Source: Microbulbifer sp. THAF38 | GTDB taxonomy: Bacteria > Pseudomonadota > Gammaproteobacteria > Pseudomonadales > Cellvibrionaceae | NCBI RefSeq assembly: GCF_009363535.1 | Contig: NZ_CP045369.1 | Span: 1,809,001 to 1,873,000 of the forward strand | Direction of reading: 5' to 3' | Length of the DNA stretch: 64,000 bases | Part shown: positions 1-64,000 of the stretch, piece after piece | Position numbering within the stretch: the stretch's first letter is position 1 | How the letters are laid out: every line of letters begins with the position of its first letter | The notes under the pieces: model-generated | What the model saw: only the letters and a program-made list of their open reading frames with translations | The model's database searches: none | Told to the model about the DNA's origin: nothing | Translations under genes and position numbers: made by a program

Positions 1-1365
1 CGCGCCCTGGTGCCCTGGAGAATCTTGCAGAACCGCAAGGGCACTAATGAGGCGGTTCAGGAAGTGATGTTGGCGGTGCCTTATGCCTACGGCAAGCTGG
101 ATGTACACAGTACGGCAGCCATTAATTACGGCCGCGCCTTGGATGCTTTTGGCCGTGAAATCGATACGCTGACCGCTTCTATCAATAGTATTCGCCAGGG
201 AAAGTTTCTCGAAGCGCTGCGCCGTAAAGAGGCTACCCAGGTGCAAAACTGGGTGGTGGCTTTGCGCAATCTGCCGGAGGCGCCGGAGACCCATTATCTG
301 CTCGATCTGATGGCCTCCAATGATTATCAGGAATTCCTGCGTAATTATCGCGATCTCAATGATCTCTACGAGCGGAATAAAGAATGGCTTAAAAGCCTCA
401 CCGCTTATGAATATATTATCAGTGCGCGTCGGGCTTACTACGAGCCCCTACTGCCACAGCTAGACGAGCAATTTCGTGCGCTGGATGTGCGTATTAAGTT
501 GCGTATGGAGCAGCGCGATCAGTTTTCCAATCGTATCGAGCAGATGCTGGTTTCCCGTCGCCCCGAATATCTCGCGACCGCCGATGAGCAGGAAGCGCGC
601 CTGCAGCTGCTGCAGCTGCACAAGGAGATCGCGCGCAATCCCAACGGTTTTACCGGGGAAACCCGCAGCCGCCTGGCGCGCCTGCAGGGCATTTTGGATT
701 TGCGTCTCTCCACCGAATATCACCAGCGCCTCACAGAGGCTTACAGGCATTTGCAGGAACTCAATATTGAGATTGAAAAACTGCAAACAATTTATCGTTC
801 CTATGTGCGCAGTCGTCAGGCGGCCACCCATAGTTACACCGGTTACAACAAGAATATCCAGCGTCTGCGTGCGCAAATTCACGCTGCACAGCAGCGTCTG
901 GAGATGCTGATGGCCCGCCAGGGCAGCATGCTGGAAGCGCTCGCCGTTGAAGAATTAGAGCGCCGTCGCAGCCAGTTGGAAAGCTACCAAATTAAAGCGC
1001 GCTTCGCCCTGGCCGATAGTTATGACCGTGCCAACGAGCTGCAGGAGCAGCGCGAGGATGAGCGCAAGATTGAGCAGCACCGCGAGGCTCAGCCGGAAAC
1101 GCTTCCGGCGCACAACCCTCCCGAAATGGAAGCATCAGAAACTGAAAATAATCTGCAGGAGCCGGATGAGGTTGAGCAGCACCGTGAAGCTCAGCCGGAA
1201 ACTCTTCCGGAACACAATCCTCCCGAAATGGAAGCATCTGAAACTGATAATAAGTTGCAGGAGCCGGACGAAGTTGAGTCACACAGCGAGACCCAGACGG
1301 AAGCTCTTCCAAGGAGCAGTTCTGCCGAATCGGAAGCTCCAGAGATTGAGGGGGATAAAGCGTGA
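1..1365 (+). CDS. Coiled-coil periplasmic/envelope protein, 5'-truncated by the window
   Basis: The frame is open from base 1 and the first possible start (GTG at 10) lies inside a well-formed protein, so the true start is probably upstream. The visible ~450 residues are highly charged and helical with long heptad-like stretches (roughly residues 120-350), then a Glu/Pro-rich tail built from three 34-residue repeats. No membrane segment is visible in this part. It overlaps the next gene by 4 bases (GTGA), so it is the first visible member of the motor operon. By position and helical character it may correspond to a GltC-like component of myxobacterial Glt machines, but I cannot show homology. 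Function unknown. Confidence 0.75.
   Translation, partial: RALVPWRILQNRKGTNEAVQEVMLAVPYAYGKLDVHSTAAINYGRALDAFGREIDTLTASINSIRQGKFLEALRRKEATQVQNWVVALRNLPEAPETHYLLDLMASNDYQEFLRNYRDLNDLYERNKEWLKSLTAYEYIISARRAYYEPLLPQLDEQFRALDVRIKLRMEQRDQFSNRIEQMLVSRRPEYLATADEQEARLQLLQLHKEIARNPNGFTGETRSRLARLQGILDLRLSTEYHQRLTEAYRHLQELNIEIEKLQTIYRSYVRSRQAATHSYTGYNKNIQRLRAQIHAAQQRLEMLMARQGSMLEALAVEELERRRSQLESYQIKARFALADSYDRANELQEQREDERKIEQHREAQPETLPAHNPPEMEASETENNLQEPDEVEQHREAQPETLPEHNPPEMEASETDNKLQEPDEVESHSETQTEALPRSSSAESEAPEIEGDKA
1078..1362 (+). repeat. 102-bp in-frame tandem repeat (about 2.8 copies)
   Basis: Copies begin at 1078, 1180 and 1282, exactly 102 bp (34 codons) apart. Copies 1 and 2 are nearly identical and encode HREAQPETLP followed by NPPEMEASET and LQEPDEVE. 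Copy 3 is degenerate and ends at the stop codon. The period is a multiple of three, so copy number can change without breaking the frame. Confidence 0.9.
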
Positions 1366-4300
1366 AATCCTTAACCAAGCGCGTAAAACACCCCGTTAGG
1401 GCTGCTATTAAGCCCGTCGCGACAGGATACAAGCCCCCGATCTTACTGCGCCGCTGTGCATTAGCTGCGGCTGTATTGTTGCTCAACGCCTGTGCGGTTA
1501 ATAGCGGCAAGACCATTGGCAGTCTGCAGAATGTCGATATTGAGATCAAAGAAGAATATATCGATGGAAGCCTGGAGAAGGCCCTGGCCAGTTACCAGCG
1601 CTACTTGCAGGAAACTCCAGAGTCTAAACTCACTCCCGAGGCGATGCGTCGAATTGCCGACCTGAAAATCAAGCAGGCGCACCGGGCCGAAGATGCCGCT
1701 ATCGACGGTGTCGCGGCTGCTGGCAGCGGTGCTGTGATCGCCATCGATGCTCCAGAAGCGTCTCAAGAAAATACCCTGGAGGCTCCCGCAGGAGTTGCTG
1801 CGCCTGTGGCCAAGGTAAAGGAACAACAGCTACAAGAACAACAGGTACAGGAAGTTGCTGCAGAGCAAACTGGCGCGGCGGAATCCGATGCGGATTTCGA
1901 AGCCCGTGCTAGCAGTAGTGTCGATATTGCAGCGGATACTACCCCGCTACAGGTGCCCGAGGAGGACCCGGAAGCGCTGATGTCAGCCAATGCCCGTGAG
2001 GCGATCGCGCTGTATCTTAAGCTGCTGAAAAAATATCCCTTCTACGACCGCAATGATCAGGTGATGTACCAGCTCTCCCGTGCCTACGAAGAAGCTGGAC
2101 AAATTGATGCTGCAGTGGATGTTTTACGCCAGTTGGTGGCCAAGTATCCAGATTCACGCCATATCGATGAGGCCTGGTTTCGCCTGGGTGAATACCACTT
2201 TACCCGAAAAAAATACCTGGATGCAGAAGAGGCCTATGGTCGGGTAATTACGATCGGCGAGATTTCCAGTTTCTATGAATTGGCCTTATATAAGCGCGGT
2301 TGGTCCCTGTTTAAACAGGATATGTACGAGATGGCACTGGATGATTACGTGGCCATGCTCGATTACAAAGTTTCGCAAGGTTACGATTTCGACCAGCAGA
2401 CCAATACGGTTGAGCGCAAACATGTGGATGATACTTTCCGCGTGGTGAGTCTGAGTTTCTCTTATATGGAGGGGCCAGATTCAATCGTCGATTATTTCTC
2501 CCGCAAGGGCGCGCGTCAGTATGAGTACTTGGTGTATAGCCACCTGGGTGAATACTACCTGGACAAACGCCGCTACCAGGATTCGGCAAAATCCTACATC
2601 GCTTTTGTGGAGCGGAATCCACTGCACAAAGTTTCCGCGGATTTTTCTATTCGCGTCATCGATATTTACAGCAAAGGTGGATTCCCCAAGCTGGTGCTTG
2701 AGGCGAAGAAAACCTTCGTCAATACCTACGCTCTCAATGCCGAATACTGGACCGTATTCGATATCAATGAATTCGGTGAGGTGGTTGAGTTTTTACAGGC
2801 CAACCTGATCGACTTGGCAGGCCACTATCACGCTGCCTACCAAAATAAGAAGTTGAAGGATAAGAAAGGCGAGCACTATCGCGAGGCCATTCACTGGTAT
2901 CGCCGCTATCTACAGTCCTTCCGTGAAACCGAGCGCGCGCCGGAAATGAACTACCAGCTCGCCGGTTTGATGCTGGAAAATCGTGATTTCCACAATGCCG
3001 CACTGGAATATGAGCGCACCGCCTACGAATATCCCACCCACAAGGACTCCAGCGAGGCGGGCTACGCTGCGGTATATGCTTATCGTGAACACTTGGCGAA
3101 CAACTTGAAAGAGGCGAGCGCAGATCAGCGTGCGCCGCAGTTGCGGGAAATTATTCGTTCCTCCTTAACGTTTGCGGATACTTTTGCGCAGCATGCCAAA
3201 GCGCCGCAGGTGATGCTGGGTGCGGTAGAGGAGTTGTATGGCCTTAAAGACTATACGCCAGTGATCGAAAACGGCCGCCAGCTGCTGGAGAAATTCCCTG
3301 CGGCAGAGCAGGAAATTCGTCGCTCCGCCTGGATGTTGGTGGCCCACGGTTCCTTTGATACCCAGGCCTATGTCGATGCGGAAGTGGCCTATGGGGAAAC
3401 GCTAAATCTCACTGCGGCTGATGCCAAAGATCGTGCGGGGCTGGTCGATAACCTGGCCGCGTCCATTTACCAGCAGGGTGATATGGCGCGCAAGCAAGAG
3501 GACCATGCCACCGCTGCCGGCCACTTCCTGCGAATTCGCGCTGCGGCTCCGGGGGCGACTTTATTGGCTACGGCTGAGTACGATGCAGCCGCCTCCCTGA
3601 TTGTTCTCAAGGATTGGACCCAGGCTGCCTCGGTGCTGAACAGCTTCCGCAGGAATTTCCCCGAGCACGAATTGGCCAAAGATGTTACCAAGAAATTGGC
3701 GGTGGTCTATCAGGAGAGCGGAGAGCTCTTGTTGGCGGCCGCAGAATTTGAGCGTATTGAGCGAGAATCTGAGGATGAAGAGATTCGTCGCGAAGCCCTG
3801 ACCCAGGCGGCGGATCTTTACAGTGCCGCCAAAGATAGTGACAGAGCCCTGGCGGTATTGCGCCGTTACGTCAAGCTGTTCCCCAATCCCATGGAACCGG
3901 CTCTGGAAACGCGGCAGAAGATTGCCGATATCTATAAATCCTCCGGCCAGCAAAAACGCTACACGCAGGAACTGCGCGAGATGGTGCGCATTGAGTTGCG
4001 CGGCGGCTCCCAGCGCAGTGATCGCACCCGCTACCTGGCCGGTAACGCCGCACTGCAACTGGCGCAGCCCAGTTATGAAGCCTTTACCCAGGTGGCGTTG
4101 GTGAAGCCCATCGAGCAAAACCTGAATCTGAAGCGCAAGCGCATGAAAAAGGCGATCAGCGATTTCTCAGCCCTGATCGACTACAAGGTAGCGGATGTGA
4201 CTGCTGCCGCTACCTATTACCTCGCGGAAATTTATCTGCACTTCAGTGTGTCCCTGAAAGACTCTGAGCGCCCAAGTAATTTAAGTGCGCTTGAGCTGGA

Positions 4301-4556
4301 GGAGTATGAGCTGGCTCTGGAGGATCAAATTTATCCCTTCGAGGAAAAAGCGATTTCCGTACATGAGAAAAATGTTGAGCTGCTCGGGGTGGGTATTTAC
4401 AACCCCTGGGTCGACAAAAGTATCGGAAAGCTGGCAGGCCTGATGCCGGCCCGTTATGCACGCGCCGAGGAAGCTGGTGAGTATCTGCAGAATATTGTGC
4501 CCCTGCCGCCAGAACCAGAGGTGTTGGAATCGGGCGAAGCAGTTTCCGGCCAGTAA
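1362..4556 (+). CDS. Large TPR-repeat lipoprotein (GltD/GltE-like candidate)
   Basis: A 1064-residue protein with a long basic N-terminus, a hydrophobic segment and a lipobox LNAC (Cys44), so it is probably a lipoprotein. An Ala/Gln/Glu-rich low-complexity region (about residues 115-200) is followed by many tetratricopeptide-like helical repeats, for example around residues 205-300 and through to about 900, with typical YPDS and AYxxxG motifs. TPR arrays scaffold protein complexes. It starts at a GTG overlapping the upstream stop (GTGA) and is followed 23 bp later by a second TPR lipoprotein. Gene order before ExbB/ExbD-type genes recalls the periplasmic TPR proteins (GltD, GltE) of the Myxococcus Glt machine; the specific assignment is inference. 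Confidence 0.8.
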   Translation: MKSLTKRVKHPVRAAIKPVATGYKPPILLRRCALAAAVLLLNACAVNSGKTIGSLQNVDIEIKEEYIDGSLEKALASYQRYLQETPESKLTPEAMRRIADLKIKQAHRAEDAAIDGVAAAGSGAVIAIDAPEASQENTLEAPAGVAAPVAKVKEQQLQEQQVQEVAAEQTGAAESDADFEARASSSVDIAADTTPLQVPEEDPEALMSANAREAIALYLKLLKKYPFYDRNDQVMYQLSRAYEEAGQIDAAVDVLRQLVAKYPDSRHIDEAWFRLGEYHFTRKKYLDAEEAYGRVITIGEISSFYELALYKRGWSLFKQDMYEMALDDYVAMLDYKVSQGYDFDQQTNTVERKHVDDTFRVVSLSFSYMEGPDSIVDYFSRKGARQYEYLVYSHLGEYYLDKRRYQDSAKSYIAFVERNPLHKVSADFSIRVIDIYSKGGFPKLVLEAKKTFVNTYALNAEYWTVFDINEFGEVVEFLQANLIDLAGHYHAAYQNKKLKDKKGEHYREAIHWYRRYLQSFRETERAPEMNYQLAGLMLENRDFHNAALEYERTAYEYPTHKDSSEAGYAAVYAYREHLANNLKEASADQRAPQLREIIRSSLTFADTFAQHAKAPQVMLGAVEELYGLKDYTPVIENGRQLLEKFPAAEQEIRRSAWMLVAHGSFDTQAYVDAEVAYGETLNLTAADAKDRAGLVDNLAASIYQQGDMARKQEDHATAAGHFLRIRAAAPGATLLATAEYDAAASLIVLKDWTQAASVLNSFRRNFPEHELAKDVTKKLAVVYQESGELLLAAAEFERIERESEDEEIRREALTQAADLYSAAKDSDRALAVLRRYVKLFPNPMEPALETRQKIADIYKSSGQQKRYTQELREMVRIELRGGSQRSDRTRYLAGNAALQLAQPSYEAFTQVALVKPIEQNLNLKRKRMKKAISDFSALIDYKVADVTAAATYYLAEIYLHFSVSLKDSERPSNLSALELEEYELALEDQIYPFEEKAISVHEKNVELLGVGIYNPWVDKSIGKLAGLMPARYARAEEAGEYLQNIVPLPPEPEVLESGEAVSGQ

Positions 4557-4579
4557 CAGTGAAAATGGAGATTAGGGCT

Positions 4580-5164
4580 ATGCAAACAAGATTGCGAATG
4601 GTTGTCCTGATGGCGGTGGCTTTGTTTCTGGCTGCCTGTGCGGGTGTCCAGACCAAGTCGGGAAAAGTTTCTGATTATTCCTCTGTGCGGGTATCCGGCA
4701 GTGTGGGCCGGGACTTTGCGCGTTCCCTGGAGCTCCTTGCCAATAAGGAATTTGTGCAGGCCATTGAATTATTGGAGTCGGTTGTTGAGCGGGAGCAGCG
4801 CTTGCCTGCACCTTATATCAATCTCGGTATTACCCAATCTCAGGTTGGCGAGGAAAAAAAAGCGGAAGAGGCTTTTCTTAAGGCGTTAGAGATTGATGCC
4901 GAACATCCGGTAGCCACCAATGAGTTGGCCGTGCTTTATCGCAAGCAGGGTCGCTTTGCCGATGCGCGCAAAATTTATGTGAATGCCTTGGCAGAAAACC
5001 CCGAATACCTGCCTTTGATTAAAAATCTAGGCATATTGTGTGATCTCTATCTGCAAGATCTCCAGTGTGCTCTGGCACAATTCCAGCAATATGTGCAGCT
5101 GGAGCCAGAAGATCAGGATGTATCCATCTGGCTGGCGGACCTTAAGAGGAGGGCGGACAAGTGA
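4580..5164 (+). CDS. Small TPR lipoprotein
   Basis: I choose the ATG at 4580 (194 aa) over the GTG at 4559 because GGAG sits 9 bases upstream and it gives a compact lipoprotein signal ending in LAAC (Cys20). Three to four TPR units follow (about residues 50-185; motifs such as APYINLGITQ, KAEEAFLKAL and HPVATNELAVLYRKQGRF). It is probably an outer- or inner-membrane-anchored periplasmic scaffold. Its stop overlaps the next start (GTGA), so translation is likely coupled within the motor operon. It resembles GltE/AglT-type TPR lipoproteins in size class and context only. Confidence 0.8.
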   Translation: MQTRLRMVVLMAVALFLAACAGVQTKSGKVSDYSSVRVSGSVGRDFARSLELLANKEFVQAIELLESVVEREQRLPAPYINLGITQSQVGEEKKAEEAFLKALEIDAEHPVATNELAVLYRKQGRFADARKIYVNALAENPEYLPLIKNLGILCDLYLQDLQCALAQFQQYVQLEPEDQDVSIWLADLKRRADK

Positions 5165-5484
5165 CAGTGCAGTGTAAATGGATTTTGCCGTTCCTTATGG
5201 GGTTAGCTATTTCGTCATTCGCCAATGCGCAATCACAGGATGAAGAAAAAACACAATCCACAGAAAAGAAAGTGGATTCCAAGGTAAAGGAGCTATCGGG
5301 TATATCCATTATTGGTAACAAGGAAGCGCCCAAGTCCCTTTATATCGTTCCCTGGAAAAGTTCCGAGGTGGGCGTTGAAAGTGATCTTGTCTCCAGCTTG
5401 ATGGACGACAAGCTCAAACCGCTCGACAAGGAAGTTTTCATGCGTGAGCTGGAGTTCTACCAGCTCAGCCTGTCCGGCGATTAA
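5161..5484 (+). CDS. Small exported protein of the motor operon, unrecognised
   Basis: A 107-residue protein starting at GTG with a strong AGGAGGG site 9-15 bases upstream inside the preceding gene. The N-terminus is a Sec signal peptide (hydrophobic segment, ANA cleavage motif near residue 23), followed by a charged stretch of about 75 residues with no cysteine. I recognise no family. It sits between the TPR lipoproteins and the ExbB-like gene, so it is probably a periplasmic accessory of the complex; that role is inferred from position alone. Confidence 0.7.
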   Translation: MTVQCKWILPFLMGLAISSFANAQSQDEEKTQSTEKKVDSKVKELSGISIIGNKEAPKSLYIVPWKSSEVGVESDLVSSLMDDKLKPLDKEVFMRELEFYQLSLSGD

Positions 5485-5553
5485 CGCCGTCCTTTCTCTG
5501 GCAAATGCCAGAGCAGCAACCAATTACTGCAGTATTTCTCAAGAGGGTTTGTA

Positions 5554-6321
5554 ATGGACTTTTTCAATAGCGTCATCGAGTTTTTCCAGACGGGCGGTAC
5601 TTTTATGTACCCCATTCTTGTGGTGGCCGCCCTGGGTAGCGCCGTAGCGATTGAGCGATTTATTCGCCTGCACTACGAGCGCCATACCAACCGCACCATG
5701 TGGGATAAATTACAGCCGATTCTCTCCAGTGGGGATTTCGATCGCGCTCGCAATCTGGTCAAGCAGGATAATTCCAGTGTAGCTAAGCTGCTTTCCATGG
5801 GCTTGGCCCGCCAGGGTGCGGTGCGCCGTCGCGAAGACATCGAAATCGCGATGGAAGAGAGCATGATGGAAATCACTCCGCAACTGGAAAAGCGCACTCC
5901 CTACGTCGCACTGTTTTCCAATATTGCCACGCTGCTAGGGCTGCTCGGTACCATTATGGGCCTGATCGAAGCCTTTACTGCGGTTGCTAATGCCAACCCT
6001 GCAGAAAAGGCTGACCTGCTCTCCGCCAGTATTTCCGTGGCGATGAACACTACCGCCTTCGGCCTGATGACCGGTATTCCCCTGTTGATCGTGCATGCGC
6101 TGCTCAACTCTCTCACCGGTGAAATTATCGACAGCCTGGAAATGGTTTCCGTAAAAGCCTCCAACCTGATCGACAGCTCAACTCGCCGTCGCTTCGAAAT
6201 CGATGCGCCTGCTTCAGAGAAGAAAGCTGAAAATAAGCCAGTCAAGAAATCTGAAAAGCACTCTAAAGCGCAACCCGAGGCCCAGGCCAAAACCGAAGAA
6301 CAGCAAACGGAAACTGCGTAA
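5554..6321 (+). CDS. MotA/TolQ/ExbB proton-channel family protein (AglR-like)
   Basis: A 255-residue protein with the three-helix layout of the TolQ/ExbB/MotA family: a TM at about residues 18-36, a cytoplasmic loop, then TM2 (about 122-145, with LLGLLGTIMGLIEAF) and TM3 (about 170-195, AFGLMTGIPLLIVHALLNS). The LGTxxG motif and Thr/Gly-rich TM3 are typical of the channel subunit. The C-terminal tail (about 215-255) is Lys/Glu/Gln-rich. Start ATG has GAGGG upstream, and the stop overlaps the next ATG (TAATG). With the two ExbD-like genes and the AgmX/PglI-type gene downstream it matches AglR of the AglRQS motor better than an iron-uptake ExbB, but simple sequence reading cannot exclude a TolQ/ExbB role. 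Confidence 0.9.
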   Translation: MDFFNSVIEFFQTGGTFMYPILVVAALGSAVAIERFIRLHYERHTNRTMWDKLQPILSSGDFDRARNLVKQDNSSVAKLLSMGLARQGAVRRREDIEIAMEESMMEITPQLEKRTPYVALFSNIATLLGLLGTIMGLIEAFTAVANANPAEKADLLSASISVAMNTTAFGLMTGIPLLIVHALLNSLTGEIIDSLEMVSVKASNLIDSSTRRRFEIDAPASEKKAENKPVKKSEKHSKAQPEAQAKTEEQQTETA

Positions 6322-6911
6322 TGAGAAGGCGGCGCCACGGGAGAGATAGAGAAGCCCCGGAGCTGGACATCACCGCCTTCCTGAATCTGATGGTGGTGTT
6401 GGTACCCTTCCTGTTGGTATCGGCAGTGTTCTCACGGGTAACAATTTTAGAGCTGAATATGCCGAGCGGAGCCGGCGGCGGAGCGCCGGATGATCCCGCA
6501 GTTACGGTGGAAGTCGTCGTGCGTAAGGAAGCACTGGAAATCAGTGACGGTGAGAAGGTCATCGCGCGTTTTCCTAATCTGACTCAGCCCGAAGAGGGTG
6601 AGCCCGCTCCGGTGGAAGCGGTTGTGGAGGAGGGTAATGAAGAGGGTGAAAAGCTTGCCCTGTTGCCAACTGCCGAGGTCTACGACCTGAAAAAACTTAC
6701 CGAGTTTTTGCTGCAGATAAAAGCCAGCTATCCGGAAAAAACCGACTCTATTCTTTTGATGGAGGCGGATATCGCCTATGAGCATCTCGTGGGTGTGATG
6801 GATAGCGTGCGCGGAGCAGAAGTGCGTGTGGAAGGCAGTGATCCCAGCGATCCCGAAGCGGTGGAGAGGGTGGTACTGTTTCCCGATATTTCCATAGGAG
6901 ATGCGCCGTGA
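6321..6911 (+). CDS. ExbD/TolR family protein lacking the TM aspartate
   Basis: A 196-residue protein with a basic N-terminus, one TM (about residues 17-40, DITAFLNLMVVLVPFLLV) and a periplasmic ExbD/TolR-type domain carrying an acidic insertion (about 85-115). In canonical ExbD/TolR the motif is F(I/L)DxM with an Asp that carries protons; here that position is Asn22 (FLNLM). The start overlaps the upstream stop (TAATG) and the next gene overlaps this stop (GTGA). It is probably a structural partner in a hetero-oligomeric stator with the following ExbD, which keeps the Asp. Confidence 0.88.
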   Translation: MRRRRHGRDREAPELDITAFLNLMVVLVPFLLVSAVFSRVTILELNMPSGAGGGAPDDPAVTVEVVVRKEALEISDGEKVIARFPNLTQPEEGEPAPVEAVVEEGNEEGEKLALLPTAEVYDLKKLTEFLLQIKASYPEKTDSILLMEADIAYEHLVGVMDSVRGAEVRVEGSDPSDPEAVERVVLFPDISIGDAP

Positions 6912-7453
6912 GACATGAAAGCCGACGTATGAAGCGCATGGCGCGCAGCCACAAGCGCAAAAAAACCTCGGGGATGAATCTCACCTCGCTGATGGACGTG
7001 TTCACCATTCTGGTGTTTTTCCTTCTCACTAACACTTCCAGCAATGAGGCGTTGGAGCCGCCCAAGGTCATCACTTTGCCGGATTCAGTAGTGGAGACTA
7101 AGCCCAGGGAAACCGTGACTTTGATGGTGACTGACGAGGAAATCCTGGTGGAATCCAATTCGGTGGTGGCTACCAGCGAGGTGCTTGAGAGTGAGGAAAT
7201 CATTATCGAGGCCATCAAGCAGGCAATGATTGCTGAAATGGGTAAGGCCATCGGTGTGGCCCAGGCTTCTGCCGAAGCAGAGGCTGAGGAAGAGGGCACT
7301 GAAGGTGAAGTGCAGCCGGAGCCACCGGAAGTCAATATTCTCGCGGACAGGGGCATACCGTTCAGTTTGCTTAAAAAGGTGATGTCCAGCTGTACGGAAG
7401 CTGGCTACACCAAGGTATCGCTGGCGGTTATTCAGAAAGCATCTCAGGGTTAA
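6908..7453 (+). CDS. ExbD/TolR family protein with conserved TM aspartate (AglQ/S-like)
   Basis: A 181-residue protein with a strongly basic N-terminus (Arg/Lys-rich, residues 1-20), a TM at about 24-42 (MNLTSLMDVFTILVFFLLT) containing the protonatable Asp30 of ExbD/TolR/MotB-type stators, and a periplasmic domain with a Glu/Ala-rich insertion (about 115-135). It starts at GTG overlapping the upstream stop. Together with the Asn-bearing paralogue next door it gives one ExbB-like and two ExbD-like subunits, the same stoichiometry of gene types as AglR-AglQ-AglS. Confidence 0.9.
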   Translation: MRHESRRMKRMARSHKRKKTSGMNLTSLMDVFTILVFFLLTNTSSNEALEPPKVITLPDSVVETKPRETVTLMVTDEEILVESNSVVATSEVLESEEIIIEAIKQAMIAEMGKAIGVAQASAEAEAEEEGTEGEVQPEPPEVNILADRGIPFSLLKKVMSSCTEAGYTKVSLAVIQKASQG

Positions 7454-7462
7454 TGGAAGTTT

Positions 7463-8842
7463 GTGAGTAATTTTCTACAACAACAGCAGGCGCTTAGCGA
7501 ATCGCTCCATGCGGTTCGCCAGCGTATGCTCCTGCTCGAGGATGAGCGGCAGCAGATAGAGGAGCAGCTGGCTGAGTTGCAGGCCAATGGCACCAAGTTC
7601 CAGCTGCTTGATGAAATATCTGAGCGTCTGGGCAAGCTCGAACAAGCTGGCGCAGGGGAAATGTTTTGGGCCGAGCACTACCGGGCCGATGCTTCCGCTC
7701 AGGTGATTGCGCGAATTGGCGAATCCACCCGCGATTACAATGAACGGCTGGATCAGCTACATCAGTCTCGCCGGCAAGTCCTCGATAATATTGAATATTG
7801 TAATGAGGAAATCTTTGCTCTGGATGAGCAGGCGGATGAACTGCGCCGTGAAGAGGAAGAGTCTAAGTACGAATTCGAAATCACACGCGAATTTGAGCAG
7901 CCGGATTTTCGTCCGATGGTTATGCCTTGGCATACCCAGGGTGAGGATGAAAAGCGTTTCCGCCTCTGTGTATTTGCGTCTCTATTTATCGCCACTTTAC
8001 TGGGTTATCTAGTGCCGCTCTACACGCTGCCGGAACCGGAAACCGAGGTGGTTGAAATTCCAGAGCGCCTGGCCAAGCTGGTCATCGAAAAGAAAACCAA
8101 GCCCAAGCCACCGCCTGAGCCGGAGAAAACCAAGCCCAAGAAAGAGGAGAAAAAACCCGAGCCTAAGCCTGAACAAAAGGTGGCTAAGCAGGAGCCGAAG
8201 CCTACCAAGACCGAGAAAAAGCAGGCTCGTAAGAAAGCCGAGCGCGCCGGTGTTCTGGCCTTCAAAGATAATTTCCAGGATCTCATTCAGGATGATCTGG
8301 ATAATCGTCTCGGCCAGCAGACACAGCTGAGCACGGCTGGTAAGAAGGAAAATCGCAGCCAGCGTTCTCTGATTACTTCTGCTGCGGCCAAGGGTAGTGG
8401 CGGCCTGAGTGCTTCCGATGTGAGCCGCAACGTGGCTGGAACTGGGTCCTCTCTGGGTGGTGTCGAGTTTGCGCGAGTGGAGAGTGCTATCGGTACCGAA
8501 GGTGACTTTGCTGGTGAGGATCGTCCGCTTAGCGATGGTGTGGGTCCGTCCCGAACCGACGAGGAAATTCAGATTGTTTTCGATCGTTATAAGTCGTCGC
8601 TGTATCGTATCTACAACCGCGAGTTGCGTAACAACCCGGCTCTGCAGGGCAAGATGGTGTTGAAAATTACTATCGAACCGGATGGCTCTGTATCCATGGC
8701 ACAAGTGGAATCCAGTGATATGGATTCACCGGCACTCAATGCCAAGATTGTGGCAAGGGTCAAGCGGTTTAACTTCGGTGAAAAGGCTGGTGTTCCAACG
8801 ATCACCATTCTCTACCCGATCGACTTCCTGCCTCAAAACTAA
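7463..8842 (+). CDS. AgmX/PglI C-terminal domain protein (TonB-like, GltG/GltJ-like)
   Basis: A 459-residue single-pass protein. Residues 1-150 form a cytoplasmic coiled coil (Gln/Glu/Arg heptads), a TM spans about 167-188, then a Lys/Pro-rich periplasmic spacer (about 200-265) resembles TonB and is followed by a Ser/Gly linker. The C-terminal ~95 residues (IQIVFDRYKSSLYRIYNREL, then KMVLKITIEPDGSVS and a final ILYPIDF) form the TonB-like/AgmX-PglI C-terminal domain found in GltJ (AgmX) and GltG (PglI) of Myxococcus. It starts at GTG with GGA upstream and is the last gene before a strong terminator. It probably transmits motor energy across the periplasm; the load is inferred to be the outer-membrane proteins encoded downstream. 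Confidence 0.85.
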   Translation: MSNFLQQQQALSESLHAVRQRMLLLEDERQQIEEQLAELQANGTKFQLLDEISERLGKLEQAGAGEMFWAEHYRADASAQVIARIGESTRDYNERLDQLHQSRRQVLDNIEYCNEEIFALDEQADELRREEEESKYEFEITREFEQPDFRPMVMPWHTQGEDEKRFRLCVFASLFIATLLGYLVPLYTLPEPETEVVEIPERLAKLVIEKKTKPKPPPEPEKTKPKKEEKKPEPKPEQKVAKQEPKPTKTEKKQARKKAERAGVLAFKDNFQDLIQDDLDNRLGQQTQLSTAGKKENRSQRSLITSAAAKGSGGLSASDVSRNVAGTGSSLGGVEFARVESAIGTEGDFAGEDRPLSDGVGPSRTDEEIQIVFDRYKSSLYRIYNRELRNNPALQGKMVLKITIEPDGSVSMAQVESSDMDSPALNAKIVARVKRFNFGEKAGVPTITILYPIDFLPQN

Positions 8843-8844
8843 TC

Positions 8845-8886
8845 AAAAGTGTCTCCTTCTCACTTGGGTGAGGAGGAGACACTTTT
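8845..8886 (+). terminator. Rho-independent terminator after the motor operon
   Basis: A perfect 13-bp stem (AAAAGTGTCTCCT at 8845-8857 pairing with 8874-8886), further extended inside the loop by TCTCA/TGAGG pairing, followed by a T run. It begins 3 bases after the stop of the AgmX-like gene, so the giant-protein gene pair probably has its own promoter in 8887-9126. Confidence 0.9.
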
Positions 8887-9126
8887 TGTACATGCCAGTT
8901 TTGTGAAAGTTTTTCATTGCTTTCTCGATGACGCCCTTCCCGGGTTTCCCTGAGAACCACTTGGCAATCTCCAAAAAAGTTCCCTTGCCCCGCGGTATTT
9001 ATGACCTGTTTCACGGCCACTTTTTTCCTCTGCAATTAAAGTTCGCGCACCGGGCAGACCCTGTGCGGTGGCAGTGCTTGTGGGCTCTGTCGAGGATTTT
9101 GCAAACAGAAAAGCGGCGGCTGATAA

Positions 9127-12100
9127 GTGACGATGATGTCAGAAGTAATTGGACGGAAATCCTGGAATAATGCGCTTGTTGGTTTAGTGCTGCTCTGTAT
9201 TTGGATTGCTTTATTTGCCCCGCAGGCTAGGGCGGATCACAACTGTCCCTCATCTCCGGATAACCCCGCATTTTTTAATATCATTGAACATAGTTCCTCT
9301 AACAGCTGGTGCGAGCTTTGTGGTGATGGTCAAGTGGCTATCAAGATCGAGGTCCCTAGTATCCGCAGTGGTTTTATGGGAACTCAGCATATCGAGAACA
9401 TTGTGGTCACAGAAGATCTTGGTTCTTCTCAGCTGGAATATGTTCCCGGTTCTACTTGGGTAAGTTCAGGTTCTATAATAAGTGAGCCTACAATTAGTGG
9501 CTCCACGATACGTTGGGATCAAAATGATTTAACTGCACTTGCTGCCCGTAATGAAAGTACCACTTTATGGATTACCTTTGAGGTACGCAGCAGAGCTGAT
9601 AGAGAAGAGGACCTGGTCAATAACAACCGCAGAATTTATGCTTCTGCTTCATTTGACTATTGTGGCGATTCCGAAACTGATTACCATGATCTGGTGTTAA
9701 GTATTAAAGAGCCGCTGCCCTCCGTAGATAAACGCGGGCGTAATATCGACGCGGGTCAAACAAACTACACCAATAATGTTTATGGCAATATCAATGATGA
9801 TGTGATCTGGCGTATCGCTATCTCCAATGCTGGCGATGCAGATATGCAGGATGCACGCTTTGATGATTTGATGACCAACCCGAATATGGACATCAATTAT
9901 GCCTGTTCCAGCGAATCAGCGGCGCAGGCTATCGCCAATAGCAATGGTTCTAATCCAGGTGTCTCTGGGTGTGTTTCAGCCAGCAACAATATCAATAATT
10001 TTGAGCTGGATGGCAGTTTCTCTGGCGGTTCTGGCCGCACAGATGTTCCGGCAAATTCAACTCTGAATATCTACCTGGTCGGCAAGGTAAACACTTCTTG
10101 TAGCGACGGCACTAATACGGTTTCGGATATACAGTGGGGTTGTGAAATTGATGACGATACTGGGGTGGGTGGAATTTCCTCTCCGGCTGTCGGATCTGGG
10201 CCAGGTTCAGATGAGGAGGCGATGTATGCACGCGTTGCCGACGCGCTCGATATTACCCAGGTCATTACCGGTACCAACCTGAATCAGCCTTTGGGCTCCG
10301 CCGGGTTTGTAACTATTACCATCAATAACCAGACCCGCGGCTCAGTTAAGGATATCCAGTTCGTCAGCGATCTGCCCGATGAGTATGTGGTGGATACCAC
10401 CTATACGCCGCAAATCACTCTAGATCGTCGCGGAAGAAATGATGGGCATGATGCGAATTACGCTCCCACTTATTATGGCAAGGTGGATATCCTGCAATGG
10501 CGTGTGGGGAGTAATTGGAACCAATGGGACTCTGACCCCCTCAAGAATAATAAACCAGAATTTCGCCTATTGAGTAGTACGGTGCATCCGGATTATTCGG
10601 ATCAGCGAGACATGATGCGTCATGGGGATGAAATTCAAATCCGTTTCCGTATCGTTACCACGGAGCCGAGCTTCTACGACAAAATGGCCGACCTGGATGT
10701 TGAGGAAGAATCTGCAGGTAATGGCAAGGACCCCAACAGTAATATCCCCCTGGCGAATAATGTCCTAACGATCGACTACGAAGACTTTTGCCCCAGTACC
10801 AATCCACCGACTCAAGTTGAAAACCAGTCGGTTACACCGGATCCGGAAGACCTGGATATCAGCACCGTACACCCTCTGTATATTGTGCGGGATAGCGGTA
10901 CTTCCGAGCTGACGGTTGATGTAACCAACAACGGTGGTCACGATGCGGACAATTACGATGTGTATGTCACCTTTGGTGAAGCTATGCGCGTGCTGTCCAA
11001 TGACCGTGCCTGCACACCGATCGGCAAGCCAAATCCTGGTACAGTGCCGGCACATCCCCTTTGGAATCAGCCGGATTATTTACCAGCATCGTCAGCGGTT
11101 TATCGTTGTTCCAATTTAGGTGGCGTTATTGAGCCCGGTAAGACCGAGCGCATTGTTTTTCAGGTTGAGAAAAACCATTCAGCAACTGATGATGATCTTA
11201 CTTTCCGCGCCGATGTAGTAGGGGAGATAACCCTCTCTGATGGCACTCCACTGTATTTCCCTGAGCCAGTGGTGCTGAGTGAAACAACCCCCAATAAGCA
11301 GCTGGCCAATAATTATACCCTCGACGGCATGCGTGCGCGGGTGATGGGTTTTAACCTGATCAAAGAACGCTCTGATCAGTGTAACGAACTGACTTCCGAA
11401 ACCGCCTTTTCCAATGACAGTGTGTTGATCGGTGAAGAGTGTCGCTTTGAAATCCAGGCCGGTGGCTGGTTTGGATTCGATACGCCCGGATTTACTCTGA
11501 TCGAAGTACGCGATATTGATGTACTCGATGATCTGCCTGATGGCCAGGGCTATATTAACGATGCTCCGCTTAATTGTGCCGATGTCACTCTGCCGCACCC
11601 AACTTCCCAGGCCAACTGTGTGGTAATTCCCAGCGGTGATATCGTAGAAAGTGGGGGTTTGAACATCCCCCTCAGTGAAACAGATTTTCTCTGGGAGGTG
11701 ACTTCCAAGATCACCTTGCGAGACCGCTGGTTCCTTGCGGATATGACTACACGTTTGCTCAATGATCCGGTGGATACCGAAAATACCGATCCAAACCAAC
11801 ATGCAAATCTCAGCACCGACTTTGCGCGCGCGCAATTTACCGCAGTGTTCGATACCGAAACAATTGTGGTGGATAATTTTAATACCAGCGGGATCTTGAC
11901 CAATATCGACGGTATTCCGACTACAGTACCGGGCTTCCCGGATATTACTGAATGGTCGGAAACCGTAACCGTCTCTGAGCCCCATATCGAAATCGATAAG
12001 AAAGTCTGTAACGAAAACCTCTATGGTATCGGCACCAGCTGTACAAATTTCGTGGACTTTACGAATGAAGGTCACCGTGACCAGACTTATATTTTCCGTT

Positions 12101-15100
12101 TGACCCTGACTAACCGTGCCGCAGATGGTGGTGTAAACCGTGCTCCTGCTTACGATTTAGTCGTCACTGATACTCTCGATCCCACCGGGCAGATGTGTGT
12201 GCAGGCCCTGGGCAGCGATGGCTTGGACAACGATGGTGATGGTTCAGCGGAAACAAACAGTGGTGACGATGGATGGGTCGGCACCACTATCGGGGCGAAT
12301 AATTATTCTGAAGCTAGCCATTGTAGTGATGGTGGAACTCCGGCCATTGTTACCTTCTCTTATGAGCACTCTTCGGCATTGGAGCGAATTAATCCCGGTG
12401 ATTCGGTAACCCTTTATTACCGAGTAAAGCCGCATCGCTCCGTAGCGCCATTGCAGCTATTCAATAACACCTTTTATGCCCGCTATGACAGCCTGGAAGG
12501 TGACTTTGGCCACCAGACTGCCACACAGATCGATAGTGATGCGGACAACGATGGTGTCGGGGATGGTACTCCTGCAGCGGGGCGTGCACGCCACTATAAA
12601 ACGGCCGATGCCGAAGCGCGTATGCAGATTATTGAGGTAAAAGCGGAACCTAAACAGGCCCTGGAACTTTCCAATGGCACTGCCAGTGGCACCAATAGCG
12701 ATACTGTCGTTGTTGGTGAGGAAATTCGCTACCGATTAACCGCGAAAATCCCCGCGGCCAAGTTGCGTAACTTTGTTATCCGCGATGAATTGCCAGCCGG
12801 TATGCGCTGTATTGAAGGGCAAACGGTTAACCTCAATGCTTCGCCCTATGATGCCGCCGGTTTTATTCCCGGTGGCACTTTTAGCGCAACCTGTACCAGT
12901 ACTGGCACTGCCGATTATGTGGAGTGGGATTTTGGTGACCAGGAACTCACAACGGTAACCGGCAGCCTGTTTGATTTCCCGGTTGAATTTATCGCACGTA
13001 TCGAAAACAGCAGTAATACGGACGATGGTGATTTACTGGGTAACGGGGGTAGCTACACCACCGCGCAGGTGAGTTATGTGGATGAGGCCGGTGGCAATAT
13101 CGTAGTGCCTTTCGACTCCCACGAAATTACTGTGCTGGAACCGAAGATAAAACTCAACAAATCCTTCGCTGTAACCAATAGCGATGCGGACGATATTCTC
13201 ACAGTAACCGTAACCGCGGAAAATACCGGTACCGCCGCTGCCTATAATCTGCAGGTACTCGATGACCTGACCGGCACTAAGTTGGTTTACGTTGGCAATA
13301 TCGGTGGTAATGATCCACCCCAAAATGATGATGTTACTACCATAGGTGCCAATGCGCCGATCTTTAGCTGGAATCGCAACAATGCGGATTACAGCATCGC
13401 CGTGGGCGCTACCAAGTCATTCACCTTTGATGTGCGGGTAGAGCAGGGTGTAGAGCCCCATGAGATTCTGGATAACACCATTCAGGCCCGCTGGCAGTCC
13501 CTGCCGGGCAAAGATATTTCATTGAATAGCAGCAAAACCATCGGCAACGATGGGGCCGCCGATGGTATGCGTATCGGCGTACTGCCCAATGGTGGTGACG
13601 CTATCAATGATTACGAAACCAATGCCAGTGCCCAGACAGAAGTCTTGCCACTGCAGATGAGTAAAACCGATTTGCAGCCGGCGGTAGTCCCCACTATCGG
13701 TGCCCATAAAAAATTCCAGCTGGAAATTAGTTTGCCCGAAGGTATCAGCCAAAGCGTAGCGATTACGGATCAACTGGGCAGCCCGGAAGGTTATGTCCTG
13801 AGTCATAATAGCGATTACGATATCAGCTACGACTTTATCGGTATCGAGACCATCAATGGCGCTGCGCCCTCTGAAGCCGCATTTAATAGCTTCCCCGCAG
13901 ACAACACTGCTGGCAATGCCACCTGGGATATCGGTACCGTCGATACGAATAGTGAAAATGACACTGCTGGCGGAACCATTGAACCACTGATCCGCATTAC
14001 CTATTTCGCCCGTATCGCCAATGATTTGGCTACCAACGACGGTGACTCACGTCGCAATGGTGCCACCCTGTCTTATAGCAATGGCGAAACCGGGGCAGGG
14101 GAAAATCTCAATGACAGAACTGCCGCGGTTACCGTGGTAGAGCCCCTGTTAACGGTGAGTAAAACCGTGAGCAATGCAACCAACCCCGGCAATTTACCGG
14201 TGGGTGGCGATGTATTGGAGTACGAAATTACCGTGGCCCACGCTGGTGGCTCCACCGCTGCCGCTTACGATTTAAATCTGGTGGACACACTGCCGTCGGA
14301 ACTGCAGTTGGATAATAGCTTTACTCCGACCGCATTAATTAACGGCGGCGCCGTGGCTGGTTTTGTCGCTACACCGGCAGCGGCACCGAACGGACCGTTG
14401 ATTTGGGGTCGCGATAACGGCGATAACAGCCTGGATCTGCAGTTGGGTGAAACCCTGGTGATCACCTATCGCACCCAGGTGAATGGGGTTTTTGGTTCGC
14501 CGATTAGTAATAGTGTGATGCTGGACTGGACCTCACTGGATAACAGCAGCATCAACGATCAGGCCTATGAGCGCGATGGCGCTGGTTGCCCAAGTATTTC
14601 TGCACCGGATGATTACTGTGCGGGCCCGGCCAACGCCAGTATCGATACGGTGGATAACACCAGTCTCTCCAAGACCGTGATTGCGGATTCCGATAGTGCT
14701 ACCCCGGTGGGCACACTGCGGGTTGGTGACACGGTGACCTATCAGCTGGTCCTGAACCTGCAAGCGGGCACTACTCCGGCGGTAACCGTTACCGATACGC
14801 TGCCGAGCGGCTTGGAATTTGATTCCATTGTCAGTGTGAATGGCGATACCACCGCCCCCTACGATGACAATCTAAATGATTACTCCTATGCGGCGATTGC
14901 CGTGCCCACTGCCGGCGATACCGGTACGGTAACTTGGAACCTGGGGGATATTCGCAGTAATTTCGGCAATACCAATCACTTTGTGATTGAGTACACCGCC
15001 AAGGTGCAAACCGGTGCAGGCATTGCCGTACCCACCGCCACTCTAACCAATACTGCGCAATTGAATTACACCGGTGCCGCCAGCGCATTGCAGGACAGCG

Positions 15101-18100
15101 CCAGCATTACGGTGCTGCAGCCGCGCCTCGCGAATCTGACCAAGACCGATGCCAACTGGCCCAGTTCCCATATGAATGTGAACCCGGCCAATGATGTGAT
15201 GCAGTTTACCCTGCAAGCCTGCAACACCGGTTTGGCTCCAGCCTATGATCTGTCACTGACCGATGACCTGGCTACGCAGATGGACCAGAGCTCCATCGCC
15301 AACTTGCGGGTGTCTCTGGATGGCACAGTGCTGACGCAGGGCGCTGACTACAACTACACCGCACCGGCCAATCGCGGCGACGATATGCGCTTTACTCTGC
15401 AGGTGCCTATCGAAGCCGGCGCTTGTTTGGATATTTATTATGAGATTGGTTTTTATACCGATATCGGCGGCGGTGAAAATTGGGTAAACACCTTTACGGC
15501 CAATGAATTCTGGTCACTGCCCAGCAAGAACGGCGAGCAGTATGCCCCAGTTCCCCTGGCAACCCCTTATCCGATGGGTACAGTTGCCACCACGGTAACG
15601 CCGCTACAGAAAACCCTGCTTACTGCCCCCACAGCGGCAGTGGGCGAGGAAGTGGTGTATCGCATTCAAGTACCGGGCAGCGCCACCACTGCGGCGATTC
15701 ACGACTTAGTGATTACCGATGTGCTCGATCCCAGCCTGTCACTGGTGCAGTTGCAGGAAATTAATGGCCGCGCATTTACCGATAACACCAGCAATAACAA
15801 TATTGCCCTGGCCGTGGATATGATTCCGGCTGGCGATGTGGCGATTTTTGAGGTGCGTGCGCGTGTTGCCAATAATGCAACCGCACAGGCGGGGCACAAT
15901 TTTGCCAACCAGGCCAGCTATTCCTTTGCTGCCACCAAAGGTGGTGCAGCTCAGGCTGGTGGTGTTGGCACTGCGCCGGCGCTCACGATTGTTGAGCCGG
16001 ATTTATCCGCAACCAATACCGTAGCCAACCAGACCAGCCCCGGCAATGACCCGGATGCGGGCGATGTTCTGCGCTTCACTCTGGATCTCAGTGCTGCGGG
16101 CAACACAGAAAATTCTGCCGCATTTGATTTGGCAATCAGTGAGCAGCTTTCACTGGGCCTGCAATTTGTACCGGGCAGTGTCACCTTTGCCGGTGCCGCC
16201 CAGGCTGATCCCACTGTCACTGGCGATGGTGTGAATAACGCACAAGCGCTCGAATGGAACCGTACTAACAGCGATCTGGACATCGCCGCAGGTAATAACA
16301 GCCTGCTGGTATTCGATGCATTGGTGTTAGATGAAGTATTGGCGGCCGCCTCGCTTTCTGCTGCTGCACGTATTGAGTGGACCAGCCTGGATGAAGACAA
16401 CAGCAGTTCCCACGAGCGTAATGGTGCCGATGGTGTCGGCGGTTTAAATGATTATGTGCTGGAAAATATCGCTGCACAGCTGACCGCCGCCAATGACAGT
16501 ACCCTGAGTAAAACCCGTGTCGACGACAGTTACGGTAGCGGCAATGCCCAGTTGCGTATCGGTGATCTGGTGGAATACGAGCTGCGTCTGGCATTGCCCG
16601 AAGGCTCAGCACCGAACGCACAGATTGTCGATACCCTGCCGCAGGGCATGGTATTTGCCGGTACTGTGTCAGTGAATGGGAATAGCAACGCACCCTTCGC
16701 GGCTGTGGCACCTTTCGCTCACAGTGATATTGCCGAGCCGGTGCAGGCTGGTGACCCCGCGATGGGCCCAACGACATTAAGTTGGAATATTGCCGATCTG
16801 CGCAATCTCGGCGATAACAATGCAGTTAATGATGAATTTGTGCTGCGCTATCGTGCTCGGGTATTAAACCGCGATGTACACCCTTGGCCTGCCAATAATA
16901 CGGTGCTCACCAATAATGTGGTGTTTAGCTTCGATGCGGCCACCGGTACAGAGGCCCGCAATGACAGTGAAACCCTGGATCTACTGCAGCCGGATTTGGC
17001 GGTAGCGATCAGCGCGACGCCCGCAGGTGGTACCACTCTGTCCGCCGGTGACACGGTCGATTACACCATTACCATTACCAATAATGGCTCAGCACCGGCG
17101 TACGATCCGGTCTTTAAAGATTTGATTCCCCACGGCCTGCGCCAGCGTGGCATCAGTGTGCAGTCGATCAATGTGAATGGTGCTGCGGCCAGCGCAATTA
17201 CCCCGGCGTTCGATAACAGTACCGGTGAGGCGGTTTGGGATTTCTCTGCGGGAACGGGTTATGCCATTAATCCGGGTCAGACTTTGCAGATGGTGTATCG
17301 CGTACAGGCGGATGCCAACTTAGGCGCGGGCCTCAATCTGCAAAATGCGGCCACTGTAGAAACCTATTACTCACTGGATGGCGATAATCTGCCTTCCCTG
17401 GGAGCCACTGCGGTTGCTTTGGATATGCGCGAAGACTACGGCCCCACAGCCCCAGTGGGTGTGCAGTTTAATACCCCCAATGCCGCGCCGCTGTTAATTG
17501 AAAATACTCAGCCCACGGCCTCGATAGGCGAGCCATTCAATTACCGTATTACCATTCCGCAAACGCCACAGCCGGCAGCCCTGCACGATGTGAGTGTGCT
17601 GATCGACTTGAGTGCTTCTGCCGCGGAGCTGGAATTTATTGGTGCGGCCAAGGTTTCCGGTAAAAACGCATTTACCCCACAAAATACCGGTTCCACCACT
17701 GCGTTGGTGATTGCCGATAACACCAATGGCATCGACATACCGGCTGGTGAGCAGGTGGTGATTGATATCACTCTGCGCCTGCGCGACAGCAATCCGCCCA
17801 ATGTGGATGGCTTCCTGTTTAGCAACAGCGCCAGTTACAGCTACAACTACGGCAACGACAATCCGGCGTTGGGGCAGGGCGCCGGTGCCGGTAATGCCAC
17901 TTTGGATATGCAGGTGGTGGAGCCCACGGCGATTACCCTGACAAAAACCGGCCCCGCCAGTGTGCAGTCTGGTTTGCCCGGTACCTTTACATTGGATCTG
18001 CACAATATTGGCACCGGTCCGGCCTGGGATATCAGCGTGACCGATATCCTGCCGGACAATAATCCCGGTGGTATGTGTGAAACCGCACCAAATAATTTTG

Positions 18101-21100
18101 CTGCGCAAATTACAGACGCTGCCGGTACAGCGGTTGCCACTCTGAGCGAAGGCACCGATTTTAATGCGGCCTTTGATGCTGCCAGTTGTACGCTCACCCT
18201 TACCTCGATTGGCGCTGGAGCAATGTTGGCTACGGATCACCATCTGTTGCTAAGTTACGACGCCACCCTGGATGCGGATACCCGCGATGGCGATACGCTC
18301 ACCAATATTGCCGGCGTAACACTGTGGCACAGTTGGGATAGCAGTGCGCCCGAAGCGCGTCAGTACACCCGCCCGGCGCCAACCGACGGCACTCCTGGGG
18401 TTCTTGATCACGAGGACGTGTTCAGCGTGAGCGCCTCGGTACCCAAGGTGACTTTCTACAAGACTGTTGAGAATGTTACTCGTGGGGAAAGTCCAGCAAC
18501 TGAGGCCAGCCCTGCAGAGGTATTGCGTTACACCCTCACACTGACAAACCTGAGTGGTGTGGATGTCAGCGGTATAGAAATTACTGATGACCTGGGCCGA
18601 CTAAACAGCTTGCCGCTATTCCAGTCCGGTTCACTCCAGCTGGTGACTGCTCCGACAAGTAGCGATAGTAGCGGAACAGATTCTTCTGCTGGTACCCACG
18701 GCAGTGGTTTGCTGAAGGTGACAAATCTTGACTTGGCGGCAAGTGGCAATGCTGGCGATTCAATTCAGTTGGTCTATGAAGTCACTCTCGCCCCTGTTAT
18801 TGATAGCGCTACAGCTGTATTGAATCAGGCTCAGGTACAGTTGCCAGGCCAGTTACTCAAAAACAGTGACGATCCCAATATTAACGGCACCGATGATCCT
18901 GACGCGGAGGGTGATGAAGATCCCACTCAGGTGTTAATCGATTCCGAGCCACTGCTGGTGGTACACAAAACCTCAGCGGATATAACAGGCGATCCGGATC
19001 TGCTGATGGTGACGGATACTCTGCGCTATACCATTCGCGTGGAAAATACCGGTAGCGAAAATGTCGTTAATGCAATGCTGCGCGACCAGATTCCAGCCAA
19101 TACCACTTACGTAGCGGGTTCCACCACTTTGAATGGTTCTGCGCTTTCGGATGTAAGTGGCACTTCTCCTCTTGCAGCTGGAATGAGTATTAATACCAAT
19201 GGCGAGGCCGATGGCTTTATTGGTGCGGCTGCAACCGGTGTTGCAGCTGCGGTAGTCACCTTTGATGTCACCATTAATGATGTCAACGATGGCACCATGA
19301 TTTCTAACCAAGGCTTTGTTAATGGCGAGGGTGCAGGAAGCGGTCCCTTTGCTGAAGTGCCTTCGGATGATCCTGCTACCGATGCGCCCAACGATCCTAC
19401 AATCGATATTGTGGGCGATGTCCCCTTGCTGATTGCGCATAAAACCGTGGCAATTACTGTGGACAATATTTCTGCGGGCATTGTTGATCCCGGTGATGTA
19501 CTGCGTTACACCATTGCAATTTCCAATATGGGGGGAGTCGATGCACTACAGGCGGCTCTCACCGATCAGGTGCCTGCAAATACCACTTATGTTGCTGGCA
19601 GTACGACCCTAAATGGCGTGGCTGTTGCCGATAACGCTGGCGGTATGTCACTGCTGAACACGGCCTTGCCCGTGTCTTCCAATGACCTAACACCACCACT
19701 GCCGGGTGCCGATGAGGGTGTGATTACTTCTGCACAAACGGCCACTGTAACTTTTGATGTGATGGTGAATGCGGACGTTGCCAGGGGGACTGTAATTAGT
19801 AACCAGGGCAGCGTCACTGCCGAAGAACTGCCCCTGGTTCTCACTGATGCGGATAGCAATCCGGCCAATGGTGCCCAGCCGACTCTAGTGGTTGTGGGTG
19901 ATGCGCAGCTACTTTCAATTGTGAAAGAAGTCGCCGTTATCGGTGGCGGTGCAGCTGAAGCCGGTGCAGTGCTGGAGTACCTGGTGGCCATTGAAAATAT
20001 CAGTGGTGTACCGGCAACCATGGTGACTATTACTGATGACCTAATGGTTGCTGGCGATGGTGTCCTTACCTACGTTGCAGACTCTGCCACCCTCAATGGT
20101 CAGGTCGATGGTGTCAGTATCGCTGGTCAGGTAATTACTGCAGATTACTCCACTATTTATGGGGATTTGTTGCCGGGTGAAAGCGCAACACTGCGCTTTC
20201 AGGCAAAGCTTTCCGACAACCTGGAAATTGGTTATACGGTGCTGAACACCGCTGAAGTACAGTGGAATGATCCTCCTTCAACTAATCAAGCCAGTGTTGC
20301 CATAGATGTGGGCGGTACGCCGGGTATTGCCAACTTGGCCGGTTACCTATGGCACGATGTGAACTTCAATAACCAGGCGGATGCGGACGAACGCCTATTG
20401 TTGAATTGGGCTGTAGATCTCTATTTCAATGATACTTTGCTGGAAACTATCCAGACCGACGAAAACGGTTACTTCCAATTCCAAGGGCTAGTTCCAAATG
20501 GCTACGGAGGTCTCAGTTATGAGATGCGCTACACCGCACCGGATGCCACTGAAAATACTGCATCTTTAGGTAACTCGGTTTCCGATTTCACCGATGGTCC
20601 GCAGCGTATTAGTGAGATTTTTGTAGACTCAGGGGCCAATCCGCAGGACTTGAATTTACCGCTGACACCAAATGGTGTGGTGTACAACTCGATCCTGCGT
20701 GAGCCCATTACCGGTGCTGCTCTGACCATGCTGCGTGCCAGCTCTGGGCAGGAATTGCCGGATCGCTGTTTCGATGATGAAAAGCAGCAGGGCCAAGTAA
20801 CCCATACCGGTGGTTACTACAAATTCGACATTAATTTCGATGATGCCGCTTGTCCTGCCAATGCGGATTACCTGATTAAGGTAGAGCTTGCCGACAAGAA
20901 ATATGTCGGTGGTGAATCCCTGGTAATTCCTGCACAAACCAATGAGGAAACTGCCGGGTTCGATGTGGGTGCCTGCCTCGGCAGCAATGCTGACATGGTG
21001 CCGGGAACCGCGCAGCACTGTGAAGTGCAGTTGTCCCCGGCACATCCGCCGCTGGATATCGAAGCGCGTGATACGTTAACCAATTACTACCTGCGCCTCT

Positions 21101-22176
21101 CTCTGGATGACCAGCAGATTCCAGGGGACAGTCAGTTGTTCAACAACCATATTCCTATGGACCCGAACCTGGAGGGTGCGCTTTCCATTACCAAAACTGC
21201 GGCCATGCTGAATGTGACTCGCAGCCAGTTGGTGCCTTACACCATTACCTTTGGCAACAGCTTGCCGGTGCCGCTCACAGATTTGCAGTTGGTGGACTTC
21301 TTCCCCGCTGGCTTCAAATACGTGGCCGGCTCGGCGCGCCTCGACGGTGAACCGGTAGAGCCGGAGACAAAAGGTTTGCAATTGGTCTGGTCCGACCTGC
21401 GTGTGGAAGCCGATCAGACCCGCGAGCTGAAACTGCTGCTGGTCGTGGGCTCCGGTGTGGGCGAGGGCAAGTACGTGAACCGTGCGGCTATGTTCAACCA
21501 GCTCTCAGGGCAAGCCGCTTCTGGTGAGGCCTCGGCAACCGTGCGTGTGGTGCCAGACCCCACCTTCGACTGTACCGATGTGATCGGTAAGGTTTTCGAC
21601 GATAAAAATATGAATGGCTATCAGGATGCCGGTGAAGGTGGTCTGCCTGGTGCGCGAGTGGTGAGTGCTACTGGCCTCAATGCTACCGCTGACGCCCACG
21701 GTCGATTCCATATCACTTGTGCTGTGGTACCGAATCCTGATCGCGGTTCCAATTTTGTGCTCAAGCTCGACGACCGCAGTCTGCCCAGCGGCTATCGTCT
21801 CACCACGGAAAACCCGCGTGTAGTGCGCGCGACCCGAGGCAAGATGGTGAAGTTTAACTTCGGTGCCAGCTTGCACCGGGTGGTGCGACTGGATATGGCT
21901 GAGGCGGTCTTTGAACCGACAACTACCGAGATGCGTCCCCAGTGGCAGTCCCGTATTGAACTGTTGCTGGAAAAACTCAGTGAGGCGCCTTCGGTATTGC
22001 GTCTGTCTTACCTCGCGGAAAATGAAGACCCGGATTTGGTGGAAGAGCGTTTGCAAGCGATCAAGACTGAAATTGCCGAGCAGTGGGCAGCTAGTTATGG
22101 CGACTACGAATTGACTATTGAAACGGAAGTATTCTGGCGGCGTGGTGCGCCGCCCAGCAAAGGAGGGTGGCAGTAA
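9127..22176 (+). CDS. Giant DUF11-repeat surface protein (4349 aa), putative adhesin
   Basis: One uninterrupted 13-kb frame. The start is the GTG at 9127 or ATG at 9133/9136; all give a signal peptide ending near ARA (residue 37). Most of the chain is an array of DUF11-type beta-sandwich repeats with recurring motifs such as GDxLxYxIxxxNTG, DTLP and LxVxKT, each often opened by a VxxPxLxxxK segment; the clearest pair is at about residues 3277-3590. An SdrD B-type domain lies at about 3732-3800 (GYLWHDVNFNNQADADE), a second SdrD/carboxypeptidase-like domain at about 4149-4250 (GKVFDDKNMNGYQDAGEGG, with Asp/Asn ladder suggesting calcium), and an alpha/beta end domain at about 4255-4349 ending in FWRRGAPP. 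There is no membrane anchor or sortase signal. Its stop overlaps the start of the OmpA/beta-barrel gene (TAATG), so the two are probably a surface fibre and its outer-membrane partner. Confidence 0.88.
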   Translation: MTMMSEVIGRKSWNNALVGLVLLCIWIALFAPQARADHNCPSSPDNPAFFNIIEHSSSNSWCELCGDGQVAIKIEVPSIRSGFMGTQHIENIVVTEDLGSSQLEYVPGSTWVSSGSIISEPTISGSTIRWDQNDLTALAARNESTTLWITFEVRSRADREEDLVNNNRRIYASASFDYCGDSETDYHDLVLSIKEPLPSVDKRGRNIDAGQTNYTNNVYGNINDDVIWRIAISNAGDADMQDARFDDLMTNPNMDINYACSSESAAQAIANSNGSNPGVSGCVSASNNINNFELDGSFSGGSGRTDVPANSTLNIYLVGKVNTSCSDGTNTVSDIQWGCEIDDDTGVGGISSPAVGSGPGSDEEAMYARVADALDITQVITGTNLNQPLGSAGFVTITINNQTRGSVKDIQFVSDLPDEYVVDTTYTPQITLDRRGRNDGHDANYAPTYYGKVDILQWRVGSNWNQWDSDPLKNNKPEFRLLSSTVHPDYSDQRDMMRHGDEIQIRFRIVTTEPSFYDKMADLDVEEESAGNGKDPNSNIPLANNVLTIDYEDFCPSTNPPTQVENQSVTPDPEDLDISTVHPLYIVRDSGTSELTVDVTNNGGHDADNYDVYVTFGEAMRVLSNDRACTPIGKPNPGTVPAHPLWNQPDYLPASSAVYRCSNLGGVIEPGKTERIVFQVEKNHSATDDDLTFRADVVGEITLSDGTPLYFPEPVVLSETTPNKQLANNYTLDGMRARVMGFNLIKERSDQCNELTSETAFSNDSVLIGEECRFEIQAGGWFGFDTPGFTLIEVRDIDVLDDLPDGQGYINDAPLNCADVTLPHPTSQANCVVIPSGDIVESGGLNIPLSETDFLWEVTSKITLRDRWFLADMTTRLLNDPVDTENTDPNQHANLSTDFARAQFTAVFDTETIVVDNFNTSGILTNIDGIPTTVPGFPDITEWSETVTVSEPHIEIDKKVCNENLYGIGTSCTNFVDFTNEGHRDQTYIFRLTLTNRAADGGVNRAPAYDLVVTDTLDPTGQMCVQALGSDGLDNDGDGSAETNSGDDGWVGTTIGANNYSEASHCSDGGTPAIVTFSYEHSSALERINPGDSVTLYYRVKPHRSVAPLQLFNNTFYARYDSLEGDFGHQTATQIDSDADNDGVGDGTPAAGRARHYKTADAEARMQIIEVKAEPKQALELSNGTASGTNSDTVVVGEEIRYRLTAKIPAAKLRNFVIRDELPAGMRCIEGQTVNLNASPYDAAGFIPGGTFSATCTSTGTADYVEWDFGDQELTTVTGSLFDFPVEFIARIENSSNTDDGDLLGNGGSYTTAQVSYVDEAGGNIVVPFDSHEITVLEPKIKLNKSFAVTNSDADDILTVTVTAENTGTAAAYNLQVLDDLTGTKLVYVGNIGGNDPPQNDDVTTIGANAPIFSWNRNNADYSIAVGATKSFTFDVRVEQGVEPHEILDNTIQARWQSLPGKDISLNSSKTIGNDGAADGMRIGVLPNGGDAINDYETNASAQTEVLPLQMSKTDLQPAVVPTIGAHKKFQLEISLPEGISQSVAITDQLGSPEGYVLSHNSDYDISYDFIGIETINGAAPSEAAFNSFPADNTAGNATWDIGTVDTNSENDTAGGTIEPLIRITYFARIANDLATNDGDSRRNGATLSYSNGETGAGENLNDRTAAVTVVEPLLTVSKTVSNATNPGNLPVGGDVLEYEITVAHAGGSTAAAYDLNLVDTLPSELQLDNSFTPTALINGGAVAGFVATPAAAPNGPLIWGRDNGDNSLDLQLGETLVITYRTQVNGVFGSPISNSVMLDWTSLDNSSINDQAYERDGAGCPSISAPDDYCAGPANASIDTVDNTSLSKTVIADSDSATPVGTLRVGDTVTYQLVLNLQAGTTPAVTVTDTLPSGLEFDSIVSVNGDTTAPYDDNLNDYSYAAIAVPTAGDTGTVTWNLGDIRSNFGNTNHFVIEYTAKVQTGAGIAVPTATLTNTAQLNYTGAASALQDSASITVLQPRLANLTKTDANWPSSHMNVNPANDVMQFTLQACNTGLAPAYDLSLTDDLATQMDQSSIANLRVSLDGTVLTQGADYNYTAPANRGDDMRFTLQVPIEAGACLDIYYEIGFYTDIGGGENWVNTFTANEFWSLPSKNGEQYAPVPLATPYPMGTVATTVTPLQKTLLTAPTAAVGEEVVYRIQVPGSATTAAIHDLVITDVLDPSLSLVQLQEINGRAFTDNTSNNNIALAVDMIPAGDVAIFEVRARVANNATAQAGHNFANQASYSFAATKGGAAQAGGVGTAPALTIVEPDLSATNTVANQTSPGNDPDAGDVLRFTLDLSAAGNTENSAAFDLAISEQLSLGLQFVPGSVTFAGAAQADPTVTGDGVNNAQALEWNRTNSDLDIAAGNNSLLVFDALVLDEVLAAASLSAAARIEWTSLDEDNSSSHERNGADGVGGLNDYVLENIAAQLTAANDSTLSKTRVDDSYGSGNAQLRIGDLVEYELRLALPEGSAPNAQIVDTLPQGMVFAGTVSVNGNSNAPFAAVAPFAHSDIAEPVQAGDPAMGPTTLSWNIADLRNLGDNNAVNDEFVLRYRARVLNRDVHPWPANNTVLTNNVVFSFDAATGTEARNDSETLDLLQPDLAVAISATPAGGTTLSAGDTVDYTITITNNGSAPAYDPVFKDLIPHGLRQRGISVQSINVNGAAASAITPAFDNSTGEAVWDFSAGTGYAINPGQTLQMVYRVQADANLGAGLNLQNAATVETYYSLDGDNLPSLGATAVALDMREDYGPTAPVGVQFNTPNAAPLLIENTQPTASIGEPFNYRITIPQTPQPAALHDVSVLIDLSASAAELEFIGAAKVSGKNAFTPQNTGSTTALVIADNTNGIDIPAGEQVVIDITLRLRDSNPPNVDGFLFSNSASYSYNYGNDNPALGQGAGAGNATLDMQVVEPTAITLTKTGPASVQSGLPGTFTLDLHNIGTGPAWDISVTDILPDNNPGGMCETAPNNFAAQITDAAGTAVATLSEGTDFNAAFDAASCTLTLTSIGAGAMLATDHHLLLSYDATLDADTRDGDTLTNIAGVTLWHSWDSSAPEARQYTRPAPTDGTPGVLDHEDVFSVSASVPKVTFYKTVENVTRGESPATEASPAEVLRYTLTLTNLSGVDVSGIEITDDLGRLNSLPLFQSGSLQLVTAPTSSDSSGTDSSAGTHGSGLLKVTNLDLAASGNAGDSIQLVYEVTLAPVIDSATAVLNQAQVQLPGQLLKNSDDPNINGTDDPDAEGDEDPTQVLIDSEPLLVVHKTSADITGDPDLLMVTDTLRYTIRVENTGSENVVNAMLRDQIPANTTYVAGSTTLNGSALSDVSGTSPLAAGMSINTNGEADGFIGAAATGVAAAVVTFDVTINDVNDGTMISNQGFVNGEGAGSGPFAEVPSDDPATDAPNDPTIDIVGDVPLLIAHKTVAITVDNISAGIVDPGDVLRYTIAISNMGGVDALQAALTDQVPANTTYVAGSTTLNGVAVADNAGGMSLLNTALPVSSNDLTPPLPGADEGVITSAQTATVTFDVMVNADVARGTVISNQGSVTAEELPLVLTDADSNPANGAQPTLVVVGDAQLLSIVKEVAVIGGGAAEAGAVLEYLVAIENISGVPATMVTITDDLMVAGDGVLTYVADSATLNGQVDGVSIAGQVITADYSTIYGDLLPGESATLRFQAKLSDNLEIGYTVLNTAEVQWNDPPSTNQASVAIDVGGTPGIANLAGYLWHDVNFNNQADADERLLLNWAVDLYFNDTLLETIQTDENGYFQFQGLVPNGYGGLSYEMRYTAPDATENTASLGNSVSDFTDGPQRISEIFVDSGANPQDLNLPLTPNGVVYNSILREPITGAALTMLRASSGQELPDRCFDDEKQQGQVTHTGGYYKFDINFDDAACPANADYLIKVELADKKYVGGESLVIPAQTNEETAGFDVGACLGSNADMVPGTAQHCEVQLSPAHPPLDIEARDTLTNYYLRLSLDDQQIPGDSQLFNNHIPMDPNLEGALSITKTAAMLNVTRSQLVPYTITFGNSLPVPLTDLQLVDFFPAGFKYVAGSARLDGEPVEPETKGLQLVWSDLRVEADQTRELKLLLVVGSGVGEGKYVNRAAMFNQLSGQAASGEASATVRVVPDPTFDCTDVIGKVFDDKNMNGYQDAGEGGLPGARVVSATGLNATADAHGRFHITCAVVPNPDRGSNFVLKLDDRSLPSGYRLTTENPRVVRATRGKMVKFNFGASLHRVVRLDMAEAVFEPTTTEMRPQWQSRIELLLEKLSEAPSVLRLSYLAENEDPDLVEERLQAIKTEIAEQWAASYGDYELTIETEVFWRRGAPPSKGGWQ

Positions 22177-25100
22177 TGTCCTTTGCAGATAGCGATAAAA
22201 ATCGCAGTAGCATGGAACCGTCGAGCGCTCTGGTTGTTGCAAAAAAAACTGTTCGCACATTTCGCCGACGTGAGCGCTGTTTGGCCACGGCCATCGCCCT
22301 GGCACTGGCGCTACCGGCACAAGCGCAACAACCAGTTGCCCCTGAGGGTGCTGAGCCCCAGGAGTCGAGCTGGTGGCAAGTGTGGCAAAAAATTCCCGGA
22401 CTGGCTCCAGAAATAGAGGAGCCACAGGCAGAATTTGAGGAAAAGCCCATCGGCAGTAATACAGAAAGTATGCTGCTGCGGGCCCCCGCCAATCAATGGC
22501 TGCAGGATGCAGGAAGTTTTATTGCTCCGCCTGAGCCAATTGTGCTGGAAGACTTTATCGAACCCATACCGTTTTATACTGTAGAGGATGAAGTCTCCCC
22601 AGAGGCTATAGAGTTATTGCGAGAAAAACTCACCGAATTAGGTGAAAAGCCAAACTTCAAGCTGCACTTTATTGGCCACACTGATTCTGATCCCATGCAA
22701 AAAGAATTGGTGGCTGACTATGAGAATAAGGATGACTTTACCCAGGCCAGGGCTCAGTTCGTAGCAGACTTCTTCCAGCAGGCCCTGGACTTGCCAGAGG
22801 AAATGATCACCGTGGAAGGCCGCGGTGATGTTGAGCCAATCGCCGATAATATCACCACCGCAGGGCGCGAACTGAATCGCCGCGTCCAGGTGCAGGTGAC
22901 TTACGATGCCCTGGATGAAGAAGCCATGGCGGCGCGCGCCCGCGCTGAAGCCCTGGCGCTGAACCGCGTGAAAGTATGTCGTCAGGAAACAGTTTGTAGG
23001 CTCAATTATACCGCGGGTACTGAGCAGCGCGCGCGCTTAAAAAACCTGGTCAATCCTCTGCGCTGGCAGGCAGGGCAAACGAATTTGCCCGAGGCGTTTT
23101 TACGCCGCATACGCGAAGTGCGCTCGAATTTAGCGAATAAAAATAATCTGGTCATCCATTTTGTCGGCCACACCGATGCGTTGCCTCTGCAGATTGGTGA
23201 AAGTTCTGAACAGCAGCAGAGTGCTTATCGGGAAAAATCCCATAGCGAAGCTCGCCGTGTCGCTCTGGCAGTGCGCGATGCCCTGGGCCTGCCAGACACC
23301 ATGATTACCAGTAGCGGCAAGGGTGCCAGTCAGCCTATTGCCGCCAATGACACACCTAAAGGCCGCGCTCTCAACCGTCGCGTGGAAGTGGAATTCTGGT
23401 ACGACGATCCCCTCGAAGTAGCGGTGGACGGGGTACAGGCCTGCCCGGAAGCGGCGGCTGCGGAAACCATTACCATTGCACACCAATCCCTGCGTGGAGA
23501 TATTCCGCCCATTCGCTTCGATAATGGCGATCCGATTATTACCCAGGCGCAGCTGACCCGAATGCGCGCTGCCATGGCGGAAATCGCCAGCAAGGCCAAT
23601 GTGCGCTTGAGCTTTATTGGCTACAGCGAAAACAAACGTATGGATCGCCGTGAAGCCATGGTTTATGGCGATGATGTGGGGCTTTCCGGTGCACGGGCCC
23701 GTCGCGCTATGGAGCAGGTAAAAGAGCTTCTCAGCCTTGAAGACACCCAAGTGCAATCGGAAGGTCGCGGTTATGTGCAGTCCGACGATGTAGTGGCCAA
23801 CGGCTTCACCTTGGATGAAGGTGCCAGGGTTGAAGTACAGGTACTTTACGATGAGCTGGCGATTCTGGCGGAGAGTGACCGCCTGGAAATCGAGCGCATT
23901 AATCGCGAGGCTATCGCCAATAATCCCTATTCGCTGAATTTAATGCGTATTACCGTGGATGGCAGCCCGGAGTATGACCCTTATAAAAACTCAGCCGACC
24001 TGCAACGCTGCACCGATGTGGCTCTCGATAATGCCAATATCCAGTTCCGCTTCGATAACAAAAAGATGCAGCCGCGCCTGAATGTTTCAGCCTGGCCCAA
24101 TACCATCCGTTATGCGGATAACCCGGATACCGAAAATAGCGAGAACCGCGTAGTTTTCCGCAGCTATACTAACTATCCCACCTTTATTGAGCAGGCCGAG
24201 GTGCGGCTGTTTGAAGAGGGCCAGTCCCTACGCGACACTCCACTTGATGTGGTACCACTGACAGCTGGGGAAGGAGAGTGGTTTGCGGAATTTTCCCAGT
24301 TCCAGGCGCCGTTAAAAAAACTGCACTATGTGCTGCGGGTGTACGATAGAAAAGGCCGCTTCGATGAAACCACCGAACAGACTCTGTGGTTGGTGGACAA
24401 GGTCGAAGAGTCCACAAAAGATGTGGATGTCTCCCAGGAATTACTGGTTGGCTACGGCGAGAACCGCCTAGCGCGACGAAATATCCCTCTGGATGGCAAC
24501 AGTGTGCTGGTGAACGGTGCCGAGGTGCCGCCAGGGCACACCGTGTGGCTGGCGGGTAATCCAGTACCGGTTAACGAGCAGGGCCAGTTTGTGGCCGAGC
24601 AGATTTTTGATCCCGGTATGCATACCGTAGAGGTGGCGGTTCTGGATGAAGAGGGCAATGGCGAATTGTTCCTGCGCGATCTGGAATTTGCCAAAAGCGA
24701 CTGGTTTACCGTGGGTATTGCCGATCTCACGATCGGCTACGATAAAACCAACGGCCCAGCAGCGCTGGTGACCGGCGATGAAACCCACTACGACAATTCT
24801 GTCAGCTACGATGGCCGTTTGGCATTTTATACCAGCGGTGGTTTTGGAGAAGGCTGGCGTTTGTCCGCCAGTGCGGATACGGAAGAAGGGCCTGTCGACG
24901 ATCTGTTTTCCAATTTTATGGAAAAAACCCCGGATGCCCTGTTCCGCCGTTTAGATAGTGATCTTTACTACCCCACCTTTGGTGACGATTCCACCGTAGT
25001 GGAGGATGCGCCCACTTCCGGCAAGTTTTATGTGAAGTTGTCCAAGTACGACGACTACGGCCTGTGGGGTAATTTCAAAGCGACTTATGCCGATAACGAA

Positions 25101-27392
25101 CTGGCGCAAATAGACCGTGCTCTTTACGGTGCCAATGGTCACTTCGAAAGCGATTCCATGACCAGCTTCGGGGAAAAGCGTTTCCAGGTGGATGCCTTCG
25201 GCGCGGAGCCAGGTACTATTGCCGGGCGCGATGAATATCGTGGAACCGGCGGCTCCCTGTATTTCATGCGACACCAGGATATTCTGAACGGTTCCGAGCG
25301 CCTGCGAGTGGAAGTGCGGGATAAAGACTCTGGCCTGGTGCTGGCCGTAAAAAATCTCTCGCCGGTCATTGATTATGATATCGATTATATTCAGGGCCGC
25401 GTACTGCTGAACAAACCACTATCCGCCCTGGCCAACGATAATTTATTAATTCAGGATGGCTCCTACAACGGCAATCCGCAGTATCTGGTCGCCCGCTACG
25501 AATACACTCCCGGTTTTGAAGAGATGGACACCCTGGCCTTTGGTGGCCGCGCCCATTACTGGTTTGGAGATCACGTAAAGCTGGGGCTCAGTGCTACCCA
25601 GCAAGATGAGGACGACAACGAAACCGCGTTGCAAGGCTTCGATTTAACCTTGCGCAAAACCGCCGGTAGCTGGCTGAAAGTGGAAGTGGCCAACAGCGAA
25701 GGTGGTAACCTGGATACCACAAACTCTTTGGATGGCGGTTTCACTTTTGATAATGGTCAGACCTTAGACCCCGAGGCCTCTGCGGGTGCGACCAAAGTAG
25801 AGGGTAGCCTGCAGCTGGGAGATTTCTTCGAAAGTCTGCGCGGCTCAAGTAATTTTTACCACCAGCAGCGCGAAGCCGGCTTCTCCGGCCCCGGCCAATT
25901 TGCCCGGGGCGAAACCACACAGTTTGGAGCCGGGGTCAACCTACCCCTTGGTGAAAGTTTCGATGTGGGCTTAAAAGCGGATAATAAAGAAGAGGAATTC
26001 GGTCTGCACACCAGTGCTACAGATCTGATGCTCGGCTACCGCCTCAACAACCACTGGCGTCTCAGCTCCGGCGTGCGCAATGATAGCCGCGAGGATTTCT
26101 CGGAGGTCGTTGCAGCCACCCAAACCGAAGGCGACCGCACCGATATGGCGGTGGAAGCCAGTTATGATTCCGGTGAAAACTGGAGTGCTTTCGGCTTTGT
26201 ACAGGGCACTGTGGAAGTAACCGGCACCCGTGAGGAAAACAACCGGGTTGGCATGGGCGGCGCCTACCGGGTGAGCGACAGACTCACCATGGATAGTGAA
26301 GTCTCCAGCGGCGATACCGGCTTGGCCGCGCGCCTGGGTACCGATTTCCTGGTGAGCGATAGAACCAGTGTTTACCTGAATTACACCCTCGATAACGAGC
26401 GCAGCGATACCGGCGTGCGTGCTCGCAAAGGCAATATGAGTACCGGCTTCCGCAGCCGTTATTCCGACACTTTGAGTATGTATGGTGAGGAGCGCTACAG
26501 CCACGGCGATGTCTCCACCGGCCTGACCCATGCCCTGGGTATGGACCTGGCGCCCAATGACCGCTGGACATATGGCACAACAGTAGAAGCGGGCACCCTG
26601 GAAGACCCACGCACCGGCGCCAAAACTGAGCGCAACGCCCTGGGTCTTAATATGGGCTATAGCCTGGATGAAATCCGTTTGGCTTCGGCAGTGGAATACC
26701 GCACCGATACTATGGAAACCGCACTGGATGAAAATACTGTAACGGAATCCGAGCGCGATACCTGGTTACTGAAAAACACCCTGAGCTATCAACTTAACCC
26801 AGACTGGCGCTTGGTCGGCAAATTCAATTACTCCGACAGCAAGAGCTCTCAGGGCGAGTTTTATGATGGCAAGTTTACCGAAGCGGTAATGGGCTACGCC
26901 TACCGCCCAGTGAATCACGATCGCCTCAATACGCTATTGAAATACACCTATTTCTACAACGTGCCCACCAAAGATCAGGTAACCGTAGAAAATACCTCGG
27001 CAGAGTTTATTCAAAAGAGCCATATTTTCTCCGTGGATGCCAGCTACGATCTCACCCAACGCTGGACCCTTGGCGGTAAATACGCCTACCGTCTGGGCCA
27101 GTTAAGCCTGGATAGAGAAGACCCAGAATTTTTCGACAGCCGCGCCAGCCTCTATGTACTGCGCGCAGACTGGCATTTTGTAAAACGCTGGGATCTCTTA
27201 ATCGAAGGCCGCCTACTCGACTTGCCCGACGCACAGGATAGTAAGAGTGGTGCACTGGTCGGCCTGTACCGCCATATTGGTGATCACCTCAAGCTGGGGG
27301 TGGGCTACAACTTTACCGACTTCTCCGATGATCTCACCCAGCTGGATTACGACAGCCAGGGGATGTTTGTGAATATTGTGGGTAAGTTGTAA
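22176..27392 (+). CDS. Outer-membrane protein: three OmpA-like domains plus C-terminal beta-barrel (1738 aa)
   Basis: I choose the ATG at 22176 (GGAGG 9 bases upstream, overlapping the giant gene's stop) over the GTG at 22167. A long basic n-region precedes a signal peptide (ALALALPAQAQQ). Three OmpA-like domains follow at about residues 120-250, 290-415 and 440-560; the first two show GHTD and the NRRV signature, while the third is diverged (GYSENKRMDRRE). A beta-rich/Ig-like region spans about 630-830. From about 850 to the end alternating aromatic strands with short turns (LGTDFLVSDRTSVYLNYTL and others) indicate a large outer-membrane barrel. OmpA domains bind peptidoglycan, so this protein could tie cell wall, outer membrane and the giant fibre together. 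Assignment of the barrel is from strand pattern only. Confidence 0.85.
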   Translation: MSFADSDKNRSSMEPSSALVVAKKTVRTFRRRERCLATAIALALALPAQAQQPVAPEGAEPQESSWWQVWQKIPGLAPEIEEPQAEFEEKPIGSNTESMLLRAPANQWLQDAGSFIAPPEPIVLEDFIEPIPFYTVEDEVSPEAIELLREKLTELGEKPNFKLHFIGHTDSDPMQKELVADYENKDDFTQARAQFVADFFQQALDLPEEMITVEGRGDVEPIADNITTAGRELNRRVQVQVTYDALDEEAMAARARAEALALNRVKVCRQETVCRLNYTAGTEQRARLKNLVNPLRWQAGQTNLPEAFLRRIREVRSNLANKNNLVIHFVGHTDALPLQIGESSEQQQSAYREKSHSEARRVALAVRDALGLPDTMITSSGKGASQPIAANDTPKGRALNRRVEVEFWYDDPLEVAVDGVQACPEAAAAETITIAHQSLRGDIPPIRFDNGDPIITQAQLTRMRAAMAEIASKANVRLSFIGYSENKRMDRREAMVYGDDVGLSGARARRAMEQVKELLSLEDTQVQSEGRGYVQSDDVVANGFTLDEGARVEVQVLYDELAILAESDRLEIERINREAIANNPYSLNLMRITVDGSPEYDPYKNSADLQRCTDVALDNANIQFRFDNKKMQPRLNVSAWPNTIRYADNPDTENSENRVVFRSYTNYPTFIEQAEVRLFEEGQSLRDTPLDVVPLTAGEGEWFAEFSQFQAPLKKLHYVLRVYDRKGRFDETTEQTLWLVDKVEESTKDVDVSQELLVGYGENRLARRNIPLDGNSVLVNGAEVPPGHTVWLAGNPVPVNEQGQFVAEQIFDPGMHTVEVAVLDEEGNGELFLRDLEFAKSDWFTVGIADLTIGYDKTNGPAALVTGDETHYDNSVSYDGRLAFYTSGGFGEGWRLSASADTEEGPVDDLFSNFMEKTPDALFRRLDSDLYYPTFGDDSTVVEDAPTSGKFYVKLSKYDDYGLWGNFKATYADNELAQIDRALYGANGHFESDSMTSFGEKRFQVDAFGAEPGTIAGRDEYRGTGGSLYFMRHQDILNGSERLRVEVRDKDSGLVLAVKNLSPVIDYDIDYIQGRVLLNKPLSALANDNLLIQDGSYNGNPQYLVARYEYTPGFEEMDTLAFGGRAHYWFGDHVKLGLSATQQDEDDNETALQGFDLTLRKTAGSWLKVEVANSEGGNLDTTNSLDGGFTFDNGQTLDPEASAGATKVEGSLQLGDFFESLRGSSNFYHQQREAGFSGPGQFARGETTQFGAGVNLPLGESFDVGLKADNKEEEFGLHTSATDLMLGYRLNNHWRLSSGVRNDSREDFSEVVAATQTEGDRTDMAVEASYDSGENWSAFGFVQGTVEVTGTREENNRVGMGGAYRVSDRLTMDSEVSSGDTGLAARLGTDFLVSDRTSVYLNYTLDNERSDTGVRARKGNMSTGFRSRYSDTLSMYGEERYSHGDVSTGLTHALGMDLAPNDRWTYGTTVEAGTLEDPRTGAKTERNALGLNMGYSLDEIRLASAVEYRTDTMETALDENTVTESERDTWLLKNTLSYQLNPDWRLVGKFNYSDSKSSQGEFYDGKFTEAVMGYAYRPVNHDRLNTLLKYTYFYNVPTKDQVTVENTSAEFIQKSHIFSVDASYDLTQRWTLGGKYAYRLGQLSLDREDPEFFDSRASLYVLRADWHFVKRWDLLIEGRLLDLPDAQDSKSGALVGLYRHIGDHLKLGVGYNFTDFSDDLTQLDYDSQGMFVNIVGKL

Positions 27393-27471
27393 GAGTGGAG
27401 TAGGAATTAAAACCTTATTTTGTTTGAGGCGCACTTCTTCAGTGAAGTTATCTCGTTGGTAAGAAGTTAAT

Positions 27472-27493
27472 AAGGCCTGCCGTTGCGGGCCTT
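27472..27493 (+). terminator. Terminator after the giant adhesin/OmpA pair
   Basis: AAGGCCTGC, loop CGTT, then GCGGGCCTT, followed by a pyrimidine/T-rich tract (TCTTCTCTTTTT). It lies 80 bp after the stop at 27392. The convergent immunity-like gene ends at 27503, so it may serve both sides. Confidence 0.75.
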
Positions 27494-27502
27494 CTTCTCT
27501 TT

Positions 27503-27955
27503 TTACTTAATTTTTAACGACTCCACCCACTTATTAGGTACACCTAAAAAGTGATCTCGAAGTCTATCTTCTATATGCTCTGGGTCCCATACGGCAGCTC
27601 TCTCTAACCCTTCACAATCCCCTGCTGAAACAGGTCCGTCTTGAATTTCGGAGTTCCTATATAGGAATAAATTATCATTCATGGGGCTCTGCTTAAAAAA
27701 AGTTACTGGTGCCCTTAGCTCTTCTGTTAAAGGGCTTTGGCCAATAATTGGCCATCGACCGGATGTAACTGCATATTTCATAACCCAAACTTTAAATAAA
27801 ATAGGGGAGTTAATCAAAACATTAATCGGCGGAATCTCCTTAACTTTTAAATCGTAAAAAGCTATAAGAGGATCCTTGAGTACATGTGCAAAGCAAAACT
27901 CACCACTTTCTAATTCAATTTTAACTACACTTCCAGCTTTATGTTTAATAGCCAT
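27503..27955 (-). CDS. Imm26-like immunity protein, orphan
   Basis: About 150 residues, starting at the ATG at 27955 (MAIKHKAGSVVKIEL) rather than an upstream in-frame start. The pattern of an opening beta-strand region (GSVVKIELESGEFCFAHVL), a middle ILFKVWVMKYAVTSGRWPII and an EL-x-P-x-x-FFKQ segment matches the Imm26 family of polymorphic-toxin immunity proteins. No toxin gene is adjacent: the neighbour on one side is the OmpA gene, on the other a decayed IS200. It may protect against toxins of other strains or be a leftover of a lost toxin pair. The base composition is AT-rich compared with the left flank, which suggests acquisition. Confidence 0.6.
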   Translation of the reverse strand: MAIKHKAGSVVKIELESGEFCFAHVLKDPLIAFYDLKVKEIPPINVLINSPILFKVWVMKYAVTSGRWPIIGQSPLTEELRAPVTFFKQSPMNDNLFLYRNSEIQDGPVSAGDCEGLERAAVWDPEHIEDRLRDHFLGVPNKWVESLKIK

Positions 27956-28104
27956 ACAAAAGCCCAAGAATTACTTTATTACTTCAATTATATACAATCC
28001 ATTTCTTATTTTTAGCTCCGAGCCATTAATAACATTGTCAGGAGTGCCTCCGGTAGATTTTGCTCCCCCATTAGTGTCAATAAGTAATTAACACATAGGT
28101 AAAC

Positions 28105-28683
28105 CACCGCCTCTGCGGTGAGACTTGACAAGGCTCAGCTGTTCCGGCGTACAGAGTAAAAATATGGCCTCCATGAACGGGCAAGCTCCAGAAGGAAGCC
28201 ATATGAGAGATTGGCAATGCCAAGCTCACGTGAAACATTATTGCAGGTACCACGTGGTATTTGTGCCCAAGTATCGAAAGAAAGCCTTATTTGGGACAAT
28301 GAGATGGGAGATTGGAGCAATATTCCGAGACTTATGTCGTCAATAGAGCATTGAATTGGTAAAGGGTACGCAATGAGGGATCACATTCATATGCTGTTAA
28401 TGACTCCTCCGAAGTTTAGTGTTTCCACTACGGTTGGGTTTCTGAAAGGGAAATCTGCAACCCAGATATTTCTGAAGTACAAGCATGTACAGAGAAATTT
28501 CGCAGAGAGACACTTTTGGGCTCGGGGTTACTGTGTGAGTATAGTGGGGCGAGATGAGCAGGTGATTTGAGTGTACATCAAGAATCAAGAGGTAGAAGAA
28601 TGCCAGCATGAGCAGATGCAACTGGCGGGGTTGTAACTGGCCCCCTCTGGGGGCTTTCACCATACCACCTGCTATGCGGGTGG
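28105..28683 (+). mobile_element. Decayed IS200/IS605-family element
   Basis: The element holds a broken tnpA between subterminal hairpins: left CACCGC-CTCT-GCGGTG (28105-28120), right GCCCCC-TCT-GGGGGC (28640-28654) and CCACCTGC-TAT-GCGGGTGG (28665-28683). IS200-type elements have such hairpins instead of terminal inverted repeats. Exact outer ends cannot be set by eye. No tnpB is present. Confidence 0.75.
28203..28636 (+). pseudogene. tnpA: IS200/IS605 Y1 transposase (tnpA) remnant
   Basis: The reading starts at ATG 28203 with HVKHYCRYHVVFVPKYRKKA, the N-terminal signature of IS200-type TnpA. It is broken by an in-frame TAG (28344-28346), a one-base deletion near 28370, which moves the match (AMRDHIHMLLMTPP, with the HUH-type HIH motif) to another frame, and an in-frame TGA at 28568-28570 after the conserved RGYCVS...DEQVI. 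The C-terminus (YIKNQEVEE...QLAGL) is still readable. Three separate lesions make it inactive. Confidence 0.88.
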
Positions 28684-28899
28684 TTGCTGATTAAACGGGT
28701 GCTCCAAGTGGGTGATGGCTTAGTAGCTAACTCGAGATTTCTATTAGCTGGTTGTGCTTATGGATCATAATCCTATCTAAATTGAAAATGAGGCAGTCGT
28801 GAGATATTTTCCGCTATTAAGGTTGGGATATTAAGGTGCTAGGGTTACGGAGTTTCTTGTGTTGTTCTTTAAAAGCTGAAATGACAGTAGTTTAAAGTA

Positions 28900-28943
28900 G
28901 CCTGTCTTTGATCGATATTGATTAAGATCTATCACAGACAGGC
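28900..28943. repeat. Imperfect long inverted repeat downstream of the S9 peptidase gene
   Basis: GCCTGTCT (28900-28907) pairs with AGACAGGC (28936-28943), and the inner TGATCGATAT/AGATCTATCA nearly pairs too, giving a stem of about 18 bp. It lies 48 bp past the stop of the minus-strand peptidase gene, so it may act as its terminator, although there is no clear U-tract. The stretch 28691-28990 holds nothing else I can name. Confidence 0.55.
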
Positions 28944-28990
28944 GCTCCATATTGGTAATCAACTCAAGGTCGCAAGAAATCTATTTAAGA

Positions 28991-31057
28991 TTACTCCTCG
29001 GCTAATTTTGATATGTCAACTTCAAGCCCGGCCAAATGGGTAGTAAGCTCCTCAGGAATATCAGAGCTTACTTCACCACCTAAGTGCTCAGAGAGAAATT
29101 CTTCCATTTTTATCAAATAAGCCAGTTTATTAATACGCTTAGTAAATCCGTGCCCCTCATCTTTAGCCAAAATATACTCGACAGCTAAGTCTTTTTGATG
29201 CATGTCTATAGCAATTTGATCAGACTCAAGTTGAGTAACGCGAGGATCATTTGCACCCTGAGCCAATAGTAAAGGTGCTTTAATTTGATCCGTAAAGTTT
29301 AAAGGTGATCGGGCCTGCATATCCTCTCGGTCTGATTGAATCAAAGGATCACCGACTGCTTTGAACCAGTTGGAAATAAATGGTCGATAATACTCCGGGA
29401 ATGACTCAACCAAGGTGACTAGGCTTGATGGGCCCACAAAAGATATCGCGGCTGCATATACATCGGGGGTGAAAGTCAACCCGGAAAGTGCTGCATAGCC
29501 TCCGTAAGACCCACCCATGATGGCTACTTTATCTTTGTCCGCAATGCCTTGCTCGACTAGAAACTCAACACCATCAGTCAGGTCATGTTGCATTGCACCA
29601 GTTCCCCACTGGCGATTACCCAAAGCGATGAAGGTTTCACCAAAGCCTGTAGATGTACGAAAGTTGGGTTGTAATACCGCATAGCCGCGATTTGCCAGCA
29701 ACTGAGACACGCGATTGAAGAAGCCATCACTAAGCCTCCAGTGATCTCTTTCCCATGGGCCACCGTGAGGCAATACCACTAGCGGCAATTGACTGCTCTT
29801 GCCTTTGGGTAGGGTCAGATAGGCTTGAATAGTGATACCGTCACGAGCTTTATAAGTAATAGAGCGTCTTTCTGTCAGAGATTCAGAATCTAACCTTGTA
29901 TCTTTATCAATCAAGCGCCTCAGTGATTGGTCTGCTTGATTGTAGGTATAAAAAGCCCCCAGATCGACATCACTGGCAATATCTAGCAGCCATATGCCAG
30001 CCTCCTCATTGATAGAGATAACATCAATCTCTACCCTGCCTGAAAATTGACTGATGATATATTGCCAATGCTTTTTGAACTCCTTACTAATTGGATAATC
30101 TTCTCTATACCCATAGTAGTAAGAAACCAACTGAAGCTCCCCATCCTTATTGAATAAGGTCTTATAAACGTCGGATCGTTGATTGGGGTCGGTGTGAACG
30201 TCAACAATTTTCCCTGAATTTAAATCCAGTTGTTTTAATCCTGAAGTATCAGCCTCGCCGAAGCTGGATTCGAAATACACTCTTCCAAGATCTGAATTAT
30301 AACTGGAAAGGTGTAAAATTTCTCCCGCTTCAGTTTTCAGAGCTTCTTGCCAAGATTTATTCTTACGAATAAATAATTCCATGGATGTATCTGGGTTGGA
30401 TCTTACACCGGCAATAGGAATTCCCTCATTGTCAAACAACACATGATTGAAGCGCTGAGTATTTGACATTACCCATGTCAACTTACCAGTTTGGGTATTC
30501 AACTGATAAAAGCTCAACAGATTCGGGTCGTCGTGATTAGCCATTAGAGTAAGGCTTTTAGGCTTTTCTGAAGCCTGTCCCGCCAGCATATAATTTACGC
30601 CAGCTTTCGTTGTTAATTTTTGAGTGTTGAGCAAATTTAAAATTTTATCCTTTACCTCCAGATCCAATCGATAAATCTGGTGCTGCTCGTTCCCATTGGT
30701 ATCTTTAGAAACAAACATACCGAGCTGATGTTTATCCCAATAAAAGCTATCTGCTCCATCGGCGAAAGCAGTTAAAGGGAAGGCATCCTCAACACTCCCA
30801 TTACTCGGCATTACATAGATATTTGGTGCCCCGTTGTGCTGCTGGAGCCAAGCTAGCCATTGACCATCAGAAGATAATTTGACTCCACTGATTTCAGAGT
30901 CATTAAAGAAACTCTCAACAGGGAGTAACTCCTGTTGAGCTTCTGTTGATACTGAATCCTCTAAAACGACATTCATGCTACAGCCGCTAAAAACAGCGGC
31001 AAAGCTCAGCCAGCAGATGGTCTTAGGTATTGACCAGCGGTGATTTTTTAATTCCAT
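28991..31057 (-). CDS. S9-family prolyl oligopeptidase-like peptidase, lipoprotein
   Basis: A 688-residue protein with a lipoprotein signal (hydrophobic segment ending FSGC near residue 26). The N-terminal ~400 residues resemble a beta-propeller of WD/TolB-like repeats. The C-terminal alpha/beta-hydrolase domain carries the S9 catalytic set: Ser517 in GGSYGGYA, Asp in GANDPRV and His in DEGHGF, with an upstream HGGPWERD oxyanion-type motif. This is the S9C/acylaminoacyl-peptidase-like type that removes short peptides. Start ATG has AAGGAG 9 bases upstream. It diverges from the DUF2975-HTH pair across a perfect inverted repeat, suggesting shared control. Confidence 0.9.
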   Translation of the reverse strand: MELKNHRWSIPKTICWLSFAAVFSGCSMNVVLEDSVSTEAQQELLPVESFFNDSEISGVKLSSDGQWLAWLQQHNGAPNIYVMPSNGSVEDAFPLTAFADGADSFYWDKHQLGMFVSKDTNGNEQHQIYRLDLEVKDKILNLLNTQKLTTKAGVNYMLAGQASEKPKSLTLMANHDDPNLLSFYQLNTQTGKLTWVMSNTQRFNHVLFDNEGIPIAGVRSNPDTSMELFIRKNKSWQEALKTEAGEILHLSSYNSDLGRVYFESSFGEADTSGLKQLDLNSGKIVDVHTDPNQRSDVYKTLFNKDGELQLVSYYYGYREDYPISKEFKKHWQYIISQFSGRVEIDVISINEEAGIWLLDIASDVDLGAFYTYNQADQSLRRLIDKDTRLDSESLTERRSITYKARDGITIQAYLTLPKGKSSQLPLVVLPHGGPWERDHWRLSDGFFNRVSQLLANRGYAVLQPNFRTSTGFGETFIALGNRQWGTGAMQHDLTDGVEFLVEQGIADKDKVAIMGGSYGGYAALSGLTFTPDVYAAAISFVGPSSLVTLVESFPEYYRPFISNWFKAVGDPLIQSDREDMQARSPLNFTDQIKAPLLLAQGANDPRVTQLESDQIAIDMHQKDLAVEYILAKDEGHGFTKRINKLAYLIKMEEFLSEHLGGEVSSDIPEELTTHLAGLEVDISKLAEE

Positions 31058-31092
31058 GGACTTAACTCCTTATCAGTGATGACCATGGGTAT

Positions 31093-31121
31093 ACTGTAGA
31101 GCAGCTATAAATTATTGTAAA
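31093..31121 (-). promoter_or_regulatory. Candidate promoter for the S9 peptidase gene
   Basis: On the minus strand, TTTACA (31121-31116) and TACAGT (31098-31093) are 17 bases apart. The -35 hexamer and spacer fall inside the 15-bp inverted repeat at 31103-31137, so a bound regulator would block it. Confidence 0.4.
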
Positions 31122-31137
31122 GCAATAATTTATAGCT
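31103..31137. promoter_or_regulatory. Perfect 15-bp inverted repeat between divergent genes, likely operator
   Basis: AGCTATAAATTATTG (31103-31117), a 5-base centre TAAAG, then its exact reverse complement (31123-31137). It lies between the divergent S9 peptidase gene and the DUF2975-HTH pair, overlapping one candidate promoter and just upstream of the other. The Xre-type HTH protein encoded nearby is the obvious candidate ligand. A hairpin in RNA is an alternative reading. Confidence 0.6.
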
Positions 31138-31140
31138 AGA

Positions 31141-31168
31141 TTGCAGAAATTAGATACTGTTGTATAAT
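31141..31168 (+). promoter_or_regulatory. Sigma-70-type promoter for the DUF2975-HTH pair
   Basis: TTGCAG (31141-31146), a 16-base spacer and TATAAT (31163-31168) lie 27 bases before the GTG start at 31196. The -35 box begins 4 bases after the inverted repeat. Confidence 0.65.
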
Positions 31169-31195
31169 GTTTGCTTATCCCATTGGAGCTAACCT

Positions 31196-31705
31196 GTGAA
31201 GCAAAATATTCAGGTATTAAGTACGCGTTTGCGCTGGACTGTCGTCGCTGTCAGTTTGATCGCTATTTGCATTTTGCTGATCAACTACTTTGTTTACGAT
31301 GAGAATGCCTTCAATAGCAGTAACCCACTTTTCCAGGAGCTTTGGGCGTTAGGTGACCAGTACAGGTCGATGCTATTACTTGGCCAACTGCCAACCTTTG
31401 TGCTTTCCGGCTTGTTTATCTATTGGCTTTGGCGGCTTTTTGGTCAGTACGCGAAGGGTGACTATTTTGGTAAAGAGAGTGACCGTTGCTATGTGTGGTT
31501 GGTTTGGCTCTATGGGGCTTCGATCCTGGTGCGCATGCTGGAGTCTTTGTGGCTCAGCTATCTATCGTATTTGCATGAAAGTGAACTAACCCTGGTGCTG
31601 TCATTTGATGTCGGTAGGCTTTTTACATTGTTCGTACTTGTGAGCGTCCTCTATATTTTGCGCGCAGCAAAACAAATTGAGCAAGAAAACAAAGAGTTTG
31701 TATAG
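31196..31705 (+). CDS. DUF2975-family membrane protein
   Basis: A 169-residue protein with four predicted TM segments (about residues 14-32, 58-77, 98-116 and 130-150). It starts at GTG with GGAG 7 bases upstream. Layout and its pairing with a small YozG-like HTH gene 1 bp downstream are typical of DUF2975 proteins. The biochemical role of the family is not established; the pair may form a membrane-signal/regulator unit. Confidence 0.75.
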   Translation: MKQNIQVLSTRLRWTVVAVSLIAICILLINYFVYDENAFNSSNPLFQELWALGDQYRSMLLLGQLPTFVLSGLFIYWLWRLFGQYAKGDYFGKESDRCYVWLVWLYGASILVRMLESLWLSYLSYLHESELTLVLSFDVGRLFTLFVLVSVLYILRAAKQIEQENKEFV

Positions 31706-31706
31706 C

Positions 31707-31916
31707 ATGGCTATCATTGTCAATTTGGATGTTATGCTGGCCAAACGTAAAGTCAGCTCTAAATCGTTGGCAGCTGAGATAGGTATTACCGAGGCTAACT
31801 TGTCATTATTGAAACGTGGCAAAGTGAAAGGGGTCAGGTTTGATACGTTATCGGCAATATGTGAAGCGCTTGAATGTCAGCCCGGTGATATTTTAGAGTT
31901 CAAACAAGATGAATGA
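31707..31916 (+). CDS. Small Xre/YozG-type HTH regulator
   Basis: A 69-residue protein made almost entirely of a Cro/C1-type helix-turn-helix (about residues 8-62; LAAEIGITEANLSLLKRGKV is the recognition region, and CEALECQPGDILEF the typical end). The ATG at 31707 fits the family better than a longer in-frame start at 31677 inside the upstream gene. It follows DUF2975 by one base, the usual partner. It is expected to act on the local inverted repeat at 31103-31137. Confidence 0.85.
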   Translation: MAIIVNLDVMLAKRKVSSKSLAAEIGITEANLSLLKRGKVKGVRFDTLSAICEALECQPGDILEFKQDE

Positions 31917-32413
31917 TCTACTATCTTTATACCCAGGAAGGGAGTGCCATGGGTGCTACCGGGGAATTTTTAGTGCAATAGTTAAGGACTGAACTGAAAA
32001 TTTTTGACCTTCTCAGAGTGTTTCCTTTCGGACAGGTTAGAACCATTATGCATGAGCTTCTTAAACTAGGATGCTTATTCGCTTAAAATTTTTTTGGAGA
32101 ATATATCTTCTTCAGTCTTCTATGCCTTCCATCTAAATTTACTGAAAGGGAGGGTACCTAGAAATAAGTTCGGTGTTGAAGCTCCTGGACTGTAAGTGCT
32201 TTCCGGTTGTAGAAGTATCGATGCTTTTTAATTTTCCTCTCGTTCTAGCTGTTCTTGCCAATAGAATTATTATCCTCTTAAGACCTGACTACCTATTCAG
32301 TAGTGTTTACCGTAACAAGCAAAATCCCACCCTATAATCGGTTCTTATAGATGCGGTAATTGGTAGTCACAAATGATCTCAGTGTTGCCCCATCAGTAGT
32401 GCTCAACTCTCGG
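31917..32413. other. Intergenic, no gene recognised
   Basis: AT-rich stretch with stops in all frames and only very short open frames. I see no RNA gene or clear terminator. It precedes the toxin-like gene, whose start is uncertain (TTG 32360, GTG 32399 or GTG 32414). Confidence 0.5.
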
Positions 32414-33496
32414 GTGAAAGCTTTGTCTCTAAGCCTGCGTTTTATTGCATATTTCTACTTTCTGTTTTTATCTTTTGCAGCCTGTGCCAGTGGTTTCTCC
32501 AGCAAATCGCCTTCAGACTCTTCTCTAACAGTAGTTAGAACGAGCGTCTCTGAAACGAGCAGCCGTATAGAAAACTTTCCATTTTCTTGGATTTCACTAC
32601 CAGGTGTTGTCAATGAGTATCATCTGGTAAAGCAAAAAGAGGATGGTATTTGGTCTGAGCTTAGTAAGTTCACTGGGTATTCATTTCAATCCCAAGGGCT
32701 ATCTCAAGGGCTTTGGGGGTTCAAGGCGCAGCCCAGCAGTAGTGCAGGTTGTGGTGGTTTTTCCAGTGAGAAACATCAAGATGGTGCTAATCCTCTTCCC
32801 ACGCCAAGAAATATAACTGTTCAAAGTGGAGAGTTGGAGAAAGTACAGCTAGTAAACCCTCCGATACAAGCTCCCCGAGTAGTGGATGCTGCTTCTGAAA
32901 ATCCAAGATCTCAAGGAACCGTTGAAGTCAAATGGGAAACCCCTGATTCAAGGAAAAAAATTACCGGCTATGAAATTGAGCAGTGCAAAGGTAGTTGTTC
33001 CACGTGGTCCTGTGTTTATTCTGGAGAAAGTGCAGGCCCAATTGCCCTACCAAGGGAAAAGGGTAAGCGATTAACAAGTGGTTCCTATAAATTCCGAATT
33101 CGATCCTATGCCAGGACCGATGGTTCTAACACCTATAGCGCCTGGGTAACATCTCCAAGAGTCGCTGTGATTCGAAAGGGATTGATAAACCCTAAAGCTG
33201 TCAGGTTCACTCAGGATAGCATTAAGGCAACTTTTTCAAACGGACGAAAAGTGGAAGACTTGATCCAGGATCTAAAGAGTGGAAAATTGAATGCGGGTGA
33301 TGTACCACCTATACGGGTATTCAGTAGAAATGGTAAAATCTATTCGTTAGACAATCGCAGGCTTAAGGCATTTCAGGAGGCAGCCAAGCCGATCCGCATA
33401 ACACCCGCGACCCCAAGTGAGATTGTTGAGGGGTCATTTAAATTCACGAGTAAAAACGATGGTACCTCGATTCGTATTCGCAGAGGAGATAAATGA
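32414..33496 (+). CDS. Exported FN3 protein with C-terminal ParB-like toxin domain
   Basis: About 360 residues from GTG 32414; other starts are possible and no site has a good ribosome-binding sequence. The N-terminus is a signal peptide with a lipobox-like FAAC-A. A diverged FN3-like stretch (about 30-110) is followed by an FN3 domain (about 149-256, with two close Cys pairs). Residues ~258-360 carry a domain seen at the C-terminus of polymorphic/RHS toxins: VRFTQDSI near its start, a PPIRVF strand, YSLDNRRL (LDNRRL at 312-317) of the ParB/sulfiredoxin-like fold, and a KFTSKNDGTSIRIR end. The next gene overlaps by 4 bases (ATGA), as expected for a toxin-immunity pair. Nuclease activity is inferred, not shown. 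Confidence 0.65.
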   Translation: MKALSLSLRFIAYFYFLFLSFAACASGFSSKSPSDSSLTVVRTSVSETSSRIENFPFSWISLPGVVNEYHLVKQKEDGIWSELSKFTGYSFQSQGLSQGLWGFKAQPSSSAGCGGFSSEKHQDGANPLPTPRNITVQSGELEKVQLVNPPIQAPRVVDAASENPRSQGTVEVKWETPDSRKKITGYEIEQCKGSCSTWSCVYSGESAGPIALPREKGKRLTSGSYKFRIRSYARTDGSNTYSAWVTSPRVAVIRKGLINPKAVRFTQDSIKATFSNGRKVEDLIQDLKSGKLNAGDVPPIRVFSRNGKIYSLDNRRLKAFQEAAKPIRITPATPSEIVEGSFKFTSKNDGTSIRIRRGDK

Positions 33497-33756
33497 AAAA
33501 ATTAAACTTACTTGAAAATCTTAACCAGGTTAAGACAAGAGATGATTTCTCTAAATTTGTTCTGGATATTCTTAATGATTATAAAAATAATTCTTCGAGT
33601 TGGGAGAATGCTGATCTAGCAAGTTTTCTGGAGGCAATGGCTGCTTGGGCAGATGATATGGATGGCTTTTACGCTAATCAGGGAGAAGAAATTCCCGAGA
33701 ATATTCATTGGAAGGTTTTTGCTGAAATCCTATGTGCTGCCAGAATGTATGAATAA
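33493..33756 (+). CDS. DUF7660-like small acidic protein, candidate immunity protein
   Basis: An 87-residue acidic, helical protein. The motif block WENADLASFLEAMAAWADDM, then DGFYANQGE, and WKVFAEILCAARMYE at the end matches the DUF7660 pattern as I know it. Start ATG overlaps the stop of the toxin-like gene (ATGA) and GAGGAG lies just upstream. Size, acidity and coupling suggest it neutralises the upstream ParB-like domain. No experimental role for the family is known to me. Confidence 0.65.
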   Translation: MKKLNLLENLNQVKTRDDFSKFVLDILNDYKNNSSSWENADLASFLEAMAAWADDMDGFYANQGEEIPENIHWKVFAEILCAARMYE

Positions 33757-34028
33757 CTTCATTAACCCGTTCATTTATTGATCCGCCATTCTGGGGATTA
33801 GTTTACTCAGCACTCCATATGAGTTTTCATGACATCTTATAAATTTAAACTTAATGACTAAGTGACTGAATAAATATTCTCGCTTTCAAAAAAATCTATC
33901 TCGCCTCTTCATTACCCCTTTGTTACAAGTTGACCAGGGCTGACTGTACTATTCCTAATATTAATTGACCGAATACGGGGTGAATCCAACCGTCTGGATG
34001 CTGGCCAATGATTCGATGAGATACCGTC

Positions 34029-35627
34029 ATGAGCGAGTCATTACTTGAGGTTAAGGGAGAACCCGAGATCATCTTCATTGGTGCGGGTATCAATTCTCTC
34101 TGCGCTGCATTCATCTTGGCCAAAGAGGGTTGGCGAGTACTGGTCCTCGATCAAAATGCTACTCCAGGTGGTGCGATACGAACGCTGGAACTCACTTTAC
34201 CAGGATTCTTACATGACATTGGGGCGATGAACCTGAGTATGTTCGCAGGCTCAGAATTTTATACTGAGCACAGAGAGGTCTTGGCAGAAAAGGGCTTGGA
34301 ATTTATTGTCGCGGAGCATTCCTTTGGGTCATTTGCTTCGGATGACCGATTTTTGGGCGTTAGTAGGGATCTGGATGCCAATTTGCGATCCATTGCGTGC
34401 TTCTCGAAGGCAGACACTGAGGCATGGAAGGATTGGCGTGAAGACTATAATCGGTGCAGTCCCACCTTGTTCCAACTATTGGCCTCACCAGCCGTTCAAA
34501 CCGGGCCGCTGGAACTTGTCTTTGGCAGAACCGGGGATATACCCCCTAGTGTCTCTACTCCCTTACGCGGGATACTGCTTGACTCCCTTCGTGCGAATTT
34601 AGGGCGACGTTTTCAGAGTGATATTGTACAGGCTCTGATAGCCGCTTGGGCAATGCACTTAGATTATGCACCTGATATCTCGGGTGGATGCTGGATGCCT
34701 TTTCTGGAGACCAATGGTGATGAGCGAAATGGCATTCCGATTGCTCGCGGTGGATCCGGCAACATGATCCGGGCCATTGTAGAACTTGTTCAGGAGCATG
34801 GGGGAAATGTTGCTGCCAAGCAGATGGTACAAGAGATCCTCTTTGATAAGGGGAGGGCGTCCGGTGTACGTCTTGCGAGTGGACAGGAGCTGCGATGTTC
34901 TCGTGGAGTTGTCGCCAGTGTCACACCGCAGGCATTGGTGAGACTGACGAGAGGTAATTTGTCGGATGCGATAGTTAAAGAAGCGGAAAACTACCGTTAC
35001 GGGCCAGGCACAATGGTGATTCATCTCGCTCTATCGAGGTTGCCCGACTGGAAAGATGAAGCGGCGCGACGGAGCTTCTATGTGCATATAGGCCCATCGC
35101 TGGACTATATAGCGGCCGCTTATCAGGAAGGTGTGGCGGGTATGCTTCCAAGTCACCCTTTTATCGTAGTGGGCCAACCGACGATATTTGATTCAACCCG
35201 CGCCCCTGATGGCCAGCATGTTCTTTGGATAATGGTACGTGCAATACCTGCTGAGATTCGTGGAGATGCTGCCGGTGAAATAAAAGAACAGATCTGGAGC
35301 TCTGAAGCTGCCAAAAAAGTTGCAGATCGCGTCATTTGGAAGATATCGAGATATGCGCCGGGTCTTCCCGATAGGATCCTCGGGATGACTATACATACGC
35401 CATTGGAATTGCAGCAATTGAACCCAAATCTTGTGAATGGAGATTTAAACGCTGGTAGCCTCCATTTATCACAATTTTATGGCAATCGGCCCTTTACTGG
35501 GTATGCGAACCATGAAATGCCAATTCCAGGTCTCTACATGTGTGGTGCATCCACCTGGCCAGGTGGAGGTGCCGCGCCAGGGTCGGGAATGTTATTGGCT
35601 AGAAAGCTCTTATGTGGGAATTCGTGA
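34029..35627 (+). CDS. FAD-dependent oxidoreductase, phytoene desaturase/PYROXD2-like
   Basis: A 532-residue flavoprotein. The N-terminal Rossmann motif is IIFIGAGINSLCAAFILAKE (about residues 14-33), followed by the FAD ribose-binding VLDQNATPGGAIRT. The C-terminus has the second FAD motif (IPGLYMCGASTWPGGGAAPG), typical of the phytoene dehydrogenase-like/PYROXD2 group, which is broader than carotenoid enzymes. The substrate cannot be told. It is a single gene with 272 bp upstream and 391 bp downstream that hold nothing else coding. No signal peptide. Confidence 0.85.
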   Translation: MSESLLEVKGEPEIIFIGAGINSLCAAFILAKEGWRVLVLDQNATPGGAIRTLELTLPGFLHDIGAMNLSMFAGSEFYTEHREVLAEKGLEFIVAEHSFGSFASDDRFLGVSRDLDANLRSIACFSKADTEAWKDWREDYNRCSPTLFQLLASPAVQTGPLELVFGRTGDIPPSVSTPLRGILLDSLRANLGRRFQSDIVQALIAAWAMHLDYAPDISGGCWMPFLETNGDERNGIPIARGGSGNMIRAIVELVQEHGGNVAAKQMVQEILFDKGRASGVRLASGQELRCSRGVVASVTPQALVRLTRGNLSDAIVKEAENYRYGPGTMVIHLALSRLPDWKDEAARRSFYVHIGPSLDYIAAAYQEGVAGMLPSHPFIVVGQPTIFDSTRAPDGQHVLWIMVRAIPAEIRGDAAGEIKEQIWSSEAAKKVADRVIWKISRYAPGLPDRILGMTIHTPLELQQLNPNLVNGDLNAGSLHLSQFYGNRPFTGYANHEMPIPGLYMCGASTWPGGGAAPGSGMLLARKLLCGNS

Positions 35628-36018
35628 AAGTGCATTGGCGATGCTAAATGGGTGTATTCATGGAAGGGATGCGATCAATTGGCATTGATTGGTCCATTTT
35701 ACATTTTCAGATATCTTAAATGCTTAGTTAAGTCTTCAGAAGGGTATCTTTAAAGGGGCGGTATAATCTTTTTCTCAATGAAAGGCTCAAAAAGGGCTTT
35801 CTATCCAGGGGATTACATTCTAAGGAAGAACATTCTAAGGAGCTACATATAAGGTGCTTCACTTCTTGGATGCGACTGGTTGGAGTCAGTAACCGAGCGA
35901 AATACAATTTTTATAGGTTCTGAACTACTGGGGCCATCATGAGACTTCGCATTTGATACTATCACACCTATTTAAGGCCGACTAAACTATAGGAAAACTT
36001 AGCTAACGGAGTCGCTCA
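35628..36018. other. Intergenic, contains a short tandem repeat
   Basis: No gene recognised. It holds a 15-bp-period repeat at 35815-35858. The next gene has a GGAG site about 9 bases before its start. Confidence 0.5.
35815..35858 (+). repeat. 15-bp-period short tandem repeat
   Basis: ACATTCTAAGGA occurs at 35815 and 35830, and a degraded copy (ACATATAAGGTG) starts at 35845, all 15 bp apart. No function evident. Confidence 0.6.
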
Positions 36019-37335
36019 ATGCTCTGTTACTTGAAATTCCTACTAGCTATTTTCATTACTTGCTGTCTATTGACGCCATTAAGCTCCGCTGTTGAGAGAG
36101 ATAAATTAATCAGTCAGGCAAAATTTTCTAGTAATGGAAGCTGCTATACCCTTGATCGACTTACCCTGACAAATAGCCTTAATTTTGAATATCTAAAATA
36201 TTATCTCACCCACAATGCTTTTATTGCAGCTAGTTTCAATGTTGGAAGCAGTCGGCAGCCTGAGGCCAGGCAAACCAAAAGACAGAGATTCACTTTTTTT
36301 AGTGAAACCTGCTATCCGGAAAAGAAATATACTGGCCGTATCAAAGAGAAATTTTGTAAAAGGAAAAAATCTCATTCGCAGTATTTTTTCAAAAATTCGC
36401 AACACCTAGCGCAAGAAAACAGGCTAAAAGTTGATCGACGTATTGAAAGTTATAAAAATATAATGTTTCAAACGTATGACTTTCAGTCTAGGTCTAATGA
36501 AAAATCCGATAATGCAAATGAAATTGAAGGATTTGATGAGATATATGCAATGGCACCTACGGCGAAAATAGAGATTGATGCCTTAGCAGATGTGATTGCT
36601 ACTTTGACTGGAGGTCAAGTCGCTAAAGTGCCGATAAAATCGAAAGATAGGGCTCAATTAAAAATAATAAATGATTATGGCGGCGATCCAACTAGAATAA
36701 CAGACCTTGCCAGAAACACTATTATTGTTCCTCAAAATAAAATCAAAGAAGTGATAGAAATGCTTCGTGCAAAATCCACAATCGTTAAAATATCAGATGG
36801 AGCCTTAGACCTGCTAGGCTACAGTGGAGTAAATTCTAAAATAAAAACGAAGTCTGGCTTAATTGCGGAAATACAGGTAAATTCTCCAGAAATGATATAT
36901 GCAAAAGAGCCTCCAGAAATAGCTAAGGCACTGCTGGGGGAAGATGTTTATGGCTCGATTGCAAGTAAATCTCCCGTTGCAGGCGGGAAAGGGCATAAGC
37001 TGTATGAAAAATGGCGCTCTTTAGAGGAAGGTGATCCGAATAGAAGGAAGCTCGAGGCTGAAAGTAAAGAGTATTATGAGTCAATAAGGTCTAAGGCGAT
37101 GTCAATTAAAACTGGCGAGTATTTAAACTTAAAGCACGTTTATATTGATTATTCTTTTGAGTCGGTTATGTTTAGAAGAGATAAAGAAACAAAAAACATA
37201 TATAGAAAATTTTATGGAGAGAAAGAACACCCCGCTCCTATCCCGCACACAAATCGATTGTTTAATGATGCTCTTTTATATGGTCAAGAAATCACTAAAG
37301 AAGAATACCTTAAAGGTGAAGGGGGAGGTAACTAA
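36019..37335 (+). CDS. Exported protein with RelA/SpoT-like nucleotidyltransferase domain, candidate toxin
   Basis: A 438-residue basic protein, GGAG 8 bases before its ATG. Residues 1-24 are a signal peptide (TPLSSA cleavage). Residues ~25-175 are unrecognised. About 183-330 resembles the RelA/SpoT synthetase fold: KDRAQLKIINDYGGDPTRI, TDLARNTIIV, then LLGYSGVNSKIKTKSGLIAE with EIQVNSPEMI (Glu284 region), the counterpart of the GYR and EIQIRT motifs. A ppGpp synthetase should not need a signal peptide, so an exported toxin making (p)ppGpp/(p)ppApp-like products or modifying nucleic acids is more likely. Base composition is markedly AT-rich. A 35-codon ORF with a strong ribosome-binding site overlaps its stop. 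Confidence 0.6.
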   Translation: MLCYLKFLLAIFITCCLLTPLSSAVERDKLISQAKFSSNGSCYTLDRLTLTNSLNFEYLKYYLTHNAFIAASFNVGSSRQPEARQTKRQRFTFFSETCYPEKKYTGRIKEKFCKRKKSHSQYFFKNSQHLAQENRLKVDRRIESYKNIMFQTYDFQSRSNEKSDNANEIEGFDEIYAMAPTAKIEIDALADVIATLTGGQVAKVPIKSKDRAQLKIINDYGGDPTRITDLARNTIIVPQNKIKEVIEMLRAKSTIVKISDGALDLLGYSGVNSKIKTKSGLIAEIQVNSPEMIYAKEPPEIAKALLGEDVYGSIASKSPVAGGKGHKLYEKWRSLEEGDPNRRKLEAESKEYYESIRSKAMSIKTGEYLNLKHVYIDYSFESVMFRRDKETKNIYRKFYGEKEHPAPIPHTNRLFNDALLYGQEITKEEYLKGEGGGN

Positions 37336-37442
37336 TGACTGATCTAAATGCTGCAATTGAAGTAGTAGGAAAACTATATTTCAGGAAAAAGGATAGGCCT
37401 GGGATCTCATATCTTGATTTTTCCATGTTGGATCTTCCCTAA
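37335..37442 (+). CDS. 35-residue ORF coupled to the RelA/SpoT-like gene, possible truncated immunity
   Basis: ATG at 37335 overlaps the upstream TAA (TAATG) and GGAGG lies 6 bases before it, a near-ideal initiation site. The product (MTDLNAAIEVVGKLYFRKK, then about 16 more residues) ends at TAA 37440-37442, 14 bp short of the convergent TauE gene. It is too short for a typical immunity protein, so it may be the stub of one whose 3' part was lost. Translation is well supported by the site; function is a guess. Confidence 0.5.
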   Translation: MTDLNAAIEVVGKLYFRKKDRPGISYLDFSMLDLP

Positions 37443-37456
37443 TGGCAAGATGGGAG

Positions 37457-38203
37457 TTACGCCACTGCCTCCCAGAGTTGTGCACTGACCCGAAAAATTA
37501 AAACTAGTCCAGATATAAACATAATTGATAGGGCGTAACTATCGAATCTCTGGATACTTATTATTTTTAAAAAATGTTTTGCTACGAGCATTCCCACCAT
37601 AACGCCTAAACCAATAGTGATGCCATATGTGAGCAGTTCTGAATTGAGGGCGCCAAAATGGAAATAGGCAACAAGCTTAGTGGAGTGCATCATTAAAGAG
37701 CTTACTCCTCTCGTGGCTACCAGCTCTTCTTTGTTGAGTCCATAATTTAAGAAAAAGGGGTTTTGTACAGGGCCAACCGCGCCAATGATTGAGGAGAATA
37801 GTGTGGTGACAAATCCCAGCATGGGAAAATATGGAAGATGCATAATGAAAGATTTTTTCTTTCGCCCGAATCCAAACTGAAATACGGTCGATACCAAGAA
37901 TAAACCGACAGTGAACTCTATCAATAATGGGTGCATTCGCGTGTAAACATAGGCACCAATGATTGCTCCGGGAATAATTCCTGGTAGTAGCCATAGTGCT
38001 ACTTTCCAATTAATGTACTTCCAGAATAAAAAAATGCCAAATGGCGATGCAATAGCATTGCCAGTGGTTAATATAGGTGCAACGAGATGAGGTCCTACCA
38101 GAAATCCTACCAAAGGTACTAGCAGCAGTGCTCCTCCACCTGCAGCCATGATAGATATGTAGCCGGTTACTAGCCCAAATATAAGGAGTAGGAAAATAAT
38201 CAT
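37457..38203 (-). CDS. TauE/SafE (DUF81) family membrane transporter
   Basis: A 248-residue protein with about eight hydrophobic helices in the two-half TauE/SafE arrangement. The N-terminal GLVTGYISIMAAGGGALLLV and the second-half GAVGPVQNPFFLNYG repeat are the family hallmarks. The family exports sulfite, sulfoacetate or other organosulfur anions; the substrate here is unknown. It is a monocistronic gene, convergent with the RelA/SpoT-like gene. Confidence 0.85.
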   Translation of the reverse strand: MIIFLLLIFGLVTGYISIMAAGGGALLLVPLVGFLVGPHLVAPILTTGNAIASPFGIFLFWKYINWKVALWLLPGIIPGAIIGAYVYTRMHPLLIEFTVGLFLVSTVFQFGFGRKKKSFIMHLPYFPMLGFVTTLFSSIIGAVGPVQNPFFLNYGLNKEELVATRGVSSLMMHSTKLVAYFHFGALNSELLTYGITIGLGVMVGMLVAKHFLKIISIQRFDSYALSIMFISGLVLIFRVSAQLWEAVA

Positions 38204-38630
38204 AAGTCAGCAGATTTTCATGCCTAGCATCAATATTGTTATTCCTTATAGGTAAGCACAAAAACAATGAAAGACTAGTGGCTGTGATATAGGGAGAGTG
38301 TTTTAAGTATAAAAATTGGAGTTTGTGCAGAGAAGCCTGGCGCCAAGTTGGGTATGGCGTAACTTAGCACTTATAATTTTTTATATTATCGATAATTGCG
38401 CCAGAAAGTTGGCTGGTAGCCGTATGTTATCAGTATTAGATTTAACACGACTATAAACGCGATACCGTGGCGATGTATTTTTTTGTTCTTCGAAGTTAAA
38501 GGAGAATATATATCATTGTGGAGATTTAGGCGGAGTGTAGTAGCCTAAAAATCGTTTTGTAAAAAGATGTTAGCTGCAAACTAGAGGTATGGGTTGCTGC
38601 ATATAATCCCTTTCCTTCTATCGATAAAAT
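38204..38630. other. Intergenic, no gene recognised
   Basis: AT-rich stretch between two minus-strand genes. Stops occur in all frames; nothing structured was identified. Confidence 0.5.
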
Positions 38631-39539
38631 TTAAATTTCTTCAGGTGGGCTAAATACCGTCATCCCTCGCTTAGGAGTGAATGGCTCATCGTCTTCTCCA
38701 ATAAATTGGAATGGTATAGATACAGTTGACATTCCAATATTCTTTCGGATTACAAAGTGAAGATGAGGCCCTGTGGAAAAGCCAGAGGAGCCAGATCTGG
38801 CTAAACGATCTCCAGATTTCACCTTGTCTCCAGGTTTTACTAAGGCGGTTCCTTGTAATATATGCGCATATGTAGCATAGGTGCCATCCTCATGTAAAAC
38901 TGATACATAGTTGGCTTTATCTAGGAAGTACTCCTTTGCTCCACCCATATGGTAGTCGTCTTTTACCCAGATGACAGTTCCCTCTCTGGCCGCACCTATG
39001 TAGGTGCCTATAGGCATGGCAATATCTACTGCGTATTTATTCGGTCGTTGGTGATGGGAAAATCTACCATTAAAGGATTGGGTAATTCGGTGGTCTTGAA
39101 GAGAAGAAATGGGTAGGCGATAAGTATAGGACTTTGCAAGTGTTTCCGGTGAACCCATCACCCATGTGTAATAATATTTATCAATTTCTTCGTTACTTTC
39201 ATAAAGTTTGAATTTTGAATTGCTAGGTACAACTGTTGTAAAAACTCTATCTACATTTTCCGAAAACTTAATTTTAAGTTGCACTTCAATAGGTGCGTAA
39301 TAAGGGTTTTGAGCAAATATATAATTAACCTTATCATCGGTTAGGGTATATATCTTTGGTTTGCTCTTGGTTAGCTTAGAGGAAGTCTTCTTTATTGTTT
39401 CTACTTCAATATCTTTGGTAGGTTTTCTATCGGTAAAAATCCAATTCCCCTTCTGATCTTTGTATTTATAGATCTGATCGGCACTGGCTGGTATGGAAAG
39501 CAGGAGATATAGTGAGAGTAAAGTTAAGAATCTTTCCAT
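38631..39539 (-). CDS. DUF4124 - M23 peptidase (LytM-type), exported
   Basis: A 302-residue protein: signal peptide (about residues 1-20, ASA cleavage), a DUF4124 domain (about 21-65, QIYKYKDQKGNWIFTDRKP), a linker domain, and an M23 metallopeptidase domain (about 160-290). Zinc-site elements are visible: H in HHQRPNKYAVD with the D of that motif, and GPHLHF near the end. LytM-type enzymes cut peptidoglycan cross-bridges or act as activators; since the H-x-x-x-D and HxH ligands are kept, it is probably active. It stands alone and AT-rich. Confidence 0.9.
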   Translation of the reverse strand: MERFLTLLSLYLLLSIPASADQIYKYKDQKGNWIFTDRKPTKDIEVETIKKTSSKLTKSKPKIYTLTDDKVNYIFAQNPYYAPIEVQLKIKFSENVDRVFTTVVPSNSKFKLYESNEEIDKYYYTWVMGSPETLAKSYTYRLPISSLQDHRITQSFNGRFSHHQRPNKYAVDIAMPIGTYIGAAREGTVIWVKDDYHMGGAKEYFLDKANYVSVLHEDGTYATYAHILQGTALVKPGDKVKSGDRLARSGSSGFSTGPHLHFVIRKNIGMSTVSIPFQFIGEDDEPFTPKRGMTVFSPPEEI

Positions 39540-40133
39540 TGAAATTTGCTTTGTTTATGCTCAATTTAGCAGTTCATTTTATCTACGAATAGTTATTGGA
39601 TCAAGTTTGATTATCTAATGTTTGTTATAAACTTTAAGTGACGACTTGATTGGATCAGAAGGCGGGCCAATACAAAGTTTATAACAATCCTTACTGTTGA
39701 ATCGTGTGCACACCTACAGCTTAATTGGGTGATTTGATTTATATAAGAAGTTTTAAAGTTTGCTTGTGGTTGATATCGCACAATTTATATATGTGGGGCT
39801 ACAATATGATCTACTTATAGCGTTAGGGATTGCAGTTATCACTTGAGATCATAAGCCCAATATTTCATGATAAAATTCATTGTCTGACATTTTGCCAGAG
39901 AGGTTAATGTTTCTAATCTCAAGGCCTTAAATGCATAATGAATGTATTATTAAATATAGTGGCTTTAATCCGGTCGGTACATTAATTATCTATATGGATG
40001 AGACTTAATTTTTTAGAGAGTGCAGGCTAATCTTGTTTATTATGAAAGATGGGGCTTATATCGGTTCGTTAACCTCAGTCTAACAACTAAGATAATAGAT
40101 TATGCACATTTTCCAACGAAATGAGTGACGGTA
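39540..40133. other. Intergenic, about 590 bp, with a perfect inverted repeat
   Basis: Divergent spacer between the M23 gene and the MFS gene. Very AT-rich, no coding frame. The only structure I can support is the inverted repeat at 39622-39687. Confidence 0.5.
39622..39687. repeat. Perfect 14-bp inverted repeat with 38-bp spacer
   Basis: TTGTTATAAACTTT (39622-39635) and its exact reverse complement (39674-39687). It lies between divergent genes. It could be a pair of regulator half-sites or the ends of a small transposon remnant. Confidence 0.65.
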
Positions 40134-41516
40134 ATGTATCTAAAGGGATTAACCGCTTCTGAAGCCCGAAGTCTGGGTTTGACGGCGTTAATTTTCTCAA
40201 TTTTTCTTGTTGGATATGATTATACCGCTTTCTCTGTCGCTCTCCCTTCAATTCAGAAGACGTTCCAGGTCGATATTACGACAACAATGTGGCTGGTTAA
40301 TGCTTACGCCTTGGCTTTTGGTGTTTCTGTAATATCTTGTGGCCGCTTAGCTGATATGTTGGGGAGGCGACGAACCTTTTTTATAGGCGCAACACTCTTT
40401 TCGGTATTCTCTCTTTTAGGTGGTTTTTCGCTAAATATATGGATGTTGATGGGGTGTCGCGTAATGTTAAGTATTGGTGGCGCCATGATGTGGCCTTCCG
40501 TGATAGGGATGACTTATCACTTGTTAGATAGCAAACGCGCTGGAATTGCGGGTGGGCTGTTGATGCTTGGTTGTGGCGTGGCAAATTCCCTAGGCCCTAT
40601 TATTGGTGGGATTTTAACCGATACCCTGGGGTGGCGCTGGATACTTTTCCTAAATCTCCCCTTAACCCTGGTGGCGATGCTTATTTGCTGGAAGTTGGTC
40701 ATTAGCGATTTACCATCGGCCCCGGGCGAACATGTGGATTTAACTGGGCTGCTATTTCTCTCATTGGCTTTACTTGCGCTGTTGTTAGGGTTGGATTTAT
40801 CTGTAGATGTGGGGTTTGTTAACAACCGAACATTGCTCCTATTTTTGGGCTTTGTTCTTTTCCTGTCTGCATTTGTCTGGTTGGATTATCGTTCATCAGG
40901 AGAGCCTCTGATACCTGTGGATGTGGTCAAGAATAAGAGGTTCTTCGCGGAAGGAGTTGCTACTTTATTGGTCTCTGTGGCATTTATAGCTGCACTGATG
41001 TTTGTTCCACAGTTTCTCAGTAAGGTATGGAAATTCACTGCGATACAGTCTGGTATAGCGCTACTCCCCATGATGATAATGTTTGGTGCCACTTCTTTTC
41101 TATCAGGACATCTTTATGAGAGGTTTGGGGCCAAGTTACTCTCCTGTTTTGGGGCTCTATTTATGTGGGCTGGTATGTTGGTTCTCTCTAAACTTTCTGT
41201 GCAAGTTGAGCCCTTCATTTTTACGCCAGGCATGGGGTTGATGGGTATTGGAATGGGTTTGTTTTACCCCACTATCACCACGGCAGCTATTCTAATTCTC
41301 AGGTATGACCGTGCCAGCCTTGCTGCAGCCATCATCTATATGTTTCAAATTATTGGTGGTGCAATCGGTTTGGGATTGAATACGACAATCGTTGCGCTGG
41401 CCCCAGATTTGGCGACTGGTATTAGTCGGGCGTTTTTGATGAATGCCCACTTGGCCCTGTTGGGGATGGTGGTGAGTGTGTTTTTTATCAATGGAAGAGG
41501 GAAGGGTTCAAGTTAA
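40134..41516 (+). CDS. MFS transporter, DHA2-type (EmrB/QacA-like) drug efflux
   Basis: A 460-residue, very hydrophobic protein with about 14 TM segments. Motifs typical of DHA2 drug-proton antiporters are visible: the loop-2/3 motif GRLADMLGRRRTF (about residues 66-78) and the antiporter motif C region GPIIGGILTDTLGWRWIFLN-like stretch (about 155-175). I prefer ATG 40134 to GTG 40125, though both are possible. No membrane-fusion partner gene is adjacent, so it probably exports into the periplasm alone. No regulator is adjacent. Confidence 0.88.
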   Translation: MYLKGLTASEARSLGLTALIFSIFLVGYDYTAFSVALPSIQKTFQVDITTTMWLVNAYALAFGVSVISCGRLADMLGRRRTFFIGATLFSVFSLLGGFSLNIWMLMGCRVMLSIGGAMMWPSVIGMTYHLLDSKRAGIAGGLLMLGCGVANSLGPIIGGILTDTLGWRWILFLNLPLTLVAMLICWKLVISDLPSAPGEHVDLTGLLFLSLALLALLLGLDLSVDVGFVNNRTLLLFLGFVLFLSAFVWLDYRSSGEPLIPVDVVKNKRFFAEGVATLLVSVAFIAALMFVPQFLSKVWKFTAIQSGIALLPMMIMFGATSFLSGHLYERFGAKLLSCFGALFMWAGMLVLSKLSVQVEPFIFTPGMGLMGIGMGLFYPTITTAAILILRYDRASLAAAIIYMFQIIGGAIGLGLNTTIVALAPDLATGISRAFLMNAHLALLGMVVSVFFINGRGKGSS

Positions 41517-41640
41517 TAGAGGGCGGTATAAACTTCCCTTAAATGCTAACTTATTCTCAGATTTGCAAAGTCATTATTGTGATATATGTCTATGGGTAAT
41601 GTGTAGTGGTTTTTTTGTGTAGACCTCTCCAGGGCGGGGG

Positions 41641-42495
41641 CTAATTAATGGCGTGGAATCTTTTTGAATAGATTGGGCCAAATTCCCCGAGAAATCTTTT
41701 ATAAATTTCTGTGTCATGTCTGCAAATGTGTTCAATCTTTTTAATTATTTCTGGGGTGGACCTTAGTTGTTGGGCGAGTTCACTATTAGGGGTTTCATTT
41801 AATCTAGGTAAATTTAATTTAACCTGGAATTCTTTTTCTGTCTGCTGTGCCAGTTGGTCTAGATGTTCGGTTGTGCCAACGATAGAAAACCTCTGCAAGT
41901 TGTGAATGGCTTGCTCAATATAATCCGCTGGGTTTGATCGAGGTGCCTGACTAAAGTCTGAAAAGTAATGAATGAAACTTTGGCCAGCGGCAATGCCTTT
42001 GTGAGACCGGATGTATTCGTTCAGTGGAAGTGTATTCTTAGCCCATTTGCTCAGCTTGAAAGTATTGTAAGTATAAAGTGATATCCATCTCTCAACAGGA
42101 TCTCTTAGGACTGTAAAAAAATTCCACTCAGGGGAGAAATTTGTTACAAGGTTGGGGCGGCAGAAGCAATGGCCGCTGCCAAAAAAATTCGCCTTAATGG
42201 ATAGGTTGTAGGCGAGCACTGTTTCTCGAACTGACATCATTGATGTATCTAAGATGCTGGCCGCAAATCTACTCTCTTCTAGCTTGATATCGAATTGGCC
42301 TAATTTATTAGGTGTATAGAGTTGATTTCTGAATGCGGAATCTAATGAGGATCCTGCACATTTAGGGACATGGCAAAAATAGATCTTTGGAGGGAGAGTT
42401 AGTCCGGATGGATGTCTTAAGGTAGTGAGGGGCTGATCTTCCAAGTTGGTATCTGGAGTTGTTTGGTTGGCCAATTTTCTTAGTAGCTTTTTCAT
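41641..42495 (-). CDS. Sulfotransferase family 2-type protein
   Basis: A 284-residue cytosolic-looking protein. The 5'-phosphosulfate loop is seen as IYFCHVPKCAGSSLDSAF (about residues 34-51) and the 3'-phosphate motif as RDPVERWISLYTYNTF (about 126-141), both needed to bind PAPS. Such enzymes sulfate carbohydrates, lipids or proteins; the acceptor is unknown. It stands alone, and a glycan acceptor is only a guess from the polysaccharide-degrading lifestyle suggested by the cellulase. Confidence 0.8.
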   Translation of the reverse strand: MKKLLRKLANQTTPDTNLEDQPLTTLRHPSGLTLPPKIYFCHVPKCAGSSLDSAFRNQLYTPNKLGQFDIKLEESRFAASILDTSMMSVRETVLAYNLSIKANFFGSGHCFCRPNLVTNFSPEWNFFTVLRDPVERWISLYTYNTFKLSKWAKNTLPLNEYIRSHKGIAAGQSFIHYFSDFSQAPRSNPADYIEQAIHNLQRFSIVGTTEHLDQLAQQTEKEFQVKLNLPRLNETPNSELAQQLRSTPEIIKKIEHICRHDTEIYKRFLGEFGPIYSKRFHAIN

Positions 42496-42764
42496 TTGAA
42501 GATTATTTGCGGCGAGAGTGAAAAGCTACTTATTAGAATGGGTCCGGTCAAGGTCTTAATTTGAGTCTTGAATTTTGGCGCGATTAATATCTATTATTTT
42601 TTTGATATTTCTGTTTTAGCTGCAGAGTAGAAGTAAAGTAAATAAAAATTTATCGGATTTCTTCCTCAGTCCTATTTTCGTATTTAGTTAACAAGGAAAG
42701 CATTGTTTAGGTTTAAGCTCTTTACCTTGATTTGCTTGGTAAGAGTTTTGGAAGTGCCATAAAA

Positions 42765-42790
42765 AAAGCCCCGCCAAATGGCGGGGCTTT
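42765..42790 (-). terminator. Rho-independent terminator of acnB
   Basis: Perfect 11-bp arms (AAAGCCCCGCC and its complement) around a 4-base loop, followed on the minus strand by a T run. It lies 22 bp past the acnB stop. The rest of 42496-42764 holds nothing recognised. Confidence 0.93.
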
Positions 42791-42811
42791 CTCTTGAGGC
42801 AGGGCTGTTAC

Positions 42812-45427
42812 TTAAACAGTAACTTCCTGGATCTCGGTGGCGGCAATGCGCTTACCTTCTTCGGCAGATTTCTGGAAATCTTCAATCTGGTCGAAGTTCA
42901 GGTAGCGGTAGATCTCGCTGGACATGGAATCCAGGTTCTTCGCGTATTCTTGGTACTCGGCCGGGGTCGGCAGTTTACCCAGGATGGCGCCTACAGAAGC
43001 CAGTTCAGCGGAGGTCAGGTACACATTGGCACCGTCGCCCAGGCGGTTGGGGAAGTTACGGGTAGAGGTGGACAGTACGGTGCTGTTCGGAGCCACACGC
43101 GCCTGGTTACCCATGCAGAGGGAGCATCCGGGCATTTCGGTGCGGGCACCGGCTGCGCCGTAGATGTTGTAGTAACCCTCTTCCATCAGCTGGTGCTCGT
43201 CCATCTTAGTGGGCGGAGCGATCCACATGCGGGTGGAGATACCACCTTTGTGTCCCTGCAGCAGCTTACCGGCAGCGCGGAAGTGACCGATGTTGGTCAT
43301 ACAGGAGCCGATGAATACTTCGTCTACTTTGTCGCCAGCTACGTCTGACAGCAGGCGCGCGTCGTCCGGGTCGTTCGGTGCACAAACGATAGGCTCTTTG
43401 ATATCGGCCAGATCAATCTCGATAACTTCCAGGTACTCTGCGTCGGCATCCGCTTCCATCAGTTTCGGGTTGGCCAGCCACTCTTCCATAGCACGCGCGC
43501 GGCGTTCCAGGGTGCGCTTGGAGCCATAACCTTCGGCGATCATCCAGCGCAACAGGGTGATGTTGGAGCGCAGGTACTCGGCCATGGTCTCTTCAGACAG
43601 CTTGATGGTACAGCCAGCAGCGGAGCGCTCGGCGGAGGCGTCGGACAGCTCGAAAGCCTGCTCTACGGTCAGGTTTTCTAGGCCTTCGATCTCGAGGATA
43701 CGGCCGGAGAAGATGTTCTTCTTGCCTTTCTTCTCTACGGTCAGCAAGCCCTGCTTGATGGCGTAAAGCGGAATGGCGTGTACCAGGTCGCGCAGGGTGA
43801 TGCCGGGCTGCATTTCGCCTTTGAAGCGCACCAGTACAGACTCAGGCATATCCAGCGGCATAACACCGGTTGCGGCGGCGAAGGCTACCAGGCCGGAACC
43901 TGCCGGGAAGGAGATACCCATGGGGAAACGGGTGTGGGAGTCACCACCGGTACCTACGGTGTCTGGCAGCAGCATACGGTTCAGCCAGCTGTGGATGATG
44001 CCGTCAGCCGGGCGCAGGGAAACACCGCCGCGGTTCATGATGAAGTCCGGCAGGGTGTGCTGGGTGCTGATATCAACGGGCTTGGGGTAGGCCGCAGTGT
44101 GACAGAAAGACTGCATGACCAGGTCGGCGGAGAAGCCGAGGCAGGCCAGGTCTTTCAGTTCGTCACGGGTCATGGGGCCAGTGGTGTCCTGGGAGCCCAC
44201 AGTGGTCATTTTCGGTTCGCAATAGGTGCCCGGACGGATACCTTCAACGCCACAGGCTTTACCAACCATTTTCTGCGCCAGGGTATAACCCTTGCCGGTA
44301 TCGACGGGCTGCTCAGGCTTGCGGAACAGCTCGGAAGGTGCCAGGCCCAGGGATTCACGGGCTTTGCCGGTAAGGCCGCGACCGATGATCAGGTTGATAC
44401 GACCGCCAGCCTGAACTTCGTCCAACAGTACTTCGGACTTCAGTTCGAATTCGGACAGGACTTTGCCATCTTCGGCCAGGATCTTGCCGTCGTAGGGGCG
44501 GATCTCGATAACGTCGCCCATGCCCAGTTCGTCAACGGGGGCTTCGAATACCAGCGCGCCAGCATCTTCCATGGTGTTGTAGAAGATCGGGGCGACTTTA
44601 CCGCCGATACAAATACCACCGCCTTTTTTGTTCGGCACGCCCGGCATTTCTTCACCGAAGTACCACAGCACAGAGTTGGTGGCGGACTTACGGGAAGAAC
44701 CGGTACCCACTACGTCGCCAACGAAAGCAACGGGCAGGCCCTTGGCTTTCACTTCTTCAATCTGCTTCAGCGGGCCGGTAACGCCGGCTTCTTCAGGCTC
44801 CAGGCCGTCGCGCTTCATTTTGTACATGGCCAGCGCGTGCAGGGGGATATCCGGGCGGGACCAGGCATCGGGAGCAGGAGACAGGTCATCGGTGTTGGTT
44901 TCGCCGGTCACCTTGAATACGGCAACCTTGATGCTCTCGGGCACTTTGTTGCGCTTGGTGAACCACTCGGCATCGGCCCAGGATTGCAGTACGGCTTTGG
45001 CGTGTTCGTTGCCGGCTTTGGCTTTCTCTTCCACATCGTGGAAGGCGTCGAACATCAGTAGGGTGCCTTTTAGCTGCTCTGCGGCCAGCTCGGCCAGATC
45101 TTTGTCGTCCAGCAGTTCTACCAGGGTAGCGATGTTATAGCCGCCAAGCATTTGGCCCAGTAGTTCTACAGCGTGTTTGCGGTCGATCAGCGGGGACTCC
45201 GCTTCACCCTTGATAATGGCGGACAGGAAGCCGGCTTTTACGTAAGCGGCTTCGTCAACACCGGGGGGTACACGGTGGGTGAGCAGGTCAACTAATTCCT
45301 GCTCTTCGCCTTTTGGCGGATTTTTCAGCAGCTCAACCAAGCCAGCTACTTGCTCAGCGTCGAGCGGCTTCGGTGGGATGCCCTGTTCGGCGCGTTCTGC
45401 GACGTGATTACGATAGGCTTCAAGCAC
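42812..45427 (-). CDS. acnB: Aconitate hydratase B
   Basis: An 871-residue protein (E. coli AcnB has 865) that interconverts citrate and isocitrate in the TCA cycle and can also act on 2-methyl-cis-aconitate. The N-terminal HEAT-like domain ([20 protein letters not shown]) is followed by the swivel domain and the catalytic domains. The three 4Fe-4S ligands are seen in [10 protein letters not shown] and GCSLCMGNQ. It starts at GTG with AGAGGG about 9 bases upstream; the match to AcnB begins exactly there. GC-rich and monocistronic, with its own terminator. Confidence 0.98.
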
Positions 45428-45733
45428 GGATAAGTCCCTCTTGGTGTGTGGGGTGGCACCAACAGCGGGTGGAATTCCCGATCTTTGTACTGTTGTCGGG
45501 ATTTTTTTTTCGAGGCCGCTGAAGGCGGGGTGGCGAATACTACAGCAAAGCCCTACAGCTGTTAAGTTTATCGAAAAATCAATAATTTAAGTGAATTTCG
45601 ACTATTCGTAGGGCGAATTTTACTGCGCTCACAGCAGCTATCCCGCCTCTTTTCTTAGTGGCCGAAACAAAATAGTCTACGCGCAATTTTAATCCAGGCC
45701 CCCGGTGCCTGATCGGCTAAATCTGGTTAATTG
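45428..45733. other. Divergent spacer between acnB and the DUF1289 gene
   Basis: Must hold both promoters, but I see no convincing -35/-10 pair. Contains a T8 run (about 45504-45511) and AT-rich DNA around 45580-45600. No gene. Confidence 0.5.
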
Positions 45734-46189
45734 ATGTACAAAAAAGTCCGTACACCTTGTATCGGTGTCTGCTCAACAGGAATTGGCGATGATGTTTGCC
45801 GTGGCTGCAAGCGTTTTGCCCACGAGGTGATCGATTGGAATGCCTACTCCGAGGAGCAGCGCCGCATTATTGCCTCCCGGCGTGAAGGCTATTTAACCAA
45901 TGCTGTGCGCAGTCAGCTGGAAATCATCGATGAATCCCTATTGCTTTCGCAGCTGCGCCATCAGCAGATTCGCTTTGATGATAGTCAGAGTGCCTATTGT
46001 TGGGTATTTGAGTTACTGCGGGCGGGTGCCAGCCAGATTGGCGACTTGGGTGCATTCGGGCTGCGGCCGACCGCACAGGCCAAGGGGGTGAGCCTGGTGG
46101 AAGTTCGCCGGCGCATTGATGAGGATTTCTACGCTCTATCCGTAGCTTATTACCAGCGCTATATTGCCCCTGGTCTGCAAAAAGACTGA
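45734..46189 (+). CDS. DUF1289 domain protein
   Basis: 151 residues from ATG 45734 (a TTG at 45731 is an alternative). Residues 6-55 form the DUF1289 domain, with the cysteine set TPCIGVCSTG...CRGCKRF that probably binds a metal. The C-terminal ~90 residues are helical and extend beyond the usual short DUF1289 protein. The family is uncharacterised. It is followed 135 bp later by a lipid kinase gene. Confidence 0.85.
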   Translation: MYKKVRTPCIGVCSTGIGDDVCRGCKRFAHEVIDWNAYSEEQRRIIASRREGYLTNAVRSQLEIIDESLLLSQLRHQQIRFDDSQSAYCWVFELLRAGASQIGDLGAFGLRPTAQAKGVSLVEVRRRIDEDFYALSVAYYQRYIAPGLQKD

Positions 46190-46324
46190 CGGCTTTTCTT
46201 TATTTACCATTGCGTACCTCGGTCGGTATTTTCTTGGGGCAGCTTATCCCTTTAGAATTCATACTCCTTTTCCGGTAATGGAGAACCGGCTATCAGCTCA
46301 ACTCAAAAAAAATCTCGCCGAGCA

Positions 46325-47221
46325 TTGCTCGTGGTCAACCCGAAAAGTCGAAATGGCGCCGAGGCAGATATCGACAGCGGCATAGAACGTTTGCGCGCTG
46401 ACGGAGTAGAAGTGGAAGTCCTGCACTCTGAGGGCCCACAGAAAACTGAAGATGCGATCCGACAGCGGCATAAGGCTCTGGACTTTGTGATCGTCGGCGG
46501 CGGCGATGGCACTATCAGCTCCACTGCCAGGGTATTGAAAGAGTGTCAGTTGCCTCTAGCTATTTTGCCGTTGGGGACTGCGAATGATCTGGCCCGCTCA
46601 CTGGGCATCGAGGAGCTGGATCAGGCCTTTGATGTCATTATCGAGAACCACCGCCAGCCAATTGACCTCGGTGTTGTCAATGGCCACTACTTTTTCAATG
46701 TGGCCAATATGGGGCTTGGGGTAAAAGTAACAGAGGCACAAGACTCCGAAATAAAAAAACGTTGGGGGGTGCTGAGTTACCTGAGGGCTTTCTTTGTTGC
46801 CCTGAGGCGGGCGCAAAAGTTCCGGGTCAAGTTGGCGCTGGATGATGAGCGCTATCGAATGGGGTCCATCCAATTGGCGGTGGGAAATGGCCGTTACTAT
46901 GGCGGTGGAAACCTGGTGGCCGAAGAGGCGCGCATCAATGATGCCAGGCTCGACCTGTACTGTCTGCGTCCACGCGGCCTGATGGAGCTACTGGGTATGG
47001 CGCTGTTGGTGCGTGGTGGCAAACACCACTTGGCCAAGAGAATCTTTAACGCCAGTGCCCAGCATATAGAAGTGGAAACCAAGCCGCGCCTGGAGATCCA
47101 CGCAGATGGAGAGCCGGTTACCAATACTCCGGCCACGTTCTCGGTTATTCCCAAGGCGCTAGAGGTGCTGGTGCCACGTAATTCTGAAGAACTCCTCAGT
47201 GAAAAAGAGAGAGGGCAATGA
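46325..47221 (+). CDS. YegS/BmrU-type lipid (diacylglycerol-like) kinase
   Basis: A 298-residue kinase of the DAGK/YegS fold. The start of the fold, LLVVNPKSRNG, the nucleotide motif DFVIVGGGDGTIS (about residues 57-69) and LPLGTANDLARSL (about 84-96) are all present. It would phosphorylate a lipid such as diacylglycerol or phosphatidylglycerol at the inner membrane. The first standard start is TTG 46325 with no good ribosome-binding site, and it cuts into the first beta-strand; see findings. Its stop overlaps the next start (ATGA). Confidence 0.9.
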   Translation: MLVVNPKSRNGAEADIDSGIERLRADGVEVEVLHSEGPQKTEDAIRQRHKALDFVIVGGGDGTISSTARVLKECQLPLAILPLGTANDLARSLGIEELDQAFDVIIENHRQPIDLGVVNGHYFFNVANMGLGVKVTEAQDSEIKKRWGVLSYLRAFFVALRRAQKFRVKLALDDERYRMGSIQLAVGNGRYYGGGNLVAEEARINDARLDLYCLRPRGLMELLGMALLVRGGKHHLAKRIFNASAQHIEVETKPRLEIHADGEPVTNTPATFSVIPKALEVLVPRNSEELLSEKERGQ

Positions 47222-47658
47222 CACTCATTCGCACAGAAACCCAAGCCGCATTGAATGACCTGTTTATGGCGCTTACCCGCAGCGAGGATGACTACCGAGC
47301 TGCGGCCGAACAACTCGAAGATCAGGCTGCAGCTGATTTTCTGTGCGCTATCGCTTCCAAGCGGCAGTCGCTTGCGCAGCGTGTGGAGCGAGCGATTCGC
47401 GCAGAGGGCGGCTTGCCCTCGGAACCGGATCCTGACCTGAAAGCGGGTGAGCAGCTTCTGCAGATGCTTGGGCCATTGATGGCCGACGACAAGACCAGGG
47501 AAGTCTTTCAGCAGCGTCTCGATGCCGACCGCGAGCTACTGGACTATATGGAGTGCGAGGATTTGAGCGCCCTGGAGGGATCTCATGGCGAGCTCAAGAG
47601 TGAGTGTCGCCATCACCTCGAAGAATCTCTGACCTGGCTCGAAAAGCGCCTACAGTGA
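47218..47658 (+). CDS. Four-helix-bundle protein, DUF2383/ferritin-like
   Basis: A 146-residue, all-helical acidic protein with spaced Glu/His (EDDYRAAAEQLED..., HHLEESLTW near the end), like the PA2169/DUF2383 helix bundles. AGAGGG precedes the ATG, which overlaps the lipid kinase stop, so the two are co-translated. Family assignment is tentative. It converges with the Tus-like gene, 20 bp away. Confidence 0.6.
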   Translation: MTLIRTETQAALNDLFMALTRSEDDYRAAAEQLEDQAAADFLCAIASKRQSLAQRVERAIRAEGGLPSEPDPDLKAGEQLLQMLGPLMADDKTREVFQQRLDADRELLDYMECEDLSALEGSHGELKSECRHHLEESLTWLEKRLQ

Positions 47659-47678
47659 TCCTCGCCGGCTGATCACCC

Positions 47679-48614
47679 TCAGCGCTGCTGCCGCAGAAAT
47701 ACCCGCAGGGCTGGCAGGAAAGGCTCATTGGCGATGGCCAGATCCCGCCTCTGCCGGCGCCGGCTTGCACTGGGTTGATGGTCGATCCGGGTAAATTCCG
47801 GTAGCTGCCCGGCCTCGTTGGCGGCCACCAGTACCGGCATGGAGGAATAGCCCACCTGACGGTATTGGTCTTCCTCGCCTGTTCCCTGCGCAAAAAATAT
47901 TTCCGCGACCTGCAGATTGGGGCGGCTCTGTACCTGTACCTGGCGCAAATCATCCTGCTGGCTTTTGTGCAAGCCGGCGAGCAGTTGCCGTTGGTACTGA
48001 ATACCGGGGTCCGCGCCGGTCGGGTCCATCTGGACCAGCTTTTTCTCACACCATTGCGTCGTTACTTTACGAATAGACTTGCGCGCTTTTATCCAGGAGA
48101 GGGTGATGGCGTCGGGATGCTCATCACAGAGTAAAACCAGGCGGTAGCACTGACGCAGGTGCGCGCGTGGATAGCCAGCCTGAGCCAATACCTCGCGTAC
48201 GTTGCGGTCTCGCTCTGCCATTGGCCGCTCAACCAGGGCTGCACGGTATTCGGCGATGGCATTGGCGAAGGCCTCCTTGGCGCTGTTGAGCTGTTTGGCC
48301 AGGGACAGAGTCTTTTGCGGGACTGCCAGTAAACCGGGAATTTGTAGGGTTACGCGGGCATCGCCACCGGTACCCAGAGGTTCGGCGTAATCCAGTTGGG
48401 TATAGAGGGCACCCGCGAGGGAGTAGGGGCGCTCAAAGCTTTCCTGCAAGGACTGGGCAGCTTCCAAGGCAAAAGGTGGCTGCAGCAGGTAGTGCTGCCA
48501 GGGCTTACCGGCAGTCTGTAGCTGTTCAAGAGCGTCGCGCAACTCTGCGGCGCTGCTGTGGACCTGTTCCAGCAGGGGGGGGATGCTGAGTGCCAATGCC
48601 CGATGGTCTCTCAT
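47679..48614 (-). CDS. tus: Tus-like DNA replication terminus site-binding protein
   Basis: A 311-residue basic protein (E. coli Tus has 309). By eye it aligns with Tus in order along its length: the [19 protein letters not shown] block matches Tus VRLPGVLCY followed by its helical region, [20 protein letters not shown] matches [40 protein letters not shown] matches the linker and interdomain strands, and [11 protein letters not shown] matches the C-terminal strand. Tus binds Ter sites and blocks the replication fork from one side. The ATG has a weak GGAA site. A Ter-like sequence lies upstream at 48666-48682. Assignment rests on remembered sequence, not a search. Confidence 0.72.
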   Translation of the reverse strand: [311 protein letters not shown]

Positions 48615-48665
48615 TGCCGAGTTCCACTGTCTAAAAGATTGGTATTTTAATGCACTTAATAAGCC

Positions 48666-48682
48666 GTTAACAAATTCCTATT
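48666..48682 (-). promoter_or_regulatory. Degenerate Ter-like site upstream of the Tus-like gene
   Basis: Minus strand AATAGGAATTTGTTAAC agrees with E. coli TerB (AATAAGTATGTTGTAAC) at about 12 of 17 positions, including the terminal TAAC with the key C. In E. coli TerB lies in the tus promoter and gives autoregulation. AT-rich chance similarity is possible. Confidence 0.3.
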
Positions 48683-48828
48683 TAAACAGTTTAATCCTGA
48701 GGGCCCTGCTTGGCAGGGTTGAGTTGGTTAGTGGTGGCATGAGGCAGGGTGATAGTGCTCGGTGGGTCACATCTAGGGCTTAAGTGGTTGATTATGCTTC
48801 GGGACCTGCCTTTCCGCTGTTGTGTCGC

Positions 48829-48834
48829 TATAAT
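48829..48834 (+). promoter_or_regulatory. Possible -10 box for miaE
   Basis: A perfect TATAAT lies 24 bases before the miaE start. No clear -35 hexamer is visible 16-18 bases upstream. Confidence 0.35.
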
Positions 48835-48858
48835 CCCGCGCCAAATGATTGATACCAG

Positions 48859-49494
48859 ATGAATACCGATCCCATGAGTGCTCTAGTTCCCGATTTGTCC
48901 GCGATTCATGAATTCCTGTTGTGCGCCACCCCGGATGCCTGGATTGAGGCGGCACTAGCCGAGCCAGAGATGATGCTGGTGGATCACGCCAACTGTGAGA
49001 AAAAAGCGGCGGGTACGGCACTCAACCTGATGTTCCGCTATTTGGGGGATTTTGAGCTGCTGCACAAGATGTCGCGTCTGGCCCGCGAGGAGCTACGCCA
49101 CTTTGAGCAGGTGTTGGCAATTATGGAAAAGCGCGGCATTGCCTATCCCCACGTCAGTGCCTCCCGCTACGCCGCTGGGCTGCGTGCAGAGGTGCGCTCC
49201 GCGGAGCCTGGGCGCCTCGTGGATACCCTGATTTGTGGGGCCATCATTGAGGCGCGCTCCTGTGAGCGTTTTGCTCGTATTGCGCCACACCTGGACGAAG
49301 AGCTGCAGAAATTTTATCTCTCACTTCTGAAGTCAGAAGCCCGCCACTTCCGCGATTATCTGCACCTTGCACAAAAAGCTGCCAATGAGGATATAGAGCC
49401 TCGGGTGCAGGCTTTATTACAGCTCGAGAAGGAGCTTGTGCTGAGTGGCGATGGCGAGTTTCGTTTTCACAGCGGCGTACCTGGCAAAGTTTAA
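48859..49494 (+). CDS. miaE: tRNA-(ms2io6A37) monooxygenase
   Basis: A 211-residue ferritin-like di-iron enzyme that hydroxylates 2-methylthio-N6-isopentenyladenosine at tRNA position 37. The family's Glu/His iron-ligand pattern is seen in MLVDHANCEKKAAGTA, LAREELRHFEQV, IEARSCERFAR and KSEARHFRDYL. It starts at ATG 48859 (ATG 48874 is an alternative). It is a single gene convergent with the DUF3081 gene, 23 bp away. Confidence 0.95.
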   Translation: MNTDPMSALVPDLSAIHEFLLCATPDAWIEAALAEPEMMLVDHANCEKKAAGTALNLMFRYLGDFELLHKMSRLAREELRHFEQVLAIMEKRGIAYPHVSASRYAAGLRAEVRSAEPGRLVDTLICGAIIEARSCERFARIAPHLDEELQKFYLSLLKSEARHFRDYLHLAQKAANEDIEPRVQALLQLEKELVLSGDGEFRFHSGVPGKV

Positions 49495-49517
49495 GGTGCG
49501 CTTTATATAGCCCAGCT

Positions 49518-49778
49518 TCAGCTCTGGTCCAGGCTGGCCAGTAAGCGGTTAAAGTCCTGCAGATCCCTGTCGCTCCCGTAGTCCACAGAGAACTTATTGT
49601 GAAAAAATACGGTGAGCTTCACTTTGTCTGAGTTGATGAAGACGGTATAGCCGTCAAAGTCGGTGCTTACTGTCAGCCCTTGGTAATGCCAGCCATCGGC
49701 TTCCTTTTGTCCCTCTCGGGTGGCCCGATCAAATACCCGCAAGGCCTGTTTGACGTCAATTTTGCTCTCCTCTTCCAT
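49518..49778 (-). CDS. DUF3081 family protein
   Basis: An 86-residue protein with the family signature GWHYQGLTVSTDFDGYTVFI and LTVFFHNKFSVDYGSD. GGGGAGG lies 5 bases before the ATG. Small, cytosolic, of unknown function, found mainly in gammaproteobacteria. Confidence 0.85.
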   Translation of the reverse strand: MEEESKIDVKQALRVFDRATREGQKEADGWHYQGLTVSTDFDGYTVFINSDKVKLTVFFHNKFSVDYGSDRDLQDFNRLLASLDQS

Positions 49779-49857
49779 ACTGACCTCCCCGCGCCGCTAG
49801 ACTTGTTGTTTCGATGTCGGAAATTCCTTTCCCTTACTGTATGGAATATTACACAGC

Positions 49858-50319
49858 ATGGATAGTAGCGGCTATCAGCAGCCGGTGGTGGATACCCGCC
49901 TGTTTGACATCCTGGCTTATTTGGGACTTTGTCCTTTTGTTATCGGATTGTTGCTACAGATAACCGAGGTCTCCTTGTTGGGCATTGATGCCCGCTTATT
50001 TTTTACCGCTTACAGTGCGGTGATACTCAGTTTTTTATGTGGTGTCTGGTGGGGTGGGGCACTTAATCGCCCCGGTCATCCGCACCGAATGGCGCTGGTG
50101 TTTCTCAGTAATCTGATCGCATTGGCCGGCTGGGTTGGGTTGCTTTTGTATCAAAGCCCTTGGGGCTTGCCCATCCTCGCAATTGGTTTCGCATTTGTGG
50201 CTTGGATGGAGGCCCGTTTGAATCCAAATTTGCCGGGCCGGGAGCAATACTTTCGCACGCGCAGTATCGTTACCTATCTTGTGATCGCTTGTCACCTCGG
50301 CATGATGCTGCTGTCTTAA
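49858..50319 (+). CDS. DUF3429 family membrane protein
   Basis: A 153-residue protein with five likely TM segments (about residues 18-36, 46-66, 79-97, 100-118 and 134-152). The motif SFLCGVWWGGALNRP after TM2 is characteristic of DUF3429. Function unknown. It is followed 74 bp later by the nitroreductase gene. Confidence 0.85.
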   Translation: MDSSGYQQPVVDTRLFDILAYLGLCPFVIGLLLQITEVSLLGIDARLFFTAYSAVILSFLCGVWWGGALNRPGHPHRMALVFLSNLIALAGWVGLLLYQSPWGLPILAIGFAFVAWMEARLNPNLPGREQYFRTRSIVTYLVIACHLGMMLLS

Positions 50320-50393
50320 CGCCTTCGGTGGCGGTTTCTTAGTCTTATTGAAAGCTAGACTTTTACCTGAAAACCGACAAGGAAATGCCAGGA

Positions 50394-51023
50394 ATGGAGC
50401 CGATTACCCACTCAGCACAAGACCAATTGTTCTTTGACGCCAGGACACATAGTTACTGGCAGGATAAACCGGTGCCGCAGCCGCTGCTGAAAGAGTTGCA
50501 TGACCTGGTCAGGATGGCACCCACCAGCGCTAACTGTTGCCCGATGCGGGTTGTGTTTATTGTGAGCAAGGAGGGCAAGGCAAGACTTAAACCGGCCTTG
50601 AATGAGGGCAATGTCGAGAAAACCCTGTCGGCTCCGGTTACGGCAATTATTGCGCACGATATGCGTTTTTATGAACACCTCCCCAAACTGTTTCCCCACG
50701 CACCGGCCCGGGAGTGGTTTGCCGATAATCCAGAGCTGGCAGAAACCACAGCGTTTCGCAATGGTTCAATCCAGGGGGGCTATTTTATTTTGGCGGCGAG
50801 GGCCCTGGGGCTGGACTGTGGTCCTATGTCGGGGTTTGATAACGCACTCGTGGATCACGAATTCTTTAGCGATAAATCCTCGGCTCCGGCTTTTGTACAG
50901 GAGCATTGCCCTGAAAGCCACATTAAATCCAACTTCCTCTGTAATCTCGGATATGGCGTGGATGCCAAACTGCACCCGCGCAATCCTCGCTTTGAATTCG
51001 ATGAAGTATGTCGGGTCGTTTAA
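50394..51023 (+). CDS. RutE/HadB-type NADH:FMN nitroreductase family protein
   Basis: About 209 residues from ATG 50394, which is better spaced from AAGGA than ATG 50385. The nitroreductase fold is seen in the FMN phosphate motif [11 protein letters not shown]...[12 protein letters not shown] (the substitution pattern matches RutE) and the C-terminal [13 protein letters not shown] and [19 protein letters not shown]. RutE reduces malonic semialdehyde to 3-hydroxypropionate in pyrimidine catabolism, but no other rut genes are nearby, so another quinone/aldehyde/nitro substrate is possible. Confidence 0.88.
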
Positions 51024-51082
51024 TCATGCGGAGAAAATACCGCTTGGTTTTTTATTGGTATTGATAAAAGTGGGCAGGATTA

Positions 51083-52060
51083 ATGGCTCAAAGACCGTTG
51101 CAGAATTTATCTCGCCCTGAGGAATATTTTTTACCCAGGGATGAAGAGGTTCTGTATGAATTATTTGGGCGTGACATTAGTCGGCCGGTCGTCGAGCGTT
51201 TTCTCGCCTTACAGGATATCGAGTATTTACGCTGTGTCTCTTCTGAATATAAAGGTATTTATCAGGCAGACCAGATGTTGTTGGACTGCTATGCCAGAAA
51301 GATCAATGAAGAGGCGGTTTTAGATGAGAAACTATTGTTCACTAAAGCGGAGTTTGAGCCGATCATTGCGGCTTATAGAAGCGAAGCACAGTACATGAAC
51401 CTGGGGGAGGATAGGGCGACCTTGCCTCATGATGTGATTTCGACTGAGGAGTTTGTGCTGCATTTGCAGGCCACAATTGCTAGAGCTTTAGAAAAAAAGA
51501 AAGAGGCCGATGACTTTGTCGTTGTGATTCCAACCACCAGCTATAAAGGGGAGCTTATCCCCAAGGCGATTTGCAGTAAAGCCAAGCTGGATGATGAGAC
51601 TTTCAAAAGGCAGTGCCAGTTGGGCTTAGTGCGCAATCAGCACCTGCAGTATGTGTTGAGTAAGTCCTATCTTTGGACCCTTGCCCATGCCTGGCCCTTT
51701 ATTACTGGCAGTGAGGTGGGTGAGGGGCGCTTTCGCGGTGTGGTATTTAGACAGTTCGATCTCAATTGGGGCACCATTGCCTGTGATCTCGATAGTGATA
51801 CCAATGTCTTTGTAATTACTGATGCTAGCTGTTCCGGGGGCGAGGCTGAGCATATTCGCAGCCGCTTGCTAAGGTGTGATAAGCGCGAGAAATCCGCCAT
51901 TATCATCCCGCTCTGCAAAAGGGAAGCCTTAAACCGGTTGAGTAAAAACTCCGAAGGATATGCCGAGATTGTTGCGGGTGTTGTGCTGGATGATTTTAAA
52001 CGGCAGTGGAAAGATATTGGGCAGAGAGCGAGTTATAAGACCCTGAGAGGCGCAAATTAA
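51083..52060 (+). CDS. Unrecognised 325-residue cytosolic protein
   Basis: ATG with CAGGA 5 bases upstream; codon use like its neighbours, so a real gene. It is charged, with no signal peptide or TM. A first half (about residues 1-150) is helical and acidic/basic mixed; a second half has more strand-like segments (DDFVVVIPTTSYKGELIPKA, FRGVVFRQFDLNWGTIAC, SAIIIPLCKREAL). The His/Cys content is low and I see no metal or nucleotide motif. It is 59 bp after the nitroreductase gene, so possibly co-transcribed. Function unknown. Confidence 0.7.
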   Translation: MAQRPLQNLSRPEEYFLPRDEEVLYELFGRDISRPVVERFLALQDIEYLRCVSSEYKGIYQADQMLLDCYARKINEEAVLDEKLLFTKAEFEPIIAAYRSEAQYMNLGEDRATLPHDVISTEEFVLHLQATIARALEKKKEADDFVVVIPTTSYKGELIPKAICSKAKLDDETFKRQCQLGLVRNQHLQYVLSKSYLWTLAHAWPFITGSEVGEGRFRGVVFRQFDLNWGTIACDLDSDTNVFVITDASCSGGEAEHIRSRLLRCDKREKSAIIIPLCKREALNRLSKNSEGYAEIVAGVVLDDFKRQWKDIGQRASYKTLRGAN

Positions 52061-52106
52061 AGTTGGAAGCCTACCTTAAGGTGAGTCAGCCAGGTTACTC
52101 ATATTT

Positions 52107-52562
52107 CTAAAAAGAGGGTTTGGAGACCATCAGGTAAACGATCGCAACTGTTAGAGGAAAGGCCAGCGCACCCAGTAGGCACCATGTCCGCATAATTTTG
52201 CGTATTTTTCCGTGGTTATTCTCCTGGTTGGCATGAGAGCGCAACTGATATTGCAGGTAGACCACCGGTAGCCACAGTAGGAAGACAGCGAGGGTCAATC
52301 CGGCGGCTAGTTGCAGCCACGTTTGCTGAATCCAGGCCGGATTTATCATCAGCATACCCATGGCACTGCCCATCAGCCCAAGCACGGCGCTGCCGGTGAA
52401 AATCCAGTCCGCCCGCACTGTTTCCTTACTTATCCACTGGATTACTTGTGAATCCCCGGACAGTCAACCGCGCAAGGTATACCAGGCAATTCCGGTGCCG
52501 GTACCGAGTACGATAATGGCGCAGAGGATGTGTAGTGTCTTGAGTACGAGGTAGTAATTCAT
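52107..52562 (-). pseudogene. DUF2269 membrane protein interrupted by an in-frame TGA
   Basis: Translated from ATG 52562 the frame reads MNYYLVLKTLHILCAIIVLG (first TM), reaches TGA at codon 33 (52466-52464) and continues in the same frame through RADWIFTGSAVLGLMG and two further TM segments to 52107. The N- and C-terminal parts together make a normal-length DUF2269 protein (about 151 codons). The stop falls just after the first TM where the family normally reads through. A sequencing error, a genuine nonsense mutation, or readthrough are the options; the 3' part alone (GTG at 52418) is unlikely to work. Confidence 0.8.
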
Positions 52563-52651
52563 AAACGCGCTGACCAAACTAAGCGGGGAGTAAGGTAGGG
52601 CTTTGAGCGGGAATTTTCAATTCTATTGGTTTTCATAGGTTTTCTTTGAGC

Positions 52652-53119
52652 ATGATCTTCAAACCGGAAAAAATCATCAGTGGCGGACAAACTGGAGCGG
52701 ACACCGGCGGATTGATCGCTGGGCAACGTCTGGGTATTGCTACCGGTGGCGCCGCACCAAAAGGCTATTTGACCGAGGAGGGGGCGCGAGCGGAATTTCT
52801 GAAAGGCTTTGGGTTAATTGAGCTGCCGACCAAAGATTTGGCAGAGCGAACGCGGGAAAATATACGCAACTCCGATGCGACCTTAATTTTTACCGACAAT
52901 CCCAACAGCGACGGTACTGCTTATACCATCCGGTTCTGCCGGGAAATGGACAAGCCGTACTTGATAGTTGATCCCAGGGAAGACTGCTGCAGAAAAATAC
53001 GAGCATTTATCGATAAAAATAGACCGTTTGTGTTGAATGTGGCTGGTAATAGGGAATCAAATTCCCGTGGTATTACCCAGCGGGCGATTAAAATAATCCA
53101 GCAGGTATTTAGTGGTTAA
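52652..53119 (+). CDS. YpsA-like Rossmann protein (putative molybdenum carrier family)
   Basis: 155 residues from ATG 52652; a TTG two codons earlier is an unlikely start. The N-terminal IISGGQTGADTGGLIAGQRL with the following GGAAPKGYLTE, the TRENIRNSDATLIF strand-helix and the NVAGNRESNSRGI end are the marks of the bacterial YpsA-like/putative molybdenum-carrier family (SLOG/LOG-related). It probably binds a nucleotide-like ligand. Function is not established. It overlaps the convergent AdiC-like gene by 11 bp. Confidence 0.8.
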   Translation: MIFKPEKIISGGQTGADTGGLIAGQRLGIATGGAAPKGYLTEEGARAEFLKGFGLIELPTKDLAERTRENIRNSDATLIFTDNPNSDGTAYTIRFCREMDKPYLIVDPREDCCRKIRAFIDKNRPFVLNVAGNRESNSRGITQRAIKIIQQVFSG

Positions 53120-54551
53120 TTGCCTGCCCAAGTGGCAGAGGATCGCGCAAGCGAATCTCTAAATCGGTGTATTGGCCAACTGAATACCAGAAAAATACGC
53201 AAAGTGCGGTGATCGTCGCCCCAAGGGTGAAATAGTGTACCCATCTGGGTTCGGGACCACCGGGTAGCAAGTGTCTCTCTTCGACGCTGCGCCGGCGATT
53301 TAATATCAACGCATAGAAAATAACGGTGCTGATGACAAAAATCAGTGACCATCGCGTTTGCTGGCCATCTGAGCCTACCAGTGCCACCAGGCAATAGATG
53401 GCGGCAATCAGCAGTATCACGGTAAACAGTATGTATTGATGATGTGGCATCTTGCCGTAGGCGAGCACTCGCAGAGCGATTGCCGAGTAGATATAGGGTA
53501 GCAATGTCATGATGACTGCTACCGAGGCTATCTTGCCGAACTGCTGGCTGGCGCTAGGAGAAATAGTGGCGAGCACCAGCAAGGACATCAGAATGGCTAC
53601 CAGTGCCAGGCCGAAAGAGGGCACCCCTTTAGCGTTGGTTTTGGCAAAGGCCTTGGAAAACAGTCCGTCATCGGCGGCGGCCTTGGCAGATTGACCCACC
53701 AAAAGAATCCAGCCTCCGAGTGATCCGATACATCCTATAGCCGCACAGATGGCCACAATATTCGCCGCAGTATTGCCCAGCGCCAAGCGCGCCGCATCGG
53801 CAAAGGGTGCGGAAGAGGCGATCAGCGCTTTGTTGGGCAGCATGCCCATAATGACCGAAGAACTCAGCACATAAGCTACCGATGCCAGCAGCACCCCGCC
53901 TACGGTGGCGATAGGTACATTGCGACTGGGGTTCCTTACCACCGCAGTGGACACGGAGGCAGTCTCTACCCCGATAAACGCCCACAGGGTAAAAGTTAAA
54001 GTGGTCATGATTGCGCTGGTATCGCTCTTGCCGGAGACATTCCAGCCGGCGCTGAACGTCTGGCTGTCGAACCAGAACCATCCAAAAAGGGCAGTGCCGA
54101 GAATCGGAATCAGCACCAGGCTGGTGGTGAGAGACTGTATTCGCCCGACGATGTGCGGCCCCAGGATATTTGCATAAGTGAGCAGCCAGATCAGTGCTAC
54201 CTGGGCCAGGGCAAAGGTAAATGGGTCTTTGAGCGGTGGGAAGAAGTGGGTGATGTAGCCCAGCCCGGCGGTAATCAGTGCGACGTTACCGATGACATTG
54301 GCCAGCCAATACACCAGGTTGGTTTGGTAGCCGATATAGTCGCCGAAGGCCTGGCGCGCGTAGGCATAGGGCCCCCCGGCGGCTGGGTCTAGGGCGGCGA
54401 GGCGGGCAAAAACCAGTGCAAGTGATACGGCGCCAACGATGGTAATAAGCCAGCCGACCAGGGAAATACTGCCGACAACTGCCAGATTGGCCGGAAGCAT
54501 AAATACCCCGGAACCCATCATATTGCCAGCCACCATCAGTGTGGCGGGCAC
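53109..54551 (-). CDS. AdiC-like arginine:agmatine antiporter (APC family)
   Basis: 480 residues from the first standard start (GTG 54551), with about 12-13 TM segments. LMVAGNMMGSGVFMLPANLA matches TM1 of AdiC and includes the GSG substrate-binding break; WAFIGVETASV matches the TM6 region with its substrate-stacking aromatic. The adjacent AdiA-like decarboxylase gene supports arginine/agmatine exchange, although PotE/CadB-type substrates cannot be excluded. It is 35 bp downstream of adiA and the protein match extends upstream of GTG 54551, so initiation is unusual (see findings). Confidence 0.85.
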   Translation of the reverse strand: MPATLMVAGNMMGSGVFMLPANLAVVGSISLVGWLITIVGAVSLALVFARLAALDPAAGGPYAYARQAFGDYIGYQTNLVYWLANVIGNVALITAGLGYITHFFPPLKDPFTFALAQVALIWLLTYANILGPHIVGRIQSLTTSLVLIPILGTALFGWFWFDSQTFSAGWNVSGKSDTSAIMTTLTFTLWAFIGVETASVSTAVVRNPSRNVPIATVGGVLLASVAYVLSSSVIMGMLPNKALIASSAPFADAARLALGNTAANIVAICAAIGCIGSLGGWILLVGQSAKAAADDGLFSKAFAKTNAKGVPSFGLALVAILMSLLVLATISPSASQQFGKIASVAVIMTLLPYIYSAIALRVLAYGKMPHHQYILFTVILLIAAIYCLVALVGSDGQQTRWSLIFVISTVIFYALILNRRRSVEERHLLPGGPEPRWVHYFTLGATITALCVFFWYSVGQYTDLEIRLRDPLPLGQAINH

Positions 54552-54586
54552 CAGTCCGATTTTATTTTTCTCCGCGGGATGAGGAG

Positions 54587-56893
54587 CTATGGCGCGGCCC
54601 CCCGGCTCAGGGCGTAGATATGGTAGCGCCCCTCGCGTACTTCCACTCCATGGTTATCGTGGCCGAAACCGGGAAACTCCCGGTCGAAGGATTCCAATAC
54701 CCGCAAGTATTCCAGCGCGGGGCTGCCCTCGCTGCCAAAATTCTCCCCGGGCATCAACAGAGGGATACCGGGTGGGTAGGGAATAACCCCCGTTGCCGCA
54801 GTGCGCCCGGCTAACTGATCGAGAGGGAGTAACTCCACTTCGCCGCGTACCAGGGCTTCATAGGCCTGCACGGGGCTGCAATCGGCCTGGGGCAGGGCGG
54901 AAAAACCGGCGGACATTTTTGCCGTGCTGCGCAACTCCTTCATTCGGTCAAACATTTTTTGCGCCAAGTCCCGCAGGCCCATCTCCGTATAGCCCGGGTA
55001 CTTTGCCAGTAGGTTGGGCAGGCACTGACTGAGGGGCTGGTTAGCGTCGTAGTCCCGCTTAAAAGCGAGCAGCGCATTGATCAGGGTGCCCCATTTACCT
55101 TTCGTAATGCCGATGGAGAAAAGGAACAGGATGGTGAAGTCGGTCGTTTTCTCGACAATGATGCCGAGGTTATCCAGATACTTGCTGATAATACCGGCTG
55201 GAATACCCCATTGTGCGAGTTGGCCCTTGCGCTGCATGCCTGGGGTGGTGATTGAGACCTTGATGGGGTCGAGCATGCAGTAATTTTTTTCCAGCTCGCC
55301 GAAGCCGTGCCAGGAGTCGCCGGGGTTCAGCAGCCAGCAGCTGGCATCGTTACAGAGCAGCTCTATGGGGGCGCTGTGAAAGGCGTATTTCTGGCCACTT
55401 GTCGGGTCTGTCACCTGATCCGGCTGCCAACCGTCAAAAAACCACTCCCCCTTGTCTTCATACTCCCGTTTGAGCCGTGCCAACACCTGGCGAAAAGCCA
55501 CCGCCTCGGCAATGGATTCGCCGGTGAGCGCCGTACCACCTGGGCCGTCCATCATCGCTGTGCTGACATCATTCGAAGCCATGATGGAGTAGAGCGGCGA
55601 GGTGGAGGCGTGCAACATAAACGCTTCGTTAAAGCGGCCGTGTTCGATGGGGCTGCGCCCGTCGCGGATATGGATCATGGAAGCCTGTGATAAAGCCGCC
55701 AGCAGTTTGTGGGTGGACTGGGTGGCGAATTTGGTCGGGCCATTATGGGGCTCGGCATCATCGCTGTCGTACATAGCGAAGCGATCCCGATAGATGGGAT
55801 TGAAGCGGGCATAGGCATACCAAGCTTCATCAAAGTGCAGCCGGTCGACGGACTCACCCAGCAATTCCTCCACCCGGCGCACGTTATAACAGAGCCCGTC
55901 ATAGGTGGAGTTGGTAATAACCGCATGCACCGCGCGCTGGCTGTCGGCGGTGCGTGCCAGGGGATTGTTCTGGATCGCTTGAGACACCGCCGCTTTCGTC
56001 AGCTGGTCCGGGGGAATCGGTCCGATCAATCCGTAGTGATTGCGCAGAGGCACCAGGTAAGTGGGGATGGCGCCAGACATGGTGATGGCGTGCTCCACCG
56101 ACTTGTGACAGTTGCGGTCGCATAGCGCCAGTTGGCCGCGGGTCACAGAGGCCATCACAATCACGCGGTTGGAGGTGGAGGAGCCGTTGGTGACATAGTA
56201 AGTACGGTCAGCACCGAAAACCTTGGCCGCGTAGCGCTCTCCGGCGGCAATTGGCCCGGTGTGATCGAGTAGGGAACCCAGCTCTGTCACAGAAATGGAC
56301 AGGTCCGAGCGCAGCATGTTCTCACCAAAGAAATCGTAGAAGGCGCGGCCCGCGGGGGATTTTAGGAATGCAGTGCCGCCGGTATGGCCGGGTGTGTGCC
56401 AGGAGTATTCATGTACACGGGCGAAATGGGTCAGGGCGGCAAACATCGGCGGCAGTACCGCATGGCTATAGCGCTCTATTGCCCCTTGAATGCGCCCACC
56501 GATAAAAGTGGGGGTGTCCTCCAATATCCAGATAAAGTCATTGGCCAGCTCCAGGGCGCGTCGTGGCATATTGCTGACGGTTTCGCGATCGGCCAGTAGG
56601 AATACCGGCAGCTGTAAATTGCGCGCTCTCAGCTGTTCCAGCACATTCAACGCGGGCAAATGGCCACTGCCTGGCAGCTCCCAATTCAGCAACAGGCATT
56701 GTATCGCTGGGTTGGCGCGCAGCATGGCATTGGCGTCGTCACTGGAGACCGTGGTGATCAGGTCGATGCGGCGCTGTGCCAGCTCCTCCTGCAGGCGCGC
56801 GGCGGCGCGGCCGGGGGCACTGTTGCTGGCGATCTCCCCGCTGGCGAGTAGGGCCAGCATCCCGGTGGGCACTTGTTTTCCGAGCTGGTGCAT
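54587..56893 (-). CDS. adiA: Biodegradative arginine decarboxylase, AdiA-like
   Basis: A 768-residue PLP enzyme (E. coli AdiA has 755-756). It has a wing/receiver-like N-terminal domain (about 1-130), the aspartate-aminotransferase-fold core, and a C-terminal domain. PLP-binding Lys396 lies in FATQSTHKLLAALSQASMIH; FDEAWYAYARFNPIYRDRFA and ISKYLDNLGI are further family blocks. The stretch after the lysine (FNEAFMLHASTSPLYSIMAS, then NDVSTAMMDGPGG) is closer to AdiA than to LdcC/CadA or SpeC/SpeF. It converts arginine to agmatine with consumption of a proton. GGGAGG lies 5 bases before the ATG. It is the third gene of the unit. Confidence 0.92.
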   Translation of the reverse strand: MHQLGKQVPTGMLALLASGEIASNSAPGRAAARLQEELAQRRIDLITTVSSDDANAMLRANPAIQCLLLNWELPGSGHLPALNVLEQLRARNLQLPVFLLADRETVSNMPRRALELANDFIWILEDTPTFIGGRIQGAIERYSHAVLPPMFAALTHFARVHEYSWHTPGHTGGTAFLKSPAGRAFYDFFGENMLRSDLSISVTELGSLLDHTGPIAAGERYAAKVFGADRTYYVTNGSSTSNRVIVMASVTRGQLALCDRNCHKSVEHAITMSGAIPTYLVPLRNHYGLIGPIPPDQLTKAAVSQAIQNNPLARTADSQRAVHAVITNSTYDGLCYNVRRVEELLGESVDRLHFDEAWYAYARFNPIYRDRFAMYDSDDAEPHNGPTKFATQSTHKLLAALSQASMIHIRDGRSPIEHGRFNEAFMLHASTSPLYSIMASNDVSTAMMDGPGGTALTGESIAEAVAFRQVLARLKREYEDKGEWFFDGWQPDQVTDPTSGQKYAFHSAPIELLCNDASCWLLNPGDSWHGFGELEKNYCMLDPIKVSITTPGMQRKGQLAQWGIPAGIISKYLDNLGIIVEKTTDFTILFLFSIGITKGKWGTLINALLAFKRDYDANQPLSQCLPNLLAKYPGYTEMGLRDLAQKMFDRMKELRSTAKMSAGFSALPQADCSPVQAYEALVRGEVELLPLDQLAGRTAATGVIPYPPGIPLLMPGENFGSEGSPALEYLRVLESFDREFPGFGHDNHGVEVREGRYHIYALSRGAAP

Positions 56894-56940
56894 GGACCTC
56901 CCGTCTGGGTTGCGCCTGGGGTCGAGCTGGGTGACCCGTG

Positions 56941-58653
56941 TCAGCGCAGAAAGTTGTCTTTCAGCAGGTCGACCACTTCATCGGCACGCCCGCTGAGTAT
57001 GGCCTTGAGGCCAAACAGCGCGGTGGAAGAGACCTGTTGCGCCGTGACCTCCGGGGGCATGACCAGTTCCAACCGATTTACAGTAACGTCCAGCAGGGCC
57101 GGCCCTTTCGCAGCCAGCCAGCGCTTCATTGCGTCCTCTAGATCATCGGCTTGCTCGACTTTCTCTCCGTGAATGCCAATGACTTCCGCCATGCGACTGA
57201 AGTCGGGATTCTGCAAATCGGTAAAGCTATCCAGCAGCCCTTCAATGCGCTGTTCCATTTCCACAAAGCCGAGGGAGTGATTGTTAAAGACCAATAGTTT
57301 GAGTGGGATTTTTTCTTGTACCAAAGTCAACAGATCCCCCATCAGCATGGTCATTCCCCCATCGCCGCACATCGCAATTACCTGGCGGCTGGGGTCGGCT
57401 TTGGCCATGCCCAGGCCCTGAGGGTAGGCATTGGCCATGGTGCCGTGGGAGAGGCTGGTGAGAAAGGAGCGTTTGCCATTGGCGCGTAGATGGCGCAGCA
57501 GCCAAACCATGGGAGAGCCGCCATCGGCAGTAAATACGGCCCCATCGCTGGCCAGTTTGTCCAGGGTTTGAGCAACAAACTGGGGGTGAATCAGTTTGGG
57601 GTCGGGCTCGTGTCCTCGATCTTCCAATTGCTCCAGGTCTTTTTGATAGCGACCGAGCAGGTCCTGGAGAAATTTTTTGTCGCTGCGGGCTTTTAGTTTT
57701 GGCAAAAGGGCTTCAATGGTTGCACCGACATCGCCTACCAAGCCCATATGAATGGGGGTGCGGCGACCAAGGTGGGAGGCCTCTATGTCCACTTGGATGA
57801 TGGTGGCTTTTTCCGGGTAAAACTGGGTGTAGGCGAAATCGTTGCCCAGACACAACAACAGGTCACAGGTCTGGATTGCACGATAGCCGGCGGGGTTACC
57901 CAGGATGCCATTCATGCCGACGTTGCAGGGGTTGTCGTACTCTAAAAACTCTTTGGAACGGGTGGTATGTACGATTGGGGCGGACAGGTGTTGCCCCAGC
58001 TTGACTACCGCATCGTGAGCAAAGCGGCAGCCAATGCCGCCATAGATAACAATCTTTTCCGCCTGATTGAGTTTTTCCGCCAGTGCATCCAGTTCCTCAT
58101 CAGAGGGACGCGCTAACCACTGGGGGCGATGGACTGCCCAGGGAATCGCGTCTTTTACCTTGGTTTTGAACGTATCGCCACTGATCTCAACCACGGCCAC
58201 GCCTCGGTGGTTGAGAGCGGCCTGGGCGGCTTGGCAGATAATACGGCGCGCCTGCTCCGGGTCGGAGAGGGTTTCACAGAATACCGAGCACTGCTCGTAA
58301 AGCTTGATCTGATCGACATCCTGTGGGAATCCCAGCCCCTGCTCCGCACGGTCAATACGGGAGGCAATCAGCAATACCGGTGCGCCGTTGCGGTGGCTCT
58401 CGAAGATACCGTTGAGAAAGTGCAGGCTACCGGGGCCGGCGGTGCCGGCACAGACACTCAGCTCCCCGCTCAAATAGGACTCGCCGCCCGCAGCCAGGGC
58501 GCCCACCTCTTCGTGACGAACGTGGACCCACTCCAGCTTGGACTGGCGCACGGCGGAGGTAAAGTGATTGATGGTATCGCCGACGATGCCGTAGCAGCGT
58601 TTTGCCCCGGCTTTTACCAGGGCATCGACAACAATCTCCGAAACGGTCTCCAT
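56941..58653 (-). CDS. poxB: Pyruvate dehydrogenase (quinone) / pyruvate oxidase
   Basis: A 570-residue ThDP/FAD enzyme (E. coli PoxB 572) oxidising pyruvate to acetate and CO2 at the membrane, with electrons to ubiquinone. It has the N-terminal Pyr domain with HVRHEEVGALAAGGESYLSG (catalytic Glu), the central FAD domain, and the PP domain with GDGGMTML...NN for ThDP-Mg. The C-terminal FGLKAILSGRADEVVDLLKD region is the amphipathic membrane-binding segment of PoxB. TGGAG lies 6 bases before the ATG. Lying 27 bp after the FMN gene and 47 bp before adiA, it links acetate-forming pyruvate oxidation to the acid-stress genes. Confidence 0.92.
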   Translation of the reverse strand: METVSEIVVDALVKAGAKRCYGIVGDTINHFTSAVRQSKLEWVHVRHEEVGALAAGGESYLSGELSVCAGTAGPGSLHFLNGIFESHRNGAPVLLIASRIDRAEQGLGFPQDVDQIKLYEQCSVFCETLSDPEQARRIICQAAQAALNHRGVAVVEISGDTFKTKVKDAIPWAVHRPQWLARPSDEELDALAEKLNQAEKIVIYGGIGCRFAHDAVVKLGQHLSAPIVHTTRSKEFLEYDNPCNVGMNGILGNPAGYRAIQTCDLLLCLGNDFAYTQFYPEKATIIQVDIEASHLGRRTPIHMGLVGDVGATIEALLPKLKARSDKKFLQDLLGRYQKDLEQLEDRGHEPDPKLIHPQFVAQTLDKLASDGAVFTADGGSPMVWLLRHLRANGKRSFLTSLSHGTMANAYPQGLGMAKADPSRQVIAMCGDGGMTMLMGDLLTLVQEKIPLKLLVFNNHSLGFVEMEQRIEGLLDSFTDLQNPDFSRMAEVIGIHGEKVEQADDLEDAMKRWLAAKGPALLDVTVNRLELVMPPEVTAQQVSSTALFGLKAILSGRADEVVDLLKDNFLR

Positions 58654-58680
58654 GGAAATCTCCAGTAAAAGGGGCTGGGG

Positions 58681-60378
58681 CTATAGGCGTCGCAGGGCGG
58701 AGTGATCATCGTGATGAGCCAGATTAACCGCGGGCTGAAATGAGTCGGCCCTCGCGGCCTGCCACCAGTGTCGGTAAGGGGTTTCATCGGGTGCGTCTAT
58801 CAAGGACTTCTCATCGAGGAAGTGCCAGATTCGATCGATAGGGTACGACTCGGTGCCATTGATTCGGTGGTATAGGTGGTAGGGCTGTAGATCCCGCGGT
58901 TCGGTTAATCCAGCGGCGGCGATAATATCCCCAAGGGCCTCCAGAGTTTTCTCCTGAAATGCCGCAGCGCGCTTGCTCTGCACATCCACCACCAGACCGC
59001 GCTGGCGTTGAGGGTCCTGGGTGGTGACACCCGTGGGGCAGGTATCGGTGTGGCAGCGCCGCGACTGGATACAGCCAATGGAAAACATAAAAGGTCGTGC
59101 GGCATTGCACCAATCTGCGCCAATCGCGAGGCAGGCAGCCAGCTCTGAAGCAGAGTAAATTTTGCCGCTGGCGGCCAGCCGTACTTTGTCCCGCAAGCCG
59201 GTTCCTACCAATGCATTGCGCACTACGATTAACCCCGCCAACAGCGGCATGCCCACATGGTTGGATAATTCCAGGGGTGCGGCGCCTGTGCCCCCTTCGG
59301 CGCCATCTACCACGATAAAATCGAGATATTTTTTCGTTTCGAGCATGGCTTTCATAATGGCCAGCACTTCAAATACCTGCCCTACACACAGTTTGATACC
59401 CACCGGTTTGCCCCCAGATAGGCTGCGCATCTGGTCGGCAAATTCGAGCATTTCAATGGGGGTCGAAAACATTGAGTGTGCACGTGGAGAGACACAATCC
59501 ACTCCCGGTTTCACTTTGCGAGTGGAGGCGATTTCCTGGGTGACCTTTGCACCGGGCAATACCCCGCCATGGCCAGGTTTAGCTCCCTGGCTCAGTTTAA
59601 TTTCGGTCATCTTCACCTGATCATCGCAGGCTTCACGAAAAAGATCGGGATCGAAACTGCCGTCATCGCGACGGGCACCAAAGTAGCCACTGCCCAATTC
59701 CCACACCAAGTCACCGCCATGTTTACGGTGATAGGGGCTGATGCCACCTTCTCCGGTATCGTGATAGAAACCGCCGATGGCGGCGCCCTTGTTCAGAGCC
59801 TCAATCGCTGGGGCGGATAGGGCGCCGAAACTCATGGCGGAGATATTTAATAGCGCTGCCGAATAGGGCTTTGCGCAACGGCCAGACCCCACCTCAATGC
59901 GAGACTTCACATCTGCTTCTTTGGCTGGATTAATAGAATGTGTGAGCCACATATATTCATCGCTACGCACATCCAGCTCAGTGCCAAAGGGGTGCATGTC
60001 CGAGAAACCTTCGGCGCGAGCGTAGACCAGTCGCCGCGCCTCATAGCTAAAAGGCTTGCCTTCCTCATCACCCTCCACCATATAGGCGCGGAAGTAAGGG
60101 CGCAGATTCAGGAATATCCAGCGGATGCGGCCGGCCACAGGAAAGTTACGCGTCACATTCCAGTAGGGCTGCAGCATGTCGTAGATGCCCAAAAGAACCA
60201 AAGACAGGCTCAGCAGCAGGGCGATTACCCACCAAGCATCGACTGCGATGGTGAGTATTAGAAATATCGGGGTTAGAACCAGGGCGGTCACCGGAATGAT
60301 CGCGCGCTTGATTCCATTCCTACTGGCGTAGGCACGCCAGGCTGTGGAGATGATCATAGTGGGTGGGTTCAATCTCAT
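58681..60378 (-). CDS. FMN-binding glutamate synthase-family protein
   Basis: I take the start at ATG 60378 (GGA upstream), giving about 565 residues; longer and shorter in-frame starts exist. Two N-terminal TMs (about residues 20-60) precede the GltB-like alpha/beta barrel (about 120-500). FMN/glutamate-synthase motifs include LLNISAMSFGALSAPAIEAL, EGGISPYHRKHGGDLVWELG and KLSQGAKPGHGGVLPG, with a Cys cluster IGCIQSRRCHTDTCPTGV for an iron-sulfur site. It has no glutaminase domain, so it is not GltB itself. The substrate is unknown. It is the first gene of the four-gene minus-strand unit. Confidence 0.87.
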   Translation of the reverse strand: MRLNPPTMIISTAWRAYASRNGIKRAIIPVTALVLTPIFLILTIAVDAWWVIALLLSLSLVLLGIYDMLQPYWNVTRNFPVAGRIRWIFLNLRPYFRAYMVEGDEEGKPFSYEARRLVYARAEGFSDMHPFGTELDVRSDEYMWLTHSINPAKEADVKSRIEVGSGRCAKPYSAALLNISAMSFGALSAPAIEALNKGAAIGGFYHDTGEGGISPYHRKHGGDLVWELGSGYFGARRDDGSFDPDLFREACDDQVKMTEIKLSQGAKPGHGGVLPGAKVTQEIASTRKVKPGVDCVSPRAHSMFSTPIEMLEFADQMRSLSGGKPVGIKLCVGQVFEVLAIMKAMLETKKYLDFIVVDGAEGGTGAAPLELSNHVGMPLLAGLIVVRNALVGTGLRDKVRLAASGKIYSASELAACLAIGADWCNAARPFMFSIGCIQSRRCHTDTCPTGVTTQDPQRQRGLVVDVQSKRAAAFQEKTLEALGDIIAAAGLTEPRDLQPYHLYHRINGTESYPIDRIWHFLDEKSLIDAPDETPYRHWWQAARADSFQPAVNLAHHDDHSALRRL

Positions 60379-60739
60379 TACTGGGAGTTCCGATAATGAA
60401 CCTAGATCATCGCGCGGGGCTTTGCTGCTATATACCCTCGATCTGCCGCAAAACAGGCCGCTCAAGGTGTGAATCTTACCAAGTATCTTTTTTTTAGGCG
60501 TATAAACAATCTTTATGCGTGTAATTAATATTGTCGAGTAATTAGTGCAGGGCGAGTAGCACAGTGAGTCGCTCATTTTTGTTCACCTTGGACATGCAAT
60601 ACTCATTAAGGGAGCCTCTGAATAATTTCGAAATGCTTCTGCAGGGTTAAAAGGTTTTAGATATTAGGTACAGCACGTTGTAAGGGCTGCCTGGCAGAAA
60701 TTTGACAGAAAGATTATTGAGCGTTCATGGGAGATAAGC
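60379..60739. other. Divergent spacer with no gene
   Basis: Separates the acid-stress unit from the condensation-domain gene and must hold both promoters. TTGACA at 60702 has no good -10 partner. No structured repeat was seen. Confidence 0.5.
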
Positions 60740-62026
60740 ATGTCGGGATGGGAGCAGTCTGCAGATGTGCCTCTGTCAATCACAGAGCGGAGTATCTACA
60801 ACTTACATTACCGAAAAGCCCTGGCTGATATGATCGCCCGCACCATAAATATCAAAGGGCCTCTTCAAGTTGACCTGTTCAGGGAGGCGGTTCATAGAAC
60901 CGTTAACACTTACCCCATTTTTCGCTGCCGCTACACCAGGGAGCCTGTTAGGCGCATTTTTGTTGATGTCGAACTGGATATCATTGATATCCGTGACTTG
61001 AGTGACGCCCATATAATGAGTTTTTTAACTCAATACAGTAATGCGCCAATGGCGTTACAGTCGGATCAACTCTTGGGGTTGAGTCTTATTCGCACGGGAG
61101 AGGCCGAATACATTCTCTTGACAAAATGTCATCATATTATTGCCGATGGCATTAGTTTGGCTCTGCTTTTAGAGTTGGCTCTAACTGCTTACCTAGATCT
61201 CGAACGTGGTGCCAGCTTCCGATCCCAGCCCGAAACGATTGACTTTGCCGATTATGTAAATTTCGAAAATAACTATATCCACTCGCAGCGAGGACAAAAA
61301 GCTCTGCAATATTGGCGGGACAAGCTCAACCGTCAAAGAAACGCTGTTGAGGTGGCGTCTGTTGGGAAAATGGTCTCGCTCTATTGCGAAGATTTGGCTT
61401 ATACCCTGGAACCGAGAGAATTTTTACATATAAAAGAGCGTGCCAGGGCTGCTGGGGTCAGTCACTTTGCTTATCTGTGTGCCGCATTTCAACAAGCTTT
61501 GTACGAACTCTTACAAAAAGAGTTTTGGATGAATGTGAGTTTGTCACTTCGGATAAAAAAAGAACATAGGCAGATTTTTGGGCCCATGTTTCGCTTGGCA
61601 AATCTGGCTGTGGTGGGTGAAGAAGACTGGGCGGAAAAATTACAGCGTTTGTCCAGGGAAATACAATATGCCGTGCGTACAGTTTATGTGGCGGACTCAA
61701 TAGGACCCCATGGAATCATCGGTAATAACCTACCAGCTCCCTGTACCTATTTGGTCAACTACTTGCAAACGGAAGTACATCAAGAAGGATTGCAAGCTGC
61801 ATATAATGCCGCGGGCTCTGAGTGGATTGCTATTAATGAGAAAATTAAAATACGTTCGTTAGATCTCCCCGCCAGAATCAGTCCCTACGGTATTTATCTC
61901 TCCTTGGCCGCTTACGATGGATATCTCCACAGTAATTTTGTTTATAACGCCAACTGCTTTAGTCGAGACACCTTACAAAAACTTAGTGAACGTTGGCGCT
62001 ATGTTTTAATGCAGGGTAATAAATAA
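60740..62026 (+). CDS. Stand-alone NRPS-type condensation-domain protein
   Basis: A 428-residue protein consisting only of a condensation domain (CAT-like fold). The catalytic HHxxxDG motif is intact: KCHHIIADGISLALLLEL (about residues 131-148). The N-terminal PLSITERSIYNLHYRKAL resembles the C1 motif and NLPAPCTYLVNYL a diverged later motif. There is no adenylation, carrier or thioesterase domain in it or nearby. GGGAG is 6 bases before the ATG. It may join acyl or amino-acyl groups onto a partner elsewhere, or act like a PapA/WES-type acyltransferase. Confidence 0.8.
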   Translation: MSGWEQSADVPLSITERSIYNLHYRKALADMIARTINIKGPLQVDLFREAVHRTVNTYPIFRCRYTREPVRRIFVDVELDIIDIRDLSDAHIMSFLTQYSNAPMALQSDQLLGLSLIRTGEAEYILLTKCHHIIADGISLALLLELALTAYLDLERGASFRSQPETIDFADYVNFENNYIHSQRGQKALQYWRDKLNRQRNAVEVASVGKMVSLYCEDLAYTLEPREFLHIKERARAAGVSHFAYLCAAFQQALYELLQKEFWMNVSLSLRIKKEHRQIFGPMFRLANLAVVGEEDWAEKLQRLSREIQYAVRTVYVADSIGPHGIIGNNLPAPCTYLVNYLQTEVHQEGLQAAYNAAGSEWIAINEKIKIRSLDLPARISPYGIYLSLAAYDGYLHSNFVYNANCFSRDTLQKLSERWRYVLMQGNK

Positions 62027-62414
62027 CCTGTTCAGCCAAGCTGATTTTCAGCTGTTATCAAATTATAAGTAATTCCTTGTGTGTAAGGCTGGGTATGAGC
62101 TCTCCAGGTCATCGGCTTGCACATTTTCTCCTTGATTCGGTTATGTATTGGGTAAAGCTTACTTGCTGATATCAAAACTTCTCGGTATTAGTGAAATGGA
62201 AGGCTCAATAGTCTGCAGTCATCCCAAAGCAAAAAAACATGCAGTGGAATGAATGCTCCTAATTAACCCGGAACTCAATAAGGGTATTTCTGTCCTAATT
62301 TTTGAATTTGTTAGCCGGTTGACTGTTTGGCTTTGAGTGACATGGGCCTGATACCTTGAGTACTTCCATTTCTTCAGGAGCCGGTTTGGTAATAACTTAA
62401 GTGAGAGTGACGGT
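62027..62414. other. Intergenic, no gene recognised
   Basis: No frame longer than about 25 codons on the plus strand. No clear terminator after the condensation gene. It should hold the cellulase promoter, which I could not place. Confidence 0.5.
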
Positions 62415-64000
62415 ATGTTAAAAGTCAAACGAAAAAATAAAAGTTTACAGGTTATATTAGCTCTATCCATCGGGTTTTCTGCGGGAATAAGTAATATACA
62501 CTCTGTTTTTGCTGCGAGCGATTCAAATCCAGTTGGTTATTTTGGCGAAATGCAGGTGGAGGGAAATAAAATTAATGGCTCCAAAACTGGAGAGCCAATG
62601 CAAGTAAAAGGGATGAGTTTCTTCTGGAGTAATTGGACCACTTATTATAACTCTGAAACAGTTGATAGGATGGTTGATGAATTTCAGGTGGAAATTCTTA
62701 GGGCGTCTTATGGGGTTGATGATAACGGGAGCCCGTATGATTCAGATGAAGACAAAATAAGAACTGTAGTTGAAGCTGCTATAGATAGAGGAGTTTATAT
62801 AATTATCGATTGGCACACGCATGGGGCGCATAATAATGTAGATGCAGCGAAAGAATTTTTTGCAAGGATGGCAATGGATTATGGCAGTTATGATAACGTA
62901 ATTTTTGAGATTTATAACGAGCCAACCTATGTTTCGTGGAGTGTTGTGAAAGACTATGCGGAAGAGGTTATCTCTGAAATAAGAAAGCACTCGGATAACT
63001 TGGTGGTGGTTGGATCGCCCACTTGGTCCCAAGATGTTGGGGCCGCTGCGAATGACAGGATAAATGATGAAAATGTGGCTTATTCGTTGCACTTTTATGC
63101 GGGAACCCATTTTTCATCATTAAGAGATAAGGCTGATTATGCTTTAAGCCAGGGAGTAGCGCTTTTTGTTACAGAATGGGGTTCAGTTAATGCTGATGGT
63201 AATGGTTCGATTAACTACGATTCAACCGGAGACTGGTTAGCCTGGATGGATGAAAATGAAATATCGTGGGCTAATTGGGCAATTAACGATAAGGCGGAAT
63301 CATCCAGTATTTTTAATTCTGATGGAAGTGTCACTGAGACAGGTAGTTTCCTGAAAAGTATTTTTGAAAGTGCTGTACCTGGTCGAATATGGGATGATGC
63401 TGGCATTGATGGCGGTACTATTGGGGATGACGATGTAGATAGTGGTAATGAAGGTGCTGGTAATACAGGCAGTGCTAATGGTGAAGAGGGTGGTGAGGCT
63501 GATAATGGTAGTGGTGGTGCTATCGACGGCGAGAATGATAATGTTGATTTAGTCTCTGGTTCAAGTGTTGGATTTAGCAAAGCATCTGACTGGGGTGCTG
63601 GATTTAATGGAAGCTTTACCATTAATAATACTGGATCAAGTGACATAGAGGGTTGGGTTTTAGAGTTTGATTTTGATGGGCAGATAAACTCTTTTTGGAC
63701 TGCTCAGATTGTTTCTCATTCGGGGAATCACTACGTGGTAAAACCCCATGATTGGAATTCCACAGTTAATGCTGGGAAATCATTAGATTTGGGTTTTACA
63801 GCAACAGGTGGGCAGACCGTTACGAATATTACCCTTGGTGGTAATAGTGATGTAGGTCAGTCAACTGGTAATACTAATGAAGGCGATACTGTTGTAGGTG
63901 CTACAAGCTTAGCACCCATTGTGGAATTTAGTGTGTCTAAAGATTGGGGGGCTGGATTCAACGGTGAATTCACCATTAAAAATACTGGGTCAACTGACCT
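62415..64000 (+). CDS. GH5 cellulase (endo-1,4-beta-glucanase) with tandem CBM2, 3' end beyond the window
   Basis: An open frame from ATG 62415 to the window end (528 codons and counting). A signal peptide (about residues 1-35, VFA cleavage) is followed by a GH5 catalytic domain (about 40-320): GMSFFWSNW, the acid/base Glu169 in IYNEPTYVSW, and the nucleophile Glu254 in FVTEWGS. A low-complexity Gly/Asp/Asn linker (about 325-380) leads to a CBM2 (about 385-475; DWGAGFNGSFTINNTGSSDI, with surface Trp residues in FWTAQIV and HDWNSTV). A second linker and the start of a second CBM2 (DWGAGFNGEFTIKNTGSTDL) follow. It is secreted by Sec and acts outside the cell on cellulose. Endo activity is inferred from the family. 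Confidence 0.92.
   Translation, partial: MLKVKRKNKSLQVILALSIGFSAGISNIHSVFAASDSNPVGYFGEMQVEGNKINGSKTGEPMQVKGMSFFWSNWTTYYNSETVDRMVDEFQVEILRASYGVDDNGSPYDSDEDKIRTVVEAAIDRGVYIIIDWHTHGAHNNVDAAKEFFARMAMDYGSYDNVIFEIYNEPTYVSWSVVKDYAEEVISEIRKHSDNLVVVGSPTWSQDVGAAANDRINDENVAYSLHFYAGTHFSSLRDKADYALSQGVALFVTEWGSVNADGNGSINYDSTGDWLAWMDENEISWANWAINDKAESSSIFNSDGSVTETGSFLKSIFESAVPGRIWDDAGIDGGTIGDDDVDSGNEGAGNTGSANGEEGGEADNGSGGAIDGENDNVDLVSGSSVGFSKASDWGAGFNGSFTINNTGSSDIEGWVLEFDFDGQINSFWTAQIVSHSGNHYVVKPHDWNSTVNAGKSLDLGFTATGGQTVTNITLGGNSDVGQSTGNTNEGDTVVGATSLAPIVEFSVSKDWGAGFNGEFTIKNTGSTD

Follow-up and report, generated by a model that had tools for sequence, protein, structure and literature searches.

An Agl/Glt-type motor core linked to a giant DUF11 repeat protein and an OmpA-barrel protein in Microbulbifer sp. 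THAF38

The gene block in the Microbulbifer genome

When the 64,000-nucleotide stretch of DNA analysed here (the window), part of the 4.79-Mb genome of Microbulbifer sp. THAF38, was examined, a block of about 11 genes on one strand was observed. The order is Q-A-B-C-D-ExbB-ExbD-ExbD-GltG (Q and A to H), then I and J, where the letters are labels of this analysis. The block begins upstream of the window; gene Q (191 aa, preceding A, at L009:10556-11131 in the upstream reading) and the 5' part of A lie outside it. An earlier sequence-only reading had listed the genes from A to J, and all were found in the places it gave. All features described below lie on the plus strand. The layout is not considered a chance arrangement because it recurs across phyla.

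The first genes encode exported proteins. Gene A (3' part, 1..1365) encodes a full protein of 743 aa with TPRs followed by a coiled coil and a signal peptide recognised by eye; it is GltC-like by position, and its orthologues are present in linked operons of other genomes. Gene B (1362..4556) encodes a 1064-aa TPR lipoprotein, GltD-like by position, with a lipobox-like LNAC seen by eye, and gene C (4559..5164) a 201-aa TPR lipoprotein (lipobox LAAC), GltE-like by position. No GltC or GltD model matched the TPR proteins of the block, and the GltE model scored 27.9 bits on C (cut-off 225); TPRs and position fit GltC/D/E. A PDB sequence search with B (P0002) returned only designed TPR proteins. 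Through its TPRs, B also scores 104.5 bits with the tol-pal YbgF model, above the curated limit of 90.1 bits, which is an annotation trap. Gene D (5161..5484), a 107-aa exported protein without a named family, is present in most mapped operons.

Genes E, F and G form one cluster of an ExbB and two ExbDs (5554-7453), as in the Agl/Glt core. Gene E (5554..6321) is an ExbB/AglR-like proton-channel subunit (PF01618, 84.7 bits). The two ExbDs (PF02472 at 47.0 and 54.7 bits) are F (6321..6911), with the transmembrane Asp replaced by Asn, and G (6908..7453), with this Asp retained. Gene H (7463..8842) encodes a 459-aa long-form GltG-like protein with an AgmX/PglI C-terminus (NF033768, 66.8 bits; cut-off 40). 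About 165 aa precede its transmembrane segment (near 168), followed by a K/P/E-rich stretch and the TonB-like AgmX/PglI C-terminus. Among 26 closed H frames taken from other, partly overlapping loci, 23 have this segment at 170-195. It lies at 274 in the 557-aa frame of L133 and at 27 in the 343-aa frame of an Acidobacteria contig that was read twice (L112 and L136). In three short-form H proteins examined, the segment lies at 24-38. The GltG equivalog of M. xanthus has a cytosolic FHA domain, whereas no FHA match was found in H and H remains below the cut-off of the equivalog model (58.2 bits versus 650). The proposal of a distinct variant of Agl/Glt therefore holds.

A terminator-like hairpin (8845-8886) separates the motor block from I and J, as the same reading had stated. 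Its 19-nt arms (8845-8863/8868-8886) are 95% complementary; it came from the repeat search, and the consensus terminator scan listed none.

Gene I (9127..22176) encodes a 4349-aa DUF11 (CLIPPER) repeat protein (DUF11 at 167 bits, with SdrD_B). Six DUF11 stretches were found on their own, and an N-terminal hydrophobic segment is present; I is thus a long exported protein with several DUF11 domains, the description given for fibrillar adhesins. The conserved C-terminal 616 aa (20326..22173) contain SdrD_B/DUF11 domains and then an OmpA-like beta-alpha-beta-alpha-beta end. This part resembles Gram-positive pilins and SdrD and is about as conserved as J. In linked loci the length of I ranges from 1,578 to 4,785 aa, and the matched C-terminus is steady at about 604-637 aa. 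In a 2025 survey (PMC12617251), DUF11 is given the name 'CLIPPER' and treated as a fibrillar-adhesin stalk domain; its isopeptide bond is shown there in one crystal structure. I resembles the adhesins as presented there in carrying several DUF11 domains in a long exported protein; it differs from them in having a dedicated giant barrel partner and, here, a motor.

Gene J (22167..27392), whose frame overlaps that of I by 10 bases in the window, encodes an OmpA and giant barrel protein (OmpA 62.7 bits). Its presence and make-up had been described correctly; its length from the first start codon is 1741 aa and not 1738 aa. The two OmpA-like domains (22584..22880, residues 140-238; 23100..23396, residues 312-410) both keep the peptidoglycan-binding residues (Asp/Arg). 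The C-terminal region (24699..27389; model residues 286-1182) was modelled at moderate confidence (pLDDT 78) with 44 strands of at least 6 residues, of which about 40 are predicted to form the barrel. The nearest named relative of J is from Microbulbifer sp. ANSA002 (97% identity over residues 760-1741). Several public records label J as 'flagellar motor protein MotB', probably solely from the OmpA domain. We rejected this identity: the OmpA domain is common to both, but a MotB-like transmembrane segment was not seen and J ends in a barrel. A two-partner secretion or autotransporter barrel was also rejected, as neither POTRA nor a small C-terminal barrel is present (no POTRA, ShlB or autotransporter Pfam match at E ≤ 0.1) and about 40 strands were modelled.

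A PDB sequence search with J (P0010) gave OmpA-type domains only, up to E 0.3. Sequence homology of J to SprA was dropped because the J profile (A2) matched no SprA chain in the PDB at E ≤ 10. When the J model was used for a structure search, the longest alignments among the 50 matches listed were those to the SprA chains 8gl6_A and 6h3i_A (576 and 550 residues, respectively), with an rmsd of 12-15 angstrom. Other matches among those listed were porins (about 230-300 residues), which match at the same Z as SprA, and ushers (340 residues).

The same genome contains a second core (Q-A-B-C-D-E-F-G-H) at G000:C1:4375781-4385201 (L019 2782-12202). Its H has 334 aa, and no I-J adjoins this core. Both the long-form and the short-form core are therefore carried by this genome. 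Yet another AgmX/PglI protein, the third, has about 160 aa (L020 8362-8844); frames of 1294 and 788 aa precede it at a distance of a few genes.

Motor class and linkage across genomes

An ExbB tree of 59 rows was drawn, from which two duplicate rows, I-J rows shorter than 190 aa or without two ExbDs, and L029 and L031 were left out. L165 was placed with the two-ExbD rows by hand, and the L161 and L004 rows are long branches. A total of 29 long-form-core rows formed one set (100/96), including the window, G160, G243, seven Desulfuromonadales rows and two Myxococcota MAG rows; 27 are near J or split from J at contig ends, and two (G267 and G286) are far from J. Together with four short-form rows and G220 they formed a 34-row set (100/99), and with seven further Myxococcota rows a 41-row set (100/98). 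The AglR nature of these seven rows was judged from gene layout, not from name; two ExbDs are found beside five of them, one in L168, and one in the short stretch of L165. L154 and L155, which are Myxococcota ExbBs with two ExbDs, fell outside the 41-row set. The E. coli TolQ and ExbB and the window genome's own counterparts were placed in a separate set (99/94), and the separate TolQ-type ExbB of the window genome (L001) grouped with E. coli TolQ (100/99). An ordinary TonB or Tol system, a grouping that would have spoken against the sequence-only reading, is ruled out by this tree, since the window ExbB is found with Myxococcota Agl-like motors. The Agl/Glt class proposed for the motor is borne out by this placement and by the AgmX/PglI domain of H.

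Of the 30 operons that bear the I-J label in the ExbB tree, 28 have Asn at the membrane-Asp position of the first ExbD, and the two Geobacteraceae rows retain Asp; the second ExbD has Asp in all 30. First ExbDs of short-form cores carry Asn (3/4) or Ser (1/4), and 2 of 8 in the Myxococcota two-ExbD group have Asn there. The ExbD pair is asymmetric in this residue, perhaps with one proton site per pair.

J distances track those of H (r 0.90, n 31), G (r 0.76, n 32) and E (r 0.63, n 32; 0.52 without G220), with a Mantel p of 0.0001 each, and shared species history adds to these figures. Most supported sets of the ExbB tree reappear in the J tree. Myxococcota MAGs stand beside gammaproteobacterial rows in both trees, as expected of joint transfer. 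In the ExbB tree, G160 and G243 are placed with another group, with low support (87/73); in the J tree they stand by themselves. The deep forks are unsettled in both trees.

A scan of GTDB contigs with the J profile gave 495 relatives, of which the best 80 loci were used. In 72 of these 80, the C-terminus of I adjoins J upstream on the same strand, and the remaining 8 contigs start in the J match or within 75 bases of it. Core genes were found inside the 10-kb flanks in 20 of the 80. First-round maps were made with an ORF picker that in several loci passed over E, F, G or D in favour of a longer frame, and later loci were mapped by tblastn and a hit-first picker. Whole genomes were searched for 50 of the 80 loci (Gammaproteobacteria, Desulfuromonadales, Myxococcota, Acidobacteria and others), all chosen for holding J. 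Left out were 17 Microbulbifer loci (L048-L064) and the short contigs L065, L076, L085, L093, L095, L108, L111, L114, L117, L121, L123, L125 and L126.

An AgmX/PglI match was found in 47 of the 50 genomes and exceeded the cut-off in 45. J lies within 20 kb of the AgmX/PglI (GltG-type) gene on the same strand in 33 genomes; in 14 others the contig ends in or soon after I and linkage is not readable. Among these 14, core pieces are at the contig edge in G265 and G268, and the break falls inside I in G256. Two genomes have core and J far apart: G286, and G267 (one chromosome), where a further I-like gene of 2058 aa comes after the core. The last genome, G285, has a fused I-J after Q and A, no motor gene found beside it and no over-cut-off AgmX/PglI protein genome-wide. 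Thus, where linkage can be judged, the two gene blocks are linked in most relatives, as the sequence-only reading supposed. A linkage special to one genus is ruled out by the loci across phyla.

Two gene orders were observed. The core precedes I-J in Gammaproteobacteria, Acidobacteria, Myxococcota and others, and I-J precedes the core in Desulfuromonadales (including Geobacter and Geotalea) and in one Nitrospirae MAG, whose contig fits Q and A alone. I and J are fused into a single open frame in two Myxococcota MAGs, of 5115 aa in L128 and at least 4811 aa in L129, with stop-to-stop lengths of 5128 and 5088 aa, respectively; Acidobacteria L135 has a fused frame of 3096 aa after Q and A. The I and J frames overlap by four bases in L134, L136, L137, L138 and L140. 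Other arrangements were also seen, including duplicate I-J copies separated by about 16 kb in each of two Microbulbifer genomes (L052/L053 and L057/L059) and a J-I-J arrangement in a Woeseiaceae MAG (L105).

I-J pairs and cores found apart

In an order sample of 244 genomes, J aligned over at least 1,600 residues in eight (G000, G015, G144, G160, G168, G189, G229 and G243). A GltG-type gene lies on the same contig and strand within 20 kb of J in seven of them, and the assembly of the eighth, G160, splits inside I. The five same-genus genomes of this sample carry the block. An over-cut-off AgmX/PglI frame of at least 440 aa was found in nine genomes, namely the eight with a long J and G142. G142 (84% complete, 4% contamination, perhaps with foreign contigs) contains two AgmX/PglI frames (670 and 728 aa, one of which scores 112 bits) and lacks a long J. 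In G220, I-J lies upstream of a core with a 371-aa H, with three frames between them, one on the opposite strand.

A sample of 398 Pseudomonadota genomes was searched for J relatives (E ≤ 1e-60) and AgmX/PglI proteins (E ≤ 1e-9), and absence of the core was judged from the AgmX/PglI protein alone. J relatives were found in 22 genomes and AgmX/PglI proteins in 15. J aligned from the OmpA domains on in G000, G015 and G444, and these three, which represent two lineages (two are of one genus), are also the only genomes of the 398 with an AgmX/PglI frame of at least 440 aa. In G444, J and the AgmX/PglI gene are on different contigs, each near a contig end, and a break inside I is possible. The remaining 19 J genomes have a J whose alignment starts at residue 439 or later, and none of them yielded an AgmX/PglI protein above the cut-off. 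Conversely, 12 of the 15 AgmX/PglI genomes have no J at E ≤ 1e-60, and their AgmX/PglI proteins are at most 433 aa long.

Thirteen of these 19 genomes were inspected, and an I-like gene is ahead of J in 11 of them (G061, which has no AgmX/PglI match, and ten of the other twelve). The two exceptions are L181, which starts inside a longer frame, and L183, where an unmatched frame of 1570 aa takes that place. Nor does the second J of G144 (L028) have an I match upstream. At L027, L174-L180, L182, L184 and L185, I-J pairs were observed in which no part of J matches the first two OmpA domains, with no over-cut-off AgmX/PglI protein in the genome; these may represent an uncharacterised barrel-plus-fibre pair. 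As I-J pairs occur in genomes with no AgmX/PglI protein above the cut-off, not every pair requires the motor. The coupling of motor and I-J proposed earlier stands as to Agl/Glt class and linkage; its simplest form does not, given the 19 of 22 genomes with J and without the core. Because the core-less J aligns only from residue 439 on and mostly has an I-like gene, I-J looks like the older and wider pair, with the core going with the version of J that bears extra OmpA domains.

Possible function of the linked block

The core itself was known already. Luciano et al. (2011, PMC3169522) described aglRQS-gltCDEG with an additional gene in Gammaproteobacteria, one betaproteobacterium, Fibrobacter and Geobacter as, outside myxobacteria, a complex of unknown function, with duplications in some genera. 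The Group B core of that paper and the window block both have an ExbB with two ExbDs, three TPR genes, a GltG-like gene and an additional gene, and its grouping of Geobacter with Gammaproteobacteria was also obtained in our ExbB tree. In its main text, DUF11 and adhesin are absent, and both mentions of OmpA concern M. xanthus gltA. The long-form GltG with the I-J pair forms a subgroup apart from the short-form Group B core. Among the papers listed by keyword searches of literature mostly outside subscription journals, none was seen to tie the core to a DUF11/OmpA-barrel pair. The gliding (Agl/Glt) and Nfs machines of M. xanthus share with the window block the motor class, the TPR proteins and the AgmX/PglI domain; within the block, no GltA/B/F/H/I/J/K or CglB was recognised.

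In genomes where core and I-J are linked, we consider it very probable that they act jointly. How they would do so is less certain, and we put at roughly 50% the reading that they form one envelope machine, in which the motor acts on a wall-tethered barrel and its fibre. In the inner membrane, E, F and G would make up a proton motor of ExbB/ExbD type and Agl class, and H would carry its stroke across the periplasm via the TonB-like C-terminal domain, assisted by the exported A, B, C, D and Q. The target of the stroke would be the outer-membrane pair of J, a giant barrel tied to peptidoglycan through its OmpA domains, and I, a repeat fibre held via its conserved C-terminus. The motor would then shift, tense or present the fibre of the assembled I-J at the surface. 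Gene content, linkage in two orders, I-J fusion, motor phylogeny, co-inheritance and the conserved OmpA residues are its observed base; from these we infer that H contacts J, that I lies outside and that force is applied. Against one machine are the unlinked G267 and G286, G285 without a motor gene, L154 and L155 outside the Agl-like set, and the 19 of 22 J-bearing Pseudomonadota genomes (G061 included) without an over-cut-off AgmX/PglI protein, which means that J can function in the absence of this core. The greatest difficulty lies in the topology, since the fused proteins put periplasm-type OmpA domains between I and the barrel, an arrangement that seems awkward for an I lying outside.

In the gliding and type IX secretion (T9SS) machinery of Bacteroidota, SprA is the translocon, GldLM the motor and SprB the adhesin. 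That machinery and the I-J system both combine a proton-driven motor, a very large outer-membrane barrel, a TPR lipoprotein and a giant repeat adhesin. The motor here is of the ExbB/Agl class, however, and no sequence relation of J to SprA was found. A common mechanism of gliding and T9SS, with outer-membrane proteins tied to a moving internal track, is set out in PMC12635249. By analogy with T9SS cargo passing SprA, J could be the translocon for I and the motor could power export. The model of about 40 strands, the length of the SprA alignments among the 50 matches listed, the pairing of I and J in 72 of the best 80 of 495 loci, sometimes as a fusion, and the co-inheritance of the motor all agree with this, but porins match at the same Z, the SprA rmsd is large and the J profile found no SprA in the PDB. 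We regard export as possible but doubtful. A motor acting on the assembled I-J complex is the more likely of the two, with moderate preference only, because some genomes have I-J pairs and no recognisable GltG.

The same evidence can be read with other parts of the envelope in mind. The Asp and Arg kept in the OmpA domains of J, the YbgF match of B and the TonB/TolA-like C-terminus of H would also suit a Tol-Pal-like tether, in which the motor pulls wall-bound J and keeps membranes and wall together, the fibre being secondary. This is unlikely: the window ExbB is apart from TolQ, the genome has its own TolQ-type ExbB, no TolB-like gene was recognised in the block, the YbgF match is a TPR match, and a C-terminus of I about as conserved as J would not be needed for a secondary part. 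It is also rather unlikely that I is a giant periplasmic track or tether instead of a surface adhesin, although its own end is OmpA-like and the fused proteins place it ahead of periplasmic-type OmpA domains. Its varying length over a steady C-terminus is as expected of a projecting stalk, that C-terminus is like Gram-positive pilins and SdrD, and DUF11 is presented as a stalk domain of fibrillar adhesins (PMC12617251). Finally, core and I-J could be mere co-travelling neighbours without physical coupling, and the genomes with only one of them (AgmX/PglI of at most 433 aa without J in 12 of 15, J without AgmX/PglI in 19 of 22) fit this; it is nevertheless very unlikely, as two gene orders, a fixed strand and the specific pairing of long GltG with OmpA-bearing J are difficult to account for if no function lies behind them.

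An extension of the one-machine reading can be offered tentatively. The block may be a proton-driven outer-membrane system with an Agl/Glt motor, mechanically parallel to T9SS and gliding, in which a wall-tethered barrel (about 40 strands) first exports its own giant fibre and then moves it, and it may have been spread across phyla by transfer as a whole. If the model of J is true, its barrel would be among the largest single-chain barrels. The I-J pair gives a concrete candidate job and target to the Agl/Glt core, which in 2011 was without a function outside myxobacteria, and the role of the core can now be put to the test in Microbulbifer, Alcanivorax and Geobacter relatives. It would further hint at how a ready-made barrel-fibre pair acquired a proton motor together with the added OmpA domains.
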